Origin: Echinicola jeungdonensis
GTDB lineage: Bacteria > Bacteroidota > Bacteroidia > Cytophagales > Cyclobacteriaceae
Direction of reading: 5' to 3'
DNA length: 64,000 nt
NCBI RefSeq assembly: GCF_030409905.1
Contig: NZ_JAUFQT010000001.1
Span: forward strand, 642,001-706,000
Shown here: one piece after another, positions 1 through 64,000 of the stretch
How positions within the stretch are numbered: position 1 is the first letter of the stretch
How the letters are laid out: each line of letters opens with the position of its first letter
Translations under genes and position numbers: made by a program
The notes under the pieces: model-generated
What the model saw: the letters and a program-made list of their open reading frames with translations, nothing else
Databases searched by the model: none
Told to the model about the DNA's origin: nothing

Positions 1-609
1 ATCGAGGTAGTTAGAGCTCCATAAGTGCCTGCAACTATTACACAACCAATAATAACAAATATTTTCTACCCAATTAATATCTGAAATCAAAAAATATCCT
101 AGTTGGCTTTATCAAAAATTGAAGAAAAGTTTAAAAGTTCATCTTACCTGCGGTTCCCCGGCAAACATCCCAACCCAATAAAAATATTTTAGTACGACTA
201 AAGCAGTCAATATTTATGTGGCAACTTCTACCATCATCAATTACCTAAAAAGTTTGTATTCTATCTGTTTAAAGTTATGACTATCATTTTTTTTGATGGC
301 TTGTTGTGCAACCGGGTATTATATCCCTGGTTCAGCTTCAGGTAATCCCTTAGGAAGTAATATTATATCACTTCTTAATTTTTCATGGTGTTTAGTTTTC
401 AAATGGGGATTAAAAATTTCCATTGAATATTTATCCCTTATTTCATTGCCAGCTTTTATTAATTCAATTTGAACTAACGGATAATATTCTTGAGATGATG
501 CCAGGTCACCTATTAACAACCCGTCAAGGGCTTACTGGAGCACCCACTTAAACTTTTAAGGTCACTTATTTATAGGTGGGTGTCCAGTTAATGCAGCCAT
601 TATTCTGTA
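1..609. other. Region without a confident gene
   Basis: I see no gene I can support here. A 66-codon minus-strand reading frame (319-519) matches no family I recognise, has no convincing ribosome binding site, and could be chance or a fragment. The segment is AT-rich and may be the distal, decayed edge of the cassette region that follows. Confidence 0.4.
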
Positions 610-1530
610 TTACAAATTTAAATTAGGCAAAACAAAAGATTTAGTGTTGGGGTTTAGCCTGATCCATAACCCTGGATTTGCATTCAACTGCTCTATTGCT
701 TCCTCTTTATTTGAACTTAGGCTTGTATTAAGCACATTGGCATAGGTTTGAATTTTAGCAGGAGCGGAATCGGCATCCACAACAGACTGAACCACCTTTT
801 TGGCCTGTAATATCGCAGCCGGACCCAAAGTGAGAATATACTCTGCAGATCGACATTCCTTTTCATCACTTTCATTCACAACGCTTCCACCAGCTTTAAA
901 CTTGCTAATGTGGTGCTCCAAAATACTGCTGGATATTGGGATTAATCCTGCAACATGGTGAGGCTGTGCACCAGAAAAAGGCTTAATATAGGCAAGGTGT
1001 GATGCCTGATTTTCTTCTGGACCATGACCAATAAAAAAGATATCCAAACCGCCTAATCCTTCCAATTTATTCAAATACCCAATAAGCGCTGACTCTAAAT
1101 CCTTTGTATCCGTTCGCATTGGAGTAAAGCTTTTTATTTTTTTGAAAAAATCATCGCCCAAAATGCGCTCAAAATCCCTAACAAAGCTAAAACCATTATC
1201 CATACCCATAGGAGCCAGTGCATCTTGAGTAAACACATTTAGCCTGGCGAGCAGCTTATCCTGTTCCCCCGTCTTGGCCAATTCTCCCAGCAAACGATGT
1301 AACTCCTGAGCGCCTCTCCCACCAAGAAGGGCAATATTAATATCACCTTCTTTTGACGCAGCGGTACTGTAAAGTTCATTTAACATGGCCTTGCCAACCT
1401 CAGCCTCACTATCAAGGACAGTAGGTGTTACGCCATAATCAGTAAAACTAAATTCTTGATCGCTTTTTTTTGACAACCATACATTGTTGTTGTCTTCAAA
1501 TCTTGTGAATTGTGAGTTGTCTACCTTCAT
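610..1530 (-). CDS. NagB/6-phosphogluconolactonase-like sugar-phosphate isomerase family protein
   Basis: This 306-residue cytoplasmic protein looks like a divergent member of the NagB/RpiA/6-phosphogluconolactonase fold, which acts on sugar phosphates. An N-terminal nucleotide/phosphate-loop-like segment (ALLGGRGAQELHRLL, about residues 68-82) is followed by a DALAPMGMDNG stretch. The diagnostic middle segment GHGPEENQASHLAYIKP (about 168-184) resembles the G-G-DGHIAFNEP active-site loop of glucosamine-6-phosphate deaminase. A C-terminal ILTLGPAAILQAKKVV matches the TLG...I..A+.V helix of the fold. At 306 residues it is longer than typical 6PGLs. The catalytic Asp-Gly-His of NagB is altered (Glu-Glu-Asn), so activity or substrate is uncertain. 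It stands alone, with no sugar operon next to it. Confidence 0.7.
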   Translation of the reverse strand: MKVDNSQFTRFEDNNNVWLSKKSDQEFSFTDYGVTPTVLDSEAEVGKAMLNELYSTAASKEGDINIALLGGRGAQELHRLLGELAKTGEQDKLLARLNVFTQDALAPMGMDNGFSFVRDFERILGDDFFKKIKSFTPMRTDTKDLESALIGYLNKLEGLGGLDIFFIGHGPEENQASHLAYIKPFSGAQPHHVAGLIPISSSILEHHISKFKAGGSVVNESDEKECRSAEYILTLGPAAILQAKKVVQSVVDADSAPAKIQTYANVLNTSLSSNKEEAIEQLNANPGLWIRLNPNTKSFVLPNLNL

Positions 1531-1938
1531 TATTATTACCTATTTAATCGTGTGCAATTGTTCACATACCCCTTGGATGCGCAGTGGGGTGTGATTGATT
1601 TTCAAAGTGCGAAAATACGGTGAATTAAAAGGAATAGCTGCAATAAGAATCATTTTCTTTCCCGTCAAAGAGGGAGCTGGGATAATTTAGTTTCTACATT
1701 TTTCCTGTGTAAACAGTATACAGAAAAGTCTACCAGATTTATATCGAAATAAACGCTCAGTAATAAAATTGCTTTTTACAATTTCTTGTTTTTTCACAAC
1801 AGTAAGATATAAGCGTAGTCCGGGATTTTTAAAGTACTTCAATTTTAGTTTGGGAAGTGATTTAATTTTTGCTTTAATTTTCAACTTTAGCTTTTTCGCC
1901 CAAATTACGATTATAGAACACTGTCTATTAGGCGGTTA
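1531..1938. other. Intergenic region, no confident gene
   Basis: About 400 bases between the isomerase-like gene and the SRPBCC pseudogene. A 65-codon lysine-rich minus-strand frame (1687-1884) is low-complexity and unlike any family I know; I do not call it. Confidence 0.4.
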
Positions 1939-2408
1939 TTATTTTTGATTTCTAATTTCTTTTGGGTATTTGTCCCCAACCAAGATCAGTTTAATGTTAT
2001 GTTCTAAGTACCCCTTTAAACCATCTAAAACAGTCGTAAACCCGCCTGTATTGTCTATTATAGCTTGAATTAGGTCATTTCCAGCCAAGTTCAAACCATA
2101 ATTTTTGATTACAACATAAGTTGTTTCTTCTGTCACTGCTGTAAATTTATAATCTACTGTGGTTGCAGGATTTCCCCATTCGGTTGAAATAAGTTTATTA
2201 GGGATGATTTCCTTTACAAACACCTTGGTTGAAGCCCCATACATTACCCATTCCCAGGTTATCGTCTTGCCAACCTCTAATTGTCCACTTGATTTCGTAA
2301 ACCAAAAGTTGGTCGTAATTTTTGGTCAATGAATGCTTGAAAAACGGTTGAGACAGGCTTTCTGATTAGCATTTGCGTTTCTACTGTCGAAATATTTATC
2401 TCTGACAT
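1939..2408 (-). pseudogene. SRPBCC/AHSA1-domain protein, broken by a frameshift
   Basis: Two minus-strand frames join into one START-like AHSA1 (activator of Hsp90 ATPase homologue) domain. The N-terminal part starts at 2408 (MSEINISTVETQMLIRKPVS, then TVFQAFID). About 28 codons in (near 2318-2325) one base seems to be missing, after which the correct sequence ITTNFWFTKSSGQLEVGKTI continues in another frame through TWEWVMYGAS to the stop at 1939. The C-terminal frame alone is 101 residues and has a family-like end (GLKGYLEHNIKLILVGDKYP). The intact family usually binds small hydrophobic ligands or acts as an unknown-function stress protein. It directly precedes the first attC-like palindrome and is probably decayed cassette cargo; a sequencing error cannot be ruled out. 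Confidence 0.75.
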
Positions 2409-2430
2409 TTTATTATCTCTGACATTTTAT
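2397..2430. repeat. Exact 17-bp tandem duplication across the pseudogene start
   Basis: The unit tatctctgacattttat occurs twice in a row (2397-2413 and 2414-2430). It contains the start codon of the SRPBCC pseudogene, so it creates a second ATG at 2425 that runs into a stop after nine codons. This is a small local duplication in a gene already damaged downstream. Confidence 0.8.
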
Positions 2431-2511
2431 TTTCGTTTGAATTTTTATCTTCAGTTTTCAATCGAGCGCCATCCGCTATTATTACCTCCAACTAACAAGC
2501 ATATGGCATGT

Positions 2512-2612
2512 AACGGCTTGCGAAGCTCCTTCCATTTCGCCCAAGAGGATCCTGGTTAAGGGCCGAAAGCCTTGAATATTACATTCGACCACCTTAAGAT
2601 TTATGCAATGTT
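2512..2612. repeat. attC-like palindromic site 1 (degenerate)
   Basis: A 101-bp segment starts with TAACGGCTTGC and ends with GCAATGTTA. The ends pair imperfectly (AACggcTTGC against the complement AACatTGC). It has the AAC...GTT frame and position (between two small genes) of the better-preserved sites further right, but its inner arms pair poorly. The call rests on family resemblance to those sites. Confidence 0.5.
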
Positions 2613-2626
2613 ATTTTAAGTGATTT

Positions 2627-2887
2627 TTATTCTAATTGATTAAGTCTTTCAATAGCAAATTTTCTGATTTCTGGATTCTTGTCTGTTTTGGCTATTTCAC
2701 TAAGACTTGGTTCAAAGGTCATTTTGCTAATCGCTACTTTCCTAACCTCAGGATCCTTGTCTGTTTTGGCTATTTCTGTTAGGTATGGCCCAAAGGTTAT
2801 TTTACGAACAGCACCTTTTCTAGCCCCAGAGCTTAGATCTGTTGTGACAATAACATAGAGAAATGAATCAGAATTTGATTTTCTCAT
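2627..2887 (-). CDS. Small HEAT-repeat-like protein
   Basis: This 86-residue protein of unknown role contains two tandem units of about 27 residues that are nearly identical: AVRKITFGPYLTEIAKTDKD and AISKMTFEPSLSEIAKTDKN, each followed by PE(V/I)RK. The pattern (paired helices with a conserved D-P/N-E-R-K turn) is typical of HEAT-like repeats that bind proteins. The first 20 residues do not fit the repeat and may be a false extension, or the remnant of a longer protein. It lies just after an attC-like site (GTT at 2610-2612), consistent with being cassette cargo. Nothing shows a partner. Confidence 0.5.
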   Translation of the reverse strand: MRKSNSDSFLYVIVTTDLSSGARKGAVRKITFGPYLTEIAKTDKDPEVRKVAISKMTFEPSLSEIAKTDKNPEIRKFAIERLNQLE

Positions 2888-3360
2888 TTGATTGGGTCTT
2901 GTTTATTTTCCCATTTCGTAGTTCTCCACAATTAATAATATCAACCAAGAATAGACTGTCACTCTCAATCTTATAAATTACCTATAGCCTCTCCAACCAT
3001 TAAAAGATGCACCATCTCGACATTTAAGTCCAAAAAGTTACTCTGTTTCTGCTTAGCCTTGTCGTTGTAAAAATCGTTCAAGAATCAGGTCATAAGAGGC
3101 TATTGTGTCCTCTCCATAAATCACATAGTCGGGCATTTGTGGACTTGCAATAATTTCTATCGTCCAAAATGGCAGAACACAAATTATTATATGTTTGATT
3201 GTTTTTTTGTTATTGCATTGCTCCCAAATGGCTTTTGGCTGTTTTCAAAGCATTTCCTCTCAAACCACCATGAAGTTGGAAGGGCTACAAACCTTGATAA
3301 TTAGCATTTTATCTGCCATTTCAAATAAAAAATGTAGGTACTGCTCTTTTTTTAATCTAA
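2888..3360. other. Intergenic region with a coding remnant
   Basis: There is no intact gene. On the minus strand, about 3060-3180 encodes a protein-like stretch (IASPQMPDYVIYGEDTIASY, then DLILERFLQRQ) without a start, followed by stops. It is probably a fragment of an unidentified gene. A plus-strand frame at 3195-3413 overlaps the 3' end of the next gene and is not credible. Confidence 0.4.
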
Positions 3361-4344
3361 TTAAGTCATGTTGTTTATTATACTCATTTGATGAAAAGAT
3401 AATAAGGACATAAATGTATCCGAATCTAACTTATATAAACAATACCGAATTTTTGTATAAGGATTCAATCGTTGTTTTATGTTTTGTTCAACTTTGTCTG
3501 CAAAGGGGAGGTATTTTTCTATTGCTTCACTTAATTCTCCTTCTGTAAAATCACTCTTCAATGACAGAATTTCCTCGACAAAACCGTCAACTTTTTCTTC
3601 AATAAAGTTATAAGAAGGGAAAAACTTTAATGCCACAAACAAAAATCTGAATACATCAAGAGCTTTTGATTTTTCAATTTTCCCGCCTCTTTTTAGCCTA
3701 TTACGAATTTTTATTTCTTCTTGAATTATTTCTTTTTGAATATTTAAAAACTCATCATCTGCTATTTCAAATAAAGCTGACAATCGGTTTATTCTTCGTT
3801 TTAAATTCTGAGGAATGTTTTTTTTATATTTGATTTTATGGTCAAGAATGCCCCACGCATCCTGAATTATTGTTCGTATTTGAAGCTCAAATGTTAGATT
3901 TCCGAATCTTTTATAGTTAGCAACATCAGTCAGCCTGCTTTTCAATACTAATTGAAGATGAAGGCTTTTATAACCAAATTTATCTTCTGTCTTTTCCAAC
4001 TGACCTGATTTATCTGAAATATCAACCTCGTGAAAAAATTTTTTTAAATCACGTCTAATTCGATTGACATCCGCTGAATAAAGACAGATAGCTCGAATTC
4101 CTATTAAGTCACTAATCTGTGTTTTAATCTCATAATCCGTATCCTCTTCACCTAATAACGGTAGATACTTTCGTTTAAATTTATTGATGCATTCCTCTTC
4201 ATTTTTAATTCGCCCATTAACCGATTCAACATTCTGAATTGTATTAATTAGAGAACAAAAAAAACTAACCGCTTCCTCATGAAAAGGCAATTGCTCATTA
4301 TACCAGTTATGAAATTCTTCTATTTTATTTTCAAATATATTCAT
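3361..4344 (-). CDS. Solo RelA/SpoT-domain (alarmone synthetase-like) protein
   Basis: This 327-residue cytoplasmic protein has a single RelA/SpoT nucleotidyltransferase domain (about residues 45-190), the fold that transfers pyrophosphate from ATP to GTP/GDP to make (p)ppGpp. Visible family features are RKYLPLLGEEDTDYEIKTQI, LIGIRAICLY (the D-x-x-G-x-R core), FGYKSLHLQLVL, and FELQIRTIIQDAWGILDHKI followed by KYK. There is no HD hydrolase, TGS or ACT domain, so it is a small synthetase-like protein. The C-terminal 130 residues are helical and charged and match nothing I know. As isolated accessory cargo between cassette-type sites it could be a toxic synthetase (ToxSAS-like) or a tRNA-modifying relative. 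No obvious antitoxin is adjacent; the 86-aa HEAT-like protein downstream is the only nearby small gene. Confidence 0.75.
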   Translation of the reverse strand: MNIFENKIEEFHNWYNEQLPFHEEAVSFFCSLINTIQNVESVNGRIKNEEECINKFKRKYLPLLGEEDTDYEIKTQISDLIGIRAICLYSADVNRIRRDLKKFFHEVDISDKSGQLEKTEDKFGYKSLHLQLVLKSRLTDVANYKRFGNLTFELQIRTIIQDAWGILDHKIKYKKNIPQNLKRRINRLSALFEIADDEFLNIQKEIIQEEIKIRNRLKRGGKIEKSKALDVFRFLFVALKFFPSYNFIEEKVDGFVEEILSLKSDFTEGELSEAIEKYLPFADKVEQNIKQRLNPYTKIRYCLYKLDSDTFMSLLSFHQMSIINNMT

Positions 4345-4404
4345 GTATTCTGTTTATGAATCAATTTGTCGATGATTAGCACTGGTTCATTTCTAGTTGT
4401 GCCC

Positions 4405-4440
4405 AACGGTTCGACTTTGAGTACTTGCAAACACTTATAG
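4405..4440. repeat. Half of an attC-like site (left arm only)
   Basis: The sequence AACGGTTCGACTTTGAGTAC resembles the left arm (AACGG...) of the cassette palindromes. No matching right arm ending in GTT follows within 130 bp; the IS110-like remnant starts instead. I read it as a site truncated by that element. Confidence 0.4.
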
Positions 4441-4497
4441 TTCCCATGATATAATCTGCTCATTTTAGATTTAAAACCAAAGCATATAAATCATGGA

Positions 4498-5530
4498 GTG
4501 GAGGCTCCTACTAAGATATTCATTGGAATCGATGTTCACAAGCAGCAATGGAGCGTAAACATCTTTTCAGAACATGCTCACCATTGCACCTTCAGCAAGC
4601 CTTCTCAGCCGCATGTACTGAAGAAATACCTGGACCGTTATTTTCCTGAACACGAAATTCCCTGCGGTTAGGAGGCCAGCAAATTCAGTTTTTGGTTTTA
4701 CAGAAAGCTACAATTCTACAGCTAAGCCTGCAACGCTATCAATTCGGCAGACCCTCCTTCCACCAACAAAGAAAGTAGTGAGAAGACCAATCCGGTGGAC
4801 AGCAGAAAGATAACCAAAGGGTTTCGGGGGCATGAAATCCATGTTCCCAATATGAAAAAAAGGGGACCGTCACCACTTCCAGTACAGAAAGAAATTCTGG
4901 GCAGACCTAGTCAAAGTTGACCACCGTATTAAGTACAAATTGCTCCAGAACCAGATCAGTACCGCTCTCAAATAAGACAATACCTTCTGGACCAAGGCCT
5001 TTCTGTTCTTGTCATAAGAAGTGGAGATGCCTTCTTCCAGATGCCGTCAATACCTTGACCAGTTACTGTAAAAGTACGATTATAACCTGACACATTTTTA
5101 TAAAGTATCCATAGAGGTTCGAAAGTCCCAACGAAAGCTCAAGTACAAAATCAGGGAGAAACTGCTTCGGGGCATACCTGGTACCGGCTCCTTGATCACC
5201 GTCCAGCTGCTCACTGAAATCGGCGACATCAAAAAGCTCAGGAATTTCAGGCAGTTCAACAGTTATATTGGCCTTAAACCGGTGGTACATTCCAGGGGTG
5301 ATTATGACCGGAAAGGATATATGACCTATCGCTGGCGCCGGGAATTGAAAAGCTCCCTGATCGAATGCACCTGGACAACAATCCAGCGGAGTCCAATAAT
5401 GCTGAAATGATACCAGGAACTCTTTGAGCAACACCGGTAAATGGGCCATTGTCATCCTAGCTCTAAACTGTTGTCCCGTTTCTTCAGGGTCCTGAAGGCA
5501 GGAGAGGGTTGTCGGAATCAATGGCTATTC
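4498..5530 (+). pseudogene. Degenerate IS110-family transposase
   Basis: Translation from a GTG near 4498 gives the IS110 N-terminal DEDD start (KIFIGIDVHKQQWSVNIFSE) followed by several stops and frameshifts. The C-terminal part (5102-5410) still reads as the transposase IS116/IS110/IS902 domain: LLRGIPGTGSLITVQLLTEI, then GDIKKLRNFRQFNSYIGLKP and DRKGYMTYRWRRELKSSLIE. The final helix is again out of frame. An intact enzyme would be about 320-400 residues and would act with a bridge RNA from the flanking non-coding DNA. Too many lesions exist for activity. It adjoins the half attC-like site at 4405 and the mercury cassette at 5543. Confidence 0.85.
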
Positions 5531-5570
5531 AAAGAGGCCATTGTTAGCTGCTTGGACTTTCTTTTTTCCT

Positions 5571-5777
5571 TCAGCAACATTTCTTGTTTTGTTGAATTGG
5601 CGGACATTTTACACTTCCGTAGCTGCAATATACGCAACAGTCACCTTGTTTCGGTTTCAATACGGTTTTACAATTTTCACACTCATAAAAGTATTGACAA
5701 GCATCAATCGGCATAGTTTCCTCTTTTTTGTGTCCGCAGTTAGGGCAAGTGATTGTTGATTGCAAAATAACTTCCAT
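5571..5777 (-). CDS. Small Cys-rich GDCC protein of the mercury operon
   Basis: This 68-residue protein has a zinc-ribbon-like front (CPNCGHKKEE ... ECENCK) and the conserved motif GDCCVYCSYGSVKCPP followed by a CC end, ten or more cysteines in all. Proteins of this type sit next to MerT-like transporters in Bacteroidota, and a metal-binding/relay role in Hg(II) handling is the usual inference. Its start codon directly follows the MerTP stop (5777/5778), so the two are translationally coupled; it is third in the operon. No signal peptide is seen, so it is presumably cytoplasmic. Confidence 0.75.
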   Translation of the reverse strand: MEVILQSTITCPNCGHKKEETMPIDACQYFYECENCKTVLKPKQGDCCVYCSYGSVKCPPIQQNKKCC

Positions 5778-6377
5778 TTACTTTTTCTTTTTATCGGTCA
5801 CCAAATATCCTGTTGTATTTATTGCCTTTTCGATTTCGGCAATGTTCGTTTTAGTATTGTCAAATTTTACGATTGCATTCCCATTCCCGTAGGAGGCAGT
5901 CGATTTGATTATTCCAGATAATTTATTCACCTCAAGGTTCACGTGTTCTTCACAACTTGCACAACTCATTCCGCTAATAGAAAACTCAACAGTCCGAACA
6001 TTTGATTGGGGAACAATCATGACTTGTTTTTCTGTCTTGGGGTAAAAAACGTGACCATAATAAGGAAAGGCAAGCATTAGTACTGCGAAAACCGTTACCA
6101 TTCCCAAGAATGTTTTACGCTGAATAAATTTTGGTTTCTCCTCAGTTTCGCATTTGCAGTCGATTTCCTTTTTTGGCTTAAGTTTTTGATACCAGGCCAA
6201 TCCAAGTGCCAAAACAGTCAGTCCAATAAAATATGGTCTGAAGGGTTCAAGCCAAGAAAAAGTAGATGCCAATCCGCTTGTACCTGCAAGAAGAGCTAAA
6301 ACTGGTGTTATGCAACAAAGAGAAGCTGCAATAGCAGTTAAAAGTCCCGCTCCGATTAATTTATTCCGTTTTTTCAT
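5778..6377 (-). CDS. merTP: Mercuric transport protein MerTP (MerT fused to an HMA domain)
   Basis: This 199-residue inner-membrane protein imports Hg(II). It has three hydrophobic segments (about 8-35, 50-62, 90-106). The first carries the vicinal cysteines of MerT in ASLCCITPVLALLAGTSG, and a cytoplasmic loop holds CKCE (about 74-77). The C-terminal third is a heavy-metal-associated domain with GMSCASCEEHV (about 136-146), like MerP/CopZ, so transporter and metallochaperone are fused. Its start overlaps the ArsR-type regulator stop by 4 bp (ATGA at 6374-6377), so the genes are one operon. There is no mercuric reductase (MerA) in the window, so this cassette can import or sense mercury but does not by itself explain detoxification. 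Confidence 0.88.
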   Translation of the reverse strand: MKKRNKLIGAGLLTAIAASLCCITPVLALLAGTSGLASTFSWLEPFRPYFIGLTVLALGLAWYQKLKPKKEIDCKCETEEKPKFIQRKTFLGMVTVFAVLMLAFPYYGHVFYPKTEKQVMIVPQSNVRTVEFSISGMSCASCEEHVNLEVNKLSGIIKSTASYGNGNAIVKFDNTKTNIAEIEKAINTTGYLVTDKKKK

Positions 6378-6754
6378 ACAATCGCCAAAATTTTATTTTC
6401 ATCAAGTATTTCGAAAAACGGTTGGAGCAGGTTTTCATACTTTTTTGTCAGCGAGTAAAAAATGGTTTGTGCTTGTCTTTCCGTTTCAATAAGTTTTCGG
6501 TCTTTAAGTTTTCTAAGATGTTGTGAAACGGCCGAAATAGTCATTCCGAGAATGTCGCTCAGGTCGCAAACACAAAGTTGTTTCTCTTCATAAAGAAGGA
6601 ACAGGATTTTCAGCCTTACATTATTTCCCGCCAATTCAAGTCCGTTCGATAAGTAGTCAAACGATCCATTCAATTCCGAAATTCGGTCTTTGCAACGGTT
6701 TATTTGCTTAATGTCAGCCTGTTGTCTTATGCAAGAAATGTTTTCCATATACAC
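6374..6754 (-). CDS. ArsR/SmtB-family metal-responsive repressor
   Basis: This 126-residue winged-helix regulator has an LKILFLLYEEKQLCVCDLSD motif (about 50-69), which includes the CVC metal site of ArsR/MerR-like SmtB proteins. The recognition helix is ISAVSQHLRKLKDRKLIETE and the wing is RQAQTIFYSL. Members dissociate from their operator when thiophilic metal binds the cysteines. It is first in the operon ahead of MerTP and the GDCC protein, so it probably represses its own operon. The divergent region 6755-6848 upstream should hold the promoter/operator; I cannot mark a clear dyad there. Confidence 0.88.
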   Translation of the reverse strand: MYMENISCIRQQADIKQINRCKDRISELNGSFDYLSNGLELAGNNVRLKILFLLYEEKQLCVCDLSDILGMTISAVSQHLRKLKDRKLIETERQAQTIFYSLTKKYENLLQPFFEILDENKILAIV

Positions 6755-6848
6755 AAGGTATTCAATTTGTTTATTTAAGCAAAAGCTAAAATAAACTTTT
6801 TTAAAAGAACCCGATTTGCCTGTCGGGTCGTTTTGCGGCCTTACCGCT

Positions 6849-6962
6849 AACGGTAAAGCATATGGCCTTTGGCGGTTTTCAAAGCCCCTTCCACTTGATC
6901 CTGATTAAGGGCGGAAAGCCCTGACTTTGGGAATACGCCCGCCAAAAGCAATTTACAATGTT
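6849..6962. repeat. attC-like palindromic site 2
   Basis: This 114-bp site starts AACGGTAAAGCATATGGCCT and ends in ACAATGTT. The inner arms pair: CCTTTGGCGG on the left against CCGCCAAAAG on the right, with unpaired bases interrupting one side. It separates the mercury operon from the lytic transglycosylase gene. The flanking GCTAAC (6846-6851) is the complement of GTTAGC at 5543-5548, giving a possible pair of ends for the mercury cassette. Confidence 0.65.
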
Positions 6963-7102
6963 GCCTGAAGTTTTTTCTCTTTTTAATAAGTCTTCAATTC
7001 CTTTTCAATTATTTCAATTGATGAAAAAATTCATTGCGAAAGGACAAATTCAAACAAACTTCTAAACCTATTGCTTTTAATCACAATTAGGATCAGTAAA
7101 TT

Positions 7103-8530
7103 TTATTCTTCTATAAATTTAACGTAATGATCATATCGTTTAAAAATTTGTCCGACATAAGTCACGGGCTCAATTCCTCTGACATAACCATAATGAACCC
7201 CCTCTTTATTATAATTTTTGGGATAAGAGAGCGCCATAACCATTTTTTCTACATGACCATCCCATAGGTTTGGATTGAGGTTTTCCTGCTTTGCTAAAAA
7301 ACGGGCATCTTTTACATGCGAATAACCACAATTATAAGAAGCCATGGTAAATTTTATTCTTTGTGTGGAGTCATTAATCCCATCTAGACGATTATAAATT
7401 TTCTTCAAGTACAAGGTCCCGCCTTTTACGCTTTGCTCTGGACTGTTTGGATTTTTTATTCCTAAGCTTTCTGCTGTTCGAGGCATGATCTGCATCAACC
7501 CTTTTGCCCCCGCCCAAGACTTTGCATTGTTTTTAAATCGGGACTCCTGATATATTAATGAGGCCACCAATCGCCAATCCCATCCTAAATTTTCAGCATA
7601 CTTTTTTATAATGTCATCGTACTTACTTATTTGGTTTCCATTCAGACTCATAAACTCACTTTTTATCCGTCTTTTGAAATCCCTTTTATTTTTAAAATAC
7701 CGGTTATAGATAACGTAGTAGGGAACCTTCTTTTTTTCTTTTGCGATCCATTCATTTACCGATGCCAACAATTCGGGAGAATTTTTCCTTACTGCCCAAC
7801 CAATACGCTGAGACAAACTTAGCGGGACAGTGATATCCAGGATAGGGTAATTTACAGCACTTACTTTTGCTAAATTTTTATCGGCTACCGTATATTTAAT
7901 TTCACCATCAGCCACTTTTTTCATAATCTCCTCAGTACTTAAGGTTCCTGAAAGTGTATCAATATAAATCTTACCACCCAATTCCATGGATAAGTTATTT
8001 ATCCTATCCATGTAGGAAGAGTTTTCCCGAACAGATACAGTATCTCCAATCAGGTCAATGGCATCGTGGATCAAATGTCTTTGTGTGTTTGCCCAACTTA
8101 TATTTCTCCAATTATCAGGCTTTTTTTGAACCAAAACTTGTGAGGTGAGATACAGATAGTTTGTAAAATCTACTTTTTCTTTCCTTTCTGTAGTAATGGT
8201 CATTCCATGAGCAATCATGTCGGCTTTCCCATTATTAATATACTGAAAAACACTATCCAAATTTTCCACAACCACCAACTCCAAATTCAAATCAAGGTCT
8301 TTTGCCAATCGTTGCAATAACTCATACTCAAAGCCCATCGGCTTGCCTCTATATAAAAAATAGCTGGTACTGCTGTAGTTAACCAATACTTTTAGTGTCC
8401 CTTCCTTTTGTATTTCGGGCAAATCTCTTGAGATCGAACTTCCAGGTTTTAATTTATTTTTTTCATCAGAACTTGAACCACACCCAGTGAGAAAAGTGAT
8501 TGCTAAAATAATTGTCAGGAGTCTTTTCAT
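7103..8530 (-). CDS. mltF: Membrane-bound lytic murein transglycosylase F-like lipoprotein
   Basis: This lipoprotein of about 475 residues cleaves peptidoglycan glycan strands. I prefer the ATG at 8530 (MKRLLTIILAITFLTGCGSS) because it gives a clean signal peptide with a lipobox (LTGC); a frame 14 codons longer exists. A periplasmic solute-binding (SBP_bac_3) domain follows (about 40-265: GTLKVLVNYSSTSYFLYRGK, then GFEYELLQRLAKDL). A C-terminal SLT domain (about 305-430) has the catalytic Glu in LIYQESRFKNNAKSWAGAKG and LMQIMPRTAESLGI. The domain order and length match MltF. It lies between two attC-like sites, but its flanks do not form a matched end pair, so whether it is cassette cargo is open. 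Confidence 0.9.
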   Translation of the reverse strand: MKRLLTIILAITFLTGCGSSSDEKNKLKPGSSISRDLPEIQKEGTLKVLVNYSSTSYFLYRGKPMGFEYELLQRLAKDLDLNLELVVVENLDSVFQYINNGKADMIAHGMTITTERKEKVDFTNYLYLTSQVLVQKKPDNWRNISWANTQRHLIHDAIDLIGDTVSVRENSSYMDRINNLSMELGGKIYIDTLSGTLSTEEIMKKVADGEIKYTVADKNLAKVSAVNYPILDITVPLSLSQRIGWAVRKNSPELLASVNEWIAKEKKKVPYYVIYNRYFKNKRDFKRRIKSEFMSLNGNQISKYDDIIKKYAENLGWDWRLVASLIYQESRFKNNAKSWAGAKGLMQIMPRTAESLGIKNPNSPEQSVKGGTLYLKKIYNRLDGINDSTQRIKFTMASYNCGYSHVKDARFLAKQENLNPNLWDGHVEKMVMALSYPKNYNKEGVHYGYVRGIEPVTYVGQIFKRYDHYVKFIEE

Positions 8531-8572
8531 GTCTACTTTCATTTTAAATGCTAATGTAATTGTCCATGTCAC

Positions 8573-9157
8573 TTTGGGGAATTTTTAGCTTCAAGGTTCA
8601 ATAAATGCAATTCACTTTGGATAAATAAAAAAGGGTAACCGAAGAGCCCCTCTAACCATAGCGACAAACCAATGTTACTTTTAGTATTTATTAACAATAT
8701 TATTTGACATATTGTTAAATAGGAATTCGTACTCTTGTCTAATCCTACTTATTCTTAATGGTCCCCAATAATATCTTTGTATCAAAACCGATGCTTAGGT
8801 TGTCATTTTTATTTGGTTTCCATTTAATTTATCAAAATAATAAATTGCTTGCTCAAAGCCTAACCATATCATTCCAACAAGTTAAAAGTCTATTAAGTCC
8901 AATATCCGCATAGAAATAAAAGGGAAGGAATGATCTTTTGGGATTATATTAAAAACACCCCGGTAGTAATTGATTCCTATTATGACATTGAAAGTTATAA
9001 TAAGCTCCTTCGTTTCAAGGGATTATTTTGTAAAAATTGCCTGTTTTATTAAGTGTAAGCTTTACTTCCAATTATACAACAAGGGTAAAAAAATAAAAAT
9101 TTTACACTCTTTTTAACTATAATGAAAAAACTGCTATCGTCCTGTCAAATAGCAGAT
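8573..9157. other. Gap before attC-like site 3
   Basis: No confident gene. A 40-codon plus-strand frame (8930-9052, beginning MIFWDYIKNTPVVIDSYYDI) has a GA-rich stretch immediately before its ATG but no recognisable family; it may be a remnant. The rest is AT-rich. Confidence 0.35.
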
Positions 9158-9280
9158 AACGACCCTGGCTAAGAAACGTGCAGATTTTAGAACACATCGC
9201 TACCAACCGAGAACCAAATTTTATTTAGTCTACTAAATTTTATTTTACCTTGTCAGCCCGCATTTTTCTTAGCCGATGTT
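9158..9280. repeat. attC-like palindromic site 3
   Basis: A 123-bp imperfect palindrome. The left arm AACGACCCTGGCTAAGAAAC pairs with the right arm TTTCTTAGCCGATGTT, with two to three extra bases on the left (CCCTGG against CG). The right inner arm CAGCCCGCATTT is shared with sites 5 and 6. Confidence 0.8.
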
Positions 9281-9306
9281 GTATGCATGTGCGTTTTTAT
9301 TTCTTT

Positions 9307-9693
9307 TTAATTTCCTGTAAAAATAGTTTTCCTTTCGACAAAGCAAATTGGATTACCAAAAGGGTCTTTTGCGTAAAAACTTCTTTCTCCCCAAGGTCTT
9401 GTCTTTATTGAGTCTTCAACTTCAGTAAAGTCCATTTTTTTAGCTTTTTCATAAAGATTATCCAATTGATCGACCGCAAAGTATATATGGTCAGGATTTG
9501 GTGTTGTTTCTAAATTATCACCGTCTGCTTTAGAGTCAAAGCACGCTAATATAGTCCCGCCACAATCAAAGTAGTGTCGTCCTGGGGAAACTCTTTGTCC
9601 TTTTAGTTCAAATAAATTTTCGTAAAATTTTTGAGCTTTTTCAATGTCCGTCACTGGTAAAATAACTCTGTATATTTTGGGATTAACTGTCAT
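9307..9693 (-). CDS. Glyoxalase/bleomycin-resistance (VOC) family protein
   Basis: This 128-residue vicinal-oxygen-chelate fold protein has paired beta-alpha-beta-beta-beta modules: VILPVTDIEKAQKFYENLFE at the start, HIYFAVDQLDNLYEKA in the middle, and the characteristic end RPWGERSFYAKDPFGNPICF followed by VE. These small enzymes bind a metal and act as lyases, dioxygenases or antibiotic-binding proteins; the substrate cannot be told. The family metal ligands are only partly evident. It is a single-gene block between attC-like sites 3 and 4 (GTTGTATGC before it, GCGGGCAAC after it). Those ends are not complementary, so the cassette may have lost an original end. Confidence 0.85.
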   Translation of the reverse strand: MTVNPKIYRVILPVTDIEKAQKFYENLFELKGQRVSPGRHYFDCGGTILACFDSKADGDNLETTPNPDHIYFAVDQLDNLYEKAKKMDFTEVEDSIKTRPWGERSFYAKDPFGNPICFVERKTIFTGN

Positions 9694-9730
9694 ATTTCTA
9701 TTTGTTAATTTCTACGCAGTTTTGGCGGGC

Positions 9731-9781
9731 AACAAACCTTAAAATTTGGCACTTCCCCTGCCATTACTTTTACAAAATGTT
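9731..9781. repeat. attC-like site 4 (short, uncertain)
   Basis: A 51-bp segment from AACAAACC to AAAATGTT has a strong core hairpin (GGCACTTCCCCTGCC) and weakly pairing ends. It is much shorter than the others, but its GTT at 9779 opens the sequence GTTGTGTGCT, whose complement AGCACACAAC occurs at 14484-14493. That supports a real recombination site here. Confidence 0.45.
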
Positions 9782-9799
9782 GTGTGCTGTTTTTTATAA

Positions 9800-11362
9800 T
9801 TACTTTGCCCAATATTGGCCTTCTTCGGTAAATCTCCATTTAAAGTAAGAATCCAATACTTTCATTGAGTTTTTATCTGGAACAGGTGAAGCATGGGGTT
9901 TTTCATTTAGATACATAAGCTGCTGATTTTCCATTGTAAATTCTGGCCAATCAGGTAAATCTTCTGCGTTTGGATGACCATACTTGGTAAAATTAGTCCA
10001 GTAACTACTCATGGTTTCAGAAAGTTCAATATCAGACTTTGTGGTCTGAGGGTTTTCCTTGTTCAGTGTCATAAAAACATAGGGGATTTCACTTCCGTGC
10101 GGTGATCCATATCCATGCATAGGAGAATCCTCCGGGTAGTCTGGGTGCTGGTCAAAATAATAGAGGAAAACCTTTGAATTGCCTGTTTGAGCTTGTAGAC
10201 GTGCCCAAGTCCAGGAATGCCATCCAAATGCAGCTGCACTTGTAAGATCACGTGCGGATTTTGGGACTTTATTTTCTCCTACAGGAAAGACCGATAGCAG
10301 GGTGTCTGCAAATTGACCGTAACGTTGCTGAACTCTGGCAATATGTTCCTCGGGAGTTTTTGAATTGAGGAAAAATGCACACTCGTCGGAATTATAACCT
10401 ACAAGTACATCTACATCATTATATTTCCCTTCCTGATACAACTGGTATTGGTCGCCCGGTATTACATATCCATCTACGTTCGGCCATGCACCGCCCATAC
10501 CTGGATTTATCGGCAACTCTTCCACTTTAAGCTTGCGGAGCTCTGCTATGGAGGACACATTGGCTTCTTGTACAAAGCCTTTACCGCTCTTTTCTGCCTG
10601 TTGTAGTGTTTTCATATTTTCACCAGGGTAGGTGGTTTCTCTGGTCGGACCAAAGGAACCTCCACTTTGAGAAATGGCTCCACGGAACAAACCTTTGGCC
10701 AATGGCGATGCACACAACATGCTGACCGAAATTCCTCCTGCTGATTCTCCGAAAATGGTGACTTTCTCTGGATCACCTCCAAAACCTGCAATGTTATCTT
10801 GTACCCATTGCAAACCTGCAATCTGGTCAAGCAATCCATAATTACCAGAAACTTTTAGTGGGTTTTCGGCACTCAATTCAGGGTGCGCTAAGAAACCTAG
10901 TTTTCCTACTCTATAGGCAATGCTCACTACGATAACGCCTTTTTGAGCCAAATGCGCTCCGGTACATACAGGTTCAGCAGTGGACCCATAGCTAAAACCG
11001 CCACCATAAATCCAAACTAACACGGGCAGTTTTTGATTGGGCGATTGTGCAGGTGTCCATACATTCAGGTAGAGACAATCCTCGCTTTTCCCTGCAGGTG
11101 GTTCACCAGGTTGATATGGGGAGGGACCAAATTCTTTGGTCTCTTTTATGCCGTCCCATGGCTCAACTGGTGCTGGGGCTTTCCAGCGCAGTGATCCTAC
11201 TGGGGGTGCTGCAAAGGGAATACCTTTGAACACAGTAAGTCCGTTCTCTTTCAATCCCTGAATGGAACCGCCTGTAACCTCTACTATATCTAAGGTTTGT
11301 TCGGCACACGATACAATAAAGGTTAAACATAGTATGGACACAAAAAATCTTATAGTGTTCAT
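9800..11362 (-). CDS. Type B carboxylesterase, secreted lipoprotein
   Basis: This 520-residue alpha/beta hydrolase hydrolyses carboxylic esters. The signal peptide MNTIRFFVSILCLTFIVSC ends in a lipobox Cys, so it is probably anchored in the outer or inner membrane facing out. The carboxylesterase/cholinesterase core follows: VFKGIPFAAPPVGSLRWKAP, SEDCLYLNVW, VWIYGGGFSYGS (oxyanion hole). The catalytic Ser is in TIFGESAGGISVSM, the Glu/Asp partner in VGYNSDECAFF, and the His in GSPHGSEIPYVF. Length and motif order are complete for the family. The next gene on the strand, upstream, is another hydrolase fused to DUF3237, which suggests a common ester/polyphenol-type substrate, but no transporter or regulator confirms this. 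Confidence 0.92.
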   Translation of the reverse strand: MNTIRFFVSILCLTFIVSCAEQTLDIVEVTGGSIQGLKENGLTVFKGIPFAAPPVGSLRWKAPAPVEPWDGIKETKEFGPSPYQPGEPPAGKSEDCLYLNVWTPAQSPNQKLPVLVWIYGGGFSYGSTAEPVCTGAHLAQKGVIVVSIAYRVGKLGFLAHPELSAENPLKVSGNYGLLDQIAGLQWVQDNIAGFGGDPEKVTIFGESAGGISVSMLCASPLAKGLFRGAISQSGGSFGPTRETTYPGENMKTLQQAEKSGKGFVQEANVSSIAELRKLKVEELPINPGMGGAWPNVDGYVIPGDQYQLYQEGKYNDVDVLVGYNSDECAFFLNSKTPEEHIARVQQRYGQFADTLLSVFPVGENKVPKSARDLTSAAAFGWHSWTWARLQAQTGNSKVFLYYFDQHPDYPEDSPMHGYGSPHGSEIPYVFMTLNKENPQTTKSDIELSETMSSYWTNFTKYGHPNAEDLPDWPEFTMENQQLMYLNEKPHASPVPDKNSMKVLDSYFKWRFTEEGQYWAK

Positions 11363-11421
11363 TTTGTTTTTATTTGATAGTTAGTTTTATCGGTATGAAT
11401 TTGTATGACAGCACAGCCTAT

Positions 11422-11860
11422 TTAAAGCACTTTCCAAACTTGAATGGATAGGTATCCGTCCTTGCCTTCAGGTTTACAAACATAGACAGCATTATTCAGC
11501 CATGCATATTTTATTTCAAATTTTGGAGCGGCTCTAAAACAAGACACTTCCAGTTTTGGGTTTCGCCTAAGGGCGTATGTATCCATCCAGTATTTCCTAC
11601 ATGGATCAATACCCATCATCTGTTTTGATGGTGTAAATAGAATCCAATTCAGTACGATTAAGGGCTATATTGCTATATTGATAATCGGCCCCTCCTTTTA
11701 AAACAACACCTTTCATCTTAGGGCCACTAAAGGCACCACCTGTAATGGGAATGATGATCCTATCCCCATAAGGAGTAACTCCTACGAACATAGGTTCATC
11801 TATGGTTACTTGCAATTCCCCAACAAATTCTAATGCTGGTGGAGTAAATTCTAATTTGGT
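11422..11860 (-). pseudogene. DUF3237 domain, decayed 3' part of the hydrolase gene
   Basis: Directly after the hydrolase stop codon the same frame continues with TKLEFTPPALEFVGELQVTI, then DEPMFVGVTPYGDRIIIPIT and GAFSGPKMKGVVLKGGADYQ, which is a DUF3237 domain. A one-base shift follows near 11612; the next frame reads LIHVGNTGWIHTPLGETQNW. A second shift near 11540 leads to RAAPKFEIKYAWLNNAVYVC and the family end GKDGYLSIQVWKVL. So the ancestral gene encoded hydrolase plus DUF3237 in one protein. The nonsense codon (TAG at 11861-11863) and two frameshifts have destroyed the second domain. Confidence 0.8.
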
Positions 11861-12745
11861 CTATTTTCCAGTTTCGGTATTAAACCCTTTTGCCTTAATT
11901 GACCATCCTGGATATTTTGACAAATCATTATTCAGAAAAATATCAGAATTATCTTTGTTCTTAAATTGCCAATCCAGCCAGTCAAGCGTCATTTGGGCAA
12001 AAGACCCACCATATTTCTCAGAAAAAGTTGCCCCATGACCGGCCGTGGTATGATTAGCAAAAACAACAGGTACATGGTGGATTCGATCATAATCTAAAAT
12101 GGCATTTTCGTAGGCAATATCAGACTTTCCTCCTATCATATAGATGATAGGGGCATGTAACATTTTCAATGATTCTGAACTCGCACCAGCCATGGCCATG
12201 TTACCCATGCCGGCATTCAAAATCAAATAGGTCTTTATCCGTGAATCATAAGCAATTCGAAGGGTTTGTGCCCCGCCACATGAGTGTCCGCCTGCTGCTA
12301 TTTTGTCCAGGTTTACATTATTGTAATAGTCATTGCCTTTTGTTCTAGCTTGTTTCACTATCCAGTCCAGGGCTTTCAGGAGTTCATCATCAGGAGTGGG
12401 CTCATGTACCCGCTCTTCCACGGTCATTTGTAAGGCTCCAATAGCTACAATAATGTAGCCATGAGAGGCAAGTTCTGATAACAAGCGCTCTTGATGGATA
12501 GACGAATTCATACATCCGCCATTCGCCCATACGAGTATGGGTAATTTTTCTTGCTGCTTAGCTGCCTTCTGTATATTCTCAGGTCTATATACAACAAAAT
12601 TAGGAAGAGACTTTTCTTTAACTGCAATGGATGGGTAATTGCCACTACCTCCACCGTCGACCACTTTAGTTTTAGTTACCTGTGCGTAACTGAACTTTAG
12701 TGTAAAAACTAACAGTAAAATAGTTAAATAGGGCTTCTTGTTAAT
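11861..12745 (-). CDS. Alpha/beta hydrolase (dienelactone hydrolase/chlorophyllase-like), start codon lost or ATT
   Basis: A serine hydrolase domain: LPILVWANGGCMNSSIHQER, the nucleophile elbow IAAGGHSCGGAQTLR, an acid-bearing loop IYMIGGKSDIAY, and the His in FANHTTAGHGATFSEKYGG. The first in-frame ATG is at 12664, but the frame stays open upstream and encodes a perfect export signal (NKKPYLTILLLVFTLKFSYA, then Q) preceded by ATT at 12743-12745. The start was therefore probably ATG mutated to ATT, or a rare ATT start, giving a 294-residue secreted protein. The 3' domain is lost (DUF3237 remnant downstream), so the gene is probably decaying. The IS1182-like element lies 29 bp upstream of the ATT and may have removed the promoter. 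Confidence 0.75.
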   Translation of the reverse strand: MNKKPYLTILLLVFTLKFSYAQVTKTKVVDGGGSGNYPSIAVKEKSLPNFVVYRPENIQKAAKQQEKLPILVWANGGCMNSSIHQERLLSELASHGYIIVAIGALQMTVEERVHEPTPDDELLKALDWIVKQARTKGNDYYNNVNLDKIAAGGHSCGGAQTLRIAYDSRIKTYLILNAGMGNMAMAGASSESLKMLHAPIIYMIGGKSDIAYENAILDYDRIHHVPVVFANHTTAGHGATFSEKYGGSFAQMTLDWLDWQFKNKDNSDIFLNNDLSKYPGWSIKAKGFNTETGK

Positions 12746-12794
12746 TAGCTAAATCACTGACTCTTAATAAACAGGGTTGCGAAAAAATAACTCA

Positions 12795-12845
12795 AAAACC
12801 CCGAAAATCGTCCAAAAGGGCTTTTTCCGGGGTTTTCTTTTTCGT
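12795..12845 (+). terminator. Hairpin blocking entry transcription into the IS
   Basis: Arms AAAACCCCG and CGGGGTTTT flank a 24-nt loop, followed by CTTTTTCG. Placed upstream of the transposase start, it fits the anti-impinging-transcription terminators common in insertion sequences. Confidence 0.6.
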
Positions 12846-12871
12846 ATTTTTTGTTTGCAGACAAAAATACT

Positions 12872-14224
12872 ATGAAAGATACCATACAGCTCCCTATTTT
12901 CAAAGACTTTGACGGATACTCTCCAAAGTATCACTTTTTCAAGAATTCCTTGCTTGGCCAGATCCATGACAGCCTGCCATGGGAAAAGCTTTCGAGCCTT
13001 GTTCCTGAAAAGCTGCAGGGGCCTGGTGCCCCAAGGTGGTTCGGTGCCAAGGGCATGTTTGCCCTGATGTTTTTGAAAGCCTACCTGAATACCTCAGACC
13101 GCCAATTGATAGAGCGTTTCAATACCGACTGGAGCCTTCAGTATTTCTGCGGGAAAGTATTGGCAGCAGACCAACAGATCCGGGACCTTACCATTATGAC
13201 ACGGATCAGGGCCTACATCGAGGAACATTGCCACTGGGAACAGATCCAAGAGGTACTAATGGATCACTGGAAACAGGATGTGGACAACAGCCACGTCTTA
13301 TTAATGGATGCCACCTGTTATGAAAGTTATGTCCGTTTCCCCACCGACCCCAAACTACTCTGGGAATGCTGCCAGTGGGTGTTTGAAAAGCAACTGTTCA
13401 AAAAATGTAAACAATTGGGCATAAAAAGGCCCCGGTCAAAATACAGGGAGCAGAAGGCCAAACAGCTTGGCTACTTCCGTAAAAGACGCAAATCCTTTAA
13501 GGAAACCCTCAAAAGGAAAAAATCCCTGGTCTTCCTGTTGGAAAAAGGACTTGGCCAGTTACAAGAGATCCTAGACTTTTATCAAGGGGCGGGGCTTAAA
13601 CCAAATGACTTTGCCTGTCTGAAGACCATCAAAAAAGTCTTGGTCCAGCAGCAGTTTTTGTTGGAAAATCCTCCCTCCGAACTTAAGGACCGCATCGTTT
13701 CCCTCCATAAACCTTATCTCCGGCCGATCGTCCGGGGAAAGGAAAACAAACCTGTGGAGTTCGGTATGAAAGCCCATATCCTTCAGACAGGCGGGCTATC
13801 ATTTATCGATAAACTGGACTTCAACAACTTCAATGAATGTACCCGGTTGAAAATATCCACGGTAAAACATACCCGGATTTTCGGACAGACTTCCCAGCTG
13901 GGTGCCGACCGGATTTATGCCACCAATGCCAACAGAAAGTATTGTACCTCCAAAGACATATTCACCGGCTTCCCCAAAAAAGGCCCCAAACCGCACAACA
14001 AAGCCGAAAAGATTCTGAGTGCTGAAGTCTCCAAACAAAGGGCAACGGCAATGGAAGGGGCTTTCGGCAACCATAAAAACCACTATGGACTGGTTAAAAT
14101 ACGAGTAAAGGGAGATAAAAGGGAAAAGCTGGCCGTGCTGTTCGGCATTATGGCAGCCAACGCCGTAGCAGTTGCCAAACGAAGAAACCAACAGGAATCC
14201 CCGCCCATCAACAAAGCTGCTTGA
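12872..14224 (+). CDS. IS1182-like DDE transposase
   Basis: This 450-residue transposase (ATG at 12872; a TTG seven codons upstream is also open) has an N-terminal helical DUF772-type domain (FGAKGMFALMFLKAYLNTSD). The first catalytic Asp is in LLMDATCYESYVRFPTDPKL. The second lies in QLGADRIYATNANRKYCTSK. The catalytic Glu is in ATAMEGAFGNHKNHYGLVKI. The DDE triad and the Y-(2)-R-(3)-E-like spacing match the IS5/IS1182 group. The gene appears intact. It is inserted between the hydrolase start and attC-like site 5, inside cassette A. Confidence 0.9.
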   Translation: MKDTIQLPIFKDFDGYSPKYHFFKNSLLGQIHDSLPWEKLSSLVPEKLQGPGAPRWFGAKGMFALMFLKAYLNTSDRQLIERFNTDWSLQYFCGKVLAADQQIRDLTIMTRIRAYIEEHCHWEQIQEVLMDHWKQDVDNSHVLLMDATCYESYVRFPTDPKLLWECCQWVFEKQLFKKCKQLGIKRPRSKYREQKAKQLGYFRKRRKSFKETLKRKKSLVFLLEKGLGQLQEILDFYQGAGLKPNDFACLKTIKKVLVQQQFLLENPPSELKDRIVSLHKPYLRPIVRGKENKPVEFGMKAHILQTGGLSFIDKLDFNNFNECTRLKISTVKHTRIFGQTSQLGADRIYATNANRKYCTSKDIFTGFPKKGPKPHNKAEKILSAEVSKQRATAMEGAFGNHKNHYGLVKIRVKGDKREKLAVLFGIMAANAVAVAKRRNQQESPPINKAA

Positions 14225-14490
14225 CAAAAACTACCGCCGGAAAGAAGGATTACAGGACAGGTGTGTCCAATTGTCAAAACCACCCCAAAAATCAACCCCT
14301 TCAATTCAGTAATTGTACTTTTCCTTACACAAATTGTACTCTGAATTTTACTTCAAAGTACCCTAAAAACAAATTAACCTTTTAGTTAAGTCACTAAAAG
14401 GTTAATTATGTCTATTTCCCAAAGAGGCCTAAATAATCCTTTCTCATTTATTTTCAATTAAAAGCGTTAATTTTTCTTTTAATAGCACAC

Positions 14491-14615
14491 AACACGATTT
14501 GGCTATGCGTAGTGCGGGATTAAAGTGCACTTCACTGTCAGCCTACAGATATGTTTGTTAATATTCATTTACTATCAATTTAGCTCTAAAACCTGCATTA
14601 CGTATAGCTTTTGTT
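14491..14615. repeat. attC-like palindromic site 5
   Basis: A 125-bp imperfect palindrome. The left arm AACACGATTTGGCTATGCGT continues AGTGCGGG; the right arm is CCTGCATTACGTATAGCTTT followed by TGTT. GGCTATGCGTAgTGCgGG pairs with the complement of CCtGCAtTACGTATAGC, with several extra bases in the left arm. The last codons and stop of the GAF-PAS gene lie inside this site. Confidence 0.8.
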
Positions 14616-15734
14616 GTGGTTAGTTATTATTTCTTTCTTTTTTTGATAGATGTCATTCAATTTCCTGGTGTATGATTCCATTTCCGTTGAAACTGTTTTT
14701 ACAAGTCCAATATATTCTAAAAGCTCTTTCTTATTAAGTTTTTCTTTTGTATCTACTAAATTAACCAACCCTGAAAGACTTGATACAGGTCGTCTAAGAA
14801 CATGTGAAATATCAAAAGCTATTTGCTCCAAAGTTTTCTCATATTCGATTTGATTATCGATGTTACGAATACTAGCATAAAACGTTTTACTGCCATCTGT
14901 CCTCCTTTCTACATTTCCTTTCATCGCAAACCATGCACAGTTATTTCCTTTTTTTATACGAAATTGAATGTTTGAAAAAGATAGATTATCAAAACTTTCA
15001 TTCAAATGATTTATAAATCTATTTTTGTCGTCAGGGTAAATTGATGAGAAAAGGATTTCGATTGATTCTGAGGACTTATTCGTATTGACGGATGGACACA
15101 TTTCTTTCATTGTTTTATTTAAAAACTTGAATCTCAGGTTATTCTGGTTTGATTTATCTAATTGAAAGATACCAACAGGCAATCTATCTGTTAAATTTTG
15201 AAGTCTTAAAGCATCATCTATGATTTTATTTTCTTGGTTCAAAAGCTTTCGTTTATTGTTTAGATATGCCATTATTTTCTTTGATAAAATATCTAATAAT
15301 TGTTTCTCGCCTAAAGAGAGATTTCTTGGTTTATTATCAATTACACATATTGTCCCCAGTGGATTTCCAGCAGGAGTAGTCAAGGGTTTTCCAGCGTAGA
15401 AGCGTATGTGAGGATCTGAATTAACAAATGGATTGTTAATGAAGCGCGAATCCTTACTTGCGTCATTGACAATCATTGTTTCTTTGGGATTTTTTATGCT
15501 ATGGTGACAGAATGATTCTCTGCGTTTTACTCTTCCTGGAATGCTCTCCGTTGAAACGACATCAATATTTGCCTTAACAAAAGTGAATTCATCATGGACA
15601 AAAGTGATCTGTGCAATCGGAACATTAAGAGCCAAAGAAGCAATTTTTGCTAGATCATTCAATTCTTCGTCTTGTTTATGATTTAAGACTCCGTAAGAAT
15701 CTAATTCATTTAGTCTCTCAATTCTATTAGTCAT
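14598..15734 (-). CDS. GAF-PAS-HisKA protein lacking a kinase catalytic domain
   Basis: This 378-residue cytoplasmic sensor-like protein has a GAF domain (about 25-165: ESIPGRVKRRESFCHHSIKN, GKPLTTPAGNPLGTICVID), a PAS domain (about 185-295: LPVGIFQLDKSNQNNLRFKF) and a histidine-kinase dimerisation helix with the H-box AFDISHVLRRPVSSLSGLVN (about 307-326). The protein ends about 50 residues later, with no HATPase domain, so it cannot phosphorylate itself. It could still dimerise, be phosphorylated in trans or titrate a kinase. The stop codon at 14598-14600 lies inside attC-like site 5, so the C-terminus is partly encoded by the recombination site. A truncation by cassette formation is a likely origin. 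It is the only gene of cassette B. Confidence 0.8.
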   Translation of the reverse strand: MTNRIERLNELDSYGVLNHKQDEELNDLAKIASLALNVPIAQITFVHDEFTFVKANIDVVSTESIPGRVKRRESFCHHSIKNPKETMIVNDASKDSRFINNPFVNSDPHIRFYAGKPLTTPAGNPLGTICVIDNKPRNLSLGEKQLLDILSKKIMAYLNNKRKLLNQENKIIDDALRLQNLTDRLPVGIFQLDKSNQNNLRFKFLNKTMKEMCPSVNTNKSSESIEILFSSIYPDDKNRFINHLNESFDNLSFSNIQFRIKKGNNCAWFAMKGNVERRTDGSKTFYASIRNIDNQIEYEKTLEQIAFDISHVLRRPVSSLSGLVNLVDTKEKLNKKELLEYIGLVKTVSTEMESYTRKLNDIYQKKKEIITNHNKSYT

Positions 15735-15769
15735 AATCTTCTTAATTTAAAATTTTAATTAACCACAAC
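14613..15769 (-). mobile_element. Putative gene cassette B (GAF-PAS-HisKA)
   Basis: Bounded by GTTGTGGTTA (14613-14622) and TAACCACAAC (15760-15769), a 10-base inverted match. The single gene is tightly packed: its start is 26 bp from one end and its stop lies beyond the other end in the palindrome. Confidence 0.75.
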
Positions 15770-15890
15770 GGTCCTGGCTATGGCACGTGCGGGAATTTGA
15801 AACCACTTTCTTATCCTCCATATCAAATGTTATTTAGTTGCAAAGTCATTATTTTCAAATAGTCAGCCCGCATTTGCTAAAGCCGATGTT
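15767..15890. repeat. attC-like palindromic site 6
   Basis: A 124-bp imperfect palindrome: the left arm AACGGTCCTGGCTATGGCAC continues GTGCGGG; the right arm CCCGCATTTGCTAAAGCCGA ends TGTT. The left arm carries about three extra bases (GTCCTGG against CG). It shares arms and length with site 7. Confidence 0.88.
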
Positions 15891-16948
15891 ACCAGCTTTT
15901 GTTCATTTCAGTTCTAGCATTTTGAAATCTAATTTGACTTTTGTTTTTTGGGTTGATAAGCCAGTAAAATTGATTGTTAAATCTAATTAACAAGCCAGTT
16001 AATCCATCAAATCTGGGGTCAGCATAGAACTCACCAAGCTGAAAAGACTCTACTTTCGTATCAATATTTATACAGGAGCCTCCAAGAAACTGAATCCAAT
16101 AGTCAACAGGATTTTTTAATGTGTCAATCGTCAAGTCTATTCCTACGAAGAATGGAAACCCTTTATCAATTATGACTTCCTGATAACATTTTATTTTCGA
16201 TAAAACATCAGATACTGGTTTGGTAGGATGAATTTTTGGGTTTTCAACACTGTAGGTACAGAGTACATAATCCTTAATTCCTTTTGTTTTAGTGACTTCT
16301 ATATTGAACTGATTTTCATAATTGAATGCATCACCCTCTTTAATGGTATTTTGGAGAATCCATTTCTCAATTAAATTGAATGCTACTTCTAAATCAAATT
16401 CTAGATTATTTTCTATCTGCTCGAGATGCAAATAATACGGTTTTTCAATTGTTTTTAACTGTTCTGATAAATCGTATAATTTTCTATCGTTTTGTTTGTC
16501 GAAATCAGAGATATTAAATCTTTTGACATCAAAATAAGCTGAACCATTAGATTGTAAGTTAATCTTAAAGTCTGGTTTCTTCTCTTCGATAGTAGGTTCT
16601 TATTCATAGTTAATCGATTCTCTTTCTAAAAATTCAGCGAATCTCAGTTCCGAAATTCTTGATAAGAAGTTCGTCTTATCCTTTTCCTTTTTAAACCCAC
16701 AAATAAATTTCTCTTTATTTGTTTTAGATAGTTGCTCCAATTCTGAAATAAAATCGGGATGAAACTCAATATATTTTTCTAATAAGGATTGCTTCATCTA
16801 TTTAATTTTGATTCTGACTAACGTTTTTTCAAGTTTCTGTAAATCATTAATTGCTACAATTCATCATTCTCCTTCTAGCCATATTCAGCTTCACTTCCCG
16901 TTAGCTCTGAAAGTAAATGTTTTTAATATATGGGGGATTGCTGGTAAC
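15888..16948 (-). mobile_element. Putative gene cassette C (nuclease-like gene)
   Basis: Bounded by GTTACCAGC (15888-15896) and GCTGGTAAC (16940-16948), a 9-base inverted match. It contains one gene with an internal stop. The gene's terminal stop codon is formed by the core itself (TAA within GCTGGTAAC read on the minus strand). Confidence 0.75.
15889..16797 (-). pseudogene. PD-(D/E)xK nuclease-like protein interrupted by one in-frame stop
   Basis: The frame runs from ATG at 16797 to the stop at 15889 (302 codons) with a single in-frame TAA near 16606, right after LRFAEFLERESINYE. The sequence resumes without a shift: EPTIEEKKPDFKINLQSNGS, then AYFDVKRFNISDF. The spacing E...PDF...(F)DVK resembles the catalytic core of PD-(D/E)xK restriction-type nucleases. 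The C-terminal half (FPFFVGIDLTIDTLKNPVDY, LIRFNNQFYWLINPKNKSQI) matches no family I know. A point mutation, a read-through codon or a sequencing error would each explain the stop. The remaining 180-residue piece begins with an internal methionine and is unlikely to be a real start. Confidence 0.6.
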
Positions 16949-17069
16949 GGCCCTGGCTATGGCAAGTGCGGGATTTTGAAACCGAATCTTTGTCCGCCAG
17001 ACCGAATGTTGTTTAGTTGAAATATCTTCATTTTTAAACAGTCAACCCGCATTTGCTATAGCCGATGTT
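16946..17069. repeat. attC-like palindromic site 7 (best preserved)
   Basis: A 124-bp imperfect palindrome: AACGGCCCTGGCTATGGCAA GTGCGGG on the left, CCCGCATTTGCTATAGCCGA TGTT on the right. GGCTATgGCAAgTGCGGG pairs with CCCGCAtTTGCtATAGCC, and three extra bases in the left arm give strand asymmetry like the extrahelical bases of attC. The central 70 bp are unpaired and variable. Confidence 0.9.
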
Positions 17070-17768
17070 GGCAGCTGGCTTTTTTTATAGTTTTTCATTA
17101 ATACCTACCGATGATTTCTTTACTATTTGTCCGTCTCCGTTGTATTCAATATGAACAATGAAGTCATTAATCACATCTTCAATGATTTTAAAATAGATGT
17201 CAATTTCAATGAAAGACAATTCTGAATCTTTTGTTTTATCAGAAGAGAACCAAACTCCTTCGAGATTCTGGACTTCCCAATTCTCCGCATCTTCATCAGG
17301 TAAACTTTCATCAATCTTTATCCATGAATATTTGGGCATGAAGTGATAACTATGAATCAGTCGATGAGCAATCATTTTAATTGAAATGTTCTTTGTGGTC
17401 GGGTTATTGAGTTCATACAGTTTTTCAATTTCGTATCCATTAAAAATTGAAATTGGTTCATCAGATTGTTTACTGAAAGTTTTAATAGGATAGTTTTTAC
17501 CAATTAGTTCATCAGATAGCTTTCTCGCTTCTATCAATTTCCTAAGAATTATTGATGAGTAAATAGCGAACTTTTGGAGTTTAATAAATGCGATAGTCAG
17601 TATTTCACTTTCTTCTTGTTCTGAGTCATCATTCTCTTCAAATTCTAGGTCATAGTTCAGATCCGTTTCTTTAAAGAAATCTCGAATCTCTTCAAGATCT
17701 TTTTTAAGCTCAATTTTCCATACAGAACTGTCGTAAATCATGGTAGGTTATTTTAGCTTGCTGCCAAC
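17067..17768 (-). mobile_element. Putative gene cassette D
   Basis: Bounded by GTTGGCAGC (17067-17075) and GCTGCCAAC (17760-17768), a 9-base inverted match. It carries one gene of unknown function. IS91-like copy 1 begins exactly at the next base. Confidence 0.75.
17085..17741 (-). CDS. Hypothetical cassette protein
   Basis: I do not recognise this 218-residue acidic protein. It has a Glu/Asp-rich stretch (about 33-48), a helical segment FIKLQKFAIYSSIILRKLIE (about 53-72), and a conserved-looking middle IKMIAHRLIHSYHFMPKYSW (about 121-140) that could be a structural core. It has no signal peptide or membrane segment. It fills cassette D almost completely (15 bp and 27 bp from the ends), which supports it being the selected cargo. 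Confidence 0.7.
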   Translation of the reverse strand: MIYDSSVWKIELKKDLEEIRDFFKETDLNYDLEFEENDDSEQEESEILTIAFIKLQKFAIYSSIILRKLIEARKLSDELIGKNYPIKTFSKQSDEPISIFNGYEIEKLYELNNPTTKNISIKMIAHRLIHSYHFMPKYSWIKIDESLPDEDAENWEVQNLEGVWFSSDKTKDSELSFIEIDIYFKIIEDVINDFIVHIEYNGDGQIVKKSSVGINEKL

Positions 17769-17775
17769 GTAAAGT

Positions 17776-17841
17776 GTTTTAAACGCAATCTAGGCAAAAA
17801 ATAAACTATTTTCTTAAGACTATCAAGATTGCGTTTAAAAC
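17776..17841. repeat. Subterminal hairpin of IS91-like copy 1
   Basis: A perfect 16-bp inverted repeat, GTTTTAAACGCAATCT (17776-17791) and AGATTGCGTTTAAAAC (17826-17841), with a 34-nt loop. It lies 7 bp inside the end downstream of the transposase gene, where IS91-family elements keep a replication-end structure. Confidence 0.85.
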
Positions 17842-18051
17842 ATAGTTGGACGGAGCCGGTGAACTGCTATGGGCATTTGTCTTTCATGGATCTTTTCTTG
17901 GCGGGAGTTTTCAGGAGGTTCTTTGGTTTCGCTGTTTAAAGCTTCTAGTTTGATTGATGGTTTTGCTGGAAAAAGGCATATTTTTCCCTGGGAAACCTTT
18001 TCCCTCCAATCTGTTCTTCATGATGTCAATGAACGTCCCGTTTATAAAGTT

Positions 18052-19227
18052 TCAGGGGCCTTTTTCTTTTGGTGAAGCAATCCCGAACACCATTTTTCCC
18101 CGTTTACAGCAGGGGCAAAGGAAGAAGTCCGGGCCCAGTACCTCTTCAAGTATCTCGTAAGTGGTCAGTCCCTGGTAGAAGGAGATGTACCCTGTCTTTT
18201 TCAGCAAGCTGAAGCAGGTTTCCATTTTGGTCCTGCTGTTTGCCGAGGCCATGATCCCGTAGTACCTGATCTTGTAAAATCCAGAAGGGAGGATGTGCTG
18301 CATAAACCTCCTTACAAACTCGTGGCAGCTGAGGCTCATGGTCCTGTTCCTGTTGTCCCTGTAGTCCTTCCACCTGAAACTGACCGCTTTCCCATCAGTC
18401 CATTGGATCCTGCTGTTGCTGATGGCCACGCGGTGGGTATACCTTCCCAGATAGCTGACCACCTGGTTTGCCCCCCTGAAGGTCTTTTTGATGTAGACAT
18501 GCCAAAACTTTGCATAGGCTTCCCGCCTGAGAAGCCTTGGGTCGGCAAACAGTTTTGCCTGCTTTTCCGGTATCCTGAGAAGGTTTCCTTCCAACGCCCT
18601 GATAAGTTTTTCCATAAATACGCCCCTGTAAATAGCTGACAGTGCCTTCACCGGAACAAAGAACTTTTTATGGGCGACGATCCACTCCTGCCCATCGCTG
18701 TCCAGTCCCCCGGCAGGAACAAGCATGTGGATATGTGGATGGTAGGACAGGGACTGTCCCCATGTATGCAGCACCGCCATACAGCCGCTTTCAACCCCCA
18801 GAAAAGCGGGGTTCAGGGCAGCCTTTTTCACTGCGGCCGAAGAGGCTTCAAACAGGAGCTTGTAACCATACCGCTGGTTGGTATAAAAAAGCGGCCTGAG
18901 AAAGTCCGGGACGGTGAACACTACGTGAAAGTACCTCACCGGCAGCAACCTGCTCCTGAGCTTTTCTACCCATACCTGCTGTTTGATATACTGGCACTTG
19001 GGACAATGGCGGTTCCGGCAGCTGTTATAGCTCGTTTTGGTATGGCCACAGCTGTCACATGCCAGGGTATGGGAACCCATTTCAGATGTCCTGCAGGAAA
19101 TGATGTCCAGATAGGCCTTGTACTGGGCGGTACACGGGCTGTTTCCTGAAAGAAAGGATTCTTTCTGCCCCAGAAGGATATCGGAAAGTTCTACCCCGCT
19201 GTTCCTCTTGTTAAGGATATCCATCAC
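18052..19227 (-). CDS. IS91-family (HUH/Y2) transposase, copy 1
   Basis: This 391-residue rolling-circle transposase has an N-terminal zinc-binding motif (CDSCGHTKTSYNSCRNRHCP, then KCQ), the HUH metal site in SYHPHIHMLVPAGG (about 160-173), and the two catalytic tyrosines in VVSYLGRYTHRVAISNSRIQ (Y-x3-Y). A C-terminal CPCCKRGKM zinc knuckle follows. It nicks and transfers single-stranded DNA without target duplications. It overlaps the recombinase stop/start by 4 bp (19224-19227). It is complete and identical in protein sequence to copy 2. Confidence 0.95.
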   Translation of the reverse strand: MMDILNKRNSGVELSDILLGQKESFLSGNSPCTAQYKAYLDIISCRTSEMGSHTLACDSCGHTKTSYNSCRNRHCPKCQYIKQQVWVEKLRSRLLPVRYFHVVFTVPDFLRPLFYTNQRYGYKLLFEASSAAVKKAALNPAFLGVESGCMAVLHTWGQSLSYHPHIHMLVPAGGLDSDGQEWIVAHKKFFVPVKALSAIYRGVFMEKLIRALEGNLLRIPEKQAKLFADPRLLRREAYAKFWHVYIKKTFRGANQVVSYLGRYTHRVAISNSRIQWTDGKAVSFRWKDYRDNRNRTMSLSCHEFVRRFMQHILPSGFYKIRYYGIMASANSRTKMETCFSLLKKTGYISFYQGLTTYEILEEVLGPDFFLCPCCKRGKMVFGIASPKEKGP

Positions 19228-20033
19228 AGCTCGTCCAGGGGACTTTTGATCTGTGCCGGATTCAAGTTGGTCACATGCAGGTAAACCGTAGTGGTCCTGA
19301 GGGATTTGTGGCCCAACAGCTCCTGGATTAACCTGACATTGGTTCCCTGCTCAAGAAGGTGCGTGGCAAAGGAGTGGCGAAGGGTATGGAAAGAAGCATG
19401 CTTTGTTACCCCTGCGCATTCCATGGCTTTTTTTAAAACGCACTGTGCACTCTTTTCACTGTGGGGTTTGCCAGGTGTCCGGCCTTCGAAAAGATAGGTT
19501 TTGGGCCGGTAGTACCTGTAGTATTCCCGGAGCCTTTCCAACAGCCCTTTTGGCAGCAGGGTATACCTGTCCTTATATCCCTTTCCTCCCCTTACTTTCA
19601 GCTGCATCCTGTCACTGTCGATATCACAGGGCTTCAGGCTGATCACCTCGTTCAGCCTCAGACCGGAGGCGTAGGTGAGGGCCAGCAGGCAATAATGCTT
19701 TCTGTTCCTTATGGAGTTCAGTATAAGGGATATCTCCTCTTTCGAAAAAACAGAAGGGAGGAGTTGGGGCCGTCTGGGCCGCTTGATTCTTACCGGATCC
19801 CAGCTCCTGCCCAGGACATCTTTGAAAAGTATTTTGAACGCACTGATGGTCTGATTCACCCCTGAAGGGGACATTTTGTTGACTTCGACCTTATGGAAAA
19901 GGTATTCCTTTAACTTACCAATACTGATCTGTTCGGGGATCTTTCCAAAATGTTTGGAAACTGCCGATACAAGGCTGATGTAGGTACTGATGGTCCTGGG
20001 GGAATAGTTCCTGACCAACATTTCCTCATACAT
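19224..20033 (-). CDS. Tyrosine recombinase of IS91-like element, copy 1
   Basis: This 269-residue XerC/D-like recombinase has an N-terminal SAM-like core-binding domain (NYSPRTISTYISLVSAVSKH) and a catalytic domain with Arg in TYASGLRLNEVISL, Lys in VRGGKGYKDRYTLL, HxxR in SFHTLRHSFATHLLEQGTNV, LGHKSLRTTTVY with the nucleophilic Tyr, and a C-terminal tail IKSPLDEL. It lacks the extra helical segment of integron integrases. Bacteroidota IS91 elements often carry such a gene; its role in transposition is unclear. It is the first gene on the element's coding strand and is translationally coupled to the transposase. Confidence 0.93.
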   Translation of the reverse strand: MYEEMLVRNYSPRTISTYISLVSAVSKHFGKIPEQISIGKLKEYLFHKVEVNKMSPSGVNQTISAFKILFKDVLGRSWDPVRIKRPRRPQLLPSVFSKEEISLILNSIRNRKHYCLLALTYASGLRLNEVISLKPCDIDSDRMQLKVRGGKGYKDRYTLLPKGLLERLREYYRYYRPKTYLFEGRTPGKPHSEKSAQCVLKKAMECAGVTKHASFHTLRHSFATHLLEQGTNVRLIQELLGHKSLRTTTVYLHVTNLNPAQIKSPLDEL

Positions 20034-20169
20034 CCGTTGACGAAGACTTTTTTTTCCATGATGTTATTTATTTAATGGTAAAACATGGAGTGAATTTAGG
20101 GTAAATCACTGAAAATAAATTGGTTAACTGTTCAAAATCAAATAGCTACCGACGTAGGAGGTTTTGTTC

Positions 20170-20293
20170 AACGGTCTCGTGTATGAGCAGTAGCGGATTT
20201 TAACCCACTAAACTGTCAGATAGCACCGACCTTTGATTTATAGTTTTACGTTTCAAAATAGCACTAAACCCGCTATTGCTTATACACAATGTT
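20170..20293. repeat. attC-like palindromic site 8
   Basis: A 124-bp imperfect palindrome that starts at the IS91-like junction: left arm AACGGTCTCGTGTATGAGCA GTAGCGG, right arm CCGCTATTGCTTATACACAA TGTT. TGTATgAGCAgTAGCGG pairs with CCGCTAtTGCTtATACA. It belongs to cassette D's downstream end once the IS is removed. Confidence 0.88.
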
Positions 20294-20471
20294 GTGCGTT
20301 CGTGCTTTATTTTTCTTTTCGTTTTAGTCTTCATTTTCAATGTCCACCTGTGCGGTGGGGCATTTTTTAAAATTTCTCTTTTCTAGGGCATGGACTTGGA
20401 AGCTCTTTTGCAGGTTATGGTCGAGCGTTTGCATTGTGCGACCTGCAAATGTGCTTGCAAGTGTGCGTTGG

Positions 20472-22058
20472 CTAAACTCTTATTTTCTTTTCTCCTTTTT
20501 GTTCTGCTCGTTGCTCACTGGTTTTTTCAATCTCTTGTTTTAATATTCTCATGTGAGCGGCTATCTGCCTTTTAATGCTTGGTGAGTTCATTCCTTCTTT
20601 TCGATCACCCGAAGAATTAGTGTAATATTTCTTTGAGGCATTGTTTGCATAAGATAAGAAGTTCCTCTTCCCAAGATGAAAGTAACGACTGAAAATTTGC
20701 TGTTTAAAAATGGTATCTGATTTTGAGTTTTCACTGTAAGCCATTGAAACCGATTTCACTATTCTGGCTTTCATCTTTCTAAAATAGCGTGAAAGGCTTC
20801 CAGGTCTTATGTATATGCTCTTGCCATTGAATTCAAATCCCAAGTATTGTAGGTTTTTGAAATTAGAATCGCTGTTCGGTAAAAGATCAAAGGTTTGAGT
20901 CGCCTCAACAAACTCACGCTTATAAGACCTCATATGGCCGCTTGGAGATGGTTTGAAGTCAACCACTTCTGTTTTACGGTTTTGGATGGTCAATTTATAT
21001 TCCCGATTGATCAGATCCATTAAGTAATCTTTTAGCTGATTGACTTGGTCGGGTTTGCAAATTACAAGAAGGTCATCACAGTATCTGCGATATACAAAAC
21101 CTTCCTTTTGACCTTTTTCAAATATTTCACGATCAAATTCAGCGAGATAAATGTTTGAAAGCAAAGCGCTCATTGCTGAGCCCTGAGGTATCCCATTTTT
21201 GCTAAGGGATCTATCCTTATTGCGGTTAATGGTTACTAGCTTCCTTTTGCGTAATAGCTCCATCTTATTGAGAAAAGATGAGCCGTTGATGTCATTAGGT
21301 ATAAGGTCAAGCAATGACTGATATCCCTTAGGTACTCTCTGTTTACCTTTATATTTCTTACGCTGCTCTTTTTCGAGTTTATTTAGGTTGATATTAAAGT
21401 GCTTTAGAAAGCTAGCATAGTTAACATAGCTGTATTTTGTAAGGGATCGGAATACCTTGTACTGGTCAAGTGGTAAATCATCTTCTTCAATAACCTTGCA
21501 CCACATTTTTTTCAAAATAGAGTGGTCGATGTGATCGAAATAGCCTTTAATGTCGAGTGCAATTACAGAGCATTCGCCATTTTCTGAGTAAGCTGATTTA
21601 ACTTGGTCAAACGCCTCTTTTGCAAACTGAATGTTGCATTTACCATCCAAGTCACTTCTGTATGCTAAAACAACTTCTTGAAATCCCTTTTTATGAATAT
21701 ATTCTTGATAAACCTTGTTAAGAGCAAAAGAGTAAAATCCATAGACGTAGGTGTCGAAATGAGAAGCAAAAGAGATGGGGCGGATTTTGGTCTCTAAATC
21801 ATATTTTCCTCCACCCGTAAGGGCTTTATCTTCTTGCCATTTGTATCGAGGAGTTTTCTGAAGAATCTTAACCAAGGGAGTGAAGTCATGATTTTTCATG
21901 CGCTTCATTGAAGGATCAGAAAGTAAATCGTAAAGACGTTTTTTGTCTTTCGGGAAGTTGAAGTAAGGGTCGAATTGTGGGTAGGTTTTAAGATTGAAGT
22001 CGTCTTCAACCTTTTTAACGTAGGCATTCCACAATTCTTCGGTAAAAATTGTTTTCAT
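20472..22058 (-). CDS. Defence-type reverse transcriptase (UG/Abi-like, DRT family)
   Basis: This protein of about 528 residues (ATG at 22058 chosen; a frame open 14 codons further lacks RT sequence) is an RNA-directed DNA polymerase. Visible RT motifs are the palm entry KYDLETKIRPISFASHFDTY, VIALDIKGYFDHIDHSILKK (first catalytic Asp), NGIPQGSAMSALLSNIYLAE and the active site VYRRYCDDLLVIC (YCDD), then the thumb-proximal YLGFEFNGKSIYIRP. A lysine-rich helical tail follows. The stretch LAYRSDLDGKCNIQFAKEAF is reminiscent of the unknown-group RTs used in phage defence (possibly DRT2-like; low certainty on the class). It has no maturase/endonuclease domain, so it is not a group II intron protein. 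It sits downstream of a type I R-M operon, from which about 480 bases of structured non-coding DNA separate it. Confidence 0.85.
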   Translation of the reverse strand: MKTIFTEELWNAYVKKVEDDFNLKTYPQFDPYFNFPKDKKRLYDLLSDPSMKRMKNHDFTPLVKILQKTPRYKWQEDKALTGGGKYDLETKIRPISFASHFDTYVYGFYSFALNKVYQEYIHKKGFQEVVLAYRSDLDGKCNIQFAKEAFDQVKSAYSENGECSVIALDIKGYFDHIDHSILKKMWCKVIEEDDLPLDQYKVFRSLTKYSYVNYASFLKHFNINLNKLEKEQRKKYKGKQRVPKGYQSLLDLIPNDINGSSFLNKMELLRKRKLVTINRNKDRSLSKNGIPQGSAMSALLSNIYLAEFDREIFEKGQKEGFVYRRYCDDLLVICKPDQVNQLKDYLMDLINREYKLTIQNRKTEVVDFKPSPSGHMRSYKREFVEATQTFDLLPNSDSNFKNLQYLGFEFNGKSIYIRPGSLSRYFRKMKARIVKSVSMAYSENSKSDTIFKQQIFSRYFHLGKRNFLSYANNASKKYYTNSSGDRKEGMNSPSIKRQIAAHMRILKQEIEKTSEQRAEQKGEKKIRV

Positions 22059-22539
22059 AAGCATTTTCAATGGGAGCCTGGGCCATGGACATACCGGCAA
22101 GCCGATACCGTGTATTTTGACACGTCCCCCAATCCACAGAGGAATTTCACCTCACTGGGGCCCTATCTCCATCCCTTGGCGGATCATATTTCTATGCCGC
22201 ACTCCAGATCGCAACTCAGCGTTTCCGCCTCCAACAACCTGACCCGAATTCACATTCGCGGTATTAAATCCTCACTAACGCAAGGGTTAGGGGGAAGATT
22301 GAACAAACGTAAGTGTATGAAGACAGGGACTTTAATTATCAACTTTATTACGATACTTCTATATATAATTATAGGGGTATCAGCAGACAACTTGACAGCA
22401 GAACTGTCAGCCTTGGCATCCTTATTGAGGATAGTCAAGGAAAGTGTTAACTTAAACCTTACACCAACAAACCTTTTCTAATTGCTCAGAAATACTTTGA
22501 AGCATTATTCACTAGTCAACTAATATGCCAACCTGAAAA
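22059..22539 (-). ncRNA. Candidate structured ncRNA upstream of the reverse transcriptase
   Basis: These 480 bases between hsdS and the RT have no credible ORF but are richer in G+C than most local intergenic DNA. They hold several clear hairpins: GACAG-CAGAA-CTGTC (22394-22408), CTAAC-GCAAGG-GTTAG (22275-22290), CGTGT-ATTTTG-ACACG (22109-22124) and CGGC-AA-GCCG (22095-22104). Several classes of defence RT use an RNA encoded directly upstream as template. Position and structure suggest that here; this is inference, not proof. Confidence 0.4.
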
Positions 22540-23847
22540 TCAGGACAATATGGCAGACTCAGGCTCCAACGCCTCCCGCAACACCTGCTGCAAAAGCAAC
22601 TCATTCTGCTGCTGACTTTCTTTGATGCTGGCCTCCAACTCATCACAATAGGCCATTAACTCATCCAACTTAACTACTATGCGTTGTTGTTCAGAAAGTG
22701 GGGGTAATGATAATAATAGAGCATTGAGTTTGGTCGCATTAACATTTGGTTGACCAGCACCCCAAGCTGCTTCATAAAGTTGTTCCCAGTAAAAAGGACT
22801 TTCCAAAAAATATTTTAGAAAAGAGGCATTTAATGATTTTGAAGGGATTATCCTGATTAGATATGACGCAAATAAAGTTGTGTTAGGTGGCTCCTCATTC
22901 ACAAGGAATGACTTTCCGATTGTCCCTCCTGTACGTGCAATGACTATATCGTTAATGCCTAATTTGTAGCTTAAAATGTCTTTCTCTTTATAATTGCAAC
23001 CTGGAACACTTTCCCAATTAACGCTATTGTCTTGAATATCTGTTATCCTCAGTAGCCTTACTTCCTGTAGGATAGGATTAGCAGAAGCATTGAATCCATA
23101 ATGAATGTTATTTGAAATTACACCCAGCCTACACCACCTCCAATTCTCAGGAATTTCAAAAGGTATTTCCTCTTCGGTAATGGGTGGCAGATGTTTTTGC
23201 TTCTTGATTTTCTTTTCCTTTATCAAGCGTTCTTTCTCGGCTTTGATTTTTTCAAGCAGCACCGAAGCAGTCTCGTCATTGATGTCTTGTGGTACCAACC
23301 TGCCCTGCATGGCTTCCCGTAAAAAGGCATGTCGAAGTTTTTTGACCATTTCAAGTTGGTGTTCTATTTCTTCTCCTAGATCGTTACTTTTTTCTTCAAG
23401 TACTGAGTGTTGTTGAACAAAATCTATTTGAGCCTCAATTGGAGGAATAGGTATTTCAACTTTGGCAATTTCCTTCATTGGTAAGGTCACATTGGCCATG
23501 CCTTTCATTCTGCTAACCAATTCCTTCTCTCTGTTCAGATCTAAAAAGCGGAATAGATAGTCAGCTCTTAAAACATTTTCATCTTTTGGGATAACGGCAC
23601 AGAGAATATTTCCAACAGCAAATTTTCCTGATTGAAAATGGATTCGCTTTAAGCTTTTGTGACCATGACCTGTTGAAGACACTAGTGGAATGATAACCGC
23701 ATTGCCTTCAAAATGAAACTCGTTGTGGGAAAGTCTTTCTTCGGCAGTAACTACTAAAGGAAATTCGCCTGGAGTTGCTTTTTGAATTCCAATCTTGCCT
23801 TTCTCAATATGGCATAAATCTCCTAATGTTTTCGTCTTCCAAATCAT
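22540..23847 (-). CDS. hsdS: Type I restriction system specificity subunit HsdS
   Basis: This 435-residue subunit recognises the bipartite DNA target for the HsdMS methylase and HsdRMS nuclease. It has two target-recognition domains: the first about 1-145 (KTLGDLCHIEKGKIGIQKAT, VEIPIPPIEAQIDFVQQHSV) and the second about 240-410 (PFEIPENWRWCRLGVISNNI, LPPLSEQQRIVVKLDELMAY). Each ends in the conserved P-P-L/I-x-E-Q-x-x-I spacer helix. The central helix includes LRHAFLREAMQGRLVPQD. It overlaps hsdM by 4 bp. The TRDs are full-length, so the enzyme is probably functional; the target sequence cannot be read from the protein. Confidence 0.93.
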   Translation of the reverse strand: MIWKTKTLGDLCHIEKGKIGIQKATPGEFPLVVTAEERLSHNEFHFEGNAVIIPLVSSTGHGHKSLKRIHFQSGKFAVGNILCAVIPKDENVLRADYLFRFLDLNREKELVSRMKGMANVTLPMKEIAKVEIPIPPIEAQIDFVQQHSVLEEKSNDLGEEIEHQLEMVKKLRHAFLREAMQGRLVPQDINDETASVLLEKIKAEKERLIKEKKIKKQKHLPPITEEEIPFEIPENWRWCRLGVISNNIHYGFNASANPILQEVRLLRITDIQDNSVNWESVPGCNYKEKDILSYKLGINDIVIARTGGTIGKSFLVNEEPPNTTLFASYLIRIIPSKSLNASFLKYFLESPFYWEQLYEAAWGAGQPNVNATKLNALLLSLPPLSEQQRIVVKLDELMAYCDELEASIKESQQQNELLLQQVLREALEPESAILS

Positions 23848-25280
23848 TGAACAGCTTCTCTAATATGATTTAGTAGTTTGTGGCTTCTATCAAAAGAAGA
23901 GTCTAGCATAGTCATAAGTTCAGCACTTGAATGTTCAACTTCCTCTTCTTTCTTATTTGGGTTGTTTATGTCTAAGTCATAATTTCTACCAATAATTGTT
24001 TGAATATCTACCTTCCAAGCAAGTTCATTTTCAACCCGATTATTCCACCAGTCCTTAATAGGTGCAAATTCTGAAAGCATGAGTGGTTGCGTTTTACTGT
24101 AGCTTTTTTGTCCTTCTGGTAAACGGTGTTCATAATACCAGACTTCTTTGGTGGGTTCACCCTTCGTAAAGAAAAGTAAGTTGGTTGCCACCGTTGCATA
24201 AGGTTTGAAAACAGAATTTGGTAAACGGATAATGGTGTGCAGGTTGCAATCTTCTAGTAACTTTTTTCTCACTCTTTCTTTTACACCATCTCCAGTTAAT
24301 GAACCGTCAGGTAAAACAATACCCGCCCGTCCGCCATTTTTCAGCAAATGCACCATCAGCACCAAAAAGAGGTCGGCACTTTCCTTGGTTCGGTAATTCT
24401 GCGGAAAGTTGTTTTCGTTGTTGTTGGCTACAATGCCCCCAAAAGGTGGGTTAGCTAATATCAAGTTTACCCTGTTCTTTTCGGTGTAGTTGCTCAGCGG
24501 TTGGTCTAAACTGTCACGAAACTGGATGTTGGGTACTTCCATGTCGTGCAAAATCAAATTGGTGGTTGCCAGCAAATACGGAAGCGGTTTGTATTCCCAA
24601 CCCACAATGTTTGTGGCAATGCTTTCGCGTTCTTCTACGCTGTTGGCTTGTTTTTTCAAATGCTCTATGGCAGCCGTTAAATAACCACCTGTTCCGCAAC
24701 TCGGGTCTAGAATCTTTTCGCCCAATTGCGGATTCATCATTTCGCAGATAAACTCAGTAATCGATCTGGGTGTATAGAACTCACCACTTTTGCCTGCACT
24801 TTGGAGTTCCTTCAAAATGGTTTCGTAGAGTTCGCCAAAAGCATGGCGGTCTTTGGCAATGTTGAAGTCAATTTCGTTGAGCTTGTTCAACACCTTGCGG
24901 ATGTTGATGCCGCTTTTCATGTAGTTGTTATTGCCGTCAAACACCTCACGCACCAGTAAGGCACGTTTGTTTGCCAGGTCATCACTCATGCCCACTTTTA
25001 GGTTTTTGAGCGTTGGGAAGAGTTTTTGATCTACAAAAGCTTGCAGCTCGTCACCCGTCATACCTTCATCATCACCAGCCCATTCTTCCCAATGGAATTC
25101 GGCAGGGATAGGGCTTTCGTAATCGTCTTTGATAATTTCTAATTCCTTGTCCTTGTCGGAAAAGATTTTCAAAAAGAGCATCCATCCCAACTGCTCAATG
25201 CGTTGTGCATCACCGTTCAGTCCAGTGTCTTGCCACATGATTTTGCGGATGCTGTCTATGATTCCTTTGAGGTTTGCCAT
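23844..25280 (-). CDS. hsdM: Type I restriction system DNA methyltransferase subunit HsdM
   Basis: This 478-residue N6-adenine methyltransferase begins with an HsdM helical domain (LGWMLFLKIFSDKDKELEII). The SAM-binding motif I-type segment is GEKILDPSCGTGGYLTAAIE, the catalytic motif is LILANPPFGG (NPPF), and upstream of the fold is ELYETILKELQSAGKSGEFY-TPR, typical of type I M subunits. It overlaps the PRTase stop by 1 base at 25280 and hsdS by 4 bases, so it lies in a tight operon. Confidence 0.95.
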   Translation of the reverse strand: MANLKGIIDSIRKIMWQDTGLNGDAQRIEQLGWMLFLKIFSDKDKELEIIKDDYESPIPAEFHWEEWAGDDEGMTGDELQAFVDQKLFPTLKNLKVGMSDDLANKRALLVREVFDGNNNYMKSGINIRKVLNKLNEIDFNIAKDRHAFGELYETILKELQSAGKSGEFYTPRSITEFICEMMNPQLGEKILDPSCGTGGYLTAAIEHLKKQANSVEERESIATNIVGWEYKPLPYLLATTNLILHDMEVPNIQFRDSLDQPLSNYTEKNRVNLILANPPFGGIVANNNENNFPQNYRTKESADLFLVLMVHLLKNGGRAGIVLPDGSLTGDGVKERVRKKLLEDCNLHTIIRLPNSVFKPYATVATNLLFFTKGEPTKEVWYYEHRLPEGQKSYSKTQPLMLSEFAPIKDWWNNRVENELAWKVDIQTIIGRNYDLDINNPNKKEEEVEHSSAELMTMLDSSFDRSHKLLNHIREAVQ

Positions 25281-25810
25281 TATGTTGTTTTTAATATTAC
25301 TGCTCCAATTATATAAGCGGTTGAATATTTTTCTTGAAGTGCTAACTCCATAGCACGGAATGTAGAACCCTTAGAATAAATATCATCCACTAATAATATA
25401 GAATCAATTCCTTCAGGCATATCATCTGAGCTTTCACTAAGATATATGTTGTCCAGAAGTTCATCATCAGTCATTTCATTTGTTATTGTAATGGCTTTAA
25501 ATGTCTCTGCTTTTTGAAAGAATTCTGAAAGGTCAATCTTATCTGAGAACCTTTCTCTCATTTCGTTTCTAAGATGTCTATTGAATGGCTCTGTGTGACT
25601 TGGAGCCACAGCAAAAGCATCAAACTCTAAAGCACTTACGTTATCTGCTAATTCTTTGAGAATGTTTTTTCCTTCTACTCTGTTCCATAGAGACAATAAA
25701 TCGTCTGCCATTTCTGGTTGATGGATTTTTGCAATTCTGTACCTGTGTGGGATTGCATACTTGGTCGTTTGGCCACCCTTGAATTCAGATAAAAAAACTT
25801 TTAATTCCAT
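25280..25810 (-). CDS. Phosphoribosyltransferase-like protein inside the R-M operon
   Basis: This 176-residue protein has a PRPP-binding signature near residues 135-155 (GIDSILLVDDIYSKGSTFRA) and the PRTase fold around it (ALEFDAFAVAPSHTEPFNRH early, STAYIIGAVILKTT at the end). ComF/orotate-type enzymes use this loop to bind 5-phosphoribosyl pyrophosphate. It sits between hsdR and hsdM with no gap (25810/25811 and 25280), so it is a co-translated part of the system, not a passenger. Such proteins are not a standard R-M subunit. It could be a nucleotide-level sensor or an effector that consumes or modifies nucleotides. The early hood region is unrecognised. Confidence 0.75.
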   Translation of the reverse strand: MELKVFLSEFKGGQTTKYAIPHRYRIAKIHQPEMADDLLSLWNRVEGKNILKELADNVSALEFDAFAVAPSHTEPFNRHLRNEMRERFSDKIDLSEFFQKAETFKAITITNEMTDDELLDNIYLSESSDDMPEGIDSILLVDDIYSKGSTFRAMELALQEKYSTAYIIGAVILKTT

Positions 25811-28201
25811 CTAAGCCGTTTTATAAAGTTCTTGTTCTAATTCCTTTACTGCTTCCAAGTATTTGGCTTTACTGCCAAACTGCTTGATGATTTCTAAGGG
25901 AGAACCATAATCCGTCAATGGTTTTACTTTCAGAATCTCCATACTTTCAATGTTGGTTACACCTTCATCTGCGTACTTATCCAAAAGTGTTTCCAGTACT
26001 TTTCGGGCTTGGTCTCCGTATTTGGTGAAGTAGTCTCGTTTCTTCACATTATTTGCACGTTCTTTTCGCGTCAATGGTGGTTGTTCAAATGCCACATGGC
26101 AAATGAGGTCGAACAAATCCACTTCACGATTAACGGCATCTCTTAAAGCTTCCACCAACACACCTTGGTCTTCCAATTCTTTGATGATCAATTCTTTCTT
26201 GTCTGTACTGTTCCAACGGTTTAGAAAATCATCCAATGAAGCGTATTGGCCTTTGATTAAGTCTTTGGTGTGGTCTTTTAGACTGGTTGTAATCGGTTTG
26301 CCGTTGTTGTCAAAGTACATTTCACGGCTTATCAATACAGAAACATCCACACCATTTACATAGACCTTTTCTCGTGGTTCATGAACTTTATCTGTGGGAG
26401 TTTGCGGTTCAGGGTATCTGATTTCAGTTTCTATTTCAATTTCTTCACCTGATTCTTCATCAATGATGGGCGTGTCAATGTTTTCTTCTTCATCCACAAT
26501 ACCGCTTAAGTCAGTGTCTTCTGAAACTGGTTTTACCCGAATCGGGTCTCCGTCAAAGTCTTTGTCGGCAAAGAGGTCGGTCACATTCCTAAAGTCGAGA
26601 ATGGTGAAATACATTTTCCCAAACTCTTCATTGATTCTGGTTCCTCTCCCCACAATCTGCTTGAATTTGGTCATCGACTTTATTTCAGCATCCAATACAA
26701 TCACTTTGCAGGTCTGAGCATCCACACCTGTGGTCATCAGTTCAGAAGTGGTGGCAATCACAGGATAAGTTTCTTCCGGATTGATGAAGTTGTCCAATTC
26801 ACGTTTTCCTTCATCATTATCTCCTGTAATCTGCATGATGTATTTGTGGTTTTTAGCAACCAGGTCAGCATTGAGATTGGATACAGCCGAACGCATACGT
26901 TCTGCATGGTCAATGTCGGTGCAGAAAACAATGGTTTTGGCAAAACGGTCGTAACCCTTCAAAAACTCGGTTAGTTTTCGGGCAACTGTTTGAGTGCGCT
27001 CTTCAATAACCAAGTTTCTGTCAAAGTCTTTTCGGTTGTAGATGCGGTCTTCAACTTCATTTCCTTTTTTGTCGGTTTTCCCTTGTTCCGGTCGCCAGCC
27101 TTCGGTATCCACATTCAGGTTTACCCGCACTACTCGATAAGGAGCCAAGAAACCATCATCAATTCCCTGCTTCAAGGAATAGGTGTAAATGGGATCTCCG
27201 AAATATTCAATGTTCGAGACTTCTTTGGTTTCTTTGGGTGTAGCGGTCAAGCCGATGTGCGTTGCTTTGTTGAAGTAGCGGAGTATTTCTCGCCAAGCAC
27301 TGTCTTTCTTTGCACTTCCTCTGTGGCACTCGTCAATGACAATGAGGTCGAAAAATTCATGGGAAAACTGTTTGTAGGCATTGGCTTCTTCGTCCGCACC
27401 AGACAAGCCTTGGTACAATGCCAAATACACTTCATAGCTTTTATCAATCATGCGGTGTTTAACCACCGTCATTTTGTCTTTGAAGTGTTTGAAGTCGCCT
27501 CTACGTGTTTGGTCAATCAAGGCGTTTCGGTCGGCCAAAAAGAGGATACGTTTTTTAGTCCCGCTTTTCCAAAGACGGTGAATAATTTGGAAAGCAGTGT
27601 AGGTTTTTCCCGTTCCAGTTGCCATCACAAGCAGGATTCTGTCTTGCCCTTTGGCAATAGCTTCAACAGTTCGGTTTACCGCAATTTGTTGGTAGTATCT
27701 TGGGCTTCTTCCACTCCCGTCAAAGTAGTAGTCTTGTGCAACTACCTTCTCAGCTTCAGGTGTCTCAATGCCCTTGTATTTCTTGTATTTCTGCCAAAGC
27801 TCTTCGGGAGAAGGGAAGTTATCATTGTCAAATTCCGTTTCAATGTTGCCGTCCATTGCGGTTCGGTCATGAAAAACAAATCCATCTCCATTGCTGCTGA
27901 AAACACAAGGAATGTCTAAAATTTGAGCATAGTCCAATGCCTGTTGCATTCCTGCTCTTACAGAATGCTTGTTGTCTTTCGCTTCAACAATAGCAATTGG
28001 AATGTTTGGTTTGTAATAGAGAATATAGTCAGCTCGTTTTCTTGTTCCTCTGGCAGTAAGTTTTCCTCTTACATAGATTTTTCCATCTGTGAAAGACACT
28101 TCTTCGAGTAGCTGAGTATTCTTGTCCCATCCTGCTTTTTCAATCGCAGGTGTGATGAACTTGGTGCATATATCTCTCTCTGATAATGTTTTCTTATTCA
28201 T
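25811..28201 (-). CDS. hsdR: Type I restriction enzyme R subunit HsdR
   Basis: This 796-residue ATP-dependent translocase/nuclease has an N-terminal PD-(D/E)xK nuclease (RADYILYYKPNIPIAIVEAK; about 54-73). The SF2 helicase core follows: Walker A in LLVMATGTGKTYTAFQIIHR, Walker B DLIVIDECHRGSAKK, motif III HIGLTATPKE, motif VI KFKQIVGRGTRINEEFGKMY. The C-terminal domain (about 620-796) contacts HsdM. The length suits the shorter EcoEI-like group. Its start overlaps the XRE regulator by 8 bp. All catalytic motifs look intact. Confidence 0.95.
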   Translation of the reverse strand: MNKKTLSERDICTKFITPAIEKAGWDKNTQLLEEVSFTDGKIYVRGKLTARGTRKRADYILYYKPNIPIAIVEAKDNKHSVRAGMQQALDYAQILDIPCVFSSNGDGFVFHDRTAMDGNIETEFDNDNFPSPEELWQKYKKYKGIETPEAEKVVAQDYYFDGSGRSPRYYQQIAVNRTVEAIAKGQDRILLVMATGTGKTYTAFQIIHRLWKSGTKKRILFLADRNALIDQTRRGDFKHFKDKMTVVKHRMIDKSYEVYLALYQGLSGADEEANAYKQFSHEFFDLIVIDECHRGSAKKDSAWREILRYFNKATHIGLTATPKETKEVSNIEYFGDPIYTYSLKQGIDDGFLAPYRVVRVNLNVDTEGWRPEQGKTDKKGNEVEDRIYNRKDFDRNLVIEERTQTVARKLTEFLKGYDRFAKTIVFCTDIDHAERMRSAVSNLNADLVAKNHKYIMQITGDNDEGKRELDNFINPEETYPVIATTSELMTTGVDAQTCKVIVLDAEIKSMTKFKQIVGRGTRINEEFGKMYFTILDFRNVTDLFADKDFDGDPIRVKPVSEDTDLSGIVDEEENIDTPIIDEESGEEIEIETEIRYPEPQTPTDKVHEPREKVYVNGVDVSVLISREMYFDNNGKPITTSLKDHTKDLIKGQYASLDDFLNRWNSTDKKELIIKELEDQGVLVEALRDAVNREVDLFDLICHVAFEQPPLTRKERANNVKKRDYFTKYGDQARKVLETLLDKYADEGVTNIESMEILKVKPLTDYGSPLEIIKQFGSKAKYLEAVKELEQELYKTA

Positions 28202-28388
28202 GCTCAGATTTGATTAGTTCTTTGGGATCAACGTCAAGAATCTTGGCGATTTCAAAAAGTATTTCAAGTCTCGGTTGTTGTCTGTTCTGCACATAAGAGT
28301 TCACCATGTTGTAACTCTTTCCCAGCTTCTCCGCTAACCAAGTTTGTTTAATTCCTTTTTCTTCAAGCACTTCTTTGATTCGATTCAT
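28194..28388 (-). CDS. XRE-family HTH regulator of the R-M operon
   Basis: This 64-residue protein from the ATG at 28388 (MNRIKEVLEEKGIKQTWLAE) is a compact helix-turn-helix of the XRE/C.-protein type: KQTWLAEKLGKSYNMVNSYV with the recognition helix NMVNSYVQNRQQPRLEILFE. A longer open frame to 28688 adds 100 residues without sequence character, so I reject it. Overlapping hsdR by 8 bp, it probably delays or limits restriction expression like controller proteins. It is the first gene of the defence operon. Confidence 0.8.
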   Translation of the reverse strand: MNRIKEVLEEKGIKQTWLAEKLGKSYNMVNSYVQNRQQPRLEILFEIAKILDVDPKELIKSEHE

Positions 28389-28713
28389 TGCTCTCAAATT
28401 ATTGGCTTCTAAATTACAATTATATCTCAAAATATAAGATATAAAACGAGAATTATTCTTGGTATCGGTGGGTGGGTGATTTGGCTCTTTTGTAAAGCTT
28501 GGGTTGTGGGCTGGCTTGAGCGGCTTTGCAAATGTGCCAAATGCGGGTTGGCAGAGAAATTTTAAAAAATGCGAAGCGGGGGAAATAGAAATCTTGTCAT
28601 TCACTGTCGAATGATAAAAGCACGGTTCAGTCGGTTTGTCTGTCCAGTTGCTCCATATGTTTCTTATTTCAGTTTCACTTCTTATCAATGTTCAGCCTGT
28701 CCTTTTTTGCATG
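28389..28713. other. Leader region upstream of the defence operon
   Basis: About 325 bases without a gene, probably holding the operon promoter. It has GC-richer blocks (GGCTTGAGCGGCTTTGCAAA TGTGCCAAATGCGGGTTGGC) of a kind also found near 20390-20460 beside the other end of cassette E. These look like cassette-associated sequence, but I cannot show pairing. Confidence 0.35.
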
Positions 28714-28722
28714 ACGCACAAC
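28714..28722. repeat. Cassette E end (ACGCACAAC) cut by IS91-like copy 2
   Basis: ACGCACAAC is the complement of the cassette start GTTGTGCGT at 20291. The element begins directly after the AAC, the same register as at copy 1. Confidence 0.7.
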
Positions 28723-28729
28723 GTAAAGT

Positions 28730-28795
28730 GTTTTAAACGCAATCTAGGCAAAAAATAAACTATTTTCTTAAGACTATCAAGATTGCGTTTAAAAC
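28730..28795. repeat. Subterminal hairpin of IS91-like copy 2
   Basis: The same perfect 16-bp inverted repeat as in copy 1 (28730-28745 and 28780-28795). Confidence 0.85.
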
Positions 28796-29005
28796 ATAGT
28801 TGGACGGAGCCGGTGAACTGCTATGGGCATTTGTCTTTCATGGATCTTTTCTTGGCGGGAGTTTTCAGGAGGTTCTTTGGTTTCGCTGTTTAAAGCTTCT
28901 AGTTTGATTGATGGTTTTGCTGGAAAAAGGCATATTTTTCCCTGGGAAACCTTTTCCCTCCAATCTGTTCTTCATGATGTCAATGAACGTCCCGTTTATA
29001 AAGTT

Positions 29006-30181
29006 TCAGGGGCCTTTTTCTTTTGGTGAAGCAATCCCGAACACCATTTTTCCCCGTTTACAGCAGGGGCAAAGGAAGAAGTCCGGGCCCAGTACCTCTT
29101 CAAGTATCTCGTAAGTGGTCAGTCCCTGGTAGAAGGAGATGTACCCTGTCTTTTTCAGCAAGCTGAAGCAGGTTTCCATTTTGGTCCTGCTGTTTGCCGA
29201 GGCCATGATCCCGTAGTACCTGATCTTGTAAAATCCAGAAGGGAGGATGTGCTGCATAAACCTCCTTACAAACTCGTGGCAGCTGAGGCTCATGGTCCTG
29301 TTCCTGTTGTCCCTGTAGTCCTTCCACCTGAAACTGACCGCTTTCCCATCAGTCCATTGGATCCTGCTGTTGCTGATGGCCACGCGGTGGGTATACCTTC
29401 CCAGATAGCTGACCACCTGGTTTGCCCCCCTGAAGGTCTTTTTGATGTAGACATGCCAAAACTTTGCATAGGCTTCCCGCCTGAGAAGCCTTGGGTCGGC
29501 AAACAGTTTTGCCTGCTTTTCCGGTATCCTGAGAAGGTTTCCTTCCAACGCCCTGATAAGTTTTTCCATAAATACGCCCCTGTAAATAGCTGACAGTGCC
29601 TTCACCGGAACAAAGAACTTTTTATGTGCGACGATCCACTCCTGCCCATCGCTGTCCAGTCCCCCGGCAGGAACAAGCATGTGGATATGTGGATGGTAGG
29701 ACAGGGACTGTCCCCATGTATGCAGCACCGCCATACAGCCGCTTTCAACCCCCAGAAAAGCGGGGTTCAGGGCAGCCTTTTTCACTGCGGCCGAAGAGGC
29801 TTCAAACAGGAGCTTGTAACCATACCGCTGGTTGGTATAAAAAAGCGGCCTGAGAAAGTCCGGGACGGTGAACACTACGTGAAAGTACCTCACCGGCAGC
29901 AACCTGCTCCTGAGCTTTTCTACCCATACCTGCTGTTTGATATACTGGCACTTGGGACAATGGCGGTTCCGGCAGCTGTTATAGCTCGTTTTGGTATGGC
30001 CACAGCTGTCACATGCCAGGGTATGGGAACCCATTTCAGATGTCCTGCAGGAAATGATGTCCAGATAGGCCTTGTACTGGGCGGTACACGGGCTGTTTCC
30101 TGAAAGAAAGGATTCTTTCTGCCCCAGAAGGATATCGGAAAGTTCTACCCCGCTGTTCCTCTTGTTAAGGATATCCATCAC
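29006..30181 (-). CDS. IS91-family (HUH/Y2) transposase, copy 2
   Basis: Identical in protein sequence to the copy at 18052-19227 (391 residues, zinc motif, HUH in YHPHIHMLVP, Y-x3-Y in YLGRY). One silent base difference at 29627. It starts within the recombinase stop (ATGA). Confidence 0.95.
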   Translation of the reverse strand: MMDILNKRNSGVELSDILLGQKESFLSGNSPCTAQYKAYLDIISCRTSEMGSHTLACDSCGHTKTSYNSCRNRHCPKCQYIKQQVWVEKLRSRLLPVRYFHVVFTVPDFLRPLFYTNQRYGYKLLFEASSAAVKKAALNPAFLGVESGCMAVLHTWGQSLSYHPHIHMLVPAGGLDSDGQEWIVAHKKFFVPVKALSAIYRGVFMEKLIRALEGNLLRIPEKQAKLFADPRLLRREAYAKFWHVYIKKTFRGANQVVSYLGRYTHRVAISNSRIQWTDGKAVSFRWKDYRDNRNRTMSLSCHEFVRRFMQHILPSGFYKIRYYGIMASANSRTKMETCFSLLKKTGYISFYQGLTTYEILEEVLGPDFFLCPCCKRGKMVFGIASPKEKGP

Positions 30182-30987
30182 AGCTCGTCCAGGGGACTTT
30201 TGATCTGTGCCGGATTCAAGTTGGTCACATGCAGGTAAACCGTAGTGGTCCTGAGGGATTTGTGGCCCAACAGCTCCTGGATTAACCTGACATTGGTTCC
30301 CTGCTCAAGAAGGTGCGTGGCAAAGGAGTGGCGAAGGGTATGGAAAGAAGCATGCTTTGTTACCCCTGCGCATTCCATGGCTTTTTTTAAAACGCACTGT
30401 GCACTCTTTTCACTGTAGGGTTTGCCAGGTGTCCGGCCTTCGAAAAGATAGGTTTTGGGCCGGTAGTACCTGTAGTATTCCCGGAGCCTTTCCAACAGCC
30501 CTTTTGGCAGCAGGGTATACCTGTCCTTATATCCCTTTCCTCCCCTTACTTTCAGCTGCATCCTGTCACTGTCGATATCACAGGGCTTCAGGCTGATCAC
30601 CTCGTTCAGCCTCAGACCGGAGGCGTAGGTGAGGGCCAGCAGGCAATAATGCTTTCTGTTCCTTATGGAGTTCAGTATAAGGGATATCTCCTCTTTCGAA
30701 AAAACAGAAGGGAGGAGTTGGGGCCGTCTGGGCCGCTTGATTCTTACCGGATCCCAGCTCCTGCCCAGGACATCTTTGAAAAGTATTTTGAACGCACTGA
30801 TGGTCTGATTCACCCCTGAAGGGGACATTTTGTTGACTTCGACCTTATGGAAAAGGTATTCCTTTAACTTACCAATACTGATCTGTTCGGGGATCTTTCC
30901 AAAATGTTTGGAAACTGCCGATACAAGGCTGATGTAGGTACTGATGGTCCTGGGGGAATAGTTCCTGACCAACATTTCCTCATACAT
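30178..30987 (-). CDS. Tyrosine recombinase of IS91-like element, copy 2
   Basis: This 269-residue protein is identical to the copy at 19224-20033 except for His to Tyr in GRTPGKP(H/Y)SEKSAQ (base 30417), which is outside the catalytic residues R-K-HxxR-H-Y. Confidence 0.93.
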   Translation of the reverse strand: MYEEMLVRNYSPRTISTYISLVSAVSKHFGKIPEQISIGKLKEYLFHKVEVNKMSPSGVNQTISAFKILFKDVLGRSWDPVRIKRPRRPQLLPSVFSKEEISLILNSIRNRKHYCLLALTYASGLRLNEVISLKPCDIDSDRMQLKVRGGKGYKDRYTLLPKGLLERLREYYRYYRPKTYLFEGRTPGKPYSEKSAQCVLKKAMECAGVTKHASFHTLRHSFATHLLEQGTNVRLIQELLGHKSLRTTTVYLHVTNLNPAQIKSPLDEL

Positions 30988-31123
30988 CCGTTGACGAAGA
31001 CTTTTTTTTCCATGATGTTATTTATTTAATGGTAAAACATGGAGTGAATTTAGGGTAAATCACTGAAAATAAATTGGTTAACTGTTCAAAATCAAATAGC
31101 TACCGACGTAGGAGGTTTTGTTC

Positions 31124-31202
31124 AACTTGTATATATGTAAACTAAAGGTATACAAATCCAACAACCCTTCGTTGGGTTTGTATACCTTTTGGTAATTTTA
31201 TT
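31124..31202. promoter_or_regulatory. Candidate attI and integrase terminator
   Basis: These are the 79 bases between the integrase stop and IS91-like copy 2. A strong hairpin (arms 31144-31162 and 31171-31189, one mismatch, GGTATACAAA / TTTGTATACC) can end integrase transcription. Read on the minus strand and with the IS removed, the sequence runs ...TATACAAG-TTGTGCGT into cassette E. That gives an AAG|TT crossover context like the attI|cassette joint of integrons. The attI call is inference from position. Confidence 0.4.
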
Positions 31203-32309
31203 TTATAGGTCATCGAATGGTGATTTAACCCTCCTTATACTGTTATCGGATACATGTGTATAAATTTCTGTAGTCCTGCTACTATTATGACCTAATATTT
31301 CTTGAATATAACGGAGGTCCGTGCCATTTTCCAAAAGATGGGTAGCAAATGAATGTCTTAACCAATGAAGGGTCACTGGTTTTGTTATCCCCGTTTTCCT
31401 TAAGGCTGATTTCATTATTTTCTGCAAACTTCCTTCACTATATTTTGTATTTGATTTCCCCCCTTCAAACAAATAAATGTTTGGACGCTCAGATTTGTAA
31501 TATTGCCTCAACAACCCCACAATCTTTTCCGACAATGGTACTACCCTGTCCTTCTTCCCCTTGGACTGTCTGACAATCAGTAGCCCTCTTTTGGAATCCA
31601 CATCGGAAATTTTAAGATTCAACAATTCACTTCTCCTAAGGCCACAGGCATATACCAAAGACAACATCGTCCTATGTTTTACATTCTTGTGTACCTCCAA
31701 AATCCTTTTCACCTCTTCTTTGCTCAATACATTTGGCAATAATTTCTCCTTCCTGGGCCTGTGAATGATTTCTGGATCCAATTTCCTGTTTTCCCGAATG
31801 CTAAAAAATAATTTCACCGCATTGATTACCTGGCTTTGAAAGGATATCGAATATTGCCTGGCGATGATGTATTCTTTATGGAATTTTTCCAGATCTTCAT
31901 TTTTTATCTCCTCCAAAGACTTGTTTTCCAAAAACCTGAAAAACAGGATCAGCCCTCCTATGTAGGTATTAATCGTGCTTTCACTGTACCGCTTATTCCG
32001 CATCCAATCCTCAAATTCCAAAATTTCTTTTTTCAGTTTTTCTGAAATTGGAGGCAGTTGGGCAGGCATCTCGGTTTTGTCTAGCTTCCGAAACCTGGAA
32101 TAATCCAACCAGACTTTTCCCTTAAAATAAGAAAGCAGCCGTTCAATAATATCGTCAGAATAAGGTACCCACCAGACTTTTTCCTGAATATCCCATTGAC
32201 ATTCCGGGAAAGATTTCACTGTCTCTTTTAGCTCAAAATCATACGGGAACTCCAGCTTGACGACGGGAACCTTCCCAAAAAATCCGTTCTTTAAAACAAT
32301 GCTTTTCAT
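31203..32309 (-). CDS. Tyrosine recombinase, candidate integrase of the cassette array
   Basis: A 368-residue protein from the ATG at 32309 (MKSIVLKNGFFGKVPVVKLE); the frame open to 32411 adds 34 residues with no domain. An N-terminal extension of about 75 residues (FELKETVKSFPECQWDIQEK VWWVPY) precedes a core-binding domain (RYSESTINTYIGGLILFFRF). The catalytic domain has Arg in YACGLRRSELLNL, Lys in VRQSKGKKDRVVPL, HxxR in TLHWLRHSFATHLLENGTDL, LGHNSSRTTEIYTH with Tyr, and the tail VKSPFDDL, which resembles the IntI1 tail VRSPLDAL. Between the Lys motif and HxxR it has no IntI-specific insertion. It lies exactly at the proximal end of the array and on the same strand as the cassettes. It is about 35-40% like the IS-borne recombinase by eye, so an IS origin is an alternative. 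Confidence 0.85.
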   Translation of the reverse strand: MKSIVLKNGFFGKVPVVKLEFPYDFELKETVKSFPECQWDIQEKVWWVPYSDDIIERLLSYFKGKVWLDYSRFRKLDKTEMPAQLPPISEKLKKEILEFEDWMRNKRYSESTINTYIGGLILFFRFLENKSLEEIKNEDLEKFHKEYIIARQYSISFQSQVINAVKLFFSIRENRKLDPEIIHRPRKEKLLPNVLSKEEVKRILEVHKNVKHRTMLSLVYACGLRRSELLNLKISDVDSKRGLLIVRQSKGKKDRVVPLSEKIVGLLRQYYKSERPNIYLFEGGKSNTKYSEGSLQKIMKSALRKTGITKPVTLHWLRHSFATHLLENGTDLRYIQEILGHNSSRTTEIYTHVSDNSIRRVKSPFDDL

Positions 32310-32953
32310 AATCCTAAAAATACCTTTCCAAAATAGGTGTTTTATACCAGCAAGGCAATTATTCTTTAAAGATATTTTGATTGATTTCGTCCAAAAAAGC
32401 CCCTGGGGCAATAATTATCCCTATTGATTTGAAGTGCATTTTTGTATGCATTTTGCCCTTTGACTAAAAACCGGGCCCTGGTTAATCCCCTCTTTTAAAA
32501 GCCATTGCTAATTCCGGACACCATCTGTCCAACACCATTTTTACGGTTTTCAAAATCCAGTTTTAGGAAAAAAGGTTTGGGTAAAATCACAGACTATAAA
32601 AAATGCTGTTTCAAAATTGCAAATTTTGCAAAAAGTCATAAATTCAGTATAAAATAACAAACAAAAAAAGAATTACCAGCAAGGAGTTACATCAACACCT
32701 TAAGTTTTATGGTAGCAACTAAAATATTGGTAAAGGGCAATAGATTACCTTGACCCTTTTATATTTCCCAAACGCTATTAAGAAGCATCCTTACGGGCAC
32801 CTTCAATACCATTATGGCAAGGAAGCCAAAGATTCTTACCAAGTCGAAAGATAAAAATTAAACCAAGAGGTTTAAAGTAGGGCGCGCACTATTTAAAACA
32901 ACTGGATATCAGCCCTTTACATATATTCACTTTTCCCTATTAAACACCAAACT
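32310..32953. other. Boundary between array and chromosomal backbone
   Basis: No gene is seen. The segment is AT-rich with TTGCAAATTTTGCAA near 32617-32631 (palindrome-like) and short protein-like scraps near 32780-32850 that are not an ORF. It should hold the integrase promoter and that of the 32954 gene. Confidence 0.4.
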
Positions 32954-33559
32954 ATGGATCCTATTTCAATTGGCATAACTGTTGGCACAGCGGTGGTGTC
33001 ACATTTAACAAAGGCCATCATGAAGAAGGCTGCAGACCCCGAAAAAGTGGCCAACGGGGTTAATTGGGTTTTCTCCGCCGTTTCCAACTTCTTAAAAATC
33101 CGTAAAAAAGAACAGGGGGTGAATACCCCTGCTCCTTTACCCCCTGAACCGGAAGCAGAACATGGGGAACTACCTGCAGAAATTGATGATCTGGAGGTGG
33201 AAGCCAAATCAACCGCAGTTAATGCCATTGCCAAAAAACTGGAACAGGAGGAGGCAATTCCCCTAGAAAAGGGAGTACCCTTGTTGGACCTAAAAGATTT
33301 TGAGATGGACCAATTGGCCTCGGAAACAGAAAGCCTTTTGAAGCAAATCAGTACCTACCTGAACAACCTTCACTTTGAAGAGGAAAAAGCCGCACAATTT
33401 GGCGGAGTTACCTTTGCCCCTCCAATTGTGATGAATACAATCCGAATTCAACAGCAGGAGGTTGCCAAACGGGTGGTTCGTTTGAATCAGTGCATGCAAA
33501 AAGCCTACGGGGTAGCTGCACCTGATTTGGAAGTGCTTATTGCAGCAAGCCAGAACTGA
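32954..33559 (+). CDS. Hypothetical protein, first of a two-gene unit
   Basis: A 201-residue protein of unknown function. The N-terminus MDPISIGITVGTAVVSHLTK AIMKKAADPEK is an amphipathic/hydrophobic helix pair similar in style to N-terminal effector-associated domains of conflict systems. A Pro/Glu-rich linker (about 58-75) follows, then helices (DFEMDQLASETESLLKQIST, VVRLNQCMQKAYGVAAPDLE). No catalytic residues are evident. The next gene starts 8 bp downstream, so they are an operon. It abuts the array but uses the opposite strand. Confidence 0.65.
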   Translation: MDPISIGITVGTAVVSHLTKAIMKKAADPEKVANGVNWVFSAVSNFLKIRKKEQGVNTPAPLPPEPEAEHGELPAEIDDLEVEAKSTAVNAIAKKLEQEEAIPLEKGVPLLDLKDFEMDQLASETESLLKQISTYLNNLHFEEEKAAQFGGVTFAPPIVMNTIRIQQQEVAKRVVRLNQCMQKAYGVAAPDLEVLIAASQN

Positions 33560-33566
33560 CTTTAAA

Positions 33567-34550
33567 ATGTCTTCTATCTCCTCTATCACCAGCAAACACA
33601 AGAGCCATAGCTCCGCCACAATTAACCTGTCGCAGCAAATGGCAAAATACCAGCAACTGCGTCTGGAGGAAAAAAAATTACGGGAACGGGTGGATTATTT
33701 AGAAAAACAGGTCGCCCTAAAAGGCCCCTTGGCTGTAGAAGTTGATCTTGCCATGTTACTGAAAGAAGAAAGCAACAAATTGGCCTCACTACGTCAATCC
33801 CTTGATGCTAAAGAGAAGGAACTGGTAAAACTACAAGACCTACCTGAAGAGAATCGTTCAACCATACAAACAGAACGTCTGGAGCAATTGATCAGTGATT
33901 TAAGGGCAAAAGAAGAACAAGCTTTGATCCTTCAGGACAATATTAATTTTTTGGAAGAAAAACAGGCTCAATTCGGAATTGATGTCCAATTAAACTTATC
34001 CAATGAGCTAAAACTGGCCCGGGAAAGTTTAGAAAAGGTACAAAATCAACTGAAAGCCCTAAAAACGGAACTTGTGAACCAATGGCATTTTGACCCTGGC
34101 CAAATGGAGGATTTTGATTCCCTTGCCCAGGAAAAGATATTGGAATTGGCGGCAAAGCTGGTAGACCGTCGAGAGAAAGAGCTGGAAATGCAACGAAAAA
34201 CAGTGGGAGACCAATATAATGCCATGATAACCGATACCTTGGAAGAGCTCAGAAAAGCCGTGTTTTCGGGTGCTGGAAACGAGGTAATCCGCAAATCTCC
34301 AACGGAATGGGAAATTAAAATAAGGGGTAGTTTTGGAGGCGTATCAGTATCTTTCAATTTCAATCACAATAATCAACCTTCCTCCCTGATATGTACCCAT
34401 CGCCATCATGATGGCCATACACTTGCTAAGAGATCAACCGACTTATCCCGCCAAAACTTGATCAGATTATTTATGGATATTTTTTGGAAGAAAAAGAAAT
34501 GGTGGCATTTCTGGCACACCACTCCAACCCTGCCAGATAGCTGGAAATGA
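33567..34550 (+). CDS. Coiled-coil hypothetical protein, second of a two-gene unit
   Basis: This 327-residue protein starts at ATG 33567 (MSSISSITSKHKSHSSATIN). The frame open to 33540 overlaps the previous gene and is less likely. Residues about 25-185 are long coiled coils (LEEKKLRERVDYLEKQVALK, QTERLEQLISDLRAKEEQAL), and about 200-235 again (KLVDRREKELEMQRKTVGDQ). The C-terminal 90 residues form a compact basic/aromatic domain (IKIRGSFGGVSVSFNFNHNN, DIFWKKKKWWHFWHTTP). No family is recognised; a scaffold or partner of the preceding protein is the only inference. Confidence 0.65.
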   Translation: MSSISSITSKHKSHSSATINLSQQMAKYQQLRLEEKKLRERVDYLEKQVALKGPLAVEVDLAMLLKEESNKLASLRQSLDAKEKELVKLQDLPEENRSTIQTERLEQLISDLRAKEEQALILQDNINFLEEKQAQFGIDVQLNLSNELKLARESLEKVQNQLKALKTELVNQWHFDPGQMEDFDSLAQEKILELAAKLVDRREKELEMQRKTVGDQYNAMITDTLEELRKAVFSGAGNEVIRKSPTEWEIKIRGSFGGVSVSFNFNHNNQPSSLICTHRHHDGHTLAKRSTDLSRQNLIRLFMDIFWKKKKWWHFWHTTPTLPDSWK

Positions 34551-34705
34551 AACAGGAATTCTCATCAGAACTTTTTTAGCCTTTCAACCCTTAAAAATGT
34601 CACTCTCTCAGCGCTCCAAACTAACCGGGCCAGTTGATGGGGATTCCAAACCCTAAACCACTTACAGGGTTTGATGGCCCATCTCTGAATGCTTTCAAAA
34701 ACTAC
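34551..34705. other. Convergent intergenic spacer
   Basis: About 155 bases between the coiled-coil gene and the end of the epimerase gene. No gene or clear terminator was seen. Confidence 0.4.
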
Positions 34706-35421
34706 TCAAAAAATCTGCATCTCTTTAGAAGAGATAAACTTCACTTTTTCCCTTTCATCATTAAGGGCCTGGTGAACCATGGCTTTGGCTACTTTGTGAT
34801 CGTAGATGGGCTTATATTTTCTGAAAAGTCCCAAAGCAGTAATGGCTCCCGCTAACACCTTTCCCACATCTTCCCAAAGCGGGATTCCTTACGGTGTCCC
34901 AAAAGGATTGAAGGCCGGAAAATGCCCAGGTATTGAAATGGGATGACTTTCAGGTCTTCCTCCACTTCACCTTTTACCCGGTTGTAAAAGAATTTGGATA
35001 ATTGATCTGCCCCCAGAGCACTGACATACAAAAACTTGCTTGCTCCCCAGCTATAGGCCCAGCGGGCAAAGTTGATCACATAATCATGATCGATTTTATA
35101 AAATTTATCCCTGGACTTGGCTTTTCTGATGGTGGTCCCCAAAGCACAAAAAGCATGGATTACCGCTTCTTTATTTTCAAGGGCCCGGACGATGGCCTGG
35201 TTTTCCCCGCCAATATCCTTTTCCCTCAATTTGTCCAAAAGGCTTACCTGGTTGATCTGATCAAAATCCACCACCACCTGCACCAGCTTGGGATGCTTGA
35301 TGGCCAGTTCCCTTCGGGAAACAGATATCACCGCATCATAGGCTTTTTCCTGGAACAGTTGATGCAAAAGCTGCATCCCTATAAGTCCAGATCCCCCGGA
35401 AACTAATGCGATGGTCATCAT
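34706..35421 (-). pseudogene. NAD(P)-binding epimerase-like (HTATIP2-like) gene with a one-base frameshift
   Basis: The intact frame gives 189 residues: a Rossmann start TIALVSGGSGLIGMQLLHQL (GGxGxxG-type), AVIHAFCALGTTIRKAKSRD, and the family segment GASKFLYVSALGAD, ending FRPSILLGHRKESRFGKMWE-RC at a stop. Skipping one base in a G run (plus-strand CCC at 34873-34875) restores the expected tail EDVGKVLAGAITALGLFRKY, then KPIYDHKVAKAMVHQALNDE, ending at 34706. So the ancestral gene is about 238 codons. The lesion is in a homopolymer, so a sequencing error is as likely as a mutation. Members reduce or isomerise unknown sugar/lipid-type substrates. Confidence 0.8.
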
Positions 35422-35425
35422 GGTT

Positions 35426-36043
35426 CTAATTTTTGTTGGTCAAAAGGCTTAAAAACTCCTTTTCCAAGGTACTGTTTTTATCTTTTGCATACCACAGGTG
35501 AATGGACTTTTTGAACTCCTCCGAAGTCATGCTCTCAGGATTGGCTTTATAGTCCAACATTTTTTGTTGCACTACCTGCGGCCTTGGTCCCCAGGTAAAT
35601 TGCTCCTCTAAGGTATCCTCTTCCAAAGCCACCAATTTGGGAATGGACCTTCCCCCATTGGTCAGGTATTGGTCCATGACCCCGGGATTTTCATCCCTGA
35701 GTAAGTATCTTATTTTGATATTTTCGTTGTGGCTGGCAAGCTTTTCAATATAGGGGATGTTTTGGGCAGCATCCCCACACCAGGCTTCGGTCAGGACCAA
35801 CCAAACCTGTGGGCTGTCCACTTCTTGAATGGCTTCCTTGATTTCTTCGCCCACCTTGGCTGTCTTATCCCAGCGTTTCATCCTTTGGACATTAATGCGG
35901 GTATAGTCCAGCATAGTTTCGGAATGATTGTCCCCAGTGGTTTTATCCTCTTCCAAAAGTTGGTCAATCAAACCTCTGTAATCGGCATAATTCATTGCTT
36001 GGTCAATCAGCTCAGGACTGATCGAAGAAGTAATGGTACTCAT
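35426..36043 (-). CDS. Thioredoxin-family protein
   Basis: This 205-residue cytoplasmic thioredoxin-like fold has a variant active site in WLVLTEAWCGDAAQNIPYIE (WCGDAA, so only one Cys; the classical CxxC is missing), a later GGRSIPKLVALE with the cis-proline, and a charged C-terminal extension (ESMTSEEFKKSIHLWYAKDK). This Bacteroidota protein family is common, and its function is not defined. It precedes the epimerase gene by 4 bp, probably in one transcript. Confidence 0.85.
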   Translation of the reverse strand: MSTITSSISPELIDQAMNYADYRGLIDQLLEEDKTTGDNHSETMLDYTRINVQRMKRWDKTAKVGEEIKEAIQEVDSPQVWLVLTEAWCGDAAQNIPYIEKLASHNENIKIRYLLRDENPGVMDQYLTNGGRSIPKLVALEEDTLEEQFTWGPRPQVVQQKMLDYKANPESMTSEEFKKSIHLWYAKDKNSTLEKEFLSLLTNKN

Positions 36044-36082
36044 AAAATGGATTTTGGTTTTTCAGGAACTAACAAAAAGGAA

Positions 36083-36499
36083 CTACTCCTTAGTTCTCTC
36101 CCAATCCAAAAAATCTTGAATATCCTCCTGAATGCTTTTATAAACGGCCAACATTACCGTCACATCATCTATATAGCCCAAGCCCATGATAAAATCAGGA
36201 ATAATATCCAATGGGATTACAAAATACAAAAGTCCCAAAACCAATAGCACCAATGATTTTCGGGAAAACGCCCGATAATCATTGTGATAATAAGCTTTGA
36301 TCATGCGAACTAACACATAAATTTGCTCTTTTGCGTTTTGGAAATATGGGCTATGCGAAACTTGGTCCAGCTTCTCGGAAACCTGATGAAGCAACCTGTT
36401 TAATTTGGCTTTGTTTTCCGCAATGGCTGTAGCCTTTTGATGATAGAGAATTTTGGCCTTGTCCAAATAGGCCTCAGTATTTTCTTTCCAGTTTGACAT
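36083..36499 (-). CDS. YkvA-type DUF1232 membrane protein
   Basis: A 138-residue protein. A soluble helical first half precedes the DUF1232 core: KSLVLLVLGLLYFVIPLDII, then PDFIMGLGYIDDVTVMLAVY, two hydrophobic helices joined by PLD-IPD. The family is of unknown function and widely conserved. It lies 39 bp upstream of the thioredoxin gene in the same direction and 10 bp after the next gene, so a small operon is likely. Confidence 0.88.
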   Translation of the reverse strand: MSNWKENTEAYLDKAKILYHQKATAIAENKAKLNRLLHQVSEKLDQVSHSPYFQNAKEQIYVLVRMIKAYYHNDYRAFSRKSLVLLVLGLLYFVIPLDIIPDFIMGLGYIDDVTVMLAVYKSIQEDIQDFLDWERTKE

Positions 36500-36509
36500 A
36501 TACTTCTTT

Positions 36510-37031
36510 TTAAAAATAAACCCTGATTTCAGACTTTACTTTGTTTAATGCAAAAGCAATGCTATCGTTTTTTTGTTCCAAGGTGATCTCGAAAATCCTT
36601 TTGGCTAGGTCAATGCCCCGGGAATCCTGGTCTATATCCTGGGAAGCCCTATTGATAACGGTTACTATATCCTCCACGGCTTTTTTCACGGCTTCCCAGG
36701 TTTCATCGGAAAAATAAACCTGCTGGGAAAGGTTATGGTTAAACTCTTCCCGCACCTCTGAAAGCAGCAGACTGTGGAGTTCCGGTGCCGAATAAGCGTG
36801 ATTACTTACCCTTCTGACCAGGTTGTTTGGAGTCAGACGTTCCAATAACAGGCATAGCCTTTCACCTGCCTGCAACCTCACAGGGAGCACTTTTTCCATG
36901 TTTTTCGTTTTCAGCTCCACCAACTTCATATCCCTGTCCTTTTTTAAAAATGAGACAGTCACCACATACATGCCATATATGACCAGCCCTGCAGGCAAAA
37001 TAATTTTTAACAAATCGGTAAGGTATTCCAT
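36510..37031 (-). CDS. Membrane-anchored hypothetical protein
   Basis: A 173-residue protein with one N-terminal transmembrane helix (IILPAGLVIYGMYVVTVSFL, about 10-29) and a cytoplasmic helical body (LPVRLQAGERLCLLLERLTP, REEFNHNLSQQVYFSDETWE). It resembles uncharacterised Bacteroidota proteins (the DUF7935 type; name from memory). First gene of the small minus-strand group with YkvA and the thioredoxin-like protein. Confidence 0.65.
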   Translation of the reverse strand: MEYLTDLLKIILPAGLVIYGMYVVTVSFLKKDRDMKLVELKTKNMEKVLPVRLQAGERLCLLLERLTPNNLVRRVSNHAYSAPELHSLLLSEVREEFNHNLSQQVYFSDETWEAVKKAVEDIVTVINRASQDIDQDSRGIDLAKRIFEITLEQKNDSIAFALNKVKSEIRVYF

Positions 37032-37134
37032 TGCTTAAAATTTATTATACCCGAATATCTAAAATATTTCAAAGAGAAGTCGATAAAATGTCATTATTTT
37101 TGAACTTGAAAGCAATTTAATGACTTCTTAGGAT

Positions 37135-37458
37135 ATGCAAATTCCAATTTCCATCACCGACAAAGCCCATCAAGAGATACAAAACATCATGAGTACCAAG
37201 AACATTCCCTCCGAATACTCTCTCCGGGTTGGTGTAAAAGGCGGAGGCTGTGGGGGTATGGCTTATGCTTTGGGTTTCGACACAGCCAAAGATGGGGATC
37301 AGGAATTTGAGTACAGAGGCATTCCCATCCTGATCGAAAAAAGACATGTGATGTTCCTAATGGGCATGCAAGTTGATTTTTATGATGGCAACGATGCCCG
37401 GGGATTTACCTTTGTTAATCCTGATTTGCCCAAAAGACATGATGTGGAAGAGGGTTGA
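37135..37458 (+). CDS. IscA/HesB-family iron-sulfur protein variant
   Basis: A 107-residue A-type Fe-S carrier fold: ITDKAHQEIQNIMSTKNIPS, the first Cys in GVKGGGCGGMAYALGFDTAK, then EYRGIPILIEKRHVMFLMGM and DFYDGNDARGFTFVNPDLPK. Canonical IscA proteins end in NP.A...CGCG; here the C-terminal CxC is absent (PDLPKRHDVEEG), so the usual three-Cys site is incomplete. This is a known divergent subgroup in Bacteroidota, so it is presumably not a truncation. It probably binds a cofactor differently or acts in another step. Confidence 0.85.
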   Translation: MQIPISITDKAHQEIQNIMSTKNIPSEYSLRVGVKGGGCGGMAYALGFDTAKDGDQEFEYRGIPILIEKRHVMFLMGMQVDFYDGNDARGFTFVNPDLPKRHDVEEG

Positions 37459-37708
37459 TTGGGTACTGGCTACAAGGTATTAAGTACAAAGATTAAATGA
37501 TCTAAACTTATCGGGCAATAGTATTTTTTTGAAATATTTGGAATAAAAAGTAGTCGGTATTTTAGACCATATTGCATTTTTTTTCTTCTTTAGATTCTGA
37601 AAAAGATACTAAGTTAGATTATACAAAAGTGCCTCGGGAGAAAAATATTAACCAAGGTATTAAGAATTGAAATGGCATTTCACGCTATTTTAGACGAGTT
37701 TCAGTAAA

Positions 37709-38005
37709 ATGACAATTGTTATGGATAATCAGGTAGAAATCCAATATTGCACCCAATGCCGATGGATGCTAAGGGCCGCCTGGATGGGTCAAGAATTACT
37801 GACCACCTTTGAAAAAGAAATCAATGGACTTACCCTGAAACCCGGAACAGGTGGAATTTTTGAAGTAAAGGCCAACGGCAAATTAATCTGGTCAAGAAAA
37901 GAGGAAGGCCGATTTCCGGAAATCACCGAATTAAAACAATTGGTCAGGGATGTCATTGCCCCTGAAAAGGACCTGGGCCACTCAGACAGAAAGAAAAAGA
38001 GCTGA
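37709..38005 (+). CDS. SelT/SelW/Rdx-family thioredoxin-like protein
   Basis: This 98-residue Rdx fold protein has the active-site CxxC in IQYCTQCRWMLRAAWMGQEL at its N-terminus, a TFEKEINGLTLKPGTGGIFE sheet and KANGKLIWSRKEEGRFPEIT typical of SelW/Rdx proteins; the usual Cys is in place of selenocysteine. Presumed oxidoreductase acting on protein thiols. It is a stand-alone gene; an ATG four codons in (37724) is the alternative start. Confidence 0.9.
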   Translation: MTIVMDNQVEIQYCTQCRWMLRAAWMGQELLTTFEKEINGLTLKPGTGGIFEVKANGKLIWSRKEEGRFPEITELKQLVRDVIAPEKDLGHSDRKKKS

Positions 38006-38198
38006 TGGGTTTAAAACTTTAGCACTTAAACTGGGACCTGAAACTGAAGTTGGGAGATTTCGGAAAGTTTAGGCCCAAGTGATCAGGAAACTTGGACCAA
38101 TTTTACTTTCACATCCCTATTCCAAATAGAAAATACTTTCATTTTGACTAGTTTTGAATACCTATTAGGCAAGGAGGTATTTTGTTCCCCAACTGATC

Positions 38199-38921
38199 TC
38201 ACCTGACTTTTTTGAATTTTCTATCATAAAATTTCACCAGCTGATTCCGGGTAATCGGCTTGCCGTGCCCCAGGTAAAAGTGCTCGCAATTTTCAGACAG
38301 CAACTTTTCAAAACTCCCTTTTAAGTCCTTTAGATTGTCATGGAAGGGGGGATATTTTACCCTTGAATACCACATAACTCCCCCAATCAAAATCCCAGAA
38401 GCCACCATGTCCATGATGATAGCATTTCCATTTTCCAATACAACGGATAAGGATCCAGGGGTATGACCAGGAGTATGGATAACTTTCCCTGCAATCCCCC
38501 ATTGATTCAAATCATATTCCTCCTGATTTTTCAACAAAATATCCGGCTGCAGGGAATAGGTCTTCATATCTTTTATCAACCACCTGAAGGCATTCCAGGT
38601 CCAAAGGTTGGGTTTCAAAGTGGCTTGATTGGCTTGACCGGAAAGGTAAAAAGCTTCATCCAACTGATGTGCCAATACTGGGACCTTCAGCATCTTCTTG
38701 AGCTTCCCTGCACTTCCAAAATGATCCACATGACAATGGGTGACGATAATTAATTGAATATCACCTTTATCAATTCCCCTTTCTTTTAACTGATCCAGTA
38801 TCTTATGGGCACTATTGGGCAAGCCGGTATCAACCAGGATATGGCCCTTTTTGCCTTTGATAAGAAAGCAATTGATCATATCTGCAGGCAAAATGGAAAT
38901 GGGGAGAATATTTTCGTCCAT
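38199..38921 (-). CDS. MBL-fold metallo-hydrolase
   Basis: A 240-residue metallo-beta-lactamase fold: GHILVDTGLP, the metal motif IIVTHCHVDHFGSAGKLKKM (H-x-H-x-D-H), a second His in KVIHTPGHTPGSLSVVLENG, Asp in AIIMDMVA, and the last His in HFYLGHGKPI. All dinuclear-zinc ligands are visible. The substrate is unknown; such small enzymes hydrolyse esters, lactones or thioesters. It faces the Crp-like gene 57 bp upstream (same strand), which may regulate it. Confidence 0.88.
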   Translation of the reverse strand: MDENILPISILPADMINCFLIKGKKGHILVDTGLPNSAHKILDQLKERGIDKGDIQLIIVTHCHVDHFGSAGKLKKMLKVPVLAHQLDEAFYLSGQANQATLKPNLWTWNAFRWLIKDMKTYSLQPDILLKNQEEYDLNQWGIAGKVIHTPGHTPGSLSVVLENGNAIIMDMVASGILIGGVMWYSRVKYPPFHDNLKDLKGSFEKLLSENCEHFYLGHGKPITRNQLVKFYDRKFKKVR

Positions 38922-38978
38922 AGTTTTTTATTTTTTTTTAAAACTATGGGCACCAAAAGCCTAAAAAAATCACATATG

Positions 38979-39560
38979 TTATTTAATGTCCGCCCTGATC
39001 CTGCTAAGAGACTGGGGTTTTACCCCAATATAGGAGGCCAAATACTTTACAGGAATTTCCCCAACCAATTTGGGATCGGATTCCAATAATTTTTCATACC
39101 GTTCTGAAGCAGACCATTTTTGCATTCCCAAAAGTCTTTGCCCCATTTTGAGAATATATTTTTCATAGACCCCTTTACAGAATTCAGGCCAGTGCAGCAC
39201 TTCCTTGAATAAATTATTATATCCCTCCCTGGATATCTTTAATAACTCACAGGAGGTAACACATTGGATGTTTTCATGAGAAGGAATCTCTTTCAGAAAA
39301 CTTTCAAATGACGCCATTAAATCCCCTTCCCCTGCAAGGCTAGTTGTCACCTCCTCCCCTGTTTCATTGACATGATAGGTGCGGACATACCCTTTTACAA
39401 TAAAATACAAATGACGGGAGGTCTCCCCACTCTTCATTAAATGCTCATTTTTGCCTTTGGAAATAAAATTAAAAGAAGACTTGATCAATTCTTTTTCTGG
39501 GGGGGAAAGCTTTATTGAATTTTCAATTTTTTGCTCAAGCAAATAATGAGGATCTTTCAT
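38979..39560 (-). CDS. Crp/Fnr-family transcriptional regulator
   Basis: A 193-residue regulator with a cyclic-nucleotide-binding-like beta roll (KGKNEHLMKSGETSRHLYFI VKGYVRTYHVNETGEEVT, then GEGDLMASFESFLKEIPSHE) and a C-terminal winged helix (IPVKYLASYIGVKPQSLSRI RADIK). It is of the short Bacteroidota type. The ligand is unknown. It lies upstream of the MBL hydrolase on the same strand, so a local role is possible. Confidence 0.88.
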   Translation of the reverse strand: MKDPHYLLEQKIENSIKLSPPEKELIKSSFNFISKGKNEHLMKSGETSRHLYFIVKGYVRTYHVNETGEEVTTSLAGEGDLMASFESFLKEIPSHENIQCVTSCELLKISREGYNNLFKEVLHWPEFCKGVYEKYILKMGQRLLGMQKWSASERYEKLLESDPKLVGEIPVKYLASYIGVKPQSLSRIRADIK

Positions 39561-40026
39561 AAACTAAAAAAAGCAGCTAATTACAATCACCCAATATTAG
39601 TATATTTCCATGGGCAAACATAACATGTGAGTTTGAAATGATTTGTGACTAACCTTATTAGCTATTTAGAAATAATTAAATGAATCCCACAGGGATGCAC
39701 TTTCGGGCAATTATTGCATCCATATCAGAGCAAATCCCTAGGAGCAATAGCTGCTTAACCTCTAAAATCAAAATTCAGTATACTGAAAGAAGGCTTTTAA
39801 CCAGTTTTTAATAAAAAAAAGCGATTTTTTTTATTTCCTTATGAGCATTCAGCTTTCAACAATTGGACAGCCTCCGGTTCAGCAAATACATCAACCATAA
39901 TAATTATAACTATTTGGATTATCAGGTTTTTCAACTTGATGTATTATGACAATTAATTGGGTATTGATCAGTTTTTCATCCCACATCCATCATTGTTCTT
40001 TTTTAAGGTAAGAGAGAAATTTAGGA
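39561..40026. other. Divergent intergenic region
   Basis: About 465 AT-rich bases between the Crp-like gene and the small membrane protein. I see no gene. It should contain promoters for both directions; no clear operator was identified. Confidence 0.4.
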
Positions 40027-40353
40027 ATGAAATTAATTATAACCACTTTAATCGGCCTTCATGGCCTGATCCATATAATGGGATTTGTATCGGCTTTTCA
40101 CCTGGTAAAAATCCCTAATTCCCCCATGCAGATCAGCAGGCCTTGGGGAGTATTATGGATGTTGGCTTCCTTGTTGTTTTTCATAATGGCAGCAGGTTAT
40201 GTTTTGCAATGGGAAAATTGGAGCCTTTACGCTTCTTTAGCGATTATAGTCTCCCAAACCCTCATTTTCAAGTTTTGGAGGGATGCCAAATGGGGAACGC
40301 TGATCAATGTCCTTTTAGCCGTCTTATTGATTTATAACTTATATTTTTTCTAA
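40027..40353 (+). CDS. Small membrane protein
   Basis: A 108-residue integral membrane protein with three or four helices (LIITTLIGLHGLIHIMGFVS, WGVLWMLASLLFFIMAAGYV, LYASLAIIVSQTLIFKFW, LINVLLAVLLIYNLYFF). It resembles uncharacterised Bacteroidota proteins; no function is assigned. The next gene follows after 20 bp, so they are probably co-transcribed. Confidence 0.75.
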   Translation: MKLIITTLIGLHGLIHIMGFVSAFHLVKIPNSPMQISRPWGVLWMLASLLFFIMAAGYVLQWENWSLYASLAIIVSQTLIFKFWRDAKWGTLINVLLAVLLIYNLYFF

Positions 40354-40373
40354 GTCTTTAAAATACGTTTTAT

Positions 40374-41249
40374 ATGGGAGGACCTGTGGTGACAAAATCA
40401 AATAAATGGTATGGCATATCAATACTCTTGGGAATATTGGTTGTTGCTTCCAGTTTATTGGGCATTATTGATCCTAAAATTTACTCGCAGGAAACGGAAA
40501 ACTGGAAATTGCAGGCAATTGGCCAGGATATAGGCAATCTCTTTGCCGTAATTGTTTTTATTTTTAGCACCCATTTTTCAAGAAAAGGCTCCCGTTTTGC
40601 ATTTTTTGTCTGGACTGGATCCCATTTATATTTTATATATGCTTTCCTCCTTTATGCATTTTTTGTCCATTTCAATTACCTGTTTCTGGTTTATGTTTTG
40701 ATCCTGAGCCTTTCCTTCTTTTCCCTTTTGGCAGGATGGATAAAAATTGACTATAGCCCATCAATGCATCAAACTCCCCAAAAATGGTCAAAAATAACAG
40801 GGGTTTTTCTTATTGGAGTAGCCTGCCTTTTTGGGATATTGTGGTTGTCTGAGATCATTCCGGCAATCATTTCAGGTAAAACTCCGGAAAGTGCCCTGCT
40901 TGCTGGCTTGTTGGTCAATCCTGTTCAGGTTATCGACCTGGCATTTGTTCTGCCCGGAATGTTAATTACCGGTGTACAGCTATGGAACCAGAAGACCTTA
41001 GGTTTTCTTTTTTCAATTCCCTGGTTAAGTTTTGCAGCCCTGATGGGCTTGAGCCTTATGACCGTAATGGTAATTGAACTTGGTAATGATAATATGAATG
41101 CTTTGCCTTCCTTAATTTTGATGGGCATTATTGTTATTTTCAGTCTGATTTTGGCAGTAAGCATGAAAAAACATGGCCCTGAAGATAACTGGGAAAATCA
41201 ACTAGGAACTCAATATTATACTTCAAGAATTGGAGATCGCCAAAAATGA
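40374..41249 (+). CDS. Multi-pass membrane protein
   Basis: A 291-residue protein with about seven to eight hydrophobic segments (WYGISILLGILVVASSLLGI, GNLFAVIVFIFSTHFS, LYFIYAFLLYAFFVHFNYLF, VFLIGVACLFGILWLSEIIP, ALPSLILMGIIVIFSLILAV). No recognised family. Its last residues overlap the start of a TolC-family remnant in another frame (41205 on), so the original C-terminus or the downstream gene was altered by a deletion. Partner of the preceding small membrane protein. Confidence 0.75.
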   Translation: MGGPVVTKSNKWYGISILLGILVVASSLLGIIDPKIYSQETENWKLQAIGQDIGNLFAVIVFIFSTHFSRKGSRFAFFVWTGSHLYFIYAFLLYAFFVHFNYLFLVYVLILSLSFFSLLAGWIKIDYSPSMHQTPQKWSKITGVFLIGVACLFGILWLSEIIPAIISGKTPESALLAGLLVNPVQVIDLAFVLPGMLITGVQLWNQKTLGFLFSIPWLSFAALMGLSLMTVMVIELGNDNMNALPSLILMGIIVIFSLILAVSMKKHGPEDNWENQLGTQYYTSRIGDRQK

Positions 41250-41891
41250 AGTCAGGGTTAGAAAAGGAGAATATTTGCCCTTTGTAGATCTGAAAGCCGG
41301 TGCAGAAACCGAAAAGGTCGGCAGATATACCAGCCAGTGAGCCAATGATGCTAACACCGAAATCAAACCGGGAAGAGAATTTCCCGAACCTTTACCGGAT
41401 TTCCTTGTGGGGGCTTTTGCCAATTGGGAAATGGATAACTGGCATAAACTGCGTAATGCTAAAAAGTCCGCCTTTGCTGAATACTTGGCCACCATAGAAG
41501 GGAAAAATTTTATGGTGACCAACCTGGTGGCAGAGATCGCCAATTCCTATTATGAATTGCTGGCGCGGGACAATCAGCTCACCATCGTAAAAAGAAATAT
41601 TGATATCCAGAGCAATGCATTGGAAGTCGTTAGACTTCAAAAAGATGCTGCAAAGGTTACCGAATTGGCTGTCAAAAAATTTGAAGCAGAGGTATTCCAT
41701 ACCAAAAGCCTTCAATATGATATCCTGCAAAAAATCACAGAAACAAAAACAAGTTAAACTTTCTGGTAGGCAGGTACCCACAACCCATCTCAAGAAGCAC
41801 AGATGATTTCAGTGAAATGGTTGAAACCAAACAACAGCAAATGAGTGCTAAAGTCAACATTTACCAAGCCCTGGGGGGTGGATGGAAATGA
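41205..41891 (+). pseudogene. TolC-family outer-membrane efflux protein remnant
   Basis: In-frame protein sequence ELNIILQELEIAKNEVRVRK, GEYLPFVDLKAGAETEKVGR, then a stop (TGA near 41338), FPEPLPDFLVGAFANWEMDN and EYLATIEGKNFMVTNLVAEI matches the coiled-coil hairpins of CusC/TolC-type proteins. After another shift near 41757 come LVGRYPQPI and VNIYQALGGGW, the characteristic end of the family. The 5' half is missing. No adjacent RND or MFP gene remains, so it is a relic of a lost efflux operon. Confidence 0.8.
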
Positions 41892-41952
41892 TTTAAACAG
41901 GGGAAATTGATAGGCTTTTACTTAAGATAATTACCAGCATCAGCCAAACTAA

Positions 41953-41987
41953 AAACCATTTTGCAGGGTTGCGAAATGGTTTTTTTA
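41953..41987. terminator. Hairpin terminator
   Basis: AAACCATTT (41953-41961) pairs with AAATGGTTT (41974-41982) around a 12-nt loop, followed by T6 on the plus strand and preceded by A runs. It can work in both directions between the TolC remnant and DUF5996. Confidence 0.75.
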
Positions 41988-42063
41988 TTCATTATCAAAA
42001 GAACCAAATTAAGTTAGAAAGATTGAAAAGTTATAATAGCCATATTAAAGATATGGGTAAATC

Positions 42064-42984
42064 TTAATGGAGTGAATAAACTTTTTCAAGTTTTTGCCTG
42101 TCCCATTTGGCCAGGTTAGCCCCTGCTTTATATGTGCTATGAAGAAAATCCGTTACCATTTGGGAGGGATTATTTGATTCCTGCAATTCCTTATAGGGAA
42201 GGATAAACTCTCCCAAATCCTGATGGTAAAAAGCGCTGTCCGGTTTGATAGTGGCATTTTTTAAGCCCTCAGGTTCAGGGTACATATAATTGTAAAAAGC
42301 TGCCTGAGGGAAAAAGCCATTTCCCGGCCAAAATCCGCAACTACTTACCTCCTGGGAATAAGCCTCCTGGGTCACCCTGTCAGGCAAATGCGGAATTCCC
42401 CCTGGATGCAAGGGGGCTTCTCTTCCAGAGAACCTAGTTACCGCCAGGTCAAAGCCGCCCCAGAAAAAATGGACGGGACTGCATTTCCCAATAAATTCAG
42501 ACCTAAACTGGATAAATATTTCGTGCGCATTGAGCAATACTTGATGCAAATCAGTGGCATATTGAGGATTATAGGTGGAATGTCCCTCATCGAGATGGAA
42601 AGGCACTGGATTTTCCAATTCATTGGGTAAGGGGTTAATTTCACATTCAATATCCAAATCCTTTAAAATGGAAAAGGTCTTTTTAAAACAAGACGCTACA
42701 GAAAGGTTTTTCAGGTCGATTCGCTGTTCCTCATTTTTGCTGGTGATGATTTGCAAATAATGGTTGAGAAAATCAAAATTGATCTGAAAATGCTTTTCCG
42801 GGTATGGAATGTCACCTGTGGTCAGCCCAAATGGCGTAACAAAAAAGGTAATGTGCCATGAATGATTGATCCATGGAAGCCGTACCAATTTAATCTTTCC
42901 TACAATTTGGGTCCACATATGGATGGTTTCGTAAGTTTCCTTCGCTTTTTCAAACGATAGTTCGGGCCAGGATTCACTTTTCAT
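42064..42984 (-). CDS. DUF5996 family protein
   Basis: This 306-residue protein is full length for DUF5996. Conserved parts include SWPELSFEKAKETYETIHMW, NHSWHITFFVTPFGLTTGDI, PFHLDEGHSTYNPQYATDLH, PVHFFWGGFDLAVTRFSGRE and SCGFWPGNGFFPQAAFYNYM, then LGEFILPYKEL. The family's function is unknown; the many Trp/His/Glu clusters suggest an enzyme. It is a single gene with its own upstream region. Confidence 0.88.
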   Translation of the reverse strand: MKSESWPELSFEKAKETYETIHMWTQIVGKIKLVRLPWINHSWHITFFVTPFGLTTGDIPYPEKHFQINFDFLNHYLQIITSKNEEQRIDLKNLSVASCFKKTFSILKDLDIECEINPLPNELENPVPFHLDEGHSTYNPQYATDLHQVLLNAHEIFIQFRSEFIGKCSPVHFFWGGFDLAVTRFSGREAPLHPGGIPHLPDRVTQEAYSQEVSSCGFWPGNGFFPQAAFYNYMYPEPEGLKNATIKPDSAFYHQDLGEFILPYKELQESNNPSQMVTDFLHSTYKAGANLAKWDRQKLEKVYSLH

Positions 42985-43715
42985 AACGCTAAAATTTTAA
43001 TCAACAAAATAAAACAAAAGCCACTCCAAACACTTTTTAAAACCTCAAAATCAGATACTTATTTAATTTAACAAATTCTACATAAATTTTGCAGCCAATT
43101 GGAATATATACTGACTCCAATCCCTAAACTTTAGTTTTCGTGACGGCAGGATAATGTTCTGAGTATGATTTTTGGATTAAGGGAATCCAATTAAAAAATA
43201 TTCCATTTTGCCCATGGAGTTCCTGGCCTTTTTTGATTTTTGAGTTTGCAGGAATATCCGCGGATATTCCTAATCAAGGAATAATTGAGGCGACTGGAAA
43301 AATGCTGGGGAATAGAAAAAACCTGAACCAGAAGAATTGGCCCATTAGGATTAATTCTCCCTATATTTATAAGAAATGGATTCATCTACCAGGTTCCTTT
43401 TTCACCCTCTTATTGAAGCCCATTTGATTAGTTTTTAAACTCATCAACCCTAATTATCAGGGATTTTCATTTTTGGCCCTTACAATCTTCACTGGGAATA
43501 ATTTATATATAACTCCAATAAAAACTAATCAAAAATTAAACCTTTTATATATTTACACCACCTACAAAACGAATTTTAAAACTTATTTTTTGCTATTTGA
43601 ATCATTATAATTTCCCACCATTTCATTTTTTAATTAAATTAGTAAAAGCCCTTAAAAAACTTCCATTATTGATAATTGGTTCTCCGAGGTAATTAATTTT
43701 TAATAAGCTCATTCT
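42985..43715. other. Divergent region with a perfect palindrome
   Basis: About 730 bases without a gene between DUF5996 (minus) and the HTH regulator (plus). The notable item is the 20-bp perfect palindrome at 43251-43270 (separate entry). Other frames are short and unsupported. Confidence 0.5.
43251..43270. promoter_or_regulatory. Perfect 20-bp palindrome (possible operator)
   Basis: GGAATATCCGCGGATATTCC is its own complement over all 20 bases. The unspaced symmetry fits binding of a dimeric regulator better than a terminator, since there is no loop or T tract. No regulator can be assigned; the HTH protein 450 bp downstream is a candidate. Confidence 0.5.
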
Positions 43716-44726
43716 ATGGATTCCCTTAATCACTTTCAGTTGCTTTTTTTTGACCAAATCAAGAGGAAGATACCCAAACAAACGTCTTTGGTGGATGATA
43801 TTTCCACCCACCTAAATATTAGCATTGATAGTGCTTACAGAAGATTAAGGGGAGAAAAGGAAATGTCTTTTTCTGAAATCATTAATCTTGCTAAAACATA
43901 TGATGTGTCACTTGATTCCATTGTAAGTAATTATTTTAATGAGGTAAGTTTTACTTATCACAGTTTTTCAGATCCTGGATACACACTTAAAAAATACCTG
44001 GAGTCAATATTGGGTCATTTAGAGTTTTTGAAAACCTCAAATGAAAGAAAGCAGATGATTTACCTATCAAAAGACTTTCCCATTTTTCACTATTTTCGCT
44101 ATCCCAAAATTTGCACCTTTAAAATGTATTTTTGGCAGCGATTCATTCTTAATGACCCCAACTATACCAATACTGATTATAATTTTGAGGTAATTCCAAA
44201 GGAATTACTCCACCTCTCTAATAAAATCTATGGACTTTATGATGAAATCCCAAGTATCGAAATATGGAACAGGGAAACGGTAAACAGTACTTTAAATCAA
44301 ATTGAATTTTTTCATGAGAGTGGGTTATTTACAAACCATCAGGATGTCATCTTATTACTTGAGGAATTAATCCTGTTGCTTGAAAGCATTGAAAAAATGG
44401 CGGAAAGAGGTTCGAAAAAGCAAGAAGATGATAAGGTTGAAAATGATTCATTTTCCAATTATGAACTTCATTATAATGAAGTGACCATAGGGGATAATAC
44501 TATTTTTTTCAAATTGGGAGATGATCGGAAGATTTCATTTATTACCGCCAATGTTTTAAACATACTTAAAACCACAAATGAAAGATTTTGTGCAGACGTG
44601 GAAGCAATGTTGAGTAATTTATTGATGAAATCAACCAAAATAAGCGTCTCTTCCCAGAAAATCAGAACTAAATTTTTTAAAATTCAATATGATAAAATCA
44701 ACAATCTAATTTCCATTCTCCGCTGA
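43716..44726 (+). CDS. HTH transcriptional regulator
   Basis: A 336-residue protein with an N-terminal helix-turn-helix, LVDDISTHLNISIDSAYRRL then RGEKEMSFSEIINLAKTYDV (about 25-64), of the BetR/XRE type common in Bacteroidota. The remaining 260 residues are a helical sensor-like domain (LEFLKTSNERKQMIYLSKDF, LLLEELILLLESIEKMAERG) without a known ligand site. It is not adjacent to an obvious target gene; the outer-membrane barrel gene downstream (45149) may be one. Confidence 0.72.
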   Translation: MDSLNHFQLLFFDQIKRKIPKQTSLVDDISTHLNISIDSAYRRLRGEKEMSFSEIINLAKTYDVSLDSIVSNYFNEVSFTYHSFSDPGYTLKKYLESILGHLEFLKTSNERKQMIYLSKDFPIFHYFRYPKICTFKMYFWQRFILNDPNYTNTDYNFEVIPKELLHLSNKIYGLYDEIPSIEIWNRETVNSTLNQIEFFHESGLFTNHQDVILLLEELILLLESIEKMAERGSKKQEDDKVENDSFSNYELHYNEVTIGDNTIFFKLGDDRKISFITANVLNILKTTNERFCADVEAMLSNLLMKSTKISVSSQKIRTKFFKIQYDKINNLISILR

Positions 44727-45148
44727 TTCCAGTAAAAATGGATTATTGAATCATTTAAAAACAACTACTGAATCCGAGGCAAAAATCAATTTTCCAAAGT
44801 TATTCTATTATTGTTCCTTGCCAATTCCCCTTCTATTTTTAAGGTTATAGTAAAAAATGCTTTTTCTCTACCAATAAAGGCCTCTCCTAGCAATCTAGAC
44901 TAAATTTAACCCATTTCACTATCACTTTTCAAAGCCAGATCCACCGACAATCTGGTAATTTTACTTATACATTAATTACTTAAAGCCCCCAACAAAAGTT
45001 TGGGGAAATTGCCCTTAAACCTGGAATTCCGGTTCCTGGAATTGGGAAAATCAAGAATTGTAATGAATCTATTTCTCAATCAAAGGAAATCTCCTTTAAA
45101 GCAGGATATAGAAGACAAATAATTTAAAATACTGTAAACCAGAACATA
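44727..45148. other. Intergenic region
   Basis: About 420 bases without a gene. AT-rich with short direct runs; it probably contains the promoter of the barrel gene, but I cannot mark it. Confidence 0.4.
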
Positions 45149-45736
45149 ATGAAAACATTGAAGGTAATTATCATCAGTTCATTTGTGATGTTAAGTTCAG
45201 TAATGATGGCATTTTCACAAACTGAGAAAGGGAAGTTTTTCTTGGGTGGTGAAACCAATTTAAATTTCACATCAATGAACTCTGAATTAAAATTTGGTGA
45301 ATTTACGGAAGACACCGGAAAAACTTCAACCTTAGAGGTATCTCCTAAGTTTGGAAAATTCATTGTTGATGACTTGGTATTGGGATTAGAAATTCCGATC
45401 GCTCATTATGCTTATACCCCCCCATCAGGGAATAAATCCAAATTAACAACCTTTGCTATCGCACCTTTCGGAAGGTATTATTTTGGTCCTCCAAACCCTG
45501 TAAAACCCTACCTACAAGGAATGGCTGGTTATGGGATCATTGAAACCAATGGAGGCGGCGATTCAGGTTCTATACTTCTTTATGAAATTGCTGGTGGAAT
45601 TGGAATTTTCTTAAACGAAAAAGTGGCATTAGATATTCAATTAGGTTATGGCTCTACCAATTATGATTATGACGGGGATTATAAAGAGGTATTAAACGGA
45701 TTAGATCTTGGCTTAGGTTTTACCATCATAATGTAA
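45149..45736 (+). CDS. Outer-membrane beta-barrel protein
   Basis: A 195-residue protein with a signal peptide (MKTLKVIIISSFVMLSSVMM, AFSQ) and alternating amphipathic strands of an OmpA/porin-like barrel (GKFFLGGETNLNFTSMNSEL, TTFAIAPFGRYYFGPPNPVK, IGIFLNEKVALDIQLGYGST). It ends in a hydrophobic strand LGLGFTIIM with an aromatic-rich final region. Function unknown; typical small Bacteroidota OM protein. A terminator follows directly. Confidence 0.85.
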   Translation: MKTLKVIIISSFVMLSSVMMAFSQTEKGKFFLGGETNLNFTSMNSELKFGEFTEDTGKTSTLEVSPKFGKFIVDDLVLGLEIPIAHYAYTPPSGNKSKLTTFAIAPFGRYYFGPPNPVKPYLQGMAGYGIIETNGGGDSGSILLYEIAGGIGIFLNEKVALDIQLGYGSTNYDYDGDYKEVLNGLDLGLGFTIIM

Positions 45737-45737
45737 A

Positions 45738-45764
45738 AAAACCCATTTAGGGGTTTTATAAAAA
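45738..45764 (+). terminator. Terminator after the barrel gene
   Basis: AAAACCC (45738-45744), six-base loop, GGGTTTT (45751-45757), immediately after the stop codon. Confidence 0.7.
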
Positions 45765-45807
45765 ATGTTTTATTTTTTTGATGAAAAATTAAATACTAAA
45801 TTTTGTA

Positions 45808-45833
45808 TGGCCCGGGCGCAAACCCTGGGCCAT
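45808..45833. repeat. GC-rich hairpin (REP-like)
   Basis: ATGGCCC-GGG-CGCAAA-CCC-T-GGGCCAT folds into a strong stem. A near relative (GCCCGGGGTGCCAACCCAGG GA) occurs at 57652-57674, so it may be a dispersed element. It also lies at a convergent gene pair end and could act as a terminator. Confidence 0.5.
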
Positions 45834-45862
45834 TTTAATTTTGATTGGCTTATCGGTGGACC

Positions 45863-46753
45863 CTAAACCGTAACTTCTATGCTTTTAAACAAATAATCCA
45901 TCACCACTTTTTTGCTTTCTGAATCACAGATGACATAATTTGAAAACAAATTATTTTTGTATCTAAAAATAACCACATACACTTTATCCCCCATGCTCAC
46001 CTTTTCATTAAAACGAACCTGATACCCAATCCTTCTGGTTTTCTCCTCCTCCAAAATCAAATCCCTTATTTCCTCGACATCTAAATCGGTGATCCTTTTT
46101 CTCTTTTTAATTTTAACATCCATAAAATTTTGGGACAATTTTCCTGTTGTGTAAACTTCTTGACCATAATGGGAATGGATGATTCCAACTGTATTAAAAT
46201 CATTGAATTTATCGTTATCTACTACAGTATCTGTTTTTGAAAAGGAATAGCTATAATAGTTTAAATCCAAAGAATCGATACTTAAAGGTTTAGATTTCAC
46301 CTCTTCCAACTCTTGGATAAACTCCTTATTTAGGGCTTTTTGTAATTTGTCAGGTAATCTGGAATAATCAATTATTTCATGACCCCGATAACCGGGCTCA
46401 ATATAAAGTTCCGAATACTCGACTAATTGACCAGTTGAATCAATATGGCCGCCTGAACTTCCACTAGTACTACTAAAAACTGCTTTTCGCCCAGAAAAAT
46501 AATTCCTGTAAACCTGATAAGCTTTTTCATCATTAATGGTTTCCACCAATTCATATTTCAAAAGCTGGAAATCATCAGCATTGGTAACATTTTCTGTAGT
46601 CCAGTTGTGGAATAAGTTTTCAAAATTGGTTTCGAAGTCTTCAACAGGTTTCCCAAATTCATAAATGGGCACCTCTTTTTCTGGAACATTCATTTGGGCA
46701 AATGCTGAGTTAAAAAGCAGGAAACTGATAAAAACTAGAAAAAAGGTTTTCAT
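45863..46753 (-). CDS. Secreted hypothetical protein
   Basis: A 296-residue exported protein. The signal peptide MKTFFLVFISFLLFNSAFAQ is clear. The mature part has no family I recognise; visible features are a charged region (ELEEVKSKPLSIDSLDLNYY) and a C-terminal VSMGDKVYVVIFRYKNNLFS. Probably periplasmic or cell-surface. Neighbouring genes do not suggest a role. Confidence 0.75.
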   Translation of the reverse strand: MKTFFLVFISFLLFNSAFAQMNVPEKEVPIYEFGKPVEDFETNFENLFHNWTTENVTNADDFQLLKYELVETINDEKAYQVYRNYFSGRKAVFSSTSGSSGGHIDSTGQLVEYSELYIEPGYRGHEIIDYSRLPDKLQKALNKEFIQELEEVKSKPLSIDSLDLNYYSYSFSKTDTVVDNDKFNDFNTVGIIHSHYGQEVYTTGKLSQNFMDVKIKKRKRITDLDVEEIRDLILEEEKTRRIGYQVRFNEKVSMGDKVYVVIFRYKNNLFSNYVICDSESKKVVMDYLFKSIEVTV

Positions 46754-46918
46754 AAAATGTTGTTTAAGTTTTAAAAGGTTTATTGTAGTTAAATATTATT
46801 AGTTCTAAAAAATTCATTTTACCAAAGTCTGGAGATTTTGTTTTTTGGGGCCTGGTCGGAAAATCACTTTGCTTAGAAGCCAAGTCTGAAGGCTTGGACT
46901 ATCCAATAAAAACAATGC

Positions 46919-47377
46919 CTACAATTCTTCAAAAGCAGGCTTGATATTGCCCCAAAATTCATCCAGTGCAATAATTCTGGGTTTTAGAAAGGAAATAATT
47001 TGCGGCCAATCGTCCTTGTTCATTACACTGGGACCTTTTAACTTTTTTTCAACCATGGAAGTGATTTTCCCAAACTCATCCTGGTCATGAAGTTTCCACT
47101 CCCAATCTTCCCCCAGAATAGCATGAAGCATTTTCTTAAATTCCCTTAATTGCTCAAAGACCAATTCCTGCAATTCGGTATCAGGATGGTTTATCTCAAT
47201 GCCGATGGAAACAAAATTTCGCTCAGCACGCATCCTGAAAAAAATATGCTTGACCCCTGTTTTATAATTTTGCCAGTTGACACGCCCTCCTTCGGCACTT
47301 GGGACAGGCTTCATATATTGCCCAAATGTGGTCCAAAACTGCTTTTTGGTCCTTGTAATTTCTTCTCTTTTGTACAC
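46919..47377 (-). CDS. DUF4268 domain protein
   Basis: A 152-residue cytoplasmic protein matching DUF4268: KQFWTTFGQYMKPVPSAEGG, VNWQNYKTGVKHIFFRMRAE, ISIGIEINHPD-like FVSIGIEINHPDTELQELVF and DWPQIISFLKPRIIALDEFW. The family is related to nuclease-associated folds and has no defined activity. It is adjacent to folB (1 bp gap) on the same strand. Confidence 0.85.
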   Translation of the reverse strand: MYKREEITRTKKQFWTTFGQYMKPVPSAEGGRVNWQNYKTGVKHIFFRMRAERNFVSIGIEINHPDTELQELVFEQLREFKKMLHAILGEDWEWKLHDQDEFGKITSMVEKKLKGPSVMNKDDWPQIISFLKPRIIALDEFWGNIKPAFEEL

Positions 47378-47743
47378 TTATTGGTAATCTTCTGGATAGG
47401 AAACCTTTACTACCGAATAATCCACCACTCCTCCCAATGCTGGATTGTGTTTTTTGATGATAATTTCCACCCGTTGGAGTTTGGGATAAGCTTTAATAAT
47501 GTCATCAATCATCAAATGTCCAAGATGCTCCAAAAGTTTGACGGGCTCCTGCATATGTCCCTTGGCGATCTGATAAAGGCGGGAATAATCCACTGTCTCA
47601 TGGAGGTCATCCTCGAGCATGGCTTTCTTAAAATTGGTCTCCACATGGATATCCACGGTAAAGCGGTTGCCCAACTTCTTTTCCTCCGAAAACACCCCAT
47701 GAAAGGCGTGAAATTCAATTCCTTCAAGTGAAACTTTTCCCAT
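47378..47743 (-). CDS. folB: Dihydroneopterin aldolase
   Basis: This 121-residue enzyme converts dihydroneopterin to hydroxymethyldihydropterin in folate synthesis. Features: GIEFHAFHGVFSEEKKLGNR (family start), DLHETVDYSRLYQIAKGHMQ with the catalytic Glu/Tyr region, LLEHLGHLMIDDIIKAYPKL, and EIIIKKHNPALGGVVDYSVV with the catalytic Lys (KKHNPA). The start codon shares a base with the upstream DivIVA gene stop. An octameric tunnelling-fold enzyme of normal length. Confidence 0.93.
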   Translation of the reverse strand: MGKVSLEGIEFHAFHGVFSEEKKLGNRFTVDIHVETNFKKAMLEDDLHETVDYSRLYQIAKGHMQEPVKLLEHLGHLMIDDIIKAYPKLQRVEIIIKKHNPALGGVVDYSVVKVSYPEDYQ

Positions 47744-48600
47744 TAATCGAATTGGTCAAAAAATGATCCAGATTTTTTTTGTTTGGGTTCATCAGGAGCT
47801 TGGGATGAGGTATCGTCCTCATTATGGCTGGTTTCCTCACGGTTTTGGATATTACCTGGCTCCTCTTTAGTTTCAGGTCCAGTTTTTTCAGGAGTTTCCT
47901 CAGCCTCAGCAACAGAACTACCTGGAATGGAAACAGGAGGGGTGGTTTCGGTAACCTCGCTTTCACTTTCCCTTTCTTTGGGCCTGGCTTCTATATGGCT
48001 ACCTACATTATCCTCGTCATCAAAGCTCACCTTCCGGCTCATGGTTTTCACCAATTTAGCATGTGCCTCCATATCCACCCTTTTGAGATCATCCTGGGAA
48101 TGCTTAATGGTTTCCTGGGTATTGTTGGCCAGGTTTTTCAAATTGCGGAGGATTACCTCACGCTGGGCCAACAAATCCTCATAATCCTCCACCAAAACAC
48201 TAGCATCTTCCTTCATATCCTCCATTATTCTTTTGGCCTTGGTTTCGGCGGATTCTATTATGGCCCTGGATTTATTCTTTGCTTCGGAAAGCATGGCATC
48301 AGAATTCATCTGGGCTTCCTTAAGGATCAATTCAGCTGTTTTATTAGCCTGTTCAATCATATTGGCCCCGGTATCTTCCGCTGCTTTTAAGGTTTTGAAT
48401 AGAGAACCTTCCACCTCCCTGAGCTTGGCGGATTCTTTTTGAACCTGTTCCAATTTGATTTCCAACCCTTTTTTCTCATCCATTATCTTCTCCCACTCCT
48501 GGGAAAGGGAAGCCAAAAAAGAGGCAACTTCTTCCTTGTCAAACCCCCTGAAATTTTTCTCAAATGTTTTTTGGCGGATTTCTAACGGTGTAATTTTCAT
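47743..48600 (-). CDS. DivIVA-domain coiled-coil protein
   Basis: About 285 residues from ATG 48600 (MKITPLEIRQKTFEKNFRGF); the frame open 8 codons further adds nothing. The N-terminus is the DivIVA domain (IRQKTFEKNFRGFDKEEVAS FLASL), followed by a long coiled coil (EKKGLEIKLEQVQKESAKLR through KRIMEDMKEDASVLVEDYED) and an acidic, Pro/Glu-rich tail (SESEVTETTPPVSIPGSSVA). DivIVA proteins bind curved membrane and recruit division/polarity factors. It is upstream of folB, which is likely transcribed with it. Confidence 0.88.
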   Translation of the reverse strand: MKITPLEIRQKTFEKNFRGFDKEEVASFLASLSQEWEKIMDEKKGLEIKLEQVQKESAKLREVEGSLFKTLKAAEDTGANMIEQANKTAELILKEAQMNSDAMLSEAKNKSRAIIESAETKAKRIMEDMKEDASVLVEDYEDLLAQREVILRNLKNLANNTQETIKHSQDDLKRVDMEAHAKLVKTMSRKVSFDDEDNVGSHIEARPKERESESEVTETTPPVSIPGSSVAEAEETPEKTGPETKEEPGNIQNREETSHNEDDTSSQAPDEPKQKKSGSFFDQFD

Positions 48601-48605
48601 TTCGC

Positions 48606-49514
48606 TTATAATTCTATATCCCAAATGGAAACGGTCCTATCATCACTGACGGCTATAATTTTGTGATTATACCGACTCCACAACACTTTGTTTACCGAAG
48701 TACCATGTCCGGCATGCCTGGCCTTATCTATCACCTTCAAAAGCTTAAATGAGCTCCCATCCCACAATTTGATAGACTTGTCCATACTACAAGTTACAAA
48801 ATATTTGCCATCTTCTCGAAAGGACAAATAATTGATCGCATACAAATGGGCAACAATGCTTTCCTCCTCCTGATAGGAATCCACCGACCATACCTTAAGA
48901 TGAGCATCCCGGCCGCCACTGACCAAAATTTTCCCGTCTGGTGCATACCGCAAGGCAAATACCGAATTGGTATGATTGTGCATCTTTTTGAGAGGAGCAA
49001 AGGTTTCCAGATCCAGGATCACAACGGAATTATCACTCATCCCAATTGCCATATGTTTCTTCTCAGGAAACAGTGACATGACCCGGATACTTTTTTCACC
49101 CAATTTAATATGCTTCAACAAGGATTTTTCCTCAATATCGAGAATGGTCAGTACGCCGTCACCGGTTCCTACAAAAAGTTTCCCTTGATAAGCTTTTATA
49201 TCAAAAATGGCCTGATTGGTAATTTTTAGCGACCAAATTTCCTCTTTGGTATTCAGATCAACCACATGGACCCCTTCAAAATTATGGCCGATAAACAGCA
49301 GGTTTCTTTCCGGATCAACCGCAAGGGCATAAACGGAATGGGACAACTTGGCAATCAATTTCCCATCCTTGGGAGCATCCAAATCCCATTCCACCACCAT
49401 CCCATCGCCGGAACCAGTATAAAATTTTCTAGGATCCACTCCTTCCACCAAGGCATAAATACAATCATTATGTCCAGTGAGGGTATGGAGTTTATTAACT
49501 TGAATTTTTGACAT
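48606..49514 (-). CDS. WD40-repeat protein
   Basis: A 302-residue beta-propeller (ATG 49514, MSKIQVNKLHTLTGHNDCIY). Repeats end in GxGDGMV-VEWD, VGTGDGVLTILD, IGMSDNSVVILD, VSGGRDAHLKVWSVD, VTCSMDKSIKLWDG and VSDDRTVSIWDI, about seven blades. Such propellers are protein-interaction scaffolds; no catalytic part. It ends 5 bp before the DivIVA start, and the pair is probably one transcript. Confidence 0.88.
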   Translation of the reverse strand: MSKIQVNKLHTLTGHNDCIYALVEGVDPRKFYTGSGDGMVVEWDLDAPKDGKLIAKLSHSVYALAVDPERNLLFIGHNFEGVHVVDLNTKEEIWSLKITNQAIFDIKAYQGKLFVGTGDGVLTILDIEEKSLLKHIKLGEKSIRVMSLFPEKKHMAIGMSDNSVVILDLETFAPLKKMHNHTNSVFALRYAPDGKILVSGGRDAHLKVWSVDSYQEEESIVAHLYAINYLSFREDGKYFVTCSMDKSIKLWDGSSFKLLKVIDKARHAGHGTSVNKVLWSRYNHKIIAVSDDRTVSIWDIEL

Positions 49515-49553
49515 ATATTGCGTAATTAACTTCTTTATCCCCACTTGATTTAT

Positions 49554-50183
49554 ATGCAAGCAAAAATAGAAAAAATTAGCCCTTTATCAGCTTTAGCCCT
49601 GAAGAATATTGATGATCATGCAGATATGCCCATTGATTTTCTGAGCTTCCGGGAAAGGCTTTCCTTTGCCAATATCGGCCATCCGGAAAAAAAGAAGGAA
49701 TGGAAAGGGGCCAGGCTTGCCATAAAATCAGCCTTAGACGCCATAAAGCTGCCCTATCCAGGCTTTTATAAGGATGAACACGGCAAATCTCACCCAATGG
49801 ACGGTTATGGAAATGTTTCCCTAAGCCATACCAATGGACTGGCAGCAGCTATTTTTCACAAGGAAATGCCCGTGGGTATAGACCTGGATTATATCAAAGA
49901 AAAGGTGGTCCGCTTGGGCCCCAAATTCCTGGATCCACAGGAAATTGATTTTCTTGACAATGATCCCATTCTTTACACCATGGCATGGTCTGCAAAGGAA
50001 TCTATTTTTAAATGCCAGGGAAGAAAAGGAATTAGCCTACGGCAAAACATCCTTCTTTTCCCCTTTTCCCATTTGGACAACGTGATAAAGGGAAAAATTT
50101 ATGATACCGACTTTGCAGACCATTATTATACAGTAAAGGTGGAAAGGGACAATGACTTAATATTAACTTATACTATTTGGTAA
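49554..50183 (+). CDS. 4'-phosphopantetheinyl transferase superfamily protein
   Basis: A 209-residue transferase that attaches the CoA pantetheine arm to carrier-protein serines. It has the family's WKGARLAIKSAL, PHFDEHGKSHP-like DEHGKSHPMDGYGNVSLSHT, PVGIDLDYIKEKVVRLGPKF (metal Asp/Glu: IDLD) and YTMAWSAKESIFKCQGRKGI (WSAKE). It is of the Sfp/AcpT-like type. Divergent from the WD40 gene with a 39-bp spacer. Confidence 0.88.
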   Translation: MQAKIEKISPLSALALKNIDDHADMPIDFLSFRERLSFANIGHPEKKKEWKGARLAIKSALDAIKLPYPGFYKDEHGKSHPMDGYGNVSLSHTNGLAAAIFHKEMPVGIDLDYIKEKVVRLGPKFLDPQEIDFLDNDPILYTMAWSAKESIFKCQGRKGISLRQNILLFPFSHLDNVIKGKIYDTDFADHYYTVKVERDNDLILTYTIW

Positions 50184-50294
50184 ATTAAAATAATTGTTAT
50201 TTGTTCACTTGGAAAGTGTCATCCTATCCGGAGCAATTATAGATTAGTAGCACAATTCCGGATAACTGTATAAAAAACAAACCCAAAATCAATC

Positions 50295-50879
50295 ATGAAA
50301 ACTTTCATTTTTACCTTTTTACTTTTTCTGGGATTATGGAGCAGTTCCTTTGCCCAAAAGGTAAGCCCTTTTGAATTAAATAATCTAAATAGTAACGGGG
50401 TCTTTTCACTGGAAGATTACAACAAAGCAAAAGCTGTGGTTTTGATTTTTACAACCAATGGTTGCCCATTTGCCAAGTTGTATGATGAAAGGATTATTCA
50501 GCTTCAACAAAAATTTGGACCACAAGGCTTCCAATTTGCAATGATCAACCCTCATATAAACATGGAGGAAGAAGAAAGCACTAAAGCCATAAAGGCAAAA
50601 ATTGACAATAAAAATATTACTTTCCCTTACTTGGTTGATGATCAACAAAAAATCTCCCGACAATTGGGGATTAGCAAAATTCCCCAGGCAGTAGTCATCC
50701 AACCCAGCCCAACGGGTTTTTCTATCGTTTATTCAGGAGCCATTGACAACAATCCCCAATTGCCAGAACAAGCTTCCCAAAAACATTTGGCCAATGCCCT
50801 TAGGGAAATTTCGGAGGGAAACTCCCCATCTCTTTCCAACACCAGACCGGTGGGATGTAACATAGAATGGAAGGAATAG
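50295..50879 (+). CDS. Secreted redoxin/thioredoxin-like protein
   Basis: A 194-residue exported protein (signal peptide MKTFIFTFLLFLGLWSSSFA) with a redoxin-like fold: VVLIFTTNGCPFAKLYDERI has a peroxidatic-type Cys (NGCPFA, only one in the classical CxxC position), FQFAMINPHINMEEEESTKA, and the cis-Pro in GISKIPQAVVIQ. The final GCNIEWKE adds a second Cys. Similar to AhpC/TSA-like proteins of Bacteroidota; likely periplasmic. Confidence 0.85.
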   Translation: MKTFIFTFLLFLGLWSSSFAQKVSPFELNNLNSNGVFSLEDYNKAKAVVLIFTTNGCPFAKLYDERIIQLQQKFGPQGFQFAMINPHINMEEEESTKAIKAKIDNKNITFPYLVDDQQKISRQLGISKIPQAVVIQPSPTGFSIVYSGAIDNNPQLPEQASQKHLANALREISEGNSPSLSNTRPVGCNIEWKE

Positions 50880-51100
50880 TGGCTTAAATCCTGGAAAAAT
50901 TTTTAAATTTTTGAGGTATTTCACCTGTTAATCTTCCCTTTGTCCTTCCCCTTGTAAATGAGCATTTGATAAAAGTCATGTTAATGGGGATTTTAAACCG
51001 AACTCATTTTTTAATTAAATAATAATTGGAGTAGTATTTAGGTTTGTTCTTGCAGATTCAATTTGTCCAGAAAAGCTAAAAAACATTGCCACTTATTTGG
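50880..51100. other. Convergent intergenic spacer
   Basis: About 220 AT-rich bases between two convergent genes. No strong hairpin or gene was seen. Confidence 0.35.
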
Positions 51101-51943
51101 CTAATTTTCCAAAATATCCAACAATTGACGAACCTCTTCCACCTTTTCCGGTTCACCTATTTTATCAAAAGAAACCATCAAATTTCTCATTGTCCTTTTC
51201 ATGATCTCTTCATGCCCACATGGCTGAAAAAATTCTTCACGAGGTTCAATCTTAAGATGTTCCAGGTAATTATTGATATCCTGGCGGGAAAAGATCAATC
51301 CCTTATTGAAAGCATTGATATAAAAGGTAGCCTCATCGGTCTTATAAGTCAATACAAAAAGGTTGGGTAAGTTGACTCCATAAATAGGCAGACCCAGTTT
51401 TCTTGCAACCAGGTAGTAAATAGCACAAAGGCTTATGGGGTTCCCTTTTTTTGTAGCAATCACATTGCTTAGCATACTATTGCCAGGGCTATGAAAATTT
51501 TTGGTATTTGCTGAGAATTTTAACTGGCTGAACAAAACATTATTGATCAGCCTAATTTGATCATAGGGTCTCAAGTCACTTTTAAAGGTAGTCCAGACAT
51601 CAAAATAAATTTGTTGCATATCTGCATTTATGGTTTCAAATTCCAAGTCCGGATATTGGTAGGTATTGATGATCCAAAGCCCCTTCAACAAATCCCTATC
51701 TTCAGATTGTTTCCATTCCTCCAGACGTTCTTTTAATAAAGAAAACTGCAGCTCATGCACCAGCTCCTCAATTTCTTTTTGAAGTTCAGGGTTAAAACTG
51801 TCCTCCCACTTTTTCTCCAAAAAAGGAATCACATCATTACCTAAAGAAATGATTTTATCCTTCACATGATCTTTCACCTCTTTATCCGAATCGTCTAATA
51901 AGGAAACCAGGGCATTCAACTCCTTTTCCGTAAGCTTTTCCAT
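51101..51943 (-). CDS. SirB1-like transglutaminase-related protein
   Basis: A 280-residue protein of the SirB1/transglutaminase-like family. Core: LINNVLFSQLKFSANTKNFH, NSMLSNVIATKKGNPISLCA IYYLVARKLGLPIYGVNLPN and TFYINAFNKGLIFSRQDINN. The catalytic Cys (ISLCA) is present; the His/Asp partners are only partly apparent, as is common in this family. An N-terminal helical domain of about 90 residues and a C-terminal tail are present. The role is uncharacterised; cytoplasmic. Confidence 0.8.
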   Translation of the reverse strand: MEKLTEKELNALVSLLDDSDKEVKDHVKDKIISLGNDVIPFLEKKWEDSFNPELQKEIEELVHELQFSLLKERLEEWKQSEDRDLLKGLWIINTYQYPDLEFETINADMQQIYFDVWTTFKSDLRPYDQIRLINNVLFSQLKFSANTKNFHSPGNSMLSNVIATKKGNPISLCAIYYLVARKLGLPIYGVNLPNLFVLTYKTDEATFYINAFNKGLIFSRQDINNYLEHLKIEPREEFFQPCGHEEIMKRTMRNLMVSFDKIGEPEKVEEVRQLLDILEN

Positions 51944-52025
51944 AATCTAATACCTCGATAAACTTCAAAAACAGTAAGTTTTCAAAGTTGATTGACCTGT
52001 ATTTTGGTTTACGCCAAAATTACAA

Positions 52026-53654
52026 TCAAGTTTGAATAACTCCTACATTGAAGCGCTCCTTAATTGGGGCAAAATTGGCCGCCTCTATGCCCATGGAAAT
52101 TATTTTCCGGGTCTCCAATGGATCAATCACCCCATCCACCCAAAGTCTGGAAGCTGCATGATAGGGACTTAACTCTTCTTCGTATTTTTCGGTAATTTCC
52201 TTCAATAATTTTTCTTCATCCTCCGGGGTAATCTCCTTTCCTGCCTTTTTCAAGGAGGCCACCTTGATTTGGAGAAGGGTTTTTGCTGCGGAAGACCCAC
52301 TCATCACAGCCATTTGAGCAGTAGGCCAACTAAAAATCAAACGGGGGTCATAGGCCTTTCCACACATGGCATAGTTTCCTGCACCATAGGAATTCCCAAT
52401 GATAATGGTGAATTTTGGCACTACCGAATTTGCCATAGCGTTAACCATCTTTGCTCCATCCTTTATAATGCCCCCATGCTCGGCTCTTTTTCCCACCATA
52501 AAACCGCTGACATCCTGTAAAAAAAGCAATGGGATTTTCCTTTGATTGCAATTCATGATAAATCGAGCGGCTTTGTCAGCAGAATCGGAGTAAATCACCC
52601 CACCCATCTGCATCTCACCCTTTTTGGTCTTGACCATTTTCCTTTGATTGGCAACAATCCCTACTGACCAACCCTCAATCCGTGCGGTACCACACAATAA
52701 AGTTTTACCGTAGTCCGATTTATATTCATTAAACGCTGACCCATCCACCAATCTTTGGATGATTTCCCGCATATCGTAAGGTTTGCCCCGGTCAATAGGA
52801 AAAAGCCCAAAAATCTCCTTTTCATCTTTTTGGGGCAAAACAGTTTTTTTTCTGCTAAACCCAGCCTTTTCTTGCTCCCCAAGACTGTCAAAAATCTTTT
52901 TCACGGCATCTAAACAGGCTCCGTCAGATTCAAATTTATTGTCCGTGACCCCAGAAATTTCACAATGAGTAGACGCTCCTCCCAAAGTTTCATTATCCAC
53001 CTCCTCCCCAATGGCCGCTTTTACCAGATAAGACCCTGCCAAGAAAATGGATCCGGTTTGTTCCACAATTAAAGCTTCATCAGACATAATAGGCAAATAA
53101 GCCCCTCCTGCCACACAACTTCCCATAATGGCTGCCACCTGGACAATGCCCATGGCGGACATTTTAGCATTGTTTCTAAATTGTCGCCCAAAATGCTCCT
53201 TATCCGGAAAAATTTCATCCTGTTTGGGCAAAAACACTCCTGCACTATCCACCAGGTATATAATGGGCAAATGGTTGTCCATGGCCACTTCCTGGGCCCT
53301 TAAATTCTTTTTCGCTGTCATGGGGAACCAGGCTCCTGCTTTTACGGTAGCATCATTGGCAACTACCACACACATCCTCCCCTGCACATAACCTATTCCA
53401 GTCACCACTCCGGCAGAAGGACAGCCCCCTTCTTCTTCATACATCCCATCGGCGGCCAATGCCCCAATTTCCAAAAACCGCGACCCCTTATCCAATAAAT
53501 AGTCAATCCTTTCCCGGGCAGTTAATTTGCCTTTTTCATGCTCCCTGGCAATCCTTTTTTCTCCTCCCCCTTTTTGGACCTTTTCCAGTTTATGGTTCAA
53601 TTCATCAACCATCTGCTTGAGCAAATCCTCATTTCTATTGAATTCAATATCCAT
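52026..53654 (-). CDS. Acyl-CoA carboxylase, carboxyltransferase (beta) subunit
   Basis: A 542-residue biotin-dependent carboxyltransferase, probably methylcrotonyl-CoA or propionyl-CoA carboxylase beta subunit. Family motifs: RIDYLLDKGSRFLEIGALAA, GVVTGIGYVQGRMCVVVAND ATVKAG, IYLVDSAGVFLPKQDEIFPD, GSCVAGGAYLPIMSDEAL, FLQDVSGFMVGKRAEHGGII and IIGNSYGAGNYAMCGKAYDP, the two crotonase-fold halves. The biotin carboxylase/BCCP subunit is not in the window. Length fits the family. The substrate cannot be distinguished without comparison. Confidence 0.9.
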   Translation of the reverse strand: MDIEFNRNEDLLKQMVDELNHKLEKVQKGGGEKRIAREHEKGKLTARERIDYLLDKGSRFLEIGALAADGMYEEEGGCPSAGVVTGIGYVQGRMCVVVANDATVKAGAWFPMTAKKNLRAQEVAMDNHLPIIYLVDSAGVFLPKQDEIFPDKEHFGRQFRNNAKMSAMGIVQVAAIMGSCVAGGAYLPIMSDEALIVEQTGSIFLAGSYLVKAAIGEEVDNETLGGASTHCEISGVTDNKFESDGACLDAVKKIFDSLGEQEKAGFSRKKTVLPQKDEKEIFGLFPIDRGKPYDMREIIQRLVDGSAFNEYKSDYGKTLLCGTARIEGWSVGIVANQRKMVKTKKGEMQMGGVIYSDSADKAARFIMNCNQRKIPLLFLQDVSGFMVGKRAEHGGIIKDGAKMVNAMANSVVPKFTIIIGNSYGAGNYAMCGKAYDPRLIFSWPTAQMAVMSGSSAAKTLLQIKVASLKKAGKEITPEDEEKLLKEITEKYEEELSPYHAASRLWVDGVIDPLETRKIISMGIEAANFAPIKERFNVGVIQT

Positions 53655-53831
53655 AGGGCTTAAAATTAAATTGGGGATTTATCCCCTTTATTGGCCTTAC
53701 CAACAAGGTGGCACCCCTCCTGAAAAGTTGTTTTATCCAATATAAAAAAATAAAGGTAAAAAAGCCTTCAGTCCCGGGTATTGAGTTTTTCTACGGTGTT
53801 CCGGAACTCCCTTTCCGGGTTATAACAGAAA

Positions 53832-53858
53832 CAAAAAAAAAGCCCGAGAGGATCGGGC
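53832..53858 (-). terminator. Terminator of the amidase gene
   Basis: On the minus strand GCCCGATCCTCTCGGGC is followed by a T10 run (plus-strand A run 53832-53841). The stem GCCCGA/TCGGGC lies at 53842-53858. It follows the amidase stop at 53898. Confidence 0.85.
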
Positions 53859-53897
53859 CAAACACTAAACACTCAATAATTGATACTATTTATAATA

Positions 53898-54704
53898 CTA
53901 AAATGACTCAATCTCCTCCTTATATGACTTAATAGCACGGTAAATGGCAGATGCTACATAAGCCTGTCCATTTTCACTTTTCAAGTACCTTTCTTCTGTT
54001 CGATTGGACAAAAAGCCGGTTTCTATCAAAACAGAAGGCATACTGGTTGTCCACAACACATATAAAGGAGCCTGTTTAACTCCGCGGCTATGCCTATGAA
54101 GCCTGGTTTTAAAATCATTTTCCACTTTTTGGGCCAATGAAATACTATTGGAAAAATAGGCCTTTTGCATTAAGTTGAACATCATATAAGATTCTGGGGA
54201 ATTGGGATCAAAGCCTTCATAATTTTCCTGATAACCATCCTCCAATAGAATTACGGAATTTTCCCTTTTCACCACATTAAAGTTGCCTTCAAAATTTTTC
54301 GACCCCATTACAAAGGTTTCGGTACCATGTGGGGAAGAAGAGCTGGAGGCATTGCAGTGAATGGAGACAAACAAGTCGGCTTTGTTCCGGTTGGCAATAT
54401 TTGCTCTTTCCTTTAATTCAATAAACACATCACTTGTACGGGTGTAAATCACCTCAACACCTGGGATATTTTTTTCGATATAATCCCCCACTTTTAGTGC
54501 AAGAGACAATACCACGTCTTTTTCTCTACTGTGACTTCCACTGGTTCCGGGATCTTTCCCCCCATGACCAGCATCAATCACAATCCTTCTTAAACGAAAT
54601 TCCCTCAATCCCTCACCTGTAGGAACAAAGGAAGAAAGCAAAACCCCACAGGTCAGGAAGCAAATTATTAGAATATTTTTGACAGTGGTTCGTTTCATAA
54701 ACAT
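53898..54704 (-). CDS. N-acetylmuramoyl-L-alanine amidase (Amidase_3)
   Basis: A 268-residue zinc amidase that cuts peptide stems from peptidoglycan glycan. The N-terminal hydrophobic signal (NILIICFLTCGVLLSSFV) indicates export. The Amidase_3 domain has zinc ligand His in IVIDAGHGGKDPGTSG, Glu in SREKDVVLSLALKVGDYIEK, ELKERANIANRNKADLFVSI HCNAS (second His) and the catalytic Glu in PSVLIETGFLSNRTEERYLK. It is divergent from the LptD-like gene with a 57-bp gap. Cell-envelope remodelling. Confidence 0.92.
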   Translation of the reverse strand: MFMKRTTVKNILIICFLTCGVLLSSFVPTGEGLREFRLRRIVIDAGHGGKDPGTSGSHSREKDVVLSLALKVGDYIEKNIPGVEVIYTRTSDVFIELKERANIANRNKADLFVSIHCNASSSSSPHGTETFVMGSKNFEGNFNVVKRENSVILLEDGYQENYEGFDPNSPESYMMFNLMQKAYFSNSISLAQKVENDFKTRLHRHSRGVKQAPLYVLWTTSMPSVLIETGFLSNRTEERYLKSENGQAYVASAIYRAIKSYKEEIESF

Positions 54705-54761
54705 TATTAACGTTAACTTTACGCAAAATTTAGAAATTTTTGAAGTAAATAGAAGTAATCG

Positions 54762-57518
54762 GTGCAGAATATTACGGTCGTTTATCTTTCCCTCATTTTA
54801 TCATTAATCTCCATTTCGGGGCTAAGGGCGCAGGACACCATTCCAAGGCCCGCTGAAAAGGAAATTATCGCTCCTGACCTGACACCTGACATTGATAGTG
54901 CCCTTGTCTTTCCCGACAGTTTGTTGGTCTTGGATTCTCTTCCAAAAACCGATACAACAAAAGCTGTGCCCAAGGGAGATATCCAAAACCCAATTAATTA
55001 TTATGCGGAAGACAGCATTGTCTCCAATTTCAAAGAACAAAAAGTATATCTTTACAGGGGGGCTTGGTTTGAATATGGGAATATTAGACTGGAAGCAGAT
55101 TACATAGAAATCAACTGGGACAAAAGTGAATTATATGCCTCAGGCCTTGAAGATTCCACAGGAACGGTAACGGGCAGCCCTCTATTCCAGGAAGGAGGAA
55201 CTTCTTACGAAATCCGCAAGCAAATGCGGTATAATTTTGAAAGCCGAAAAGCCATTATTACCGATGTGGTGACCGAACAACAAGAAGGATTATTGAGAGG
55301 CCAGACAGTAAAAAAAGATGAAGAAGGCAATGTGTACCTTCACAAAGGTTATTACACTACCTGTAATCTGGAACAACCCCATTGGCATATTTCCTCCAAC
55401 AAAATCAAATCGGTCAAAGGAAACCAAACCATTTCCGGCCCTTTTAATTTATATTTCAATGGTATCCCCACACCTATTGGGCTGCCTTTTGGATTTATAC
55501 CCGATCAACCAGAAGAAAAGGCTTCCGGAATCATTATTCCATCCTATGGGGAAGAAAGAAGAAGGGGCTTTTTCTTGCGGGATTTCGGTTATTATTTTGC
55601 CTTCAATGACTATATACATTCCAGGCTTACCGGGGAAATATTTTCCAAAGGAGGCTATGGCGTAAAGCTGTCCACGGTTTACAAAAAAAGGTATCGTTTT
55701 AATGGGGGGTTTAACATTGATTTCCAACAGTTCCGTAGCCCTGAAACTGAAGAAACTCCCTTGGATTACACGACACTTTGGGTCAATTGGAGCCATAGCC
55801 CTGAATCGAGGGGAAATTCCAGGTTTTCTGCTTCCGTAAATGCAGGGACCACCAACTATAACAATTTGGTGGTCAACCCAACCAATTACATGAGAAATAC
55901 CAACTCGGAATTCACTTCCAATATCTCCTACAGCAAAACCTTTACCGGGACTCCTTTCAGCATGTCCGCCAACCTAAGGCATTCCCAAAACGTCCAAACC
56001 GATGAGGTAAGGTTGGTTTTACCGGACATCTCTGTCAATATGAACCGCCGAACCCCATTCCGGAATGTGGGTTTTGAGCCTTTGAAGACCCTTAACTTTG
56101 CCTGGAATTTTAATGCTCAAAACACCATTAACAACCGGGTAGAACAGGAATTGGGAGTGGAAAATGAGTTTTTACAGGAGGATCAATTTGCAGACACCCG
56201 CAATCCAGAAGTCACTACATTTAACCTTCAAAACCTTCCAAAACTATTGAAAGAGGCAGAAAATGGGTTCAGACATTCCTTACCGGTTTCCTCCAATTTC
56301 ACCTTATTCAAATATTTTACAGGAACAGCTGGGTTCCAATATACCGAACTATGGTATTTTGATAAAATCAATTACTACTACAACCCAACCGAAGAGCGCG
56401 TTGACAGGATATTGGAAGATGGTTTTACCAGGGCAGGTTACTACAATTCTTCCTTTAACATGTCCACCAATATTTACGGTTTTTATTCATTCAAGGAAGG
56501 ATCTAAAGTGGAGGCTATCAGGCACCATCTCCAGCCAACATTCGGTTTTTCCTACACTCCGGATTTCTCCGACCCAAAATATGGTTACTACCAAAATGTA
56601 CAGGTGGATAATGAGGGCAACCAACAGCTCTACTCCCGTTTTCAGGGCCAGTTGTTCGGAGGTCCACCAAGAGGAGAGTCTCGTTCTTTGAATATCAACA
56701 TCCGGAACACTTTGGAGGCTAAAGTAAAAACTAAAAGCGATACGGCAGAAACCACCACCAAAAAGGTTCCTATTTTGCAATCCCTTAATATCTCCACCAA
56801 CTATAACTTTGCTGCGGATTCATTCAACCTGGCTCCAATAAATATGAACACCAGGACCTCATTTTTTGACAACCGCTTTTCTGTGGCCATGTCTGCTACC
56901 TTGGACCCTTATGCTACCAGAACAACCATTAACCCTGAAACGGGAAGTGAAACTATAAATAGGATCAATGAATTTGCCTGGAACCAGGGACAAGGGCTGG
57001 GAACCCTAAGAAGAGCCAATTTAAACTTAAATGGAAGCATCCGGCCGGGATCTACTGAAAAAACGCCCGCTGACACCCGGGAAGAATTGACCAATGAATA
57101 CCTCGAACAGGGAGGAGAAATGAATGAATTTGCGGAAAGTGAAATCGACCGGATGGCCAACGACCCCAGCCAATACATTGACTGGGACATTCCCTGGAAT
57201 TTGAATTTTGGCTACAATCTTAGCTATAGCAAATCCACCCGTGGAAACACCAATATCACCCAGGCAGTCAATGTTTCAGGAGACCTAAGTCTTTCGGAAA
57301 AATGGAAAATCAATTTTAATACTGGATTTGATATTTCCACCGCCAAAATCACCCAATCCATGATTGGAATTGCCAGGGATCTCCATTGCTGGCAGATGAA
57401 TGCAAGCTGGATTCCATTTGGCAGGTTTACCAGTTACAATATTGACATCAGGGTCAAAGCAAGCATCCTGCAGGACTTGAAGATTTCCAGAAGAAGATCC
57501 TTCTTTGATTCTTTCTAA
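54762..57518 (+). CDS. lptD: LptD-like outer-membrane LPS-assembly protein
   Basis: A 918-residue outer-membrane barrel. It starts at a GTG at 54762 (MQNITVVYLSLILSLISISG then LRAQ), giving a signal peptide. The N-terminal part is an OstA/LptD-like jellyroll (FKEQKVYLYRGAWFEYGNIR LEADYIEINWDKSELYASGL), followed by the long barrel typical of Bacteroidota LptD (GIIIPSYGEERRRGFFLRDF GYYFAFNDYIHSRLTGEIFS, FDIRVKASILQDLKISRRRS FFDSF end). The substrate is inferred to be LPS. The annotation follows the Bacteroidota convention (putative LptD); sequence homology alone leaves OstA-like proteins possible. Confidence 0.85.
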   Translation: MQNITVVYLSLILSLISISGLRAQDTIPRPAEKEIIAPDLTPDIDSALVFPDSLLVLDSLPKTDTTKAVPKGDIQNPINYYAEDSIVSNFKEQKVYLYRGAWFEYGNIRLEADYIEINWDKSELYASGLEDSTGTVTGSPLFQEGGTSYEIRKQMRYNFESRKAIITDVVTEQQEGLLRGQTVKKDEEGNVYLHKGYYTTCNLEQPHWHISSNKIKSVKGNQTISGPFNLYFNGIPTPIGLPFGFIPDQPEEKASGIIIPSYGEERRRGFFLRDFGYYFAFNDYIHSRLTGEIFSKGGYGVKLSTVYKKRYRFNGGFNIDFQQFRSPETEETPLDYTTLWVNWSHSPESRGNSRFSASVNAGTTNYNNLVVNPTNYMRNTNSEFTSNISYSKTFTGTPFSMSANLRHSQNVQTDEVRLVLPDISVNMNRRTPFRNVGFEPLKTLNFAWNFNAQNTINNRVEQELGVENEFLQEDQFADTRNPEVTTFNLQNLPKLLKEAENGFRHSLPVSSNFTLFKYFTGTAGFQYTELWYFDKINYYYNPTEERVDRILEDGFTRAGYYNSSFNMSTNIYGFYSFKEGSKVEAIRHHLQPTFGFSYTPDFSDPKYGYYQNVQVDNEGNQQLYSRFQGQLFGGPPRGESRSLNINIRNTLEAKVKTKSDTAETTTKKVPILQSLNISTNYNFAADSFNLAPINMNTRTSFFDNRFSVAMSATLDPYATRTTINPETGSETINRINEFAWNQGQGLGTLRRANLNLNGSIRPGSTEKTPADTREELTNEYLEQGGEMNEFAESEIDRMANDPSQYIDWDIPWNLNFGYNLSYSKSTRGNTNITQAVNVSGDLSLSEKWKINFNTGFDISTAKITQSMIGIARDLHCWQMNASWIPFGRFTSYNIDIRVKASILQDLKISRRRSFFDSF

Positions 57519-57791
57519 GAGTATATCATACAATTCTTAAATTTTTTACCTAACCTGGTAATCGGGATCTAAAAATTTGATAAATGGTACAAAGTACAAG
57601 GTACGATTTACCCGAATAAAGCTGAAAGACTGTAAAAGCTTCAACAATAATAGCCCGGGGTGCCAACCCAGGGAGATTTGATTCGTGATATCCCGCCAAA
57701 CCCGTTTGTGGTGGAACTAAACTGAAAATTTAGATAAGATAAAAAAACCAGACTGTCGCCTGGTTTTTTTATGGTTCCTATTAATTGTTGG
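57519..57791. other. Intergenic region with hairpins
   Basis: No gene. A GC-rich hairpin-like segment at 57652-57674 resembles that at 45808. A strong bidirectional terminator follows (ACCAG 57747-57751 with CTGGT 57760-57764, A7/T7 tails). Confidence 0.6.
57741..57770. terminator. Bidirectional terminator
   Basis: AAAAAAACCAG-actgtcgc-CTGGTTTTTTT lies between the convergent lptD and arcA genes. Confidence 0.85.
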
Positions 57792-59009
57792 TTAAATGCT
57801 TGACCTGCTGAGTGGCATGGTCATACACCTTGGACCGCCCAGGCCCCGGGATAACTCTGAGGATGGAATTTCCAACACCTCCACACCGGCATCTCTTAAA
57901 GACCTGTTAGTGTATTTGTTCCTACTATAAGAAACCACTCTTCTAGGCCCTATGGCAAAGACATTGGCACCATCAAACCATTGTTCCCTTAGGGCATATT
58001 CCTTATTTCCATTCCCCAATTGAATGATCTCCAAATAAGGAATTTCCTTTTCAAGTACCGTTAATAAAGATTCTTTCAGGACGGTTCTTTTTATATGGAC
58101 CTGATCATTATCAGAACTCTTCAGGGTATATAGGGAGGTTTTCAATACTGCTTCCAAAGCATCTGGGTAGGTCAACACCAGGTTTTCATCCAATATGGTA
58201 AAAACTGTATCTAAGTGCATAAAATTCCTTTGCTTGGGCAGGTGAACTTCGTAAACCCTTTCCACTGTTCCTTCTGCCAAAAGAGACTTAGCCACATGGT
58301 AAATGGCCTTTTCATCAGTCCTCTCAGAATTACCAATAGCCACAGCTTTATCAGAAATAATGATCACATCCCCTCCTTCTATACAAGCTGGGCTGTTATG
58401 GCCATCAATGGGATATATTTTATGATTGTTATCCATAAACTCCGGATGGTTCTCAAAAATGGCCCGAACAATATTTGCCTCCCTCTGCCGGCCTTCCATT
58501 TTCATGCTTGAAAAAATCATCCCCCCAGGGGTCAAAGCTGCTGTATCCCTTTGGAAATACAAGTTGGGGCTGGGAGGAATGATATAGGCAAAATCCATTA
58601 AATCCACTACCGGAAGTTTAGGGATCTTACGCTTCAATTCATGAACTTTGATCCCGGCCATCAATGCAGTTGAACACTCTGAGGTGGATAAACGAGCCAC
58701 CATACTTTCCGCCAAATGAGATAATCTGGATACCGAAAGGGCTTCCTCCATTAATTTAAAAAGCACCTTTTCATCCGATATGGTTTCCATTAAAAGCTCA
58801 TGGAGGCCATAAATCCGGGCTCCAGTGGCTTGTTTTATGACTTGAGTAAAATAATCATGCTCCCTTTGCATAGCCTCCAAATAAGGAACATCCTCAAATA
58901 ATAATAATTCTTTATTGTAAGGAGTCAGCCGGTCTATTTCTCTTCCCGGCCGATGCATTAGCACTGCTTTGAGTGCACCAAACTCTGAGTTGAGTCTTAA
59001 ATCCATCAT
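57792..59009 (-). CDS. arcA: Arginine deiminase
   Basis: A 405-residue guanidino-group-modifying enzyme converting arginine to citrulline and ammonia. Catalytic signatures: NLYFQRDTAALTPGGMIFSS (Asp), NSPACIEGGDVIIISDKAVA (Glu/Gly), RNFMHLDTVFTILDENLVLT (His, HLDTVF), and the Cys in the C-terminal SRGLGGPRCMTMPLSRSSI. The start could be the second Met. It has no carbamate kinase or ornithine carbamoyltransferase neighbour, so it may serve arginine use in another route. An own terminator follows. Confidence 0.92.
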   Translation of the reverse strand: MMDLRLNSEFGALKAVLMHRPGREIDRLTPYNKELLLFEDVPYLEAMQREHDYFTQVIKQATGARIYGLHELLMETISDEKVLFKLMEEALSVSRLSHLAESMVARLSTSECSTALMAGIKVHELKRKIPKLPVVDLMDFAYIIPPSPNLYFQRDTAALTPGGMIFSSMKMEGRQREANIVRAIFENHPEFMDNNHKIYPIDGHNSPACIEGGDVIIISDKAVAIGNSERTDEKAIYHVAKSLLAEGTVERVYEVHLPKQRNFMHLDTVFTILDENLVLTYPDALEAVLKTSLYTLKSSDNDQVHIKRTVLKESLLTVLEKEIPYLEIIQLGNGNKEYALREQWFDGANVFAIGPRRVVSYSRNKYTNRSLRDAGVEVLEIPSSELSRGLGGPRCMTMPLSRSSI

Positions 59010-59322
59010 ATCACGTATATAGACCTATTTTCAAATTTTCAACAATTTAACAAAATAATTACCAATAAAGAAACAAAAATGATAAAACGTTAAAATTTAA
59101 ATAATAAATCCGATAATTAACAATAAAAACAGTAGATAAATCATTAAAACACCCTAAAAACCTTCCAGGAATAAACCACCCCTTCTAATTTGGGTACAAT
59201 TTTTTTTCAAAAATAGAGAAATTCACAAAACATGGTAATTACCTAAACCAAAAACCAATAATATATCTCAAAAACCGAAAAATAAGGATAAAAAAAAGCC
59301 AGGATTAACCCGGCTTTTTAAT
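59010..59322. other. AT-rich intergenic region
   Basis: About 310 very AT-rich bases upstream of arcA and downstream of lysS. No gene. The lysS terminator lies at its right edge. Confidence 0.5.
59291..59319 (-). terminator. lysS terminator
   Basis: On the minus strand AAAAAGCC-GGG-ttaat-CCT-GGCTTTTTTT folds with the T run after it. It starts 3 bp beyond the lysS stop. Confidence 0.8.
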
Positions 59323-61044
59323 TTATTCACTGATCCATTTTTCCACATCCTCTTTGCTAGGATTGGAAGTCTCCAATTTCAATTTTTTCCTTCTTCCACA
59401 AACGTCGTTAAATAATTTATTGGCATTTTGTTCTTTCAATTGGTCAATGGTATGAATATTCAAATCCCTTAACGCAGGGATCAATCCCGGGTCCACCCCA
59501 ACTGCCATAAAATCTTCATCAGTAGCAATCTTTTGCTTTTTCTCTGGTCTCATCTGCGGGAAGAACAACACCTCCTGAATGGTTGAATTATTCGTCAACA
59601 ACATGGTCAAACGGTCAATTCCAATTCCAAGACCTGCTGTCGGCGGCATACCATACTCCAAGGAGCGAAGGAAATCCTCATCCATGGCCATGGCTTCATC
59701 ATCCCCACGGGCAGCCAGTTTCAATTGTTCTTCAAAACGCTCCCTTTGGTCAATCGGATCGTTCAACTCAGTATAGGCATTGGCGATTTCTTTTCCATTG
59801 ACAAATAACTCAAAACGCTCCACCAACCCTTCATCGGATCGGTGTTTTTTGGCCAGTGGGGTCATTTCAATTGGGTAATCTGTAATAAAGGTTGGTTGAA
59901 CCAGGTGATCTTCCACTTTTTCACCAAATATCTCATCGATCAATTTTCCACGCCCCATGGTATCATCCACTTCTATACCAAACTCATGACAAACTTCCCT
60001 GAGCTCGGCTTCATCCATTTTACTCACATCAATTCCCGCATATTCTTTGATGGAATCAAAAAGGGTCAATCTTCGATAAGGGCCTGAGAAATCAATTTTA
60101 GTATCCCCAACGGTTACTTCAGCAGTACCATGAACTGATATGGTCACTGTTTCCAGCAGGTCTTCCACCATTTTCATCATCCAGATATAATCCTTATAGG
60201 CAATGTAAATTTCCATTGCAGTAAATTCTGGATTGTGGGTCCTGTCCATTCCCTCATTTCGGAACATTTTTCCAAATTCATAAACCCCATCAAACCCACC
60301 GACAATCAACCTTTTCAGGTACAATTCATTGGCAATACGAAGGTATAGTGGCATATCCAGCGTATTGTGATGGGTGTTAAAAGGTTTGGCAGCAGCTCCA
60401 CCATGAACAGCTTGAAGAATGGGCGTTTCCACTTCCAACCATCCCCGCTCATCAAAATACTTCCTCATATTGGTAATGATCCTGGAACGGGTAAAAAACA
60501 CATCTTTCACCTCAGGATTTACCGTAAGATCCACATAACGTTGGCGGTAACGGAGCTCTGGGTCAGTAAAACCATCATAAACATTTCCTGCCTCATCCCT
60601 TTTCACAACAGGTAAAGGTTTTACGGATTTTGATAAAACCGTAAGCTCTTTCACATGAAGTGAGATTTCTCCTGTCTGGGTAGTAAAGATGAACCCCTTT
60701 ACGCCAATATAATCTCCTATACCTAATAGTTTTTTAAATACTTTATTATAAAGTGTTTTATCCTCTCCCTCACATATATCATCCCTTCTTACATATATCT
60801 GCAATCTTCCAGTGGAATCCTGAATTTCGGCAAATGAAGCTGAACCCATGATTCTTCGACTCATCAATCTACCGGCCAGGGAAATATTTTTATAATCATT
60901 TTTTCTATTCTCGTAATTCTCATGGATATCTTTTGCCGTTACATTGATGGGAAATTCAATGGCCGGATAAGGGTTAACCCCTAATTCCATCAAAGCTTCA
61001 CGGTCCTTTCTCCGCTCTATCTCTTGTTCACTCAATAATTGCAT
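59323..61044 (-). CDS. lysS: Lysine-tRNA ligase
   Basis: A 573-residue class II aminoacyl-tRNA synthetase that charges tRNA-Lys. N-terminal OB-fold ([37 protein letters not shown]). Motif 1-2 core ([60 protein letters not shown]). Motif 3 ([20 protein letters not shown]). A C-terminal extension (about 515-573: [40 protein letters not shown]) is typical of Bacteroidota LysS. Full length. Only the proline dehydrogenase gene lies upstream on the strand (15-bp gap). Confidence 0.95.
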
Positions 61045-61059
61045 AGGTGTTGGATATAT

Positions 61060-62253
61060 TTAATTTTCTTTTTTTATGGCAGCACGTCTTGCCATCTCCT
61101 TTTTGATCAATTCAATTTCAAAACTGCTATGTCCAGACATACTGGAATTTTCTTTGGCCCTTCTGGACAGGTAAGGCATAACCGCCTCCACAGGGCCATA
61201 GGGGACGTATTTGGCGACATTATAACCGGCTTTGGCAAGGTTATAAGATAAATGATCCCCCATTCCATAAAGTTGGGCAAAGTAAAACCGCTCATCGTCC
61301 GGTTTAACCCCATGAAGCCCCATAAGCTCCGTAAGGATGATATTACTCATATCATTGTGAGAACCATTAACCAGGTACACCCTTTGTTTATTATTGACAC
61401 AAAACTGCAAGCCCTTATTAAAGCAATCGTCTGTATCCTTTTTGGTAGGATGTATTGGATTGGGATAGCCCATATCTTCAGCCCGGTCTGCCTCTTTTTC
61501 CATATAAGCCCCCCTTACAATTTTAACCCCCAGATAATACCCTTTGGCCACTGCATCATGGTGGGCAGCTTTTAAGTTTTTCAACATATCTCTGCGGTAC
61601 ATCTGATAGGTATTGTAAACAATGGCTTTGTCCTTATTGTATTTGGCCATGGCATCATAGGTCATATCATCGATTACATCCTGAAACCAGGACTCCTCCC
61701 CATCGACCAGAATCCGGACATTATTTTCATAAGCAGCCTTACATAAGGAGTCAAATCTGCTTTTCAGCCTCACAAAGGCATCCCTCTCTTTGGAATTTAG
61801 CTCTTTACCGGCTTGAACCTTTGTCATGACCTTATAGTCCCCAAGGCCTGTGGCTTTAAAGACAGTAAAAGGGATTTCCTTGGCCCCGGCAGACCGCAAT
61901 ATGGTCCGGCGGATTTCATCCCTGGTAAAATCATAACTCCTTTCGGTTCCTTCACCTTCTACGGAATAATCCAGGATGGTTCCTATCCCGAAATCAGCCA
62001 ATTCCTTGATAGAGCGGGCACTGTCTTTAATGCTTTCCCCTCCGCAAAAATGGCCAAACACCGTTTTTTTCATGAGTCCCTTTACCGGCAACTTTAATTT
62101 TATGGCTAACCTGGCCATTGCTACTCCCAAAATTACAGCCCACTTCTGATTCATGGCAGTAAATATGAGGTACATCTTTTTTAACTCCGCATCACTTCTA
62201 GATGCAAAGGCAACTTCTACATTCTCAAAAGAAATATTGGGTTTTGTATTCAT
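61060..62253 (-). CDS. Proline dehydrogenase
   Basis: A 397-residue FAD enzyme that oxidises proline to pyrroline-5-carboxylate. The TIM-barrel core has KGLMKKTVFGHFCGGESIKD, ILDYSVEGEGTERSYDF, RDMLKNLKAAHHDAVAKGYY LGVKIVRGAYMEKEADRAED, NGSHNDMSNIILTELM and YVPYGPVEAVMPYLSRRAKE N. It is monofunctional (no P5C dehydrogenase fusion). It precedes lysS by 15 bp, but a common regulation is not shown. Confidence 0.93.
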   Translation of the reverse strand: MNTKPNISFENVEVAFASRSDAELKKMYLIFTAMNQKWAVILGVAMARLAIKLKLPVKGLMKKTVFGHFCGGESIKDSARSIKELADFGIGTILDYSVEGEGTERSYDFTRDEIRRTILRSAGAKEIPFTVFKATGLGDYKVMTKVQAGKELNSKERDAFVRLKSRFDSLCKAAYENNVRILVDGEESWFQDVIDDMTYDAMAKYNKDKAIVYNTYQMYRRDMLKNLKAAHHDAVAKGYYLGVKIVRGAYMEKEADRAEDMGYPNPIHPTKKDTDDCFNKGLQFCVNNKQRVYLVNGSHNDMSNIILTELMGLHGVKPDDERFYFAQLYGMGDHLSYNLAKAGYNVAKYVPYGPVEAVMPYLSRRAKENSSMSGHSSFEIELIKKEMARRAAIKKEN

Positions 62254-62637
62254 ATTATCGATTCAACGTGCAAATATACCAAAAAAAACACCTACTGACT
62301 TTATTTTGTCATCTGAATTCTATTAAGACTATATTTTCCTAAAGAAATATTAAGTCCACCTTATTTCAACCATATCTTGAATTAAAATACGTACAGTTTT
62401 CGTGCTTGACAAAAACTGATCTAAAATTTATTTATGATCAATACCATGTTTTTAAGTACAACCTTTAAAAAAACGGTTAAGGAAATAACATTCACCTCTT
62501 TCCTCCTCTATAATTGTTTAACTTAAATCAGTAAATTTTGTTACCCCTATCTGCTTACATAAATAAATTGATCCACCTTGCAAAAAATAATTGTTTTTTT
62601 ATTGGTTTTTAAAGGAACAACTTTTAATTTTGAAGCC
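62254..62637. other. Divergent intergenic region
   Basis: About 385 AT-rich bases between the proline dehydrogenase start and the leader peptide. It must carry the promoter of the attenuated aromatic gene. A weak AAAGGAACAA ribosome-binding-like stretch lies 20-28 bp ahead of the leader ATG. Confidence 0.5.
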
Positions 62638-62733
62638 ATGTTTAAACAAGCAGCAACATACTTTATTTACTTCTTCTTTTACTTTCGTCCAATCGGTCGA
62701 ATCGGAGCTGCTTATTGTCTGAATAAAAAATAA
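62638..62733 (+). CDS. Phe/Tyr-rich leader peptide of the DAHP synthase gene
   Basis: A 31-codon ORF (too short for usual annotation) reads MFKQAATYFIYFFFYFRPIG RIGAAYCLNKK. Nine consecutive residues (YFIYFFFYF) contain eight Phe/Tyr codons. It lies 72 bp upstream of a DAHP synthase/chorismate mutase gene and directly before a terminator. This is the arrangement of pheA/pheST-type attenuation: ribosome stalling at Phe/Tyr codons when charged tRNA is scarce would favour the antiterminator. No long functional peptide is expected. Confidence 0.8.
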   Translation: MFKQAATYFIYFFFYFRPIGRIGAAYCLNKK

Positions 62734-62783
62734 AATTTCATACATCAATCAGGGAGCCCGATTCGAAAGAATCGGGCTTTTTT
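62697..62783 (+). promoter_or_regulatory. Transcription attenuator (terminator and antiterminator)
   Basis: The terminator is GCCCGATTC (62756-62764), loop GAAA, GAATCGGGC (62769-62777), then T6. Upstream, within the leader codons, TCGAATCGG (62697-62705) is complementary to CCGATTCGA (62758-62766), which includes the 5' arm of the terminator, so the two structures exclude each other. The stalling codons (YFIYFFFYF, about 62659-62685) lie just before the antiterminator arm, as expected for coupled translation. Confidence 0.82.
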
Positions 62784-62805
62784 GTTAGAATCAAGTTAAA
62801 ACAAA

Positions 62806-63909
62806 ATGAAAGATCACTTACAAACATCAGAATGGGGCCTTGGACTGGAAGGACATATTATCATCGCAGGACCCTGTAGCGCTGAAACCCCAGAGCAAGT
62901 GGAAAAAGTTTGCCTGGACATGAAAAAAGAAAATATCATCCCTTCCATGTTCCGTGCTGGAATCTGGAAACCAAGAACCAGACCAGGAAGCTTCGAAGGA
63001 ATCGGTGAAGATGGCCTAAAATGGATGGAGATTGTAAGGAACCACCTGAACATCCCTATTACCACTGAAGTTGGAAACACTGCCCACGTGGAATTGGCTT
63101 TGAAACACAATGTTGATGTCCTTTGGATTGGTGCCCGTACTACGGTAAACCCTTTCGCTGTACAGGAAATTGCCGAAGCCCTAAGAGGTACTGACATCCC
63201 TGTCATGGTCAAAAACCCAATGAACCCAGACCTTCAACTTTGGTTAGGCGCATTGGAAAGATTATATGCAGTAGGTATCCATAAACTGGCTGCCATCCAC
63301 AGAGGATTCAGCGATGCTTACGACAAAAGATTCAGAAACAAGCCTAACTGGTCCATGCCCATCCACTTGAAAAGAGAATGGAAAGGAATGGAAGTCATCA
63401 ATGACCCCAGTCATATCGTAGGAAAAAGAGAGGGTATTTTGGAAGTTGCCCAAAGAGCAATCAACTTCGGGTTGGACGGATTGATGATCGAAACCCACCA
63501 TGACCCTGACAATGCATGGAGTGATGCCAAGCAACAGGTTACACCTGCACAATTGAAAGAAATCCTCTCCAAGATTGATTTCAAGAAAACCTTGGACAAA
63601 GAAAAACCAAGTGAAAAGCTGCATGATTTAAGATCTGCTGTGGACCATATGGATGACCAATTGTTGGATTTGCTTGCTGAGAGATTTGCTGTCATTGACC
63701 AAATTGGAGCCCATAAAAGAGAACACAAACTGACCGTTTTCCAGGCAGACCGTTGGAAGCAAGTAATGGATTCCAGAACTGAAAAAGGTGTTAAAAAAGG
63801 ATTGAGCGAAAAATTCATGAAAGAATTGCTTTTCTCTATCCATGAAGAATCAGTTAAAAGACAAGAAAAGCAATTAAGAGCAGGAGATCCTGTCGATAAA
63901 AAAGCATAA
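62806..63909 (+). CDS. DAHP synthase/chorismate mutase bifunctional protein
   Basis: A 367-residue enzyme for the first and a branch step of aromatic amino acid synthesis. Residues 1-260 are a DAHP synthase (KDPG-type class I beta): IIIAGPCSAETPEQVEKVCL, FRAGIWKPRTRPGSFEGIGE, ITTEVGNTAHVELALKHNVD VLWIGARTTVNPFAVQEIAE, VMVKNPMNPDLQLWLGALER, IHRGF and INDPSHIVGKREGILEVAQR, LMIETHHDPDNAWSDAKQQV TPAQL. The C-terminal 90 residues are a type II chorismate mutase (KLHDLRSAVDHMDDQLLDLL AERFAVIDQIGAHKREHKLT VFQADRW). The fusion is standard in Bacteroidota. Feedback inhibition is unknown; transcription is controlled by the leader/attenuator upstream. Confidence 0.93.
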   Translation: MKDHLQTSEWGLGLEGHIIIAGPCSAETPEQVEKVCLDMKKENIIPSMFRAGIWKPRTRPGSFEGIGEDGLKWMEIVRNHLNIPITTEVGNTAHVELALKHNVDVLWIGARTTVNPFAVQEIAEALRGTDIPVMVKNPMNPDLQLWLGALERLYAVGIHKLAAIHRGFSDAYDKRFRNKPNWSMPIHLKREWKGMEVINDPSHIVGKREGILEVAQRAINFGLDGLMIETHHDPDNAWSDAKQQVTPAQLKEILSKIDFKKTLDKEKPSEKLHDLRSAVDHMDDQLLDLLAERFAVIDQIGAHKREHKLTVFQADRWKQVMDSRTEKGVKKGLSEKFMKELLFSIHEESVKRQEKQLRAGDPVDKKA

Positions 63910-64000
63910 CTGATTATATTTGTTCAAAAACAAAAAAGCCATTGGAATCAATAATTTTCTCGACCCAGATTGCCACTGATCTAGATCGGTATTTGAAGAC
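63910..64000. other. End of window
   Basis: Only about 90 bases follow the DAHP synthase/chorismate mutase stop. No gene can be read before the window ends. Confidence 0.6.

Follow-up and report, generated by a model that had tools for sequence, protein, structure and literature searches.

What are the long palindromes that separate single genes and small operons along one strand of Echinicola jeungdonensis DNA? In a 64-kb stretch of this genome (64,000 nucleotides, hereafter the window), a sequence-only reading had picked out near-regular palindromes, five of them 123–125 bp long, and taken them for an integron-like cassette array. The same five were re-found as the strongest sites on the minus strand, running from AAC to GTT at 20293–20170, 17069–16946, 15890–15767, 14615–14491 and 9280–9158. 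The inventory was incomplete, as it had missed two sites of 82 bp (28801–28720 and 17847–17766), which terminate two copies of an IS91-type element, and an integrase gene at 31203–32411. An Rfam scan of the window detected no family reaching gathering scores.

Further sites were sought with a covariance model, R1. Its 15 training sites come from this genome and from three related ones, and are also among the sites tested. R1 extends over the 3 bases that flank AAC and GTT on each side; its AAC/GTT pairing falls on the wrong columns and its 16 stem pairs are right. It gave 99.9 bits to the putative attC at 9158–9280, a training site that follows a glyoxalase-family gene (9307–9693), and matched three diverged attC-like sites outside the training set, also on the minus strand, at 6846–6965 (E = 1.1e-4), 2487–2615 (E = 3e-4) and 1795–1925 (E = 1.2e-6). 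The core reads AACA ... GTT, with AACA in 228 of 230 sites; GTTRRRY occurs in 20 of the 230, RYYYAAC in 15 and both in 2, in agreement with the earlier remark that the core departs from RYYYAAC/GTTRRRY. Site lengths are mostly 123–124 bp (5th–95th percentile 76–127), which is the length that R1 favours. A genome search with such a model, proposed by the sequence-only reading, returned 21 matches at E ≤ 1 among the 150 of 1780 candidates scored: 8 in the window array, 5 in a second array, 2 forming a pair, 5 no farther than about 3 kb from a complete or incomplete copy of the IS91-type recombinase, and a single isolated match that is weak (E = 0.15). The sites are thus not singly scattered, the outcome that would have spoken against the reading.

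Read along the minus strand, the window array starts at an attI-like site and continues through an IS91-type cassette, an 8.5-kb defence cassette, a second IS91-type cassette and three small cassettes into a decayed tail, which contains an inserted transposase. Cassette 1 (28722–31125) carries an IS91 transposase (29006–30181) and an IntI-like recombinase (30178–30987) and ends in the 82-bp putative attC at 28720–28801. Cassette 2 (20172–28721, 8.55 kb, attC at 20170–20293) encodes, in order, an HTH protein (28194–28688), HsdR (25811–28201), a ShosT-like protein (25280–25810), HsdM (23844–25280), HsdS (22540–23847) and a DRT2-type reverse transcriptase (20472–22100); the last open frame was initially read as a group II intron and is DRT2-like instead. 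Cassette 3 (17768–20171, attC at 17766–17847) is a second copy of the IS91 and recombinase genes. The small cassettes 4 (16948–17767), 5 (15769–16947) and 6 (14493–15768) hold a gene at 17085–17741, an ORF at 15889–16431 and a GAF-domain protein gene at 14598–15734, followed by attC sites at 16946–17069, 15767–15890 and 14491–14615, respectively. Cassette 7 (9715–14492) contains an esterase gene (9800–11362), an ORF (11861–12664) and half an attC that begins near 9783, and is disrupted by an insertion with a plus-strand transposase gene (12851–14224).

An exchange at G|TT makes a prediction about such an array: as the bases after GTT stem from the cassette's own site, they should be complementary to those that precede AAC at its far end. 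Five cassettes in the window conform, their starts pairing over 9–10 bases, GTT included, with the left flank of their own site, namely GTTGTGCGT to ACGCACAAC in cassette 2, GTTGGCAGC to GCTGCCAAC in cassette 4, GTTACCAGC to GCTGGTAAC in cassette 5, GTTGTGGTTA to TAACCACAAC in cassette 6 and GTTGTGTGCT to AGCACACAAC in cassette 7. The complementarity is absent in the decayed tail, where the sites at 6962 and 2612 match at 4/9 and 2/9. Over pooled arrays, 175 neighbouring pairs averaged 6.24 of 9 bases and 135 of them reached at least 6, as against a mean of 3.27 for 167 same-site control pairs (19 at 6 or more) and of 2.88 in 2000 shuffles of the pairs (sd 0.11, highest 3.21). Some of the 40 neighbouring pairs below the threshold are probably explained by missed short sites and insertions. 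The mean was 6.62 for 39 pairs from named loci, which include no training sites, 5.38 for 24 pairs from arrays with divergent integrases, and 6.47 for 19 pairs from viral contigs (shuffled mean 3.51, highest 4.74). Usable pairs (175) and stems (227, with 32 skipped) came from 259 rows after skipping those without a located AAC or GTT. The complementarity count that includes the sites at 6962 and 2612 drew on 27 of 34 matches from the set with the close orthologues and 81 of 88 from the stretches downstream of integrases, leaving out opposite-strand, partial and the weakest ones; the named-loci count used 63 of 65, the pooled count 88 of 91 of one match set, and the viral count 25 of 32. Cassette ends with complementary core and inverse core are a mark of integrons, and we consider this pattern in the DNA the strongest evidence that the array would be of the integron type.

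The stems point the same way. Two-sided compensatory changes were found at 14 of the 16 stem pairs among 15 sites. In 227 stems, the imperfect pairs were mostly A.C on the top strand and hence G.T on the bottom strand (372 versus 60 the other way, with 154 other mismatches); site by site, 191 favoured the bottom strand and 3 the top. Control hairpins from nearby and related DNA, which overlap one another, gave 606 versus 559 and no comparable skew. At one fixed position beyond GTT, bottom-strand wobbles numbered 60 and other states 24, and no top-strand wobble was seen. Since R1 counts a top-strand G.U as a pair, the bias of the model runs against the observed excess. Covariation and wobble bias together suggest that the bottom strand is built to fold, as in attC, an imperfect inverted repeat with a folded bottom strand. 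The earlier proposal to fold each bottom strand fared less evenly: the best of six sites reached z = -3.78, but the other five were weak (-0.6 to -1.8). Folding energy as the sole test was dropped as too weak on single sites.

These observations bear on the simplest alternative, namely that the palindromes are dispersed repeats (REP or MITE) or transcription terminators lying between genes, for which their near-constant length speaks. RNA terminators should favour pairing on the top strand, and the bottom-wobble excess is the opposite. The complementarity, moreover, spans whole genes, and the sites show linkage to one integrase family, on its 3' side (see below). On these three grounds we ruled this alternative out and give it next to no credence. 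We return to the reading of the array as integron-type.

The integrase gene lies at one end of the array, where the array starts. Its minus-strand open frame (31203–32411, 402 aa; PF00589, E = 7e-44) likely starts at the ATG of residue 35, about 32309, and the catalytic residues R, K, H, R, H and Y are invariant across 22 aligned integrase sequences. The closest profiles by score are of the XerA/XerC/XerD type (NF040815, 218 bits for a cut-off of 220; PDB 5hxy and 4a8e), and the score with TIGR02249 was 205.9 for a cut-off of 265. The additional domain of IntI was sought in Bacteroidota integrases, and its 40-residue insert was absent: the patch-to-patch distance is 64–69 residues in the 31 integrases with both motifs found (one was not measurable), whereas IntI1 and its Calditrichia neighbour both have 106. 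Aligned with IntI4, the core-binding and C-terminal parts match and IntI4 residues 182–243 do not. A tree placed the Bacteroidota integrases apart from IntI1 with moderate support. By these sequence comparisons, the enzyme is a relative of Xer and IntI without the extra insert of IntI. Residues 33–106 (32094–32315) form a predicted N-terminal domain weakly resembling HARP and XPB, with a weak sequence match and an apparently shared fold. Matches reaching this N-terminal part also occur in metagenome-assembled genomes titled Firmicutes, Spirochaetota and Undinarchaeales, with no R1 site at those loci.

Beside the integrase gene, at 31127–31190 on the minus strand, stands the attI-like site, an imperfect palindrome followed by CATATATACAA; its recombination point would be G|TT at 31126/31125. 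By eye, seven orthologous loci and a plasmid share this arrangement, with a palindrome and then a sequence ending in ATACAA, AAACAA or AAGTAA before GTT. The boundary was delimited by alignment in two genomes (G003 and G008), where 74 of 76 bases are identical up to GTT and 28 of 100 after it. A cassette of about 399 bp is common to two species (93%) and its homology stops at GTT on both sides; it is preceded by an attC in one species and by the attI-like sequence in the other. Another attI-like sequence is shared by 4 of 6 divergent loci. TANNTTTG is the Bacteroidota -7 promoter motif; looked up in the stretches around eight attI sites, it was absent from seven and present in one.

The IS91-type element is present in eight copies in this genome, seven of them complete, and all start GTTGAACAAAACC. 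Seven have a common short terminal hairpin that precedes GTT; the eighth, at 308 kb, lacks this end and can be aligned over 2173 bp only. Cassette 3 and the copy at 28719–31126 align over 2408 bp at 99.9% identity. The transposase scores 428.5 bits and its gene adjoins that of the recombinase. By eye, five copies start after attI-like and two after attC-like sequence, and one is ambiguous. In another genome with sixteen copies, nine loci were read and start alike, eight with the same end and the ninth cut by the stretch; an R1 site precedes two of the nine, and the others follow attI-like sequence or neither. A Chryseobacterium oryzae plasmid carries a pair of these elements, inversely oriented and located at attC-like sequence. 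We read the element as a cassette carrying its own recombinase, and guess that its transposase may be used to make single strands. Repeats of 1.65 kb at two other loci (L097 and L042) are not whole cassettes and were left aside.

The number of copies in this genome, mostly adjoining attI-like or attC-like sequence, and a transposase that could supply single strands would also fit arrays built by IS91-type rolling-circle transposition, with the integrase as a bystander. However, the IS91-type recombinase was found at E ≤ 1e-70 in 14 of 148 genomes of the family, and sites and integrase are commoner across the phylum (151 and 104 of 296 genomes), while one array (L048) held no IS91 element in the 8.3 kb read. 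We therefore regard a transposition-built array as very improbable, and prefer an array served by the integrase.

How far does this platform extend? R1 sites were found in at least 151 of 296 Bacteroidota genomes and in 87 of 140 genera, the former being a lower bound because scoring was limited to 11 candidates per genome; this agrees with the earlier suggestion of a Bacteroidota-type platform. None was found in 34 genomes not titled Bacteroidota (up to 101 candidates), an empty answer that is uninformative by itself unless the same run also yields a positive. Integrases at E ≤ 1e-60 were present in 104 of the 296 genomes. Both were present in 87 (p = 2e-17), neither in 128; 17 of the 104 integrase genomes had no site and 64 of the 151 site-bearing genomes no integrase at that threshold. 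Among the matches listed within 45 kb, sites near HARP-type integrases lay downstream on the same strand in 40 of 40 cases (22 integrases), whereas those near simple integrases lay upstream on the other strand in 13 of 14 (6 of 7 integrases). The exception, G141 (open frame of 372 aa), may be of the HARP type. The two types were split by the start point of the match to the model, and the layout and co-occurrence counts rest on the 150 sites that were listed and on the stronger of the integrases listed, leaving out IS91-type copies and weaker rows. An upstream, divergent array is the layout of classical integrons.

At 80 named loci, 61 of 65 site matches lay downstream on the integrase strand and 4 upstream. 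Stretches downstream of integrases contained sites in 13 of 19 cases; the six without a site at E ≤ 0.05 were G051 (1.2 kb read), G015, G017, G012 and two G040 loci. Close orthologues of the window integrase had sites at 5 of 6 loci, the exception being G028, where the integrase is 55% identical and the next 5.5 kb gave no site. The platform was also found on a plasmid and on contigs filed as viral, and R1 matches viral contigs carrying simple integrases.

In 122 cassettes of up to 3.5 kb (median 914 bp; longer ones and pairs under 6/9 were left out), the longest ORF was on the array strand in 117 and on the opposite strand in 4, beginning a median of 31 nt after the cassette start and stopping 15 nt before AAC. 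Pfam families were scattered among the 114 proteins scanned, the commonest having 4 members. Recurrent defence models were mad3 (4), AriA (3), AbiL (3), Gabija-like (2) and type II restriction (2), where one protein may match several models; the window cassettes carry type I restriction-modification genes, a ShosT-like gene and DRT2. Many other cargo genes are unassigned.

A mechanism consistent with these data would run as follows. A cassette would be a free circle of one gene or operon and one attC, whose bottom strand folds into a hairpin. The integrase, probably helped by its HARP/XPB-like domain in binding the folded site, would exchange it at G|TT with attI or another attC, inserting the cassette; the reverse would be excision. 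Once inserted, a cassette would begin with TT, followed by roughly nine bases complementary to the left flank of its own attC at the far end, and transcription would presumably come from the integrase side. Together, integrase, attI-like site, cassette-end complementarity and bottom-strand bias support the integron-like reading made at the outset, and we hold with high confidence that the array is an integron-type platform of Bacteroidota. With less assurance, we think it probable that it represents a Bacteroidota-wide class, in which integrases separate from IntI use a HARP/XPB-like domain in place of the insert to recognize attC, arrays come in two layouts, and a self-moving IS91-type cassette travels between attI and attC.

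With sites in about half of the sampled Bacteroidota genomes, it seems that a large pool of movable genes has escaped notice. The 2008 integron survey, in the portion available, picked integrases by the IntI additional domain (PMC2426708), and IntegronFinder 2.0, in the available text, lists one complete integron in Bacteroidetes, in Salinibacter ruber M1 (PMC9024848). No description of a HARP-type integrase or of a Bacteroidota-wide integron class was found in the titles and abstract openings of the open-licence PMC papers that literature searches listed, preprints excluded. The platform seems to be a second way of recombining a folded single strand, which opens the function of IntI's extra domain to a direct test.

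Could it nevertheless be an ordinary integron, one in which the integrase is a normal IntI and just the host is unusual? Integrons (IntI/attI/attC; class 1 and sedentary chromosomal) are alike in having attI beside the integrase, co-oriented cassettes, AAC/GTT hairpin sites, complementary cassette ends and a favoured bottom strand, and the match of the core-binding and C-terminal parts to IntI4 agrees with this. Phage-borne attC clusters are a further likeness, since R1 matches viral contigs and Polaribacter phage P12002L. The available part of PMC9892861 reports that IntI1 recombined one P12002L attC, with no recombinants from the top strand; it used standard detectors and IntI1, and that part describes no Bacteroidota integrase. 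R1 matched a chosen 14-kb stretch of P12002L three times at E ≤ 1.4e-4, and one of these matches adjoins a methyltransferase gene; the tested attC may be among them, and such sites may be usable by IntI1. Against an ordinary integron stand the missing insert with its shorter patch-to-patch distance, the position apart from IntI1 in the tree, the TIGR02249 score below cut-off, the AACA ... GTT core, the N-terminal HARP-like domain and an array co-directional with the integrase, so that we find this alternative unlikely. A distinct integron-type platform also differs from the other systems that it recalls. Simple XerA/XerC/XerD recombinases, the closest by profile score, lack the linkage to arrays and attI and the extra N-terminal domain. 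IS91-family insertion sequences with an accessory tyrosine recombinase exist, but the element here ends in an attC-like hairpin, has GTT at both ends and sits at attI- or attC-like sequence. The HARP domain of SMARCAL1 and the damage-recognition domain of XPB are fused to helicases, whereas their apparent counterpart here is carried by a tyrosine recombinase.

The defence block of the window array (20172-28721), made up of type I RM, ShosT-like and DRT2 genes, behaves as a single 8.5-kb cassette in its entirety. Further along the array, cassette 7 (9715..14492, minus strand) is interrupted by a DUF772/DDE transposase gene on the plus strand (12851-14224). By eye, the stretch at 4460-5600, between decayed cassettes, resembles a degenerate transposase remnant.

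The source genome also harbors a second array (C1:305121-326368; loci L051 and L099), in which an IS91-type cassette is the first element and lies at an attI-like sequence; no integrase gene was present in the 2.6 kb upstream of this array. Partial copies of the recombinase, together with a single site per contig, occur on two small contigs of the same genome (C10 and C11, around 12-15 kb).

In another genome, G040, we found 11 matches to the integrase, and the search with R1, the covariance model of the attC-like sites, returned no convincing site at its loci L085 and L098 (E 0.65). The sites of G040 may be of another type. Integrase matches extending into the N-terminal part were found at L125, L132 and L134, in MAGs titled Undinarchaeales, Firmicutes and Spirochaetota, and R1 sites were absent from these three loci.

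Arrays of attC-like sites were present on four contigs filed as viral. Three of them (L234, L238 and L243) matched the simple kind of integrase and had their sites upstream on the other strand, with some sites also further on in L234 and L238; on the fourth (L273), the integrase match was short and the sites lay downstream on the same strand. A Chryseobacterium oryzae plasmid (L231, NZ_CP094530.1) encodes a HARP-type integrase with 48% identity, which is accompanied by attI, and the array there opens with a VOC-family gene; this plasmid also carries a restriction block and two IS91-type elements.
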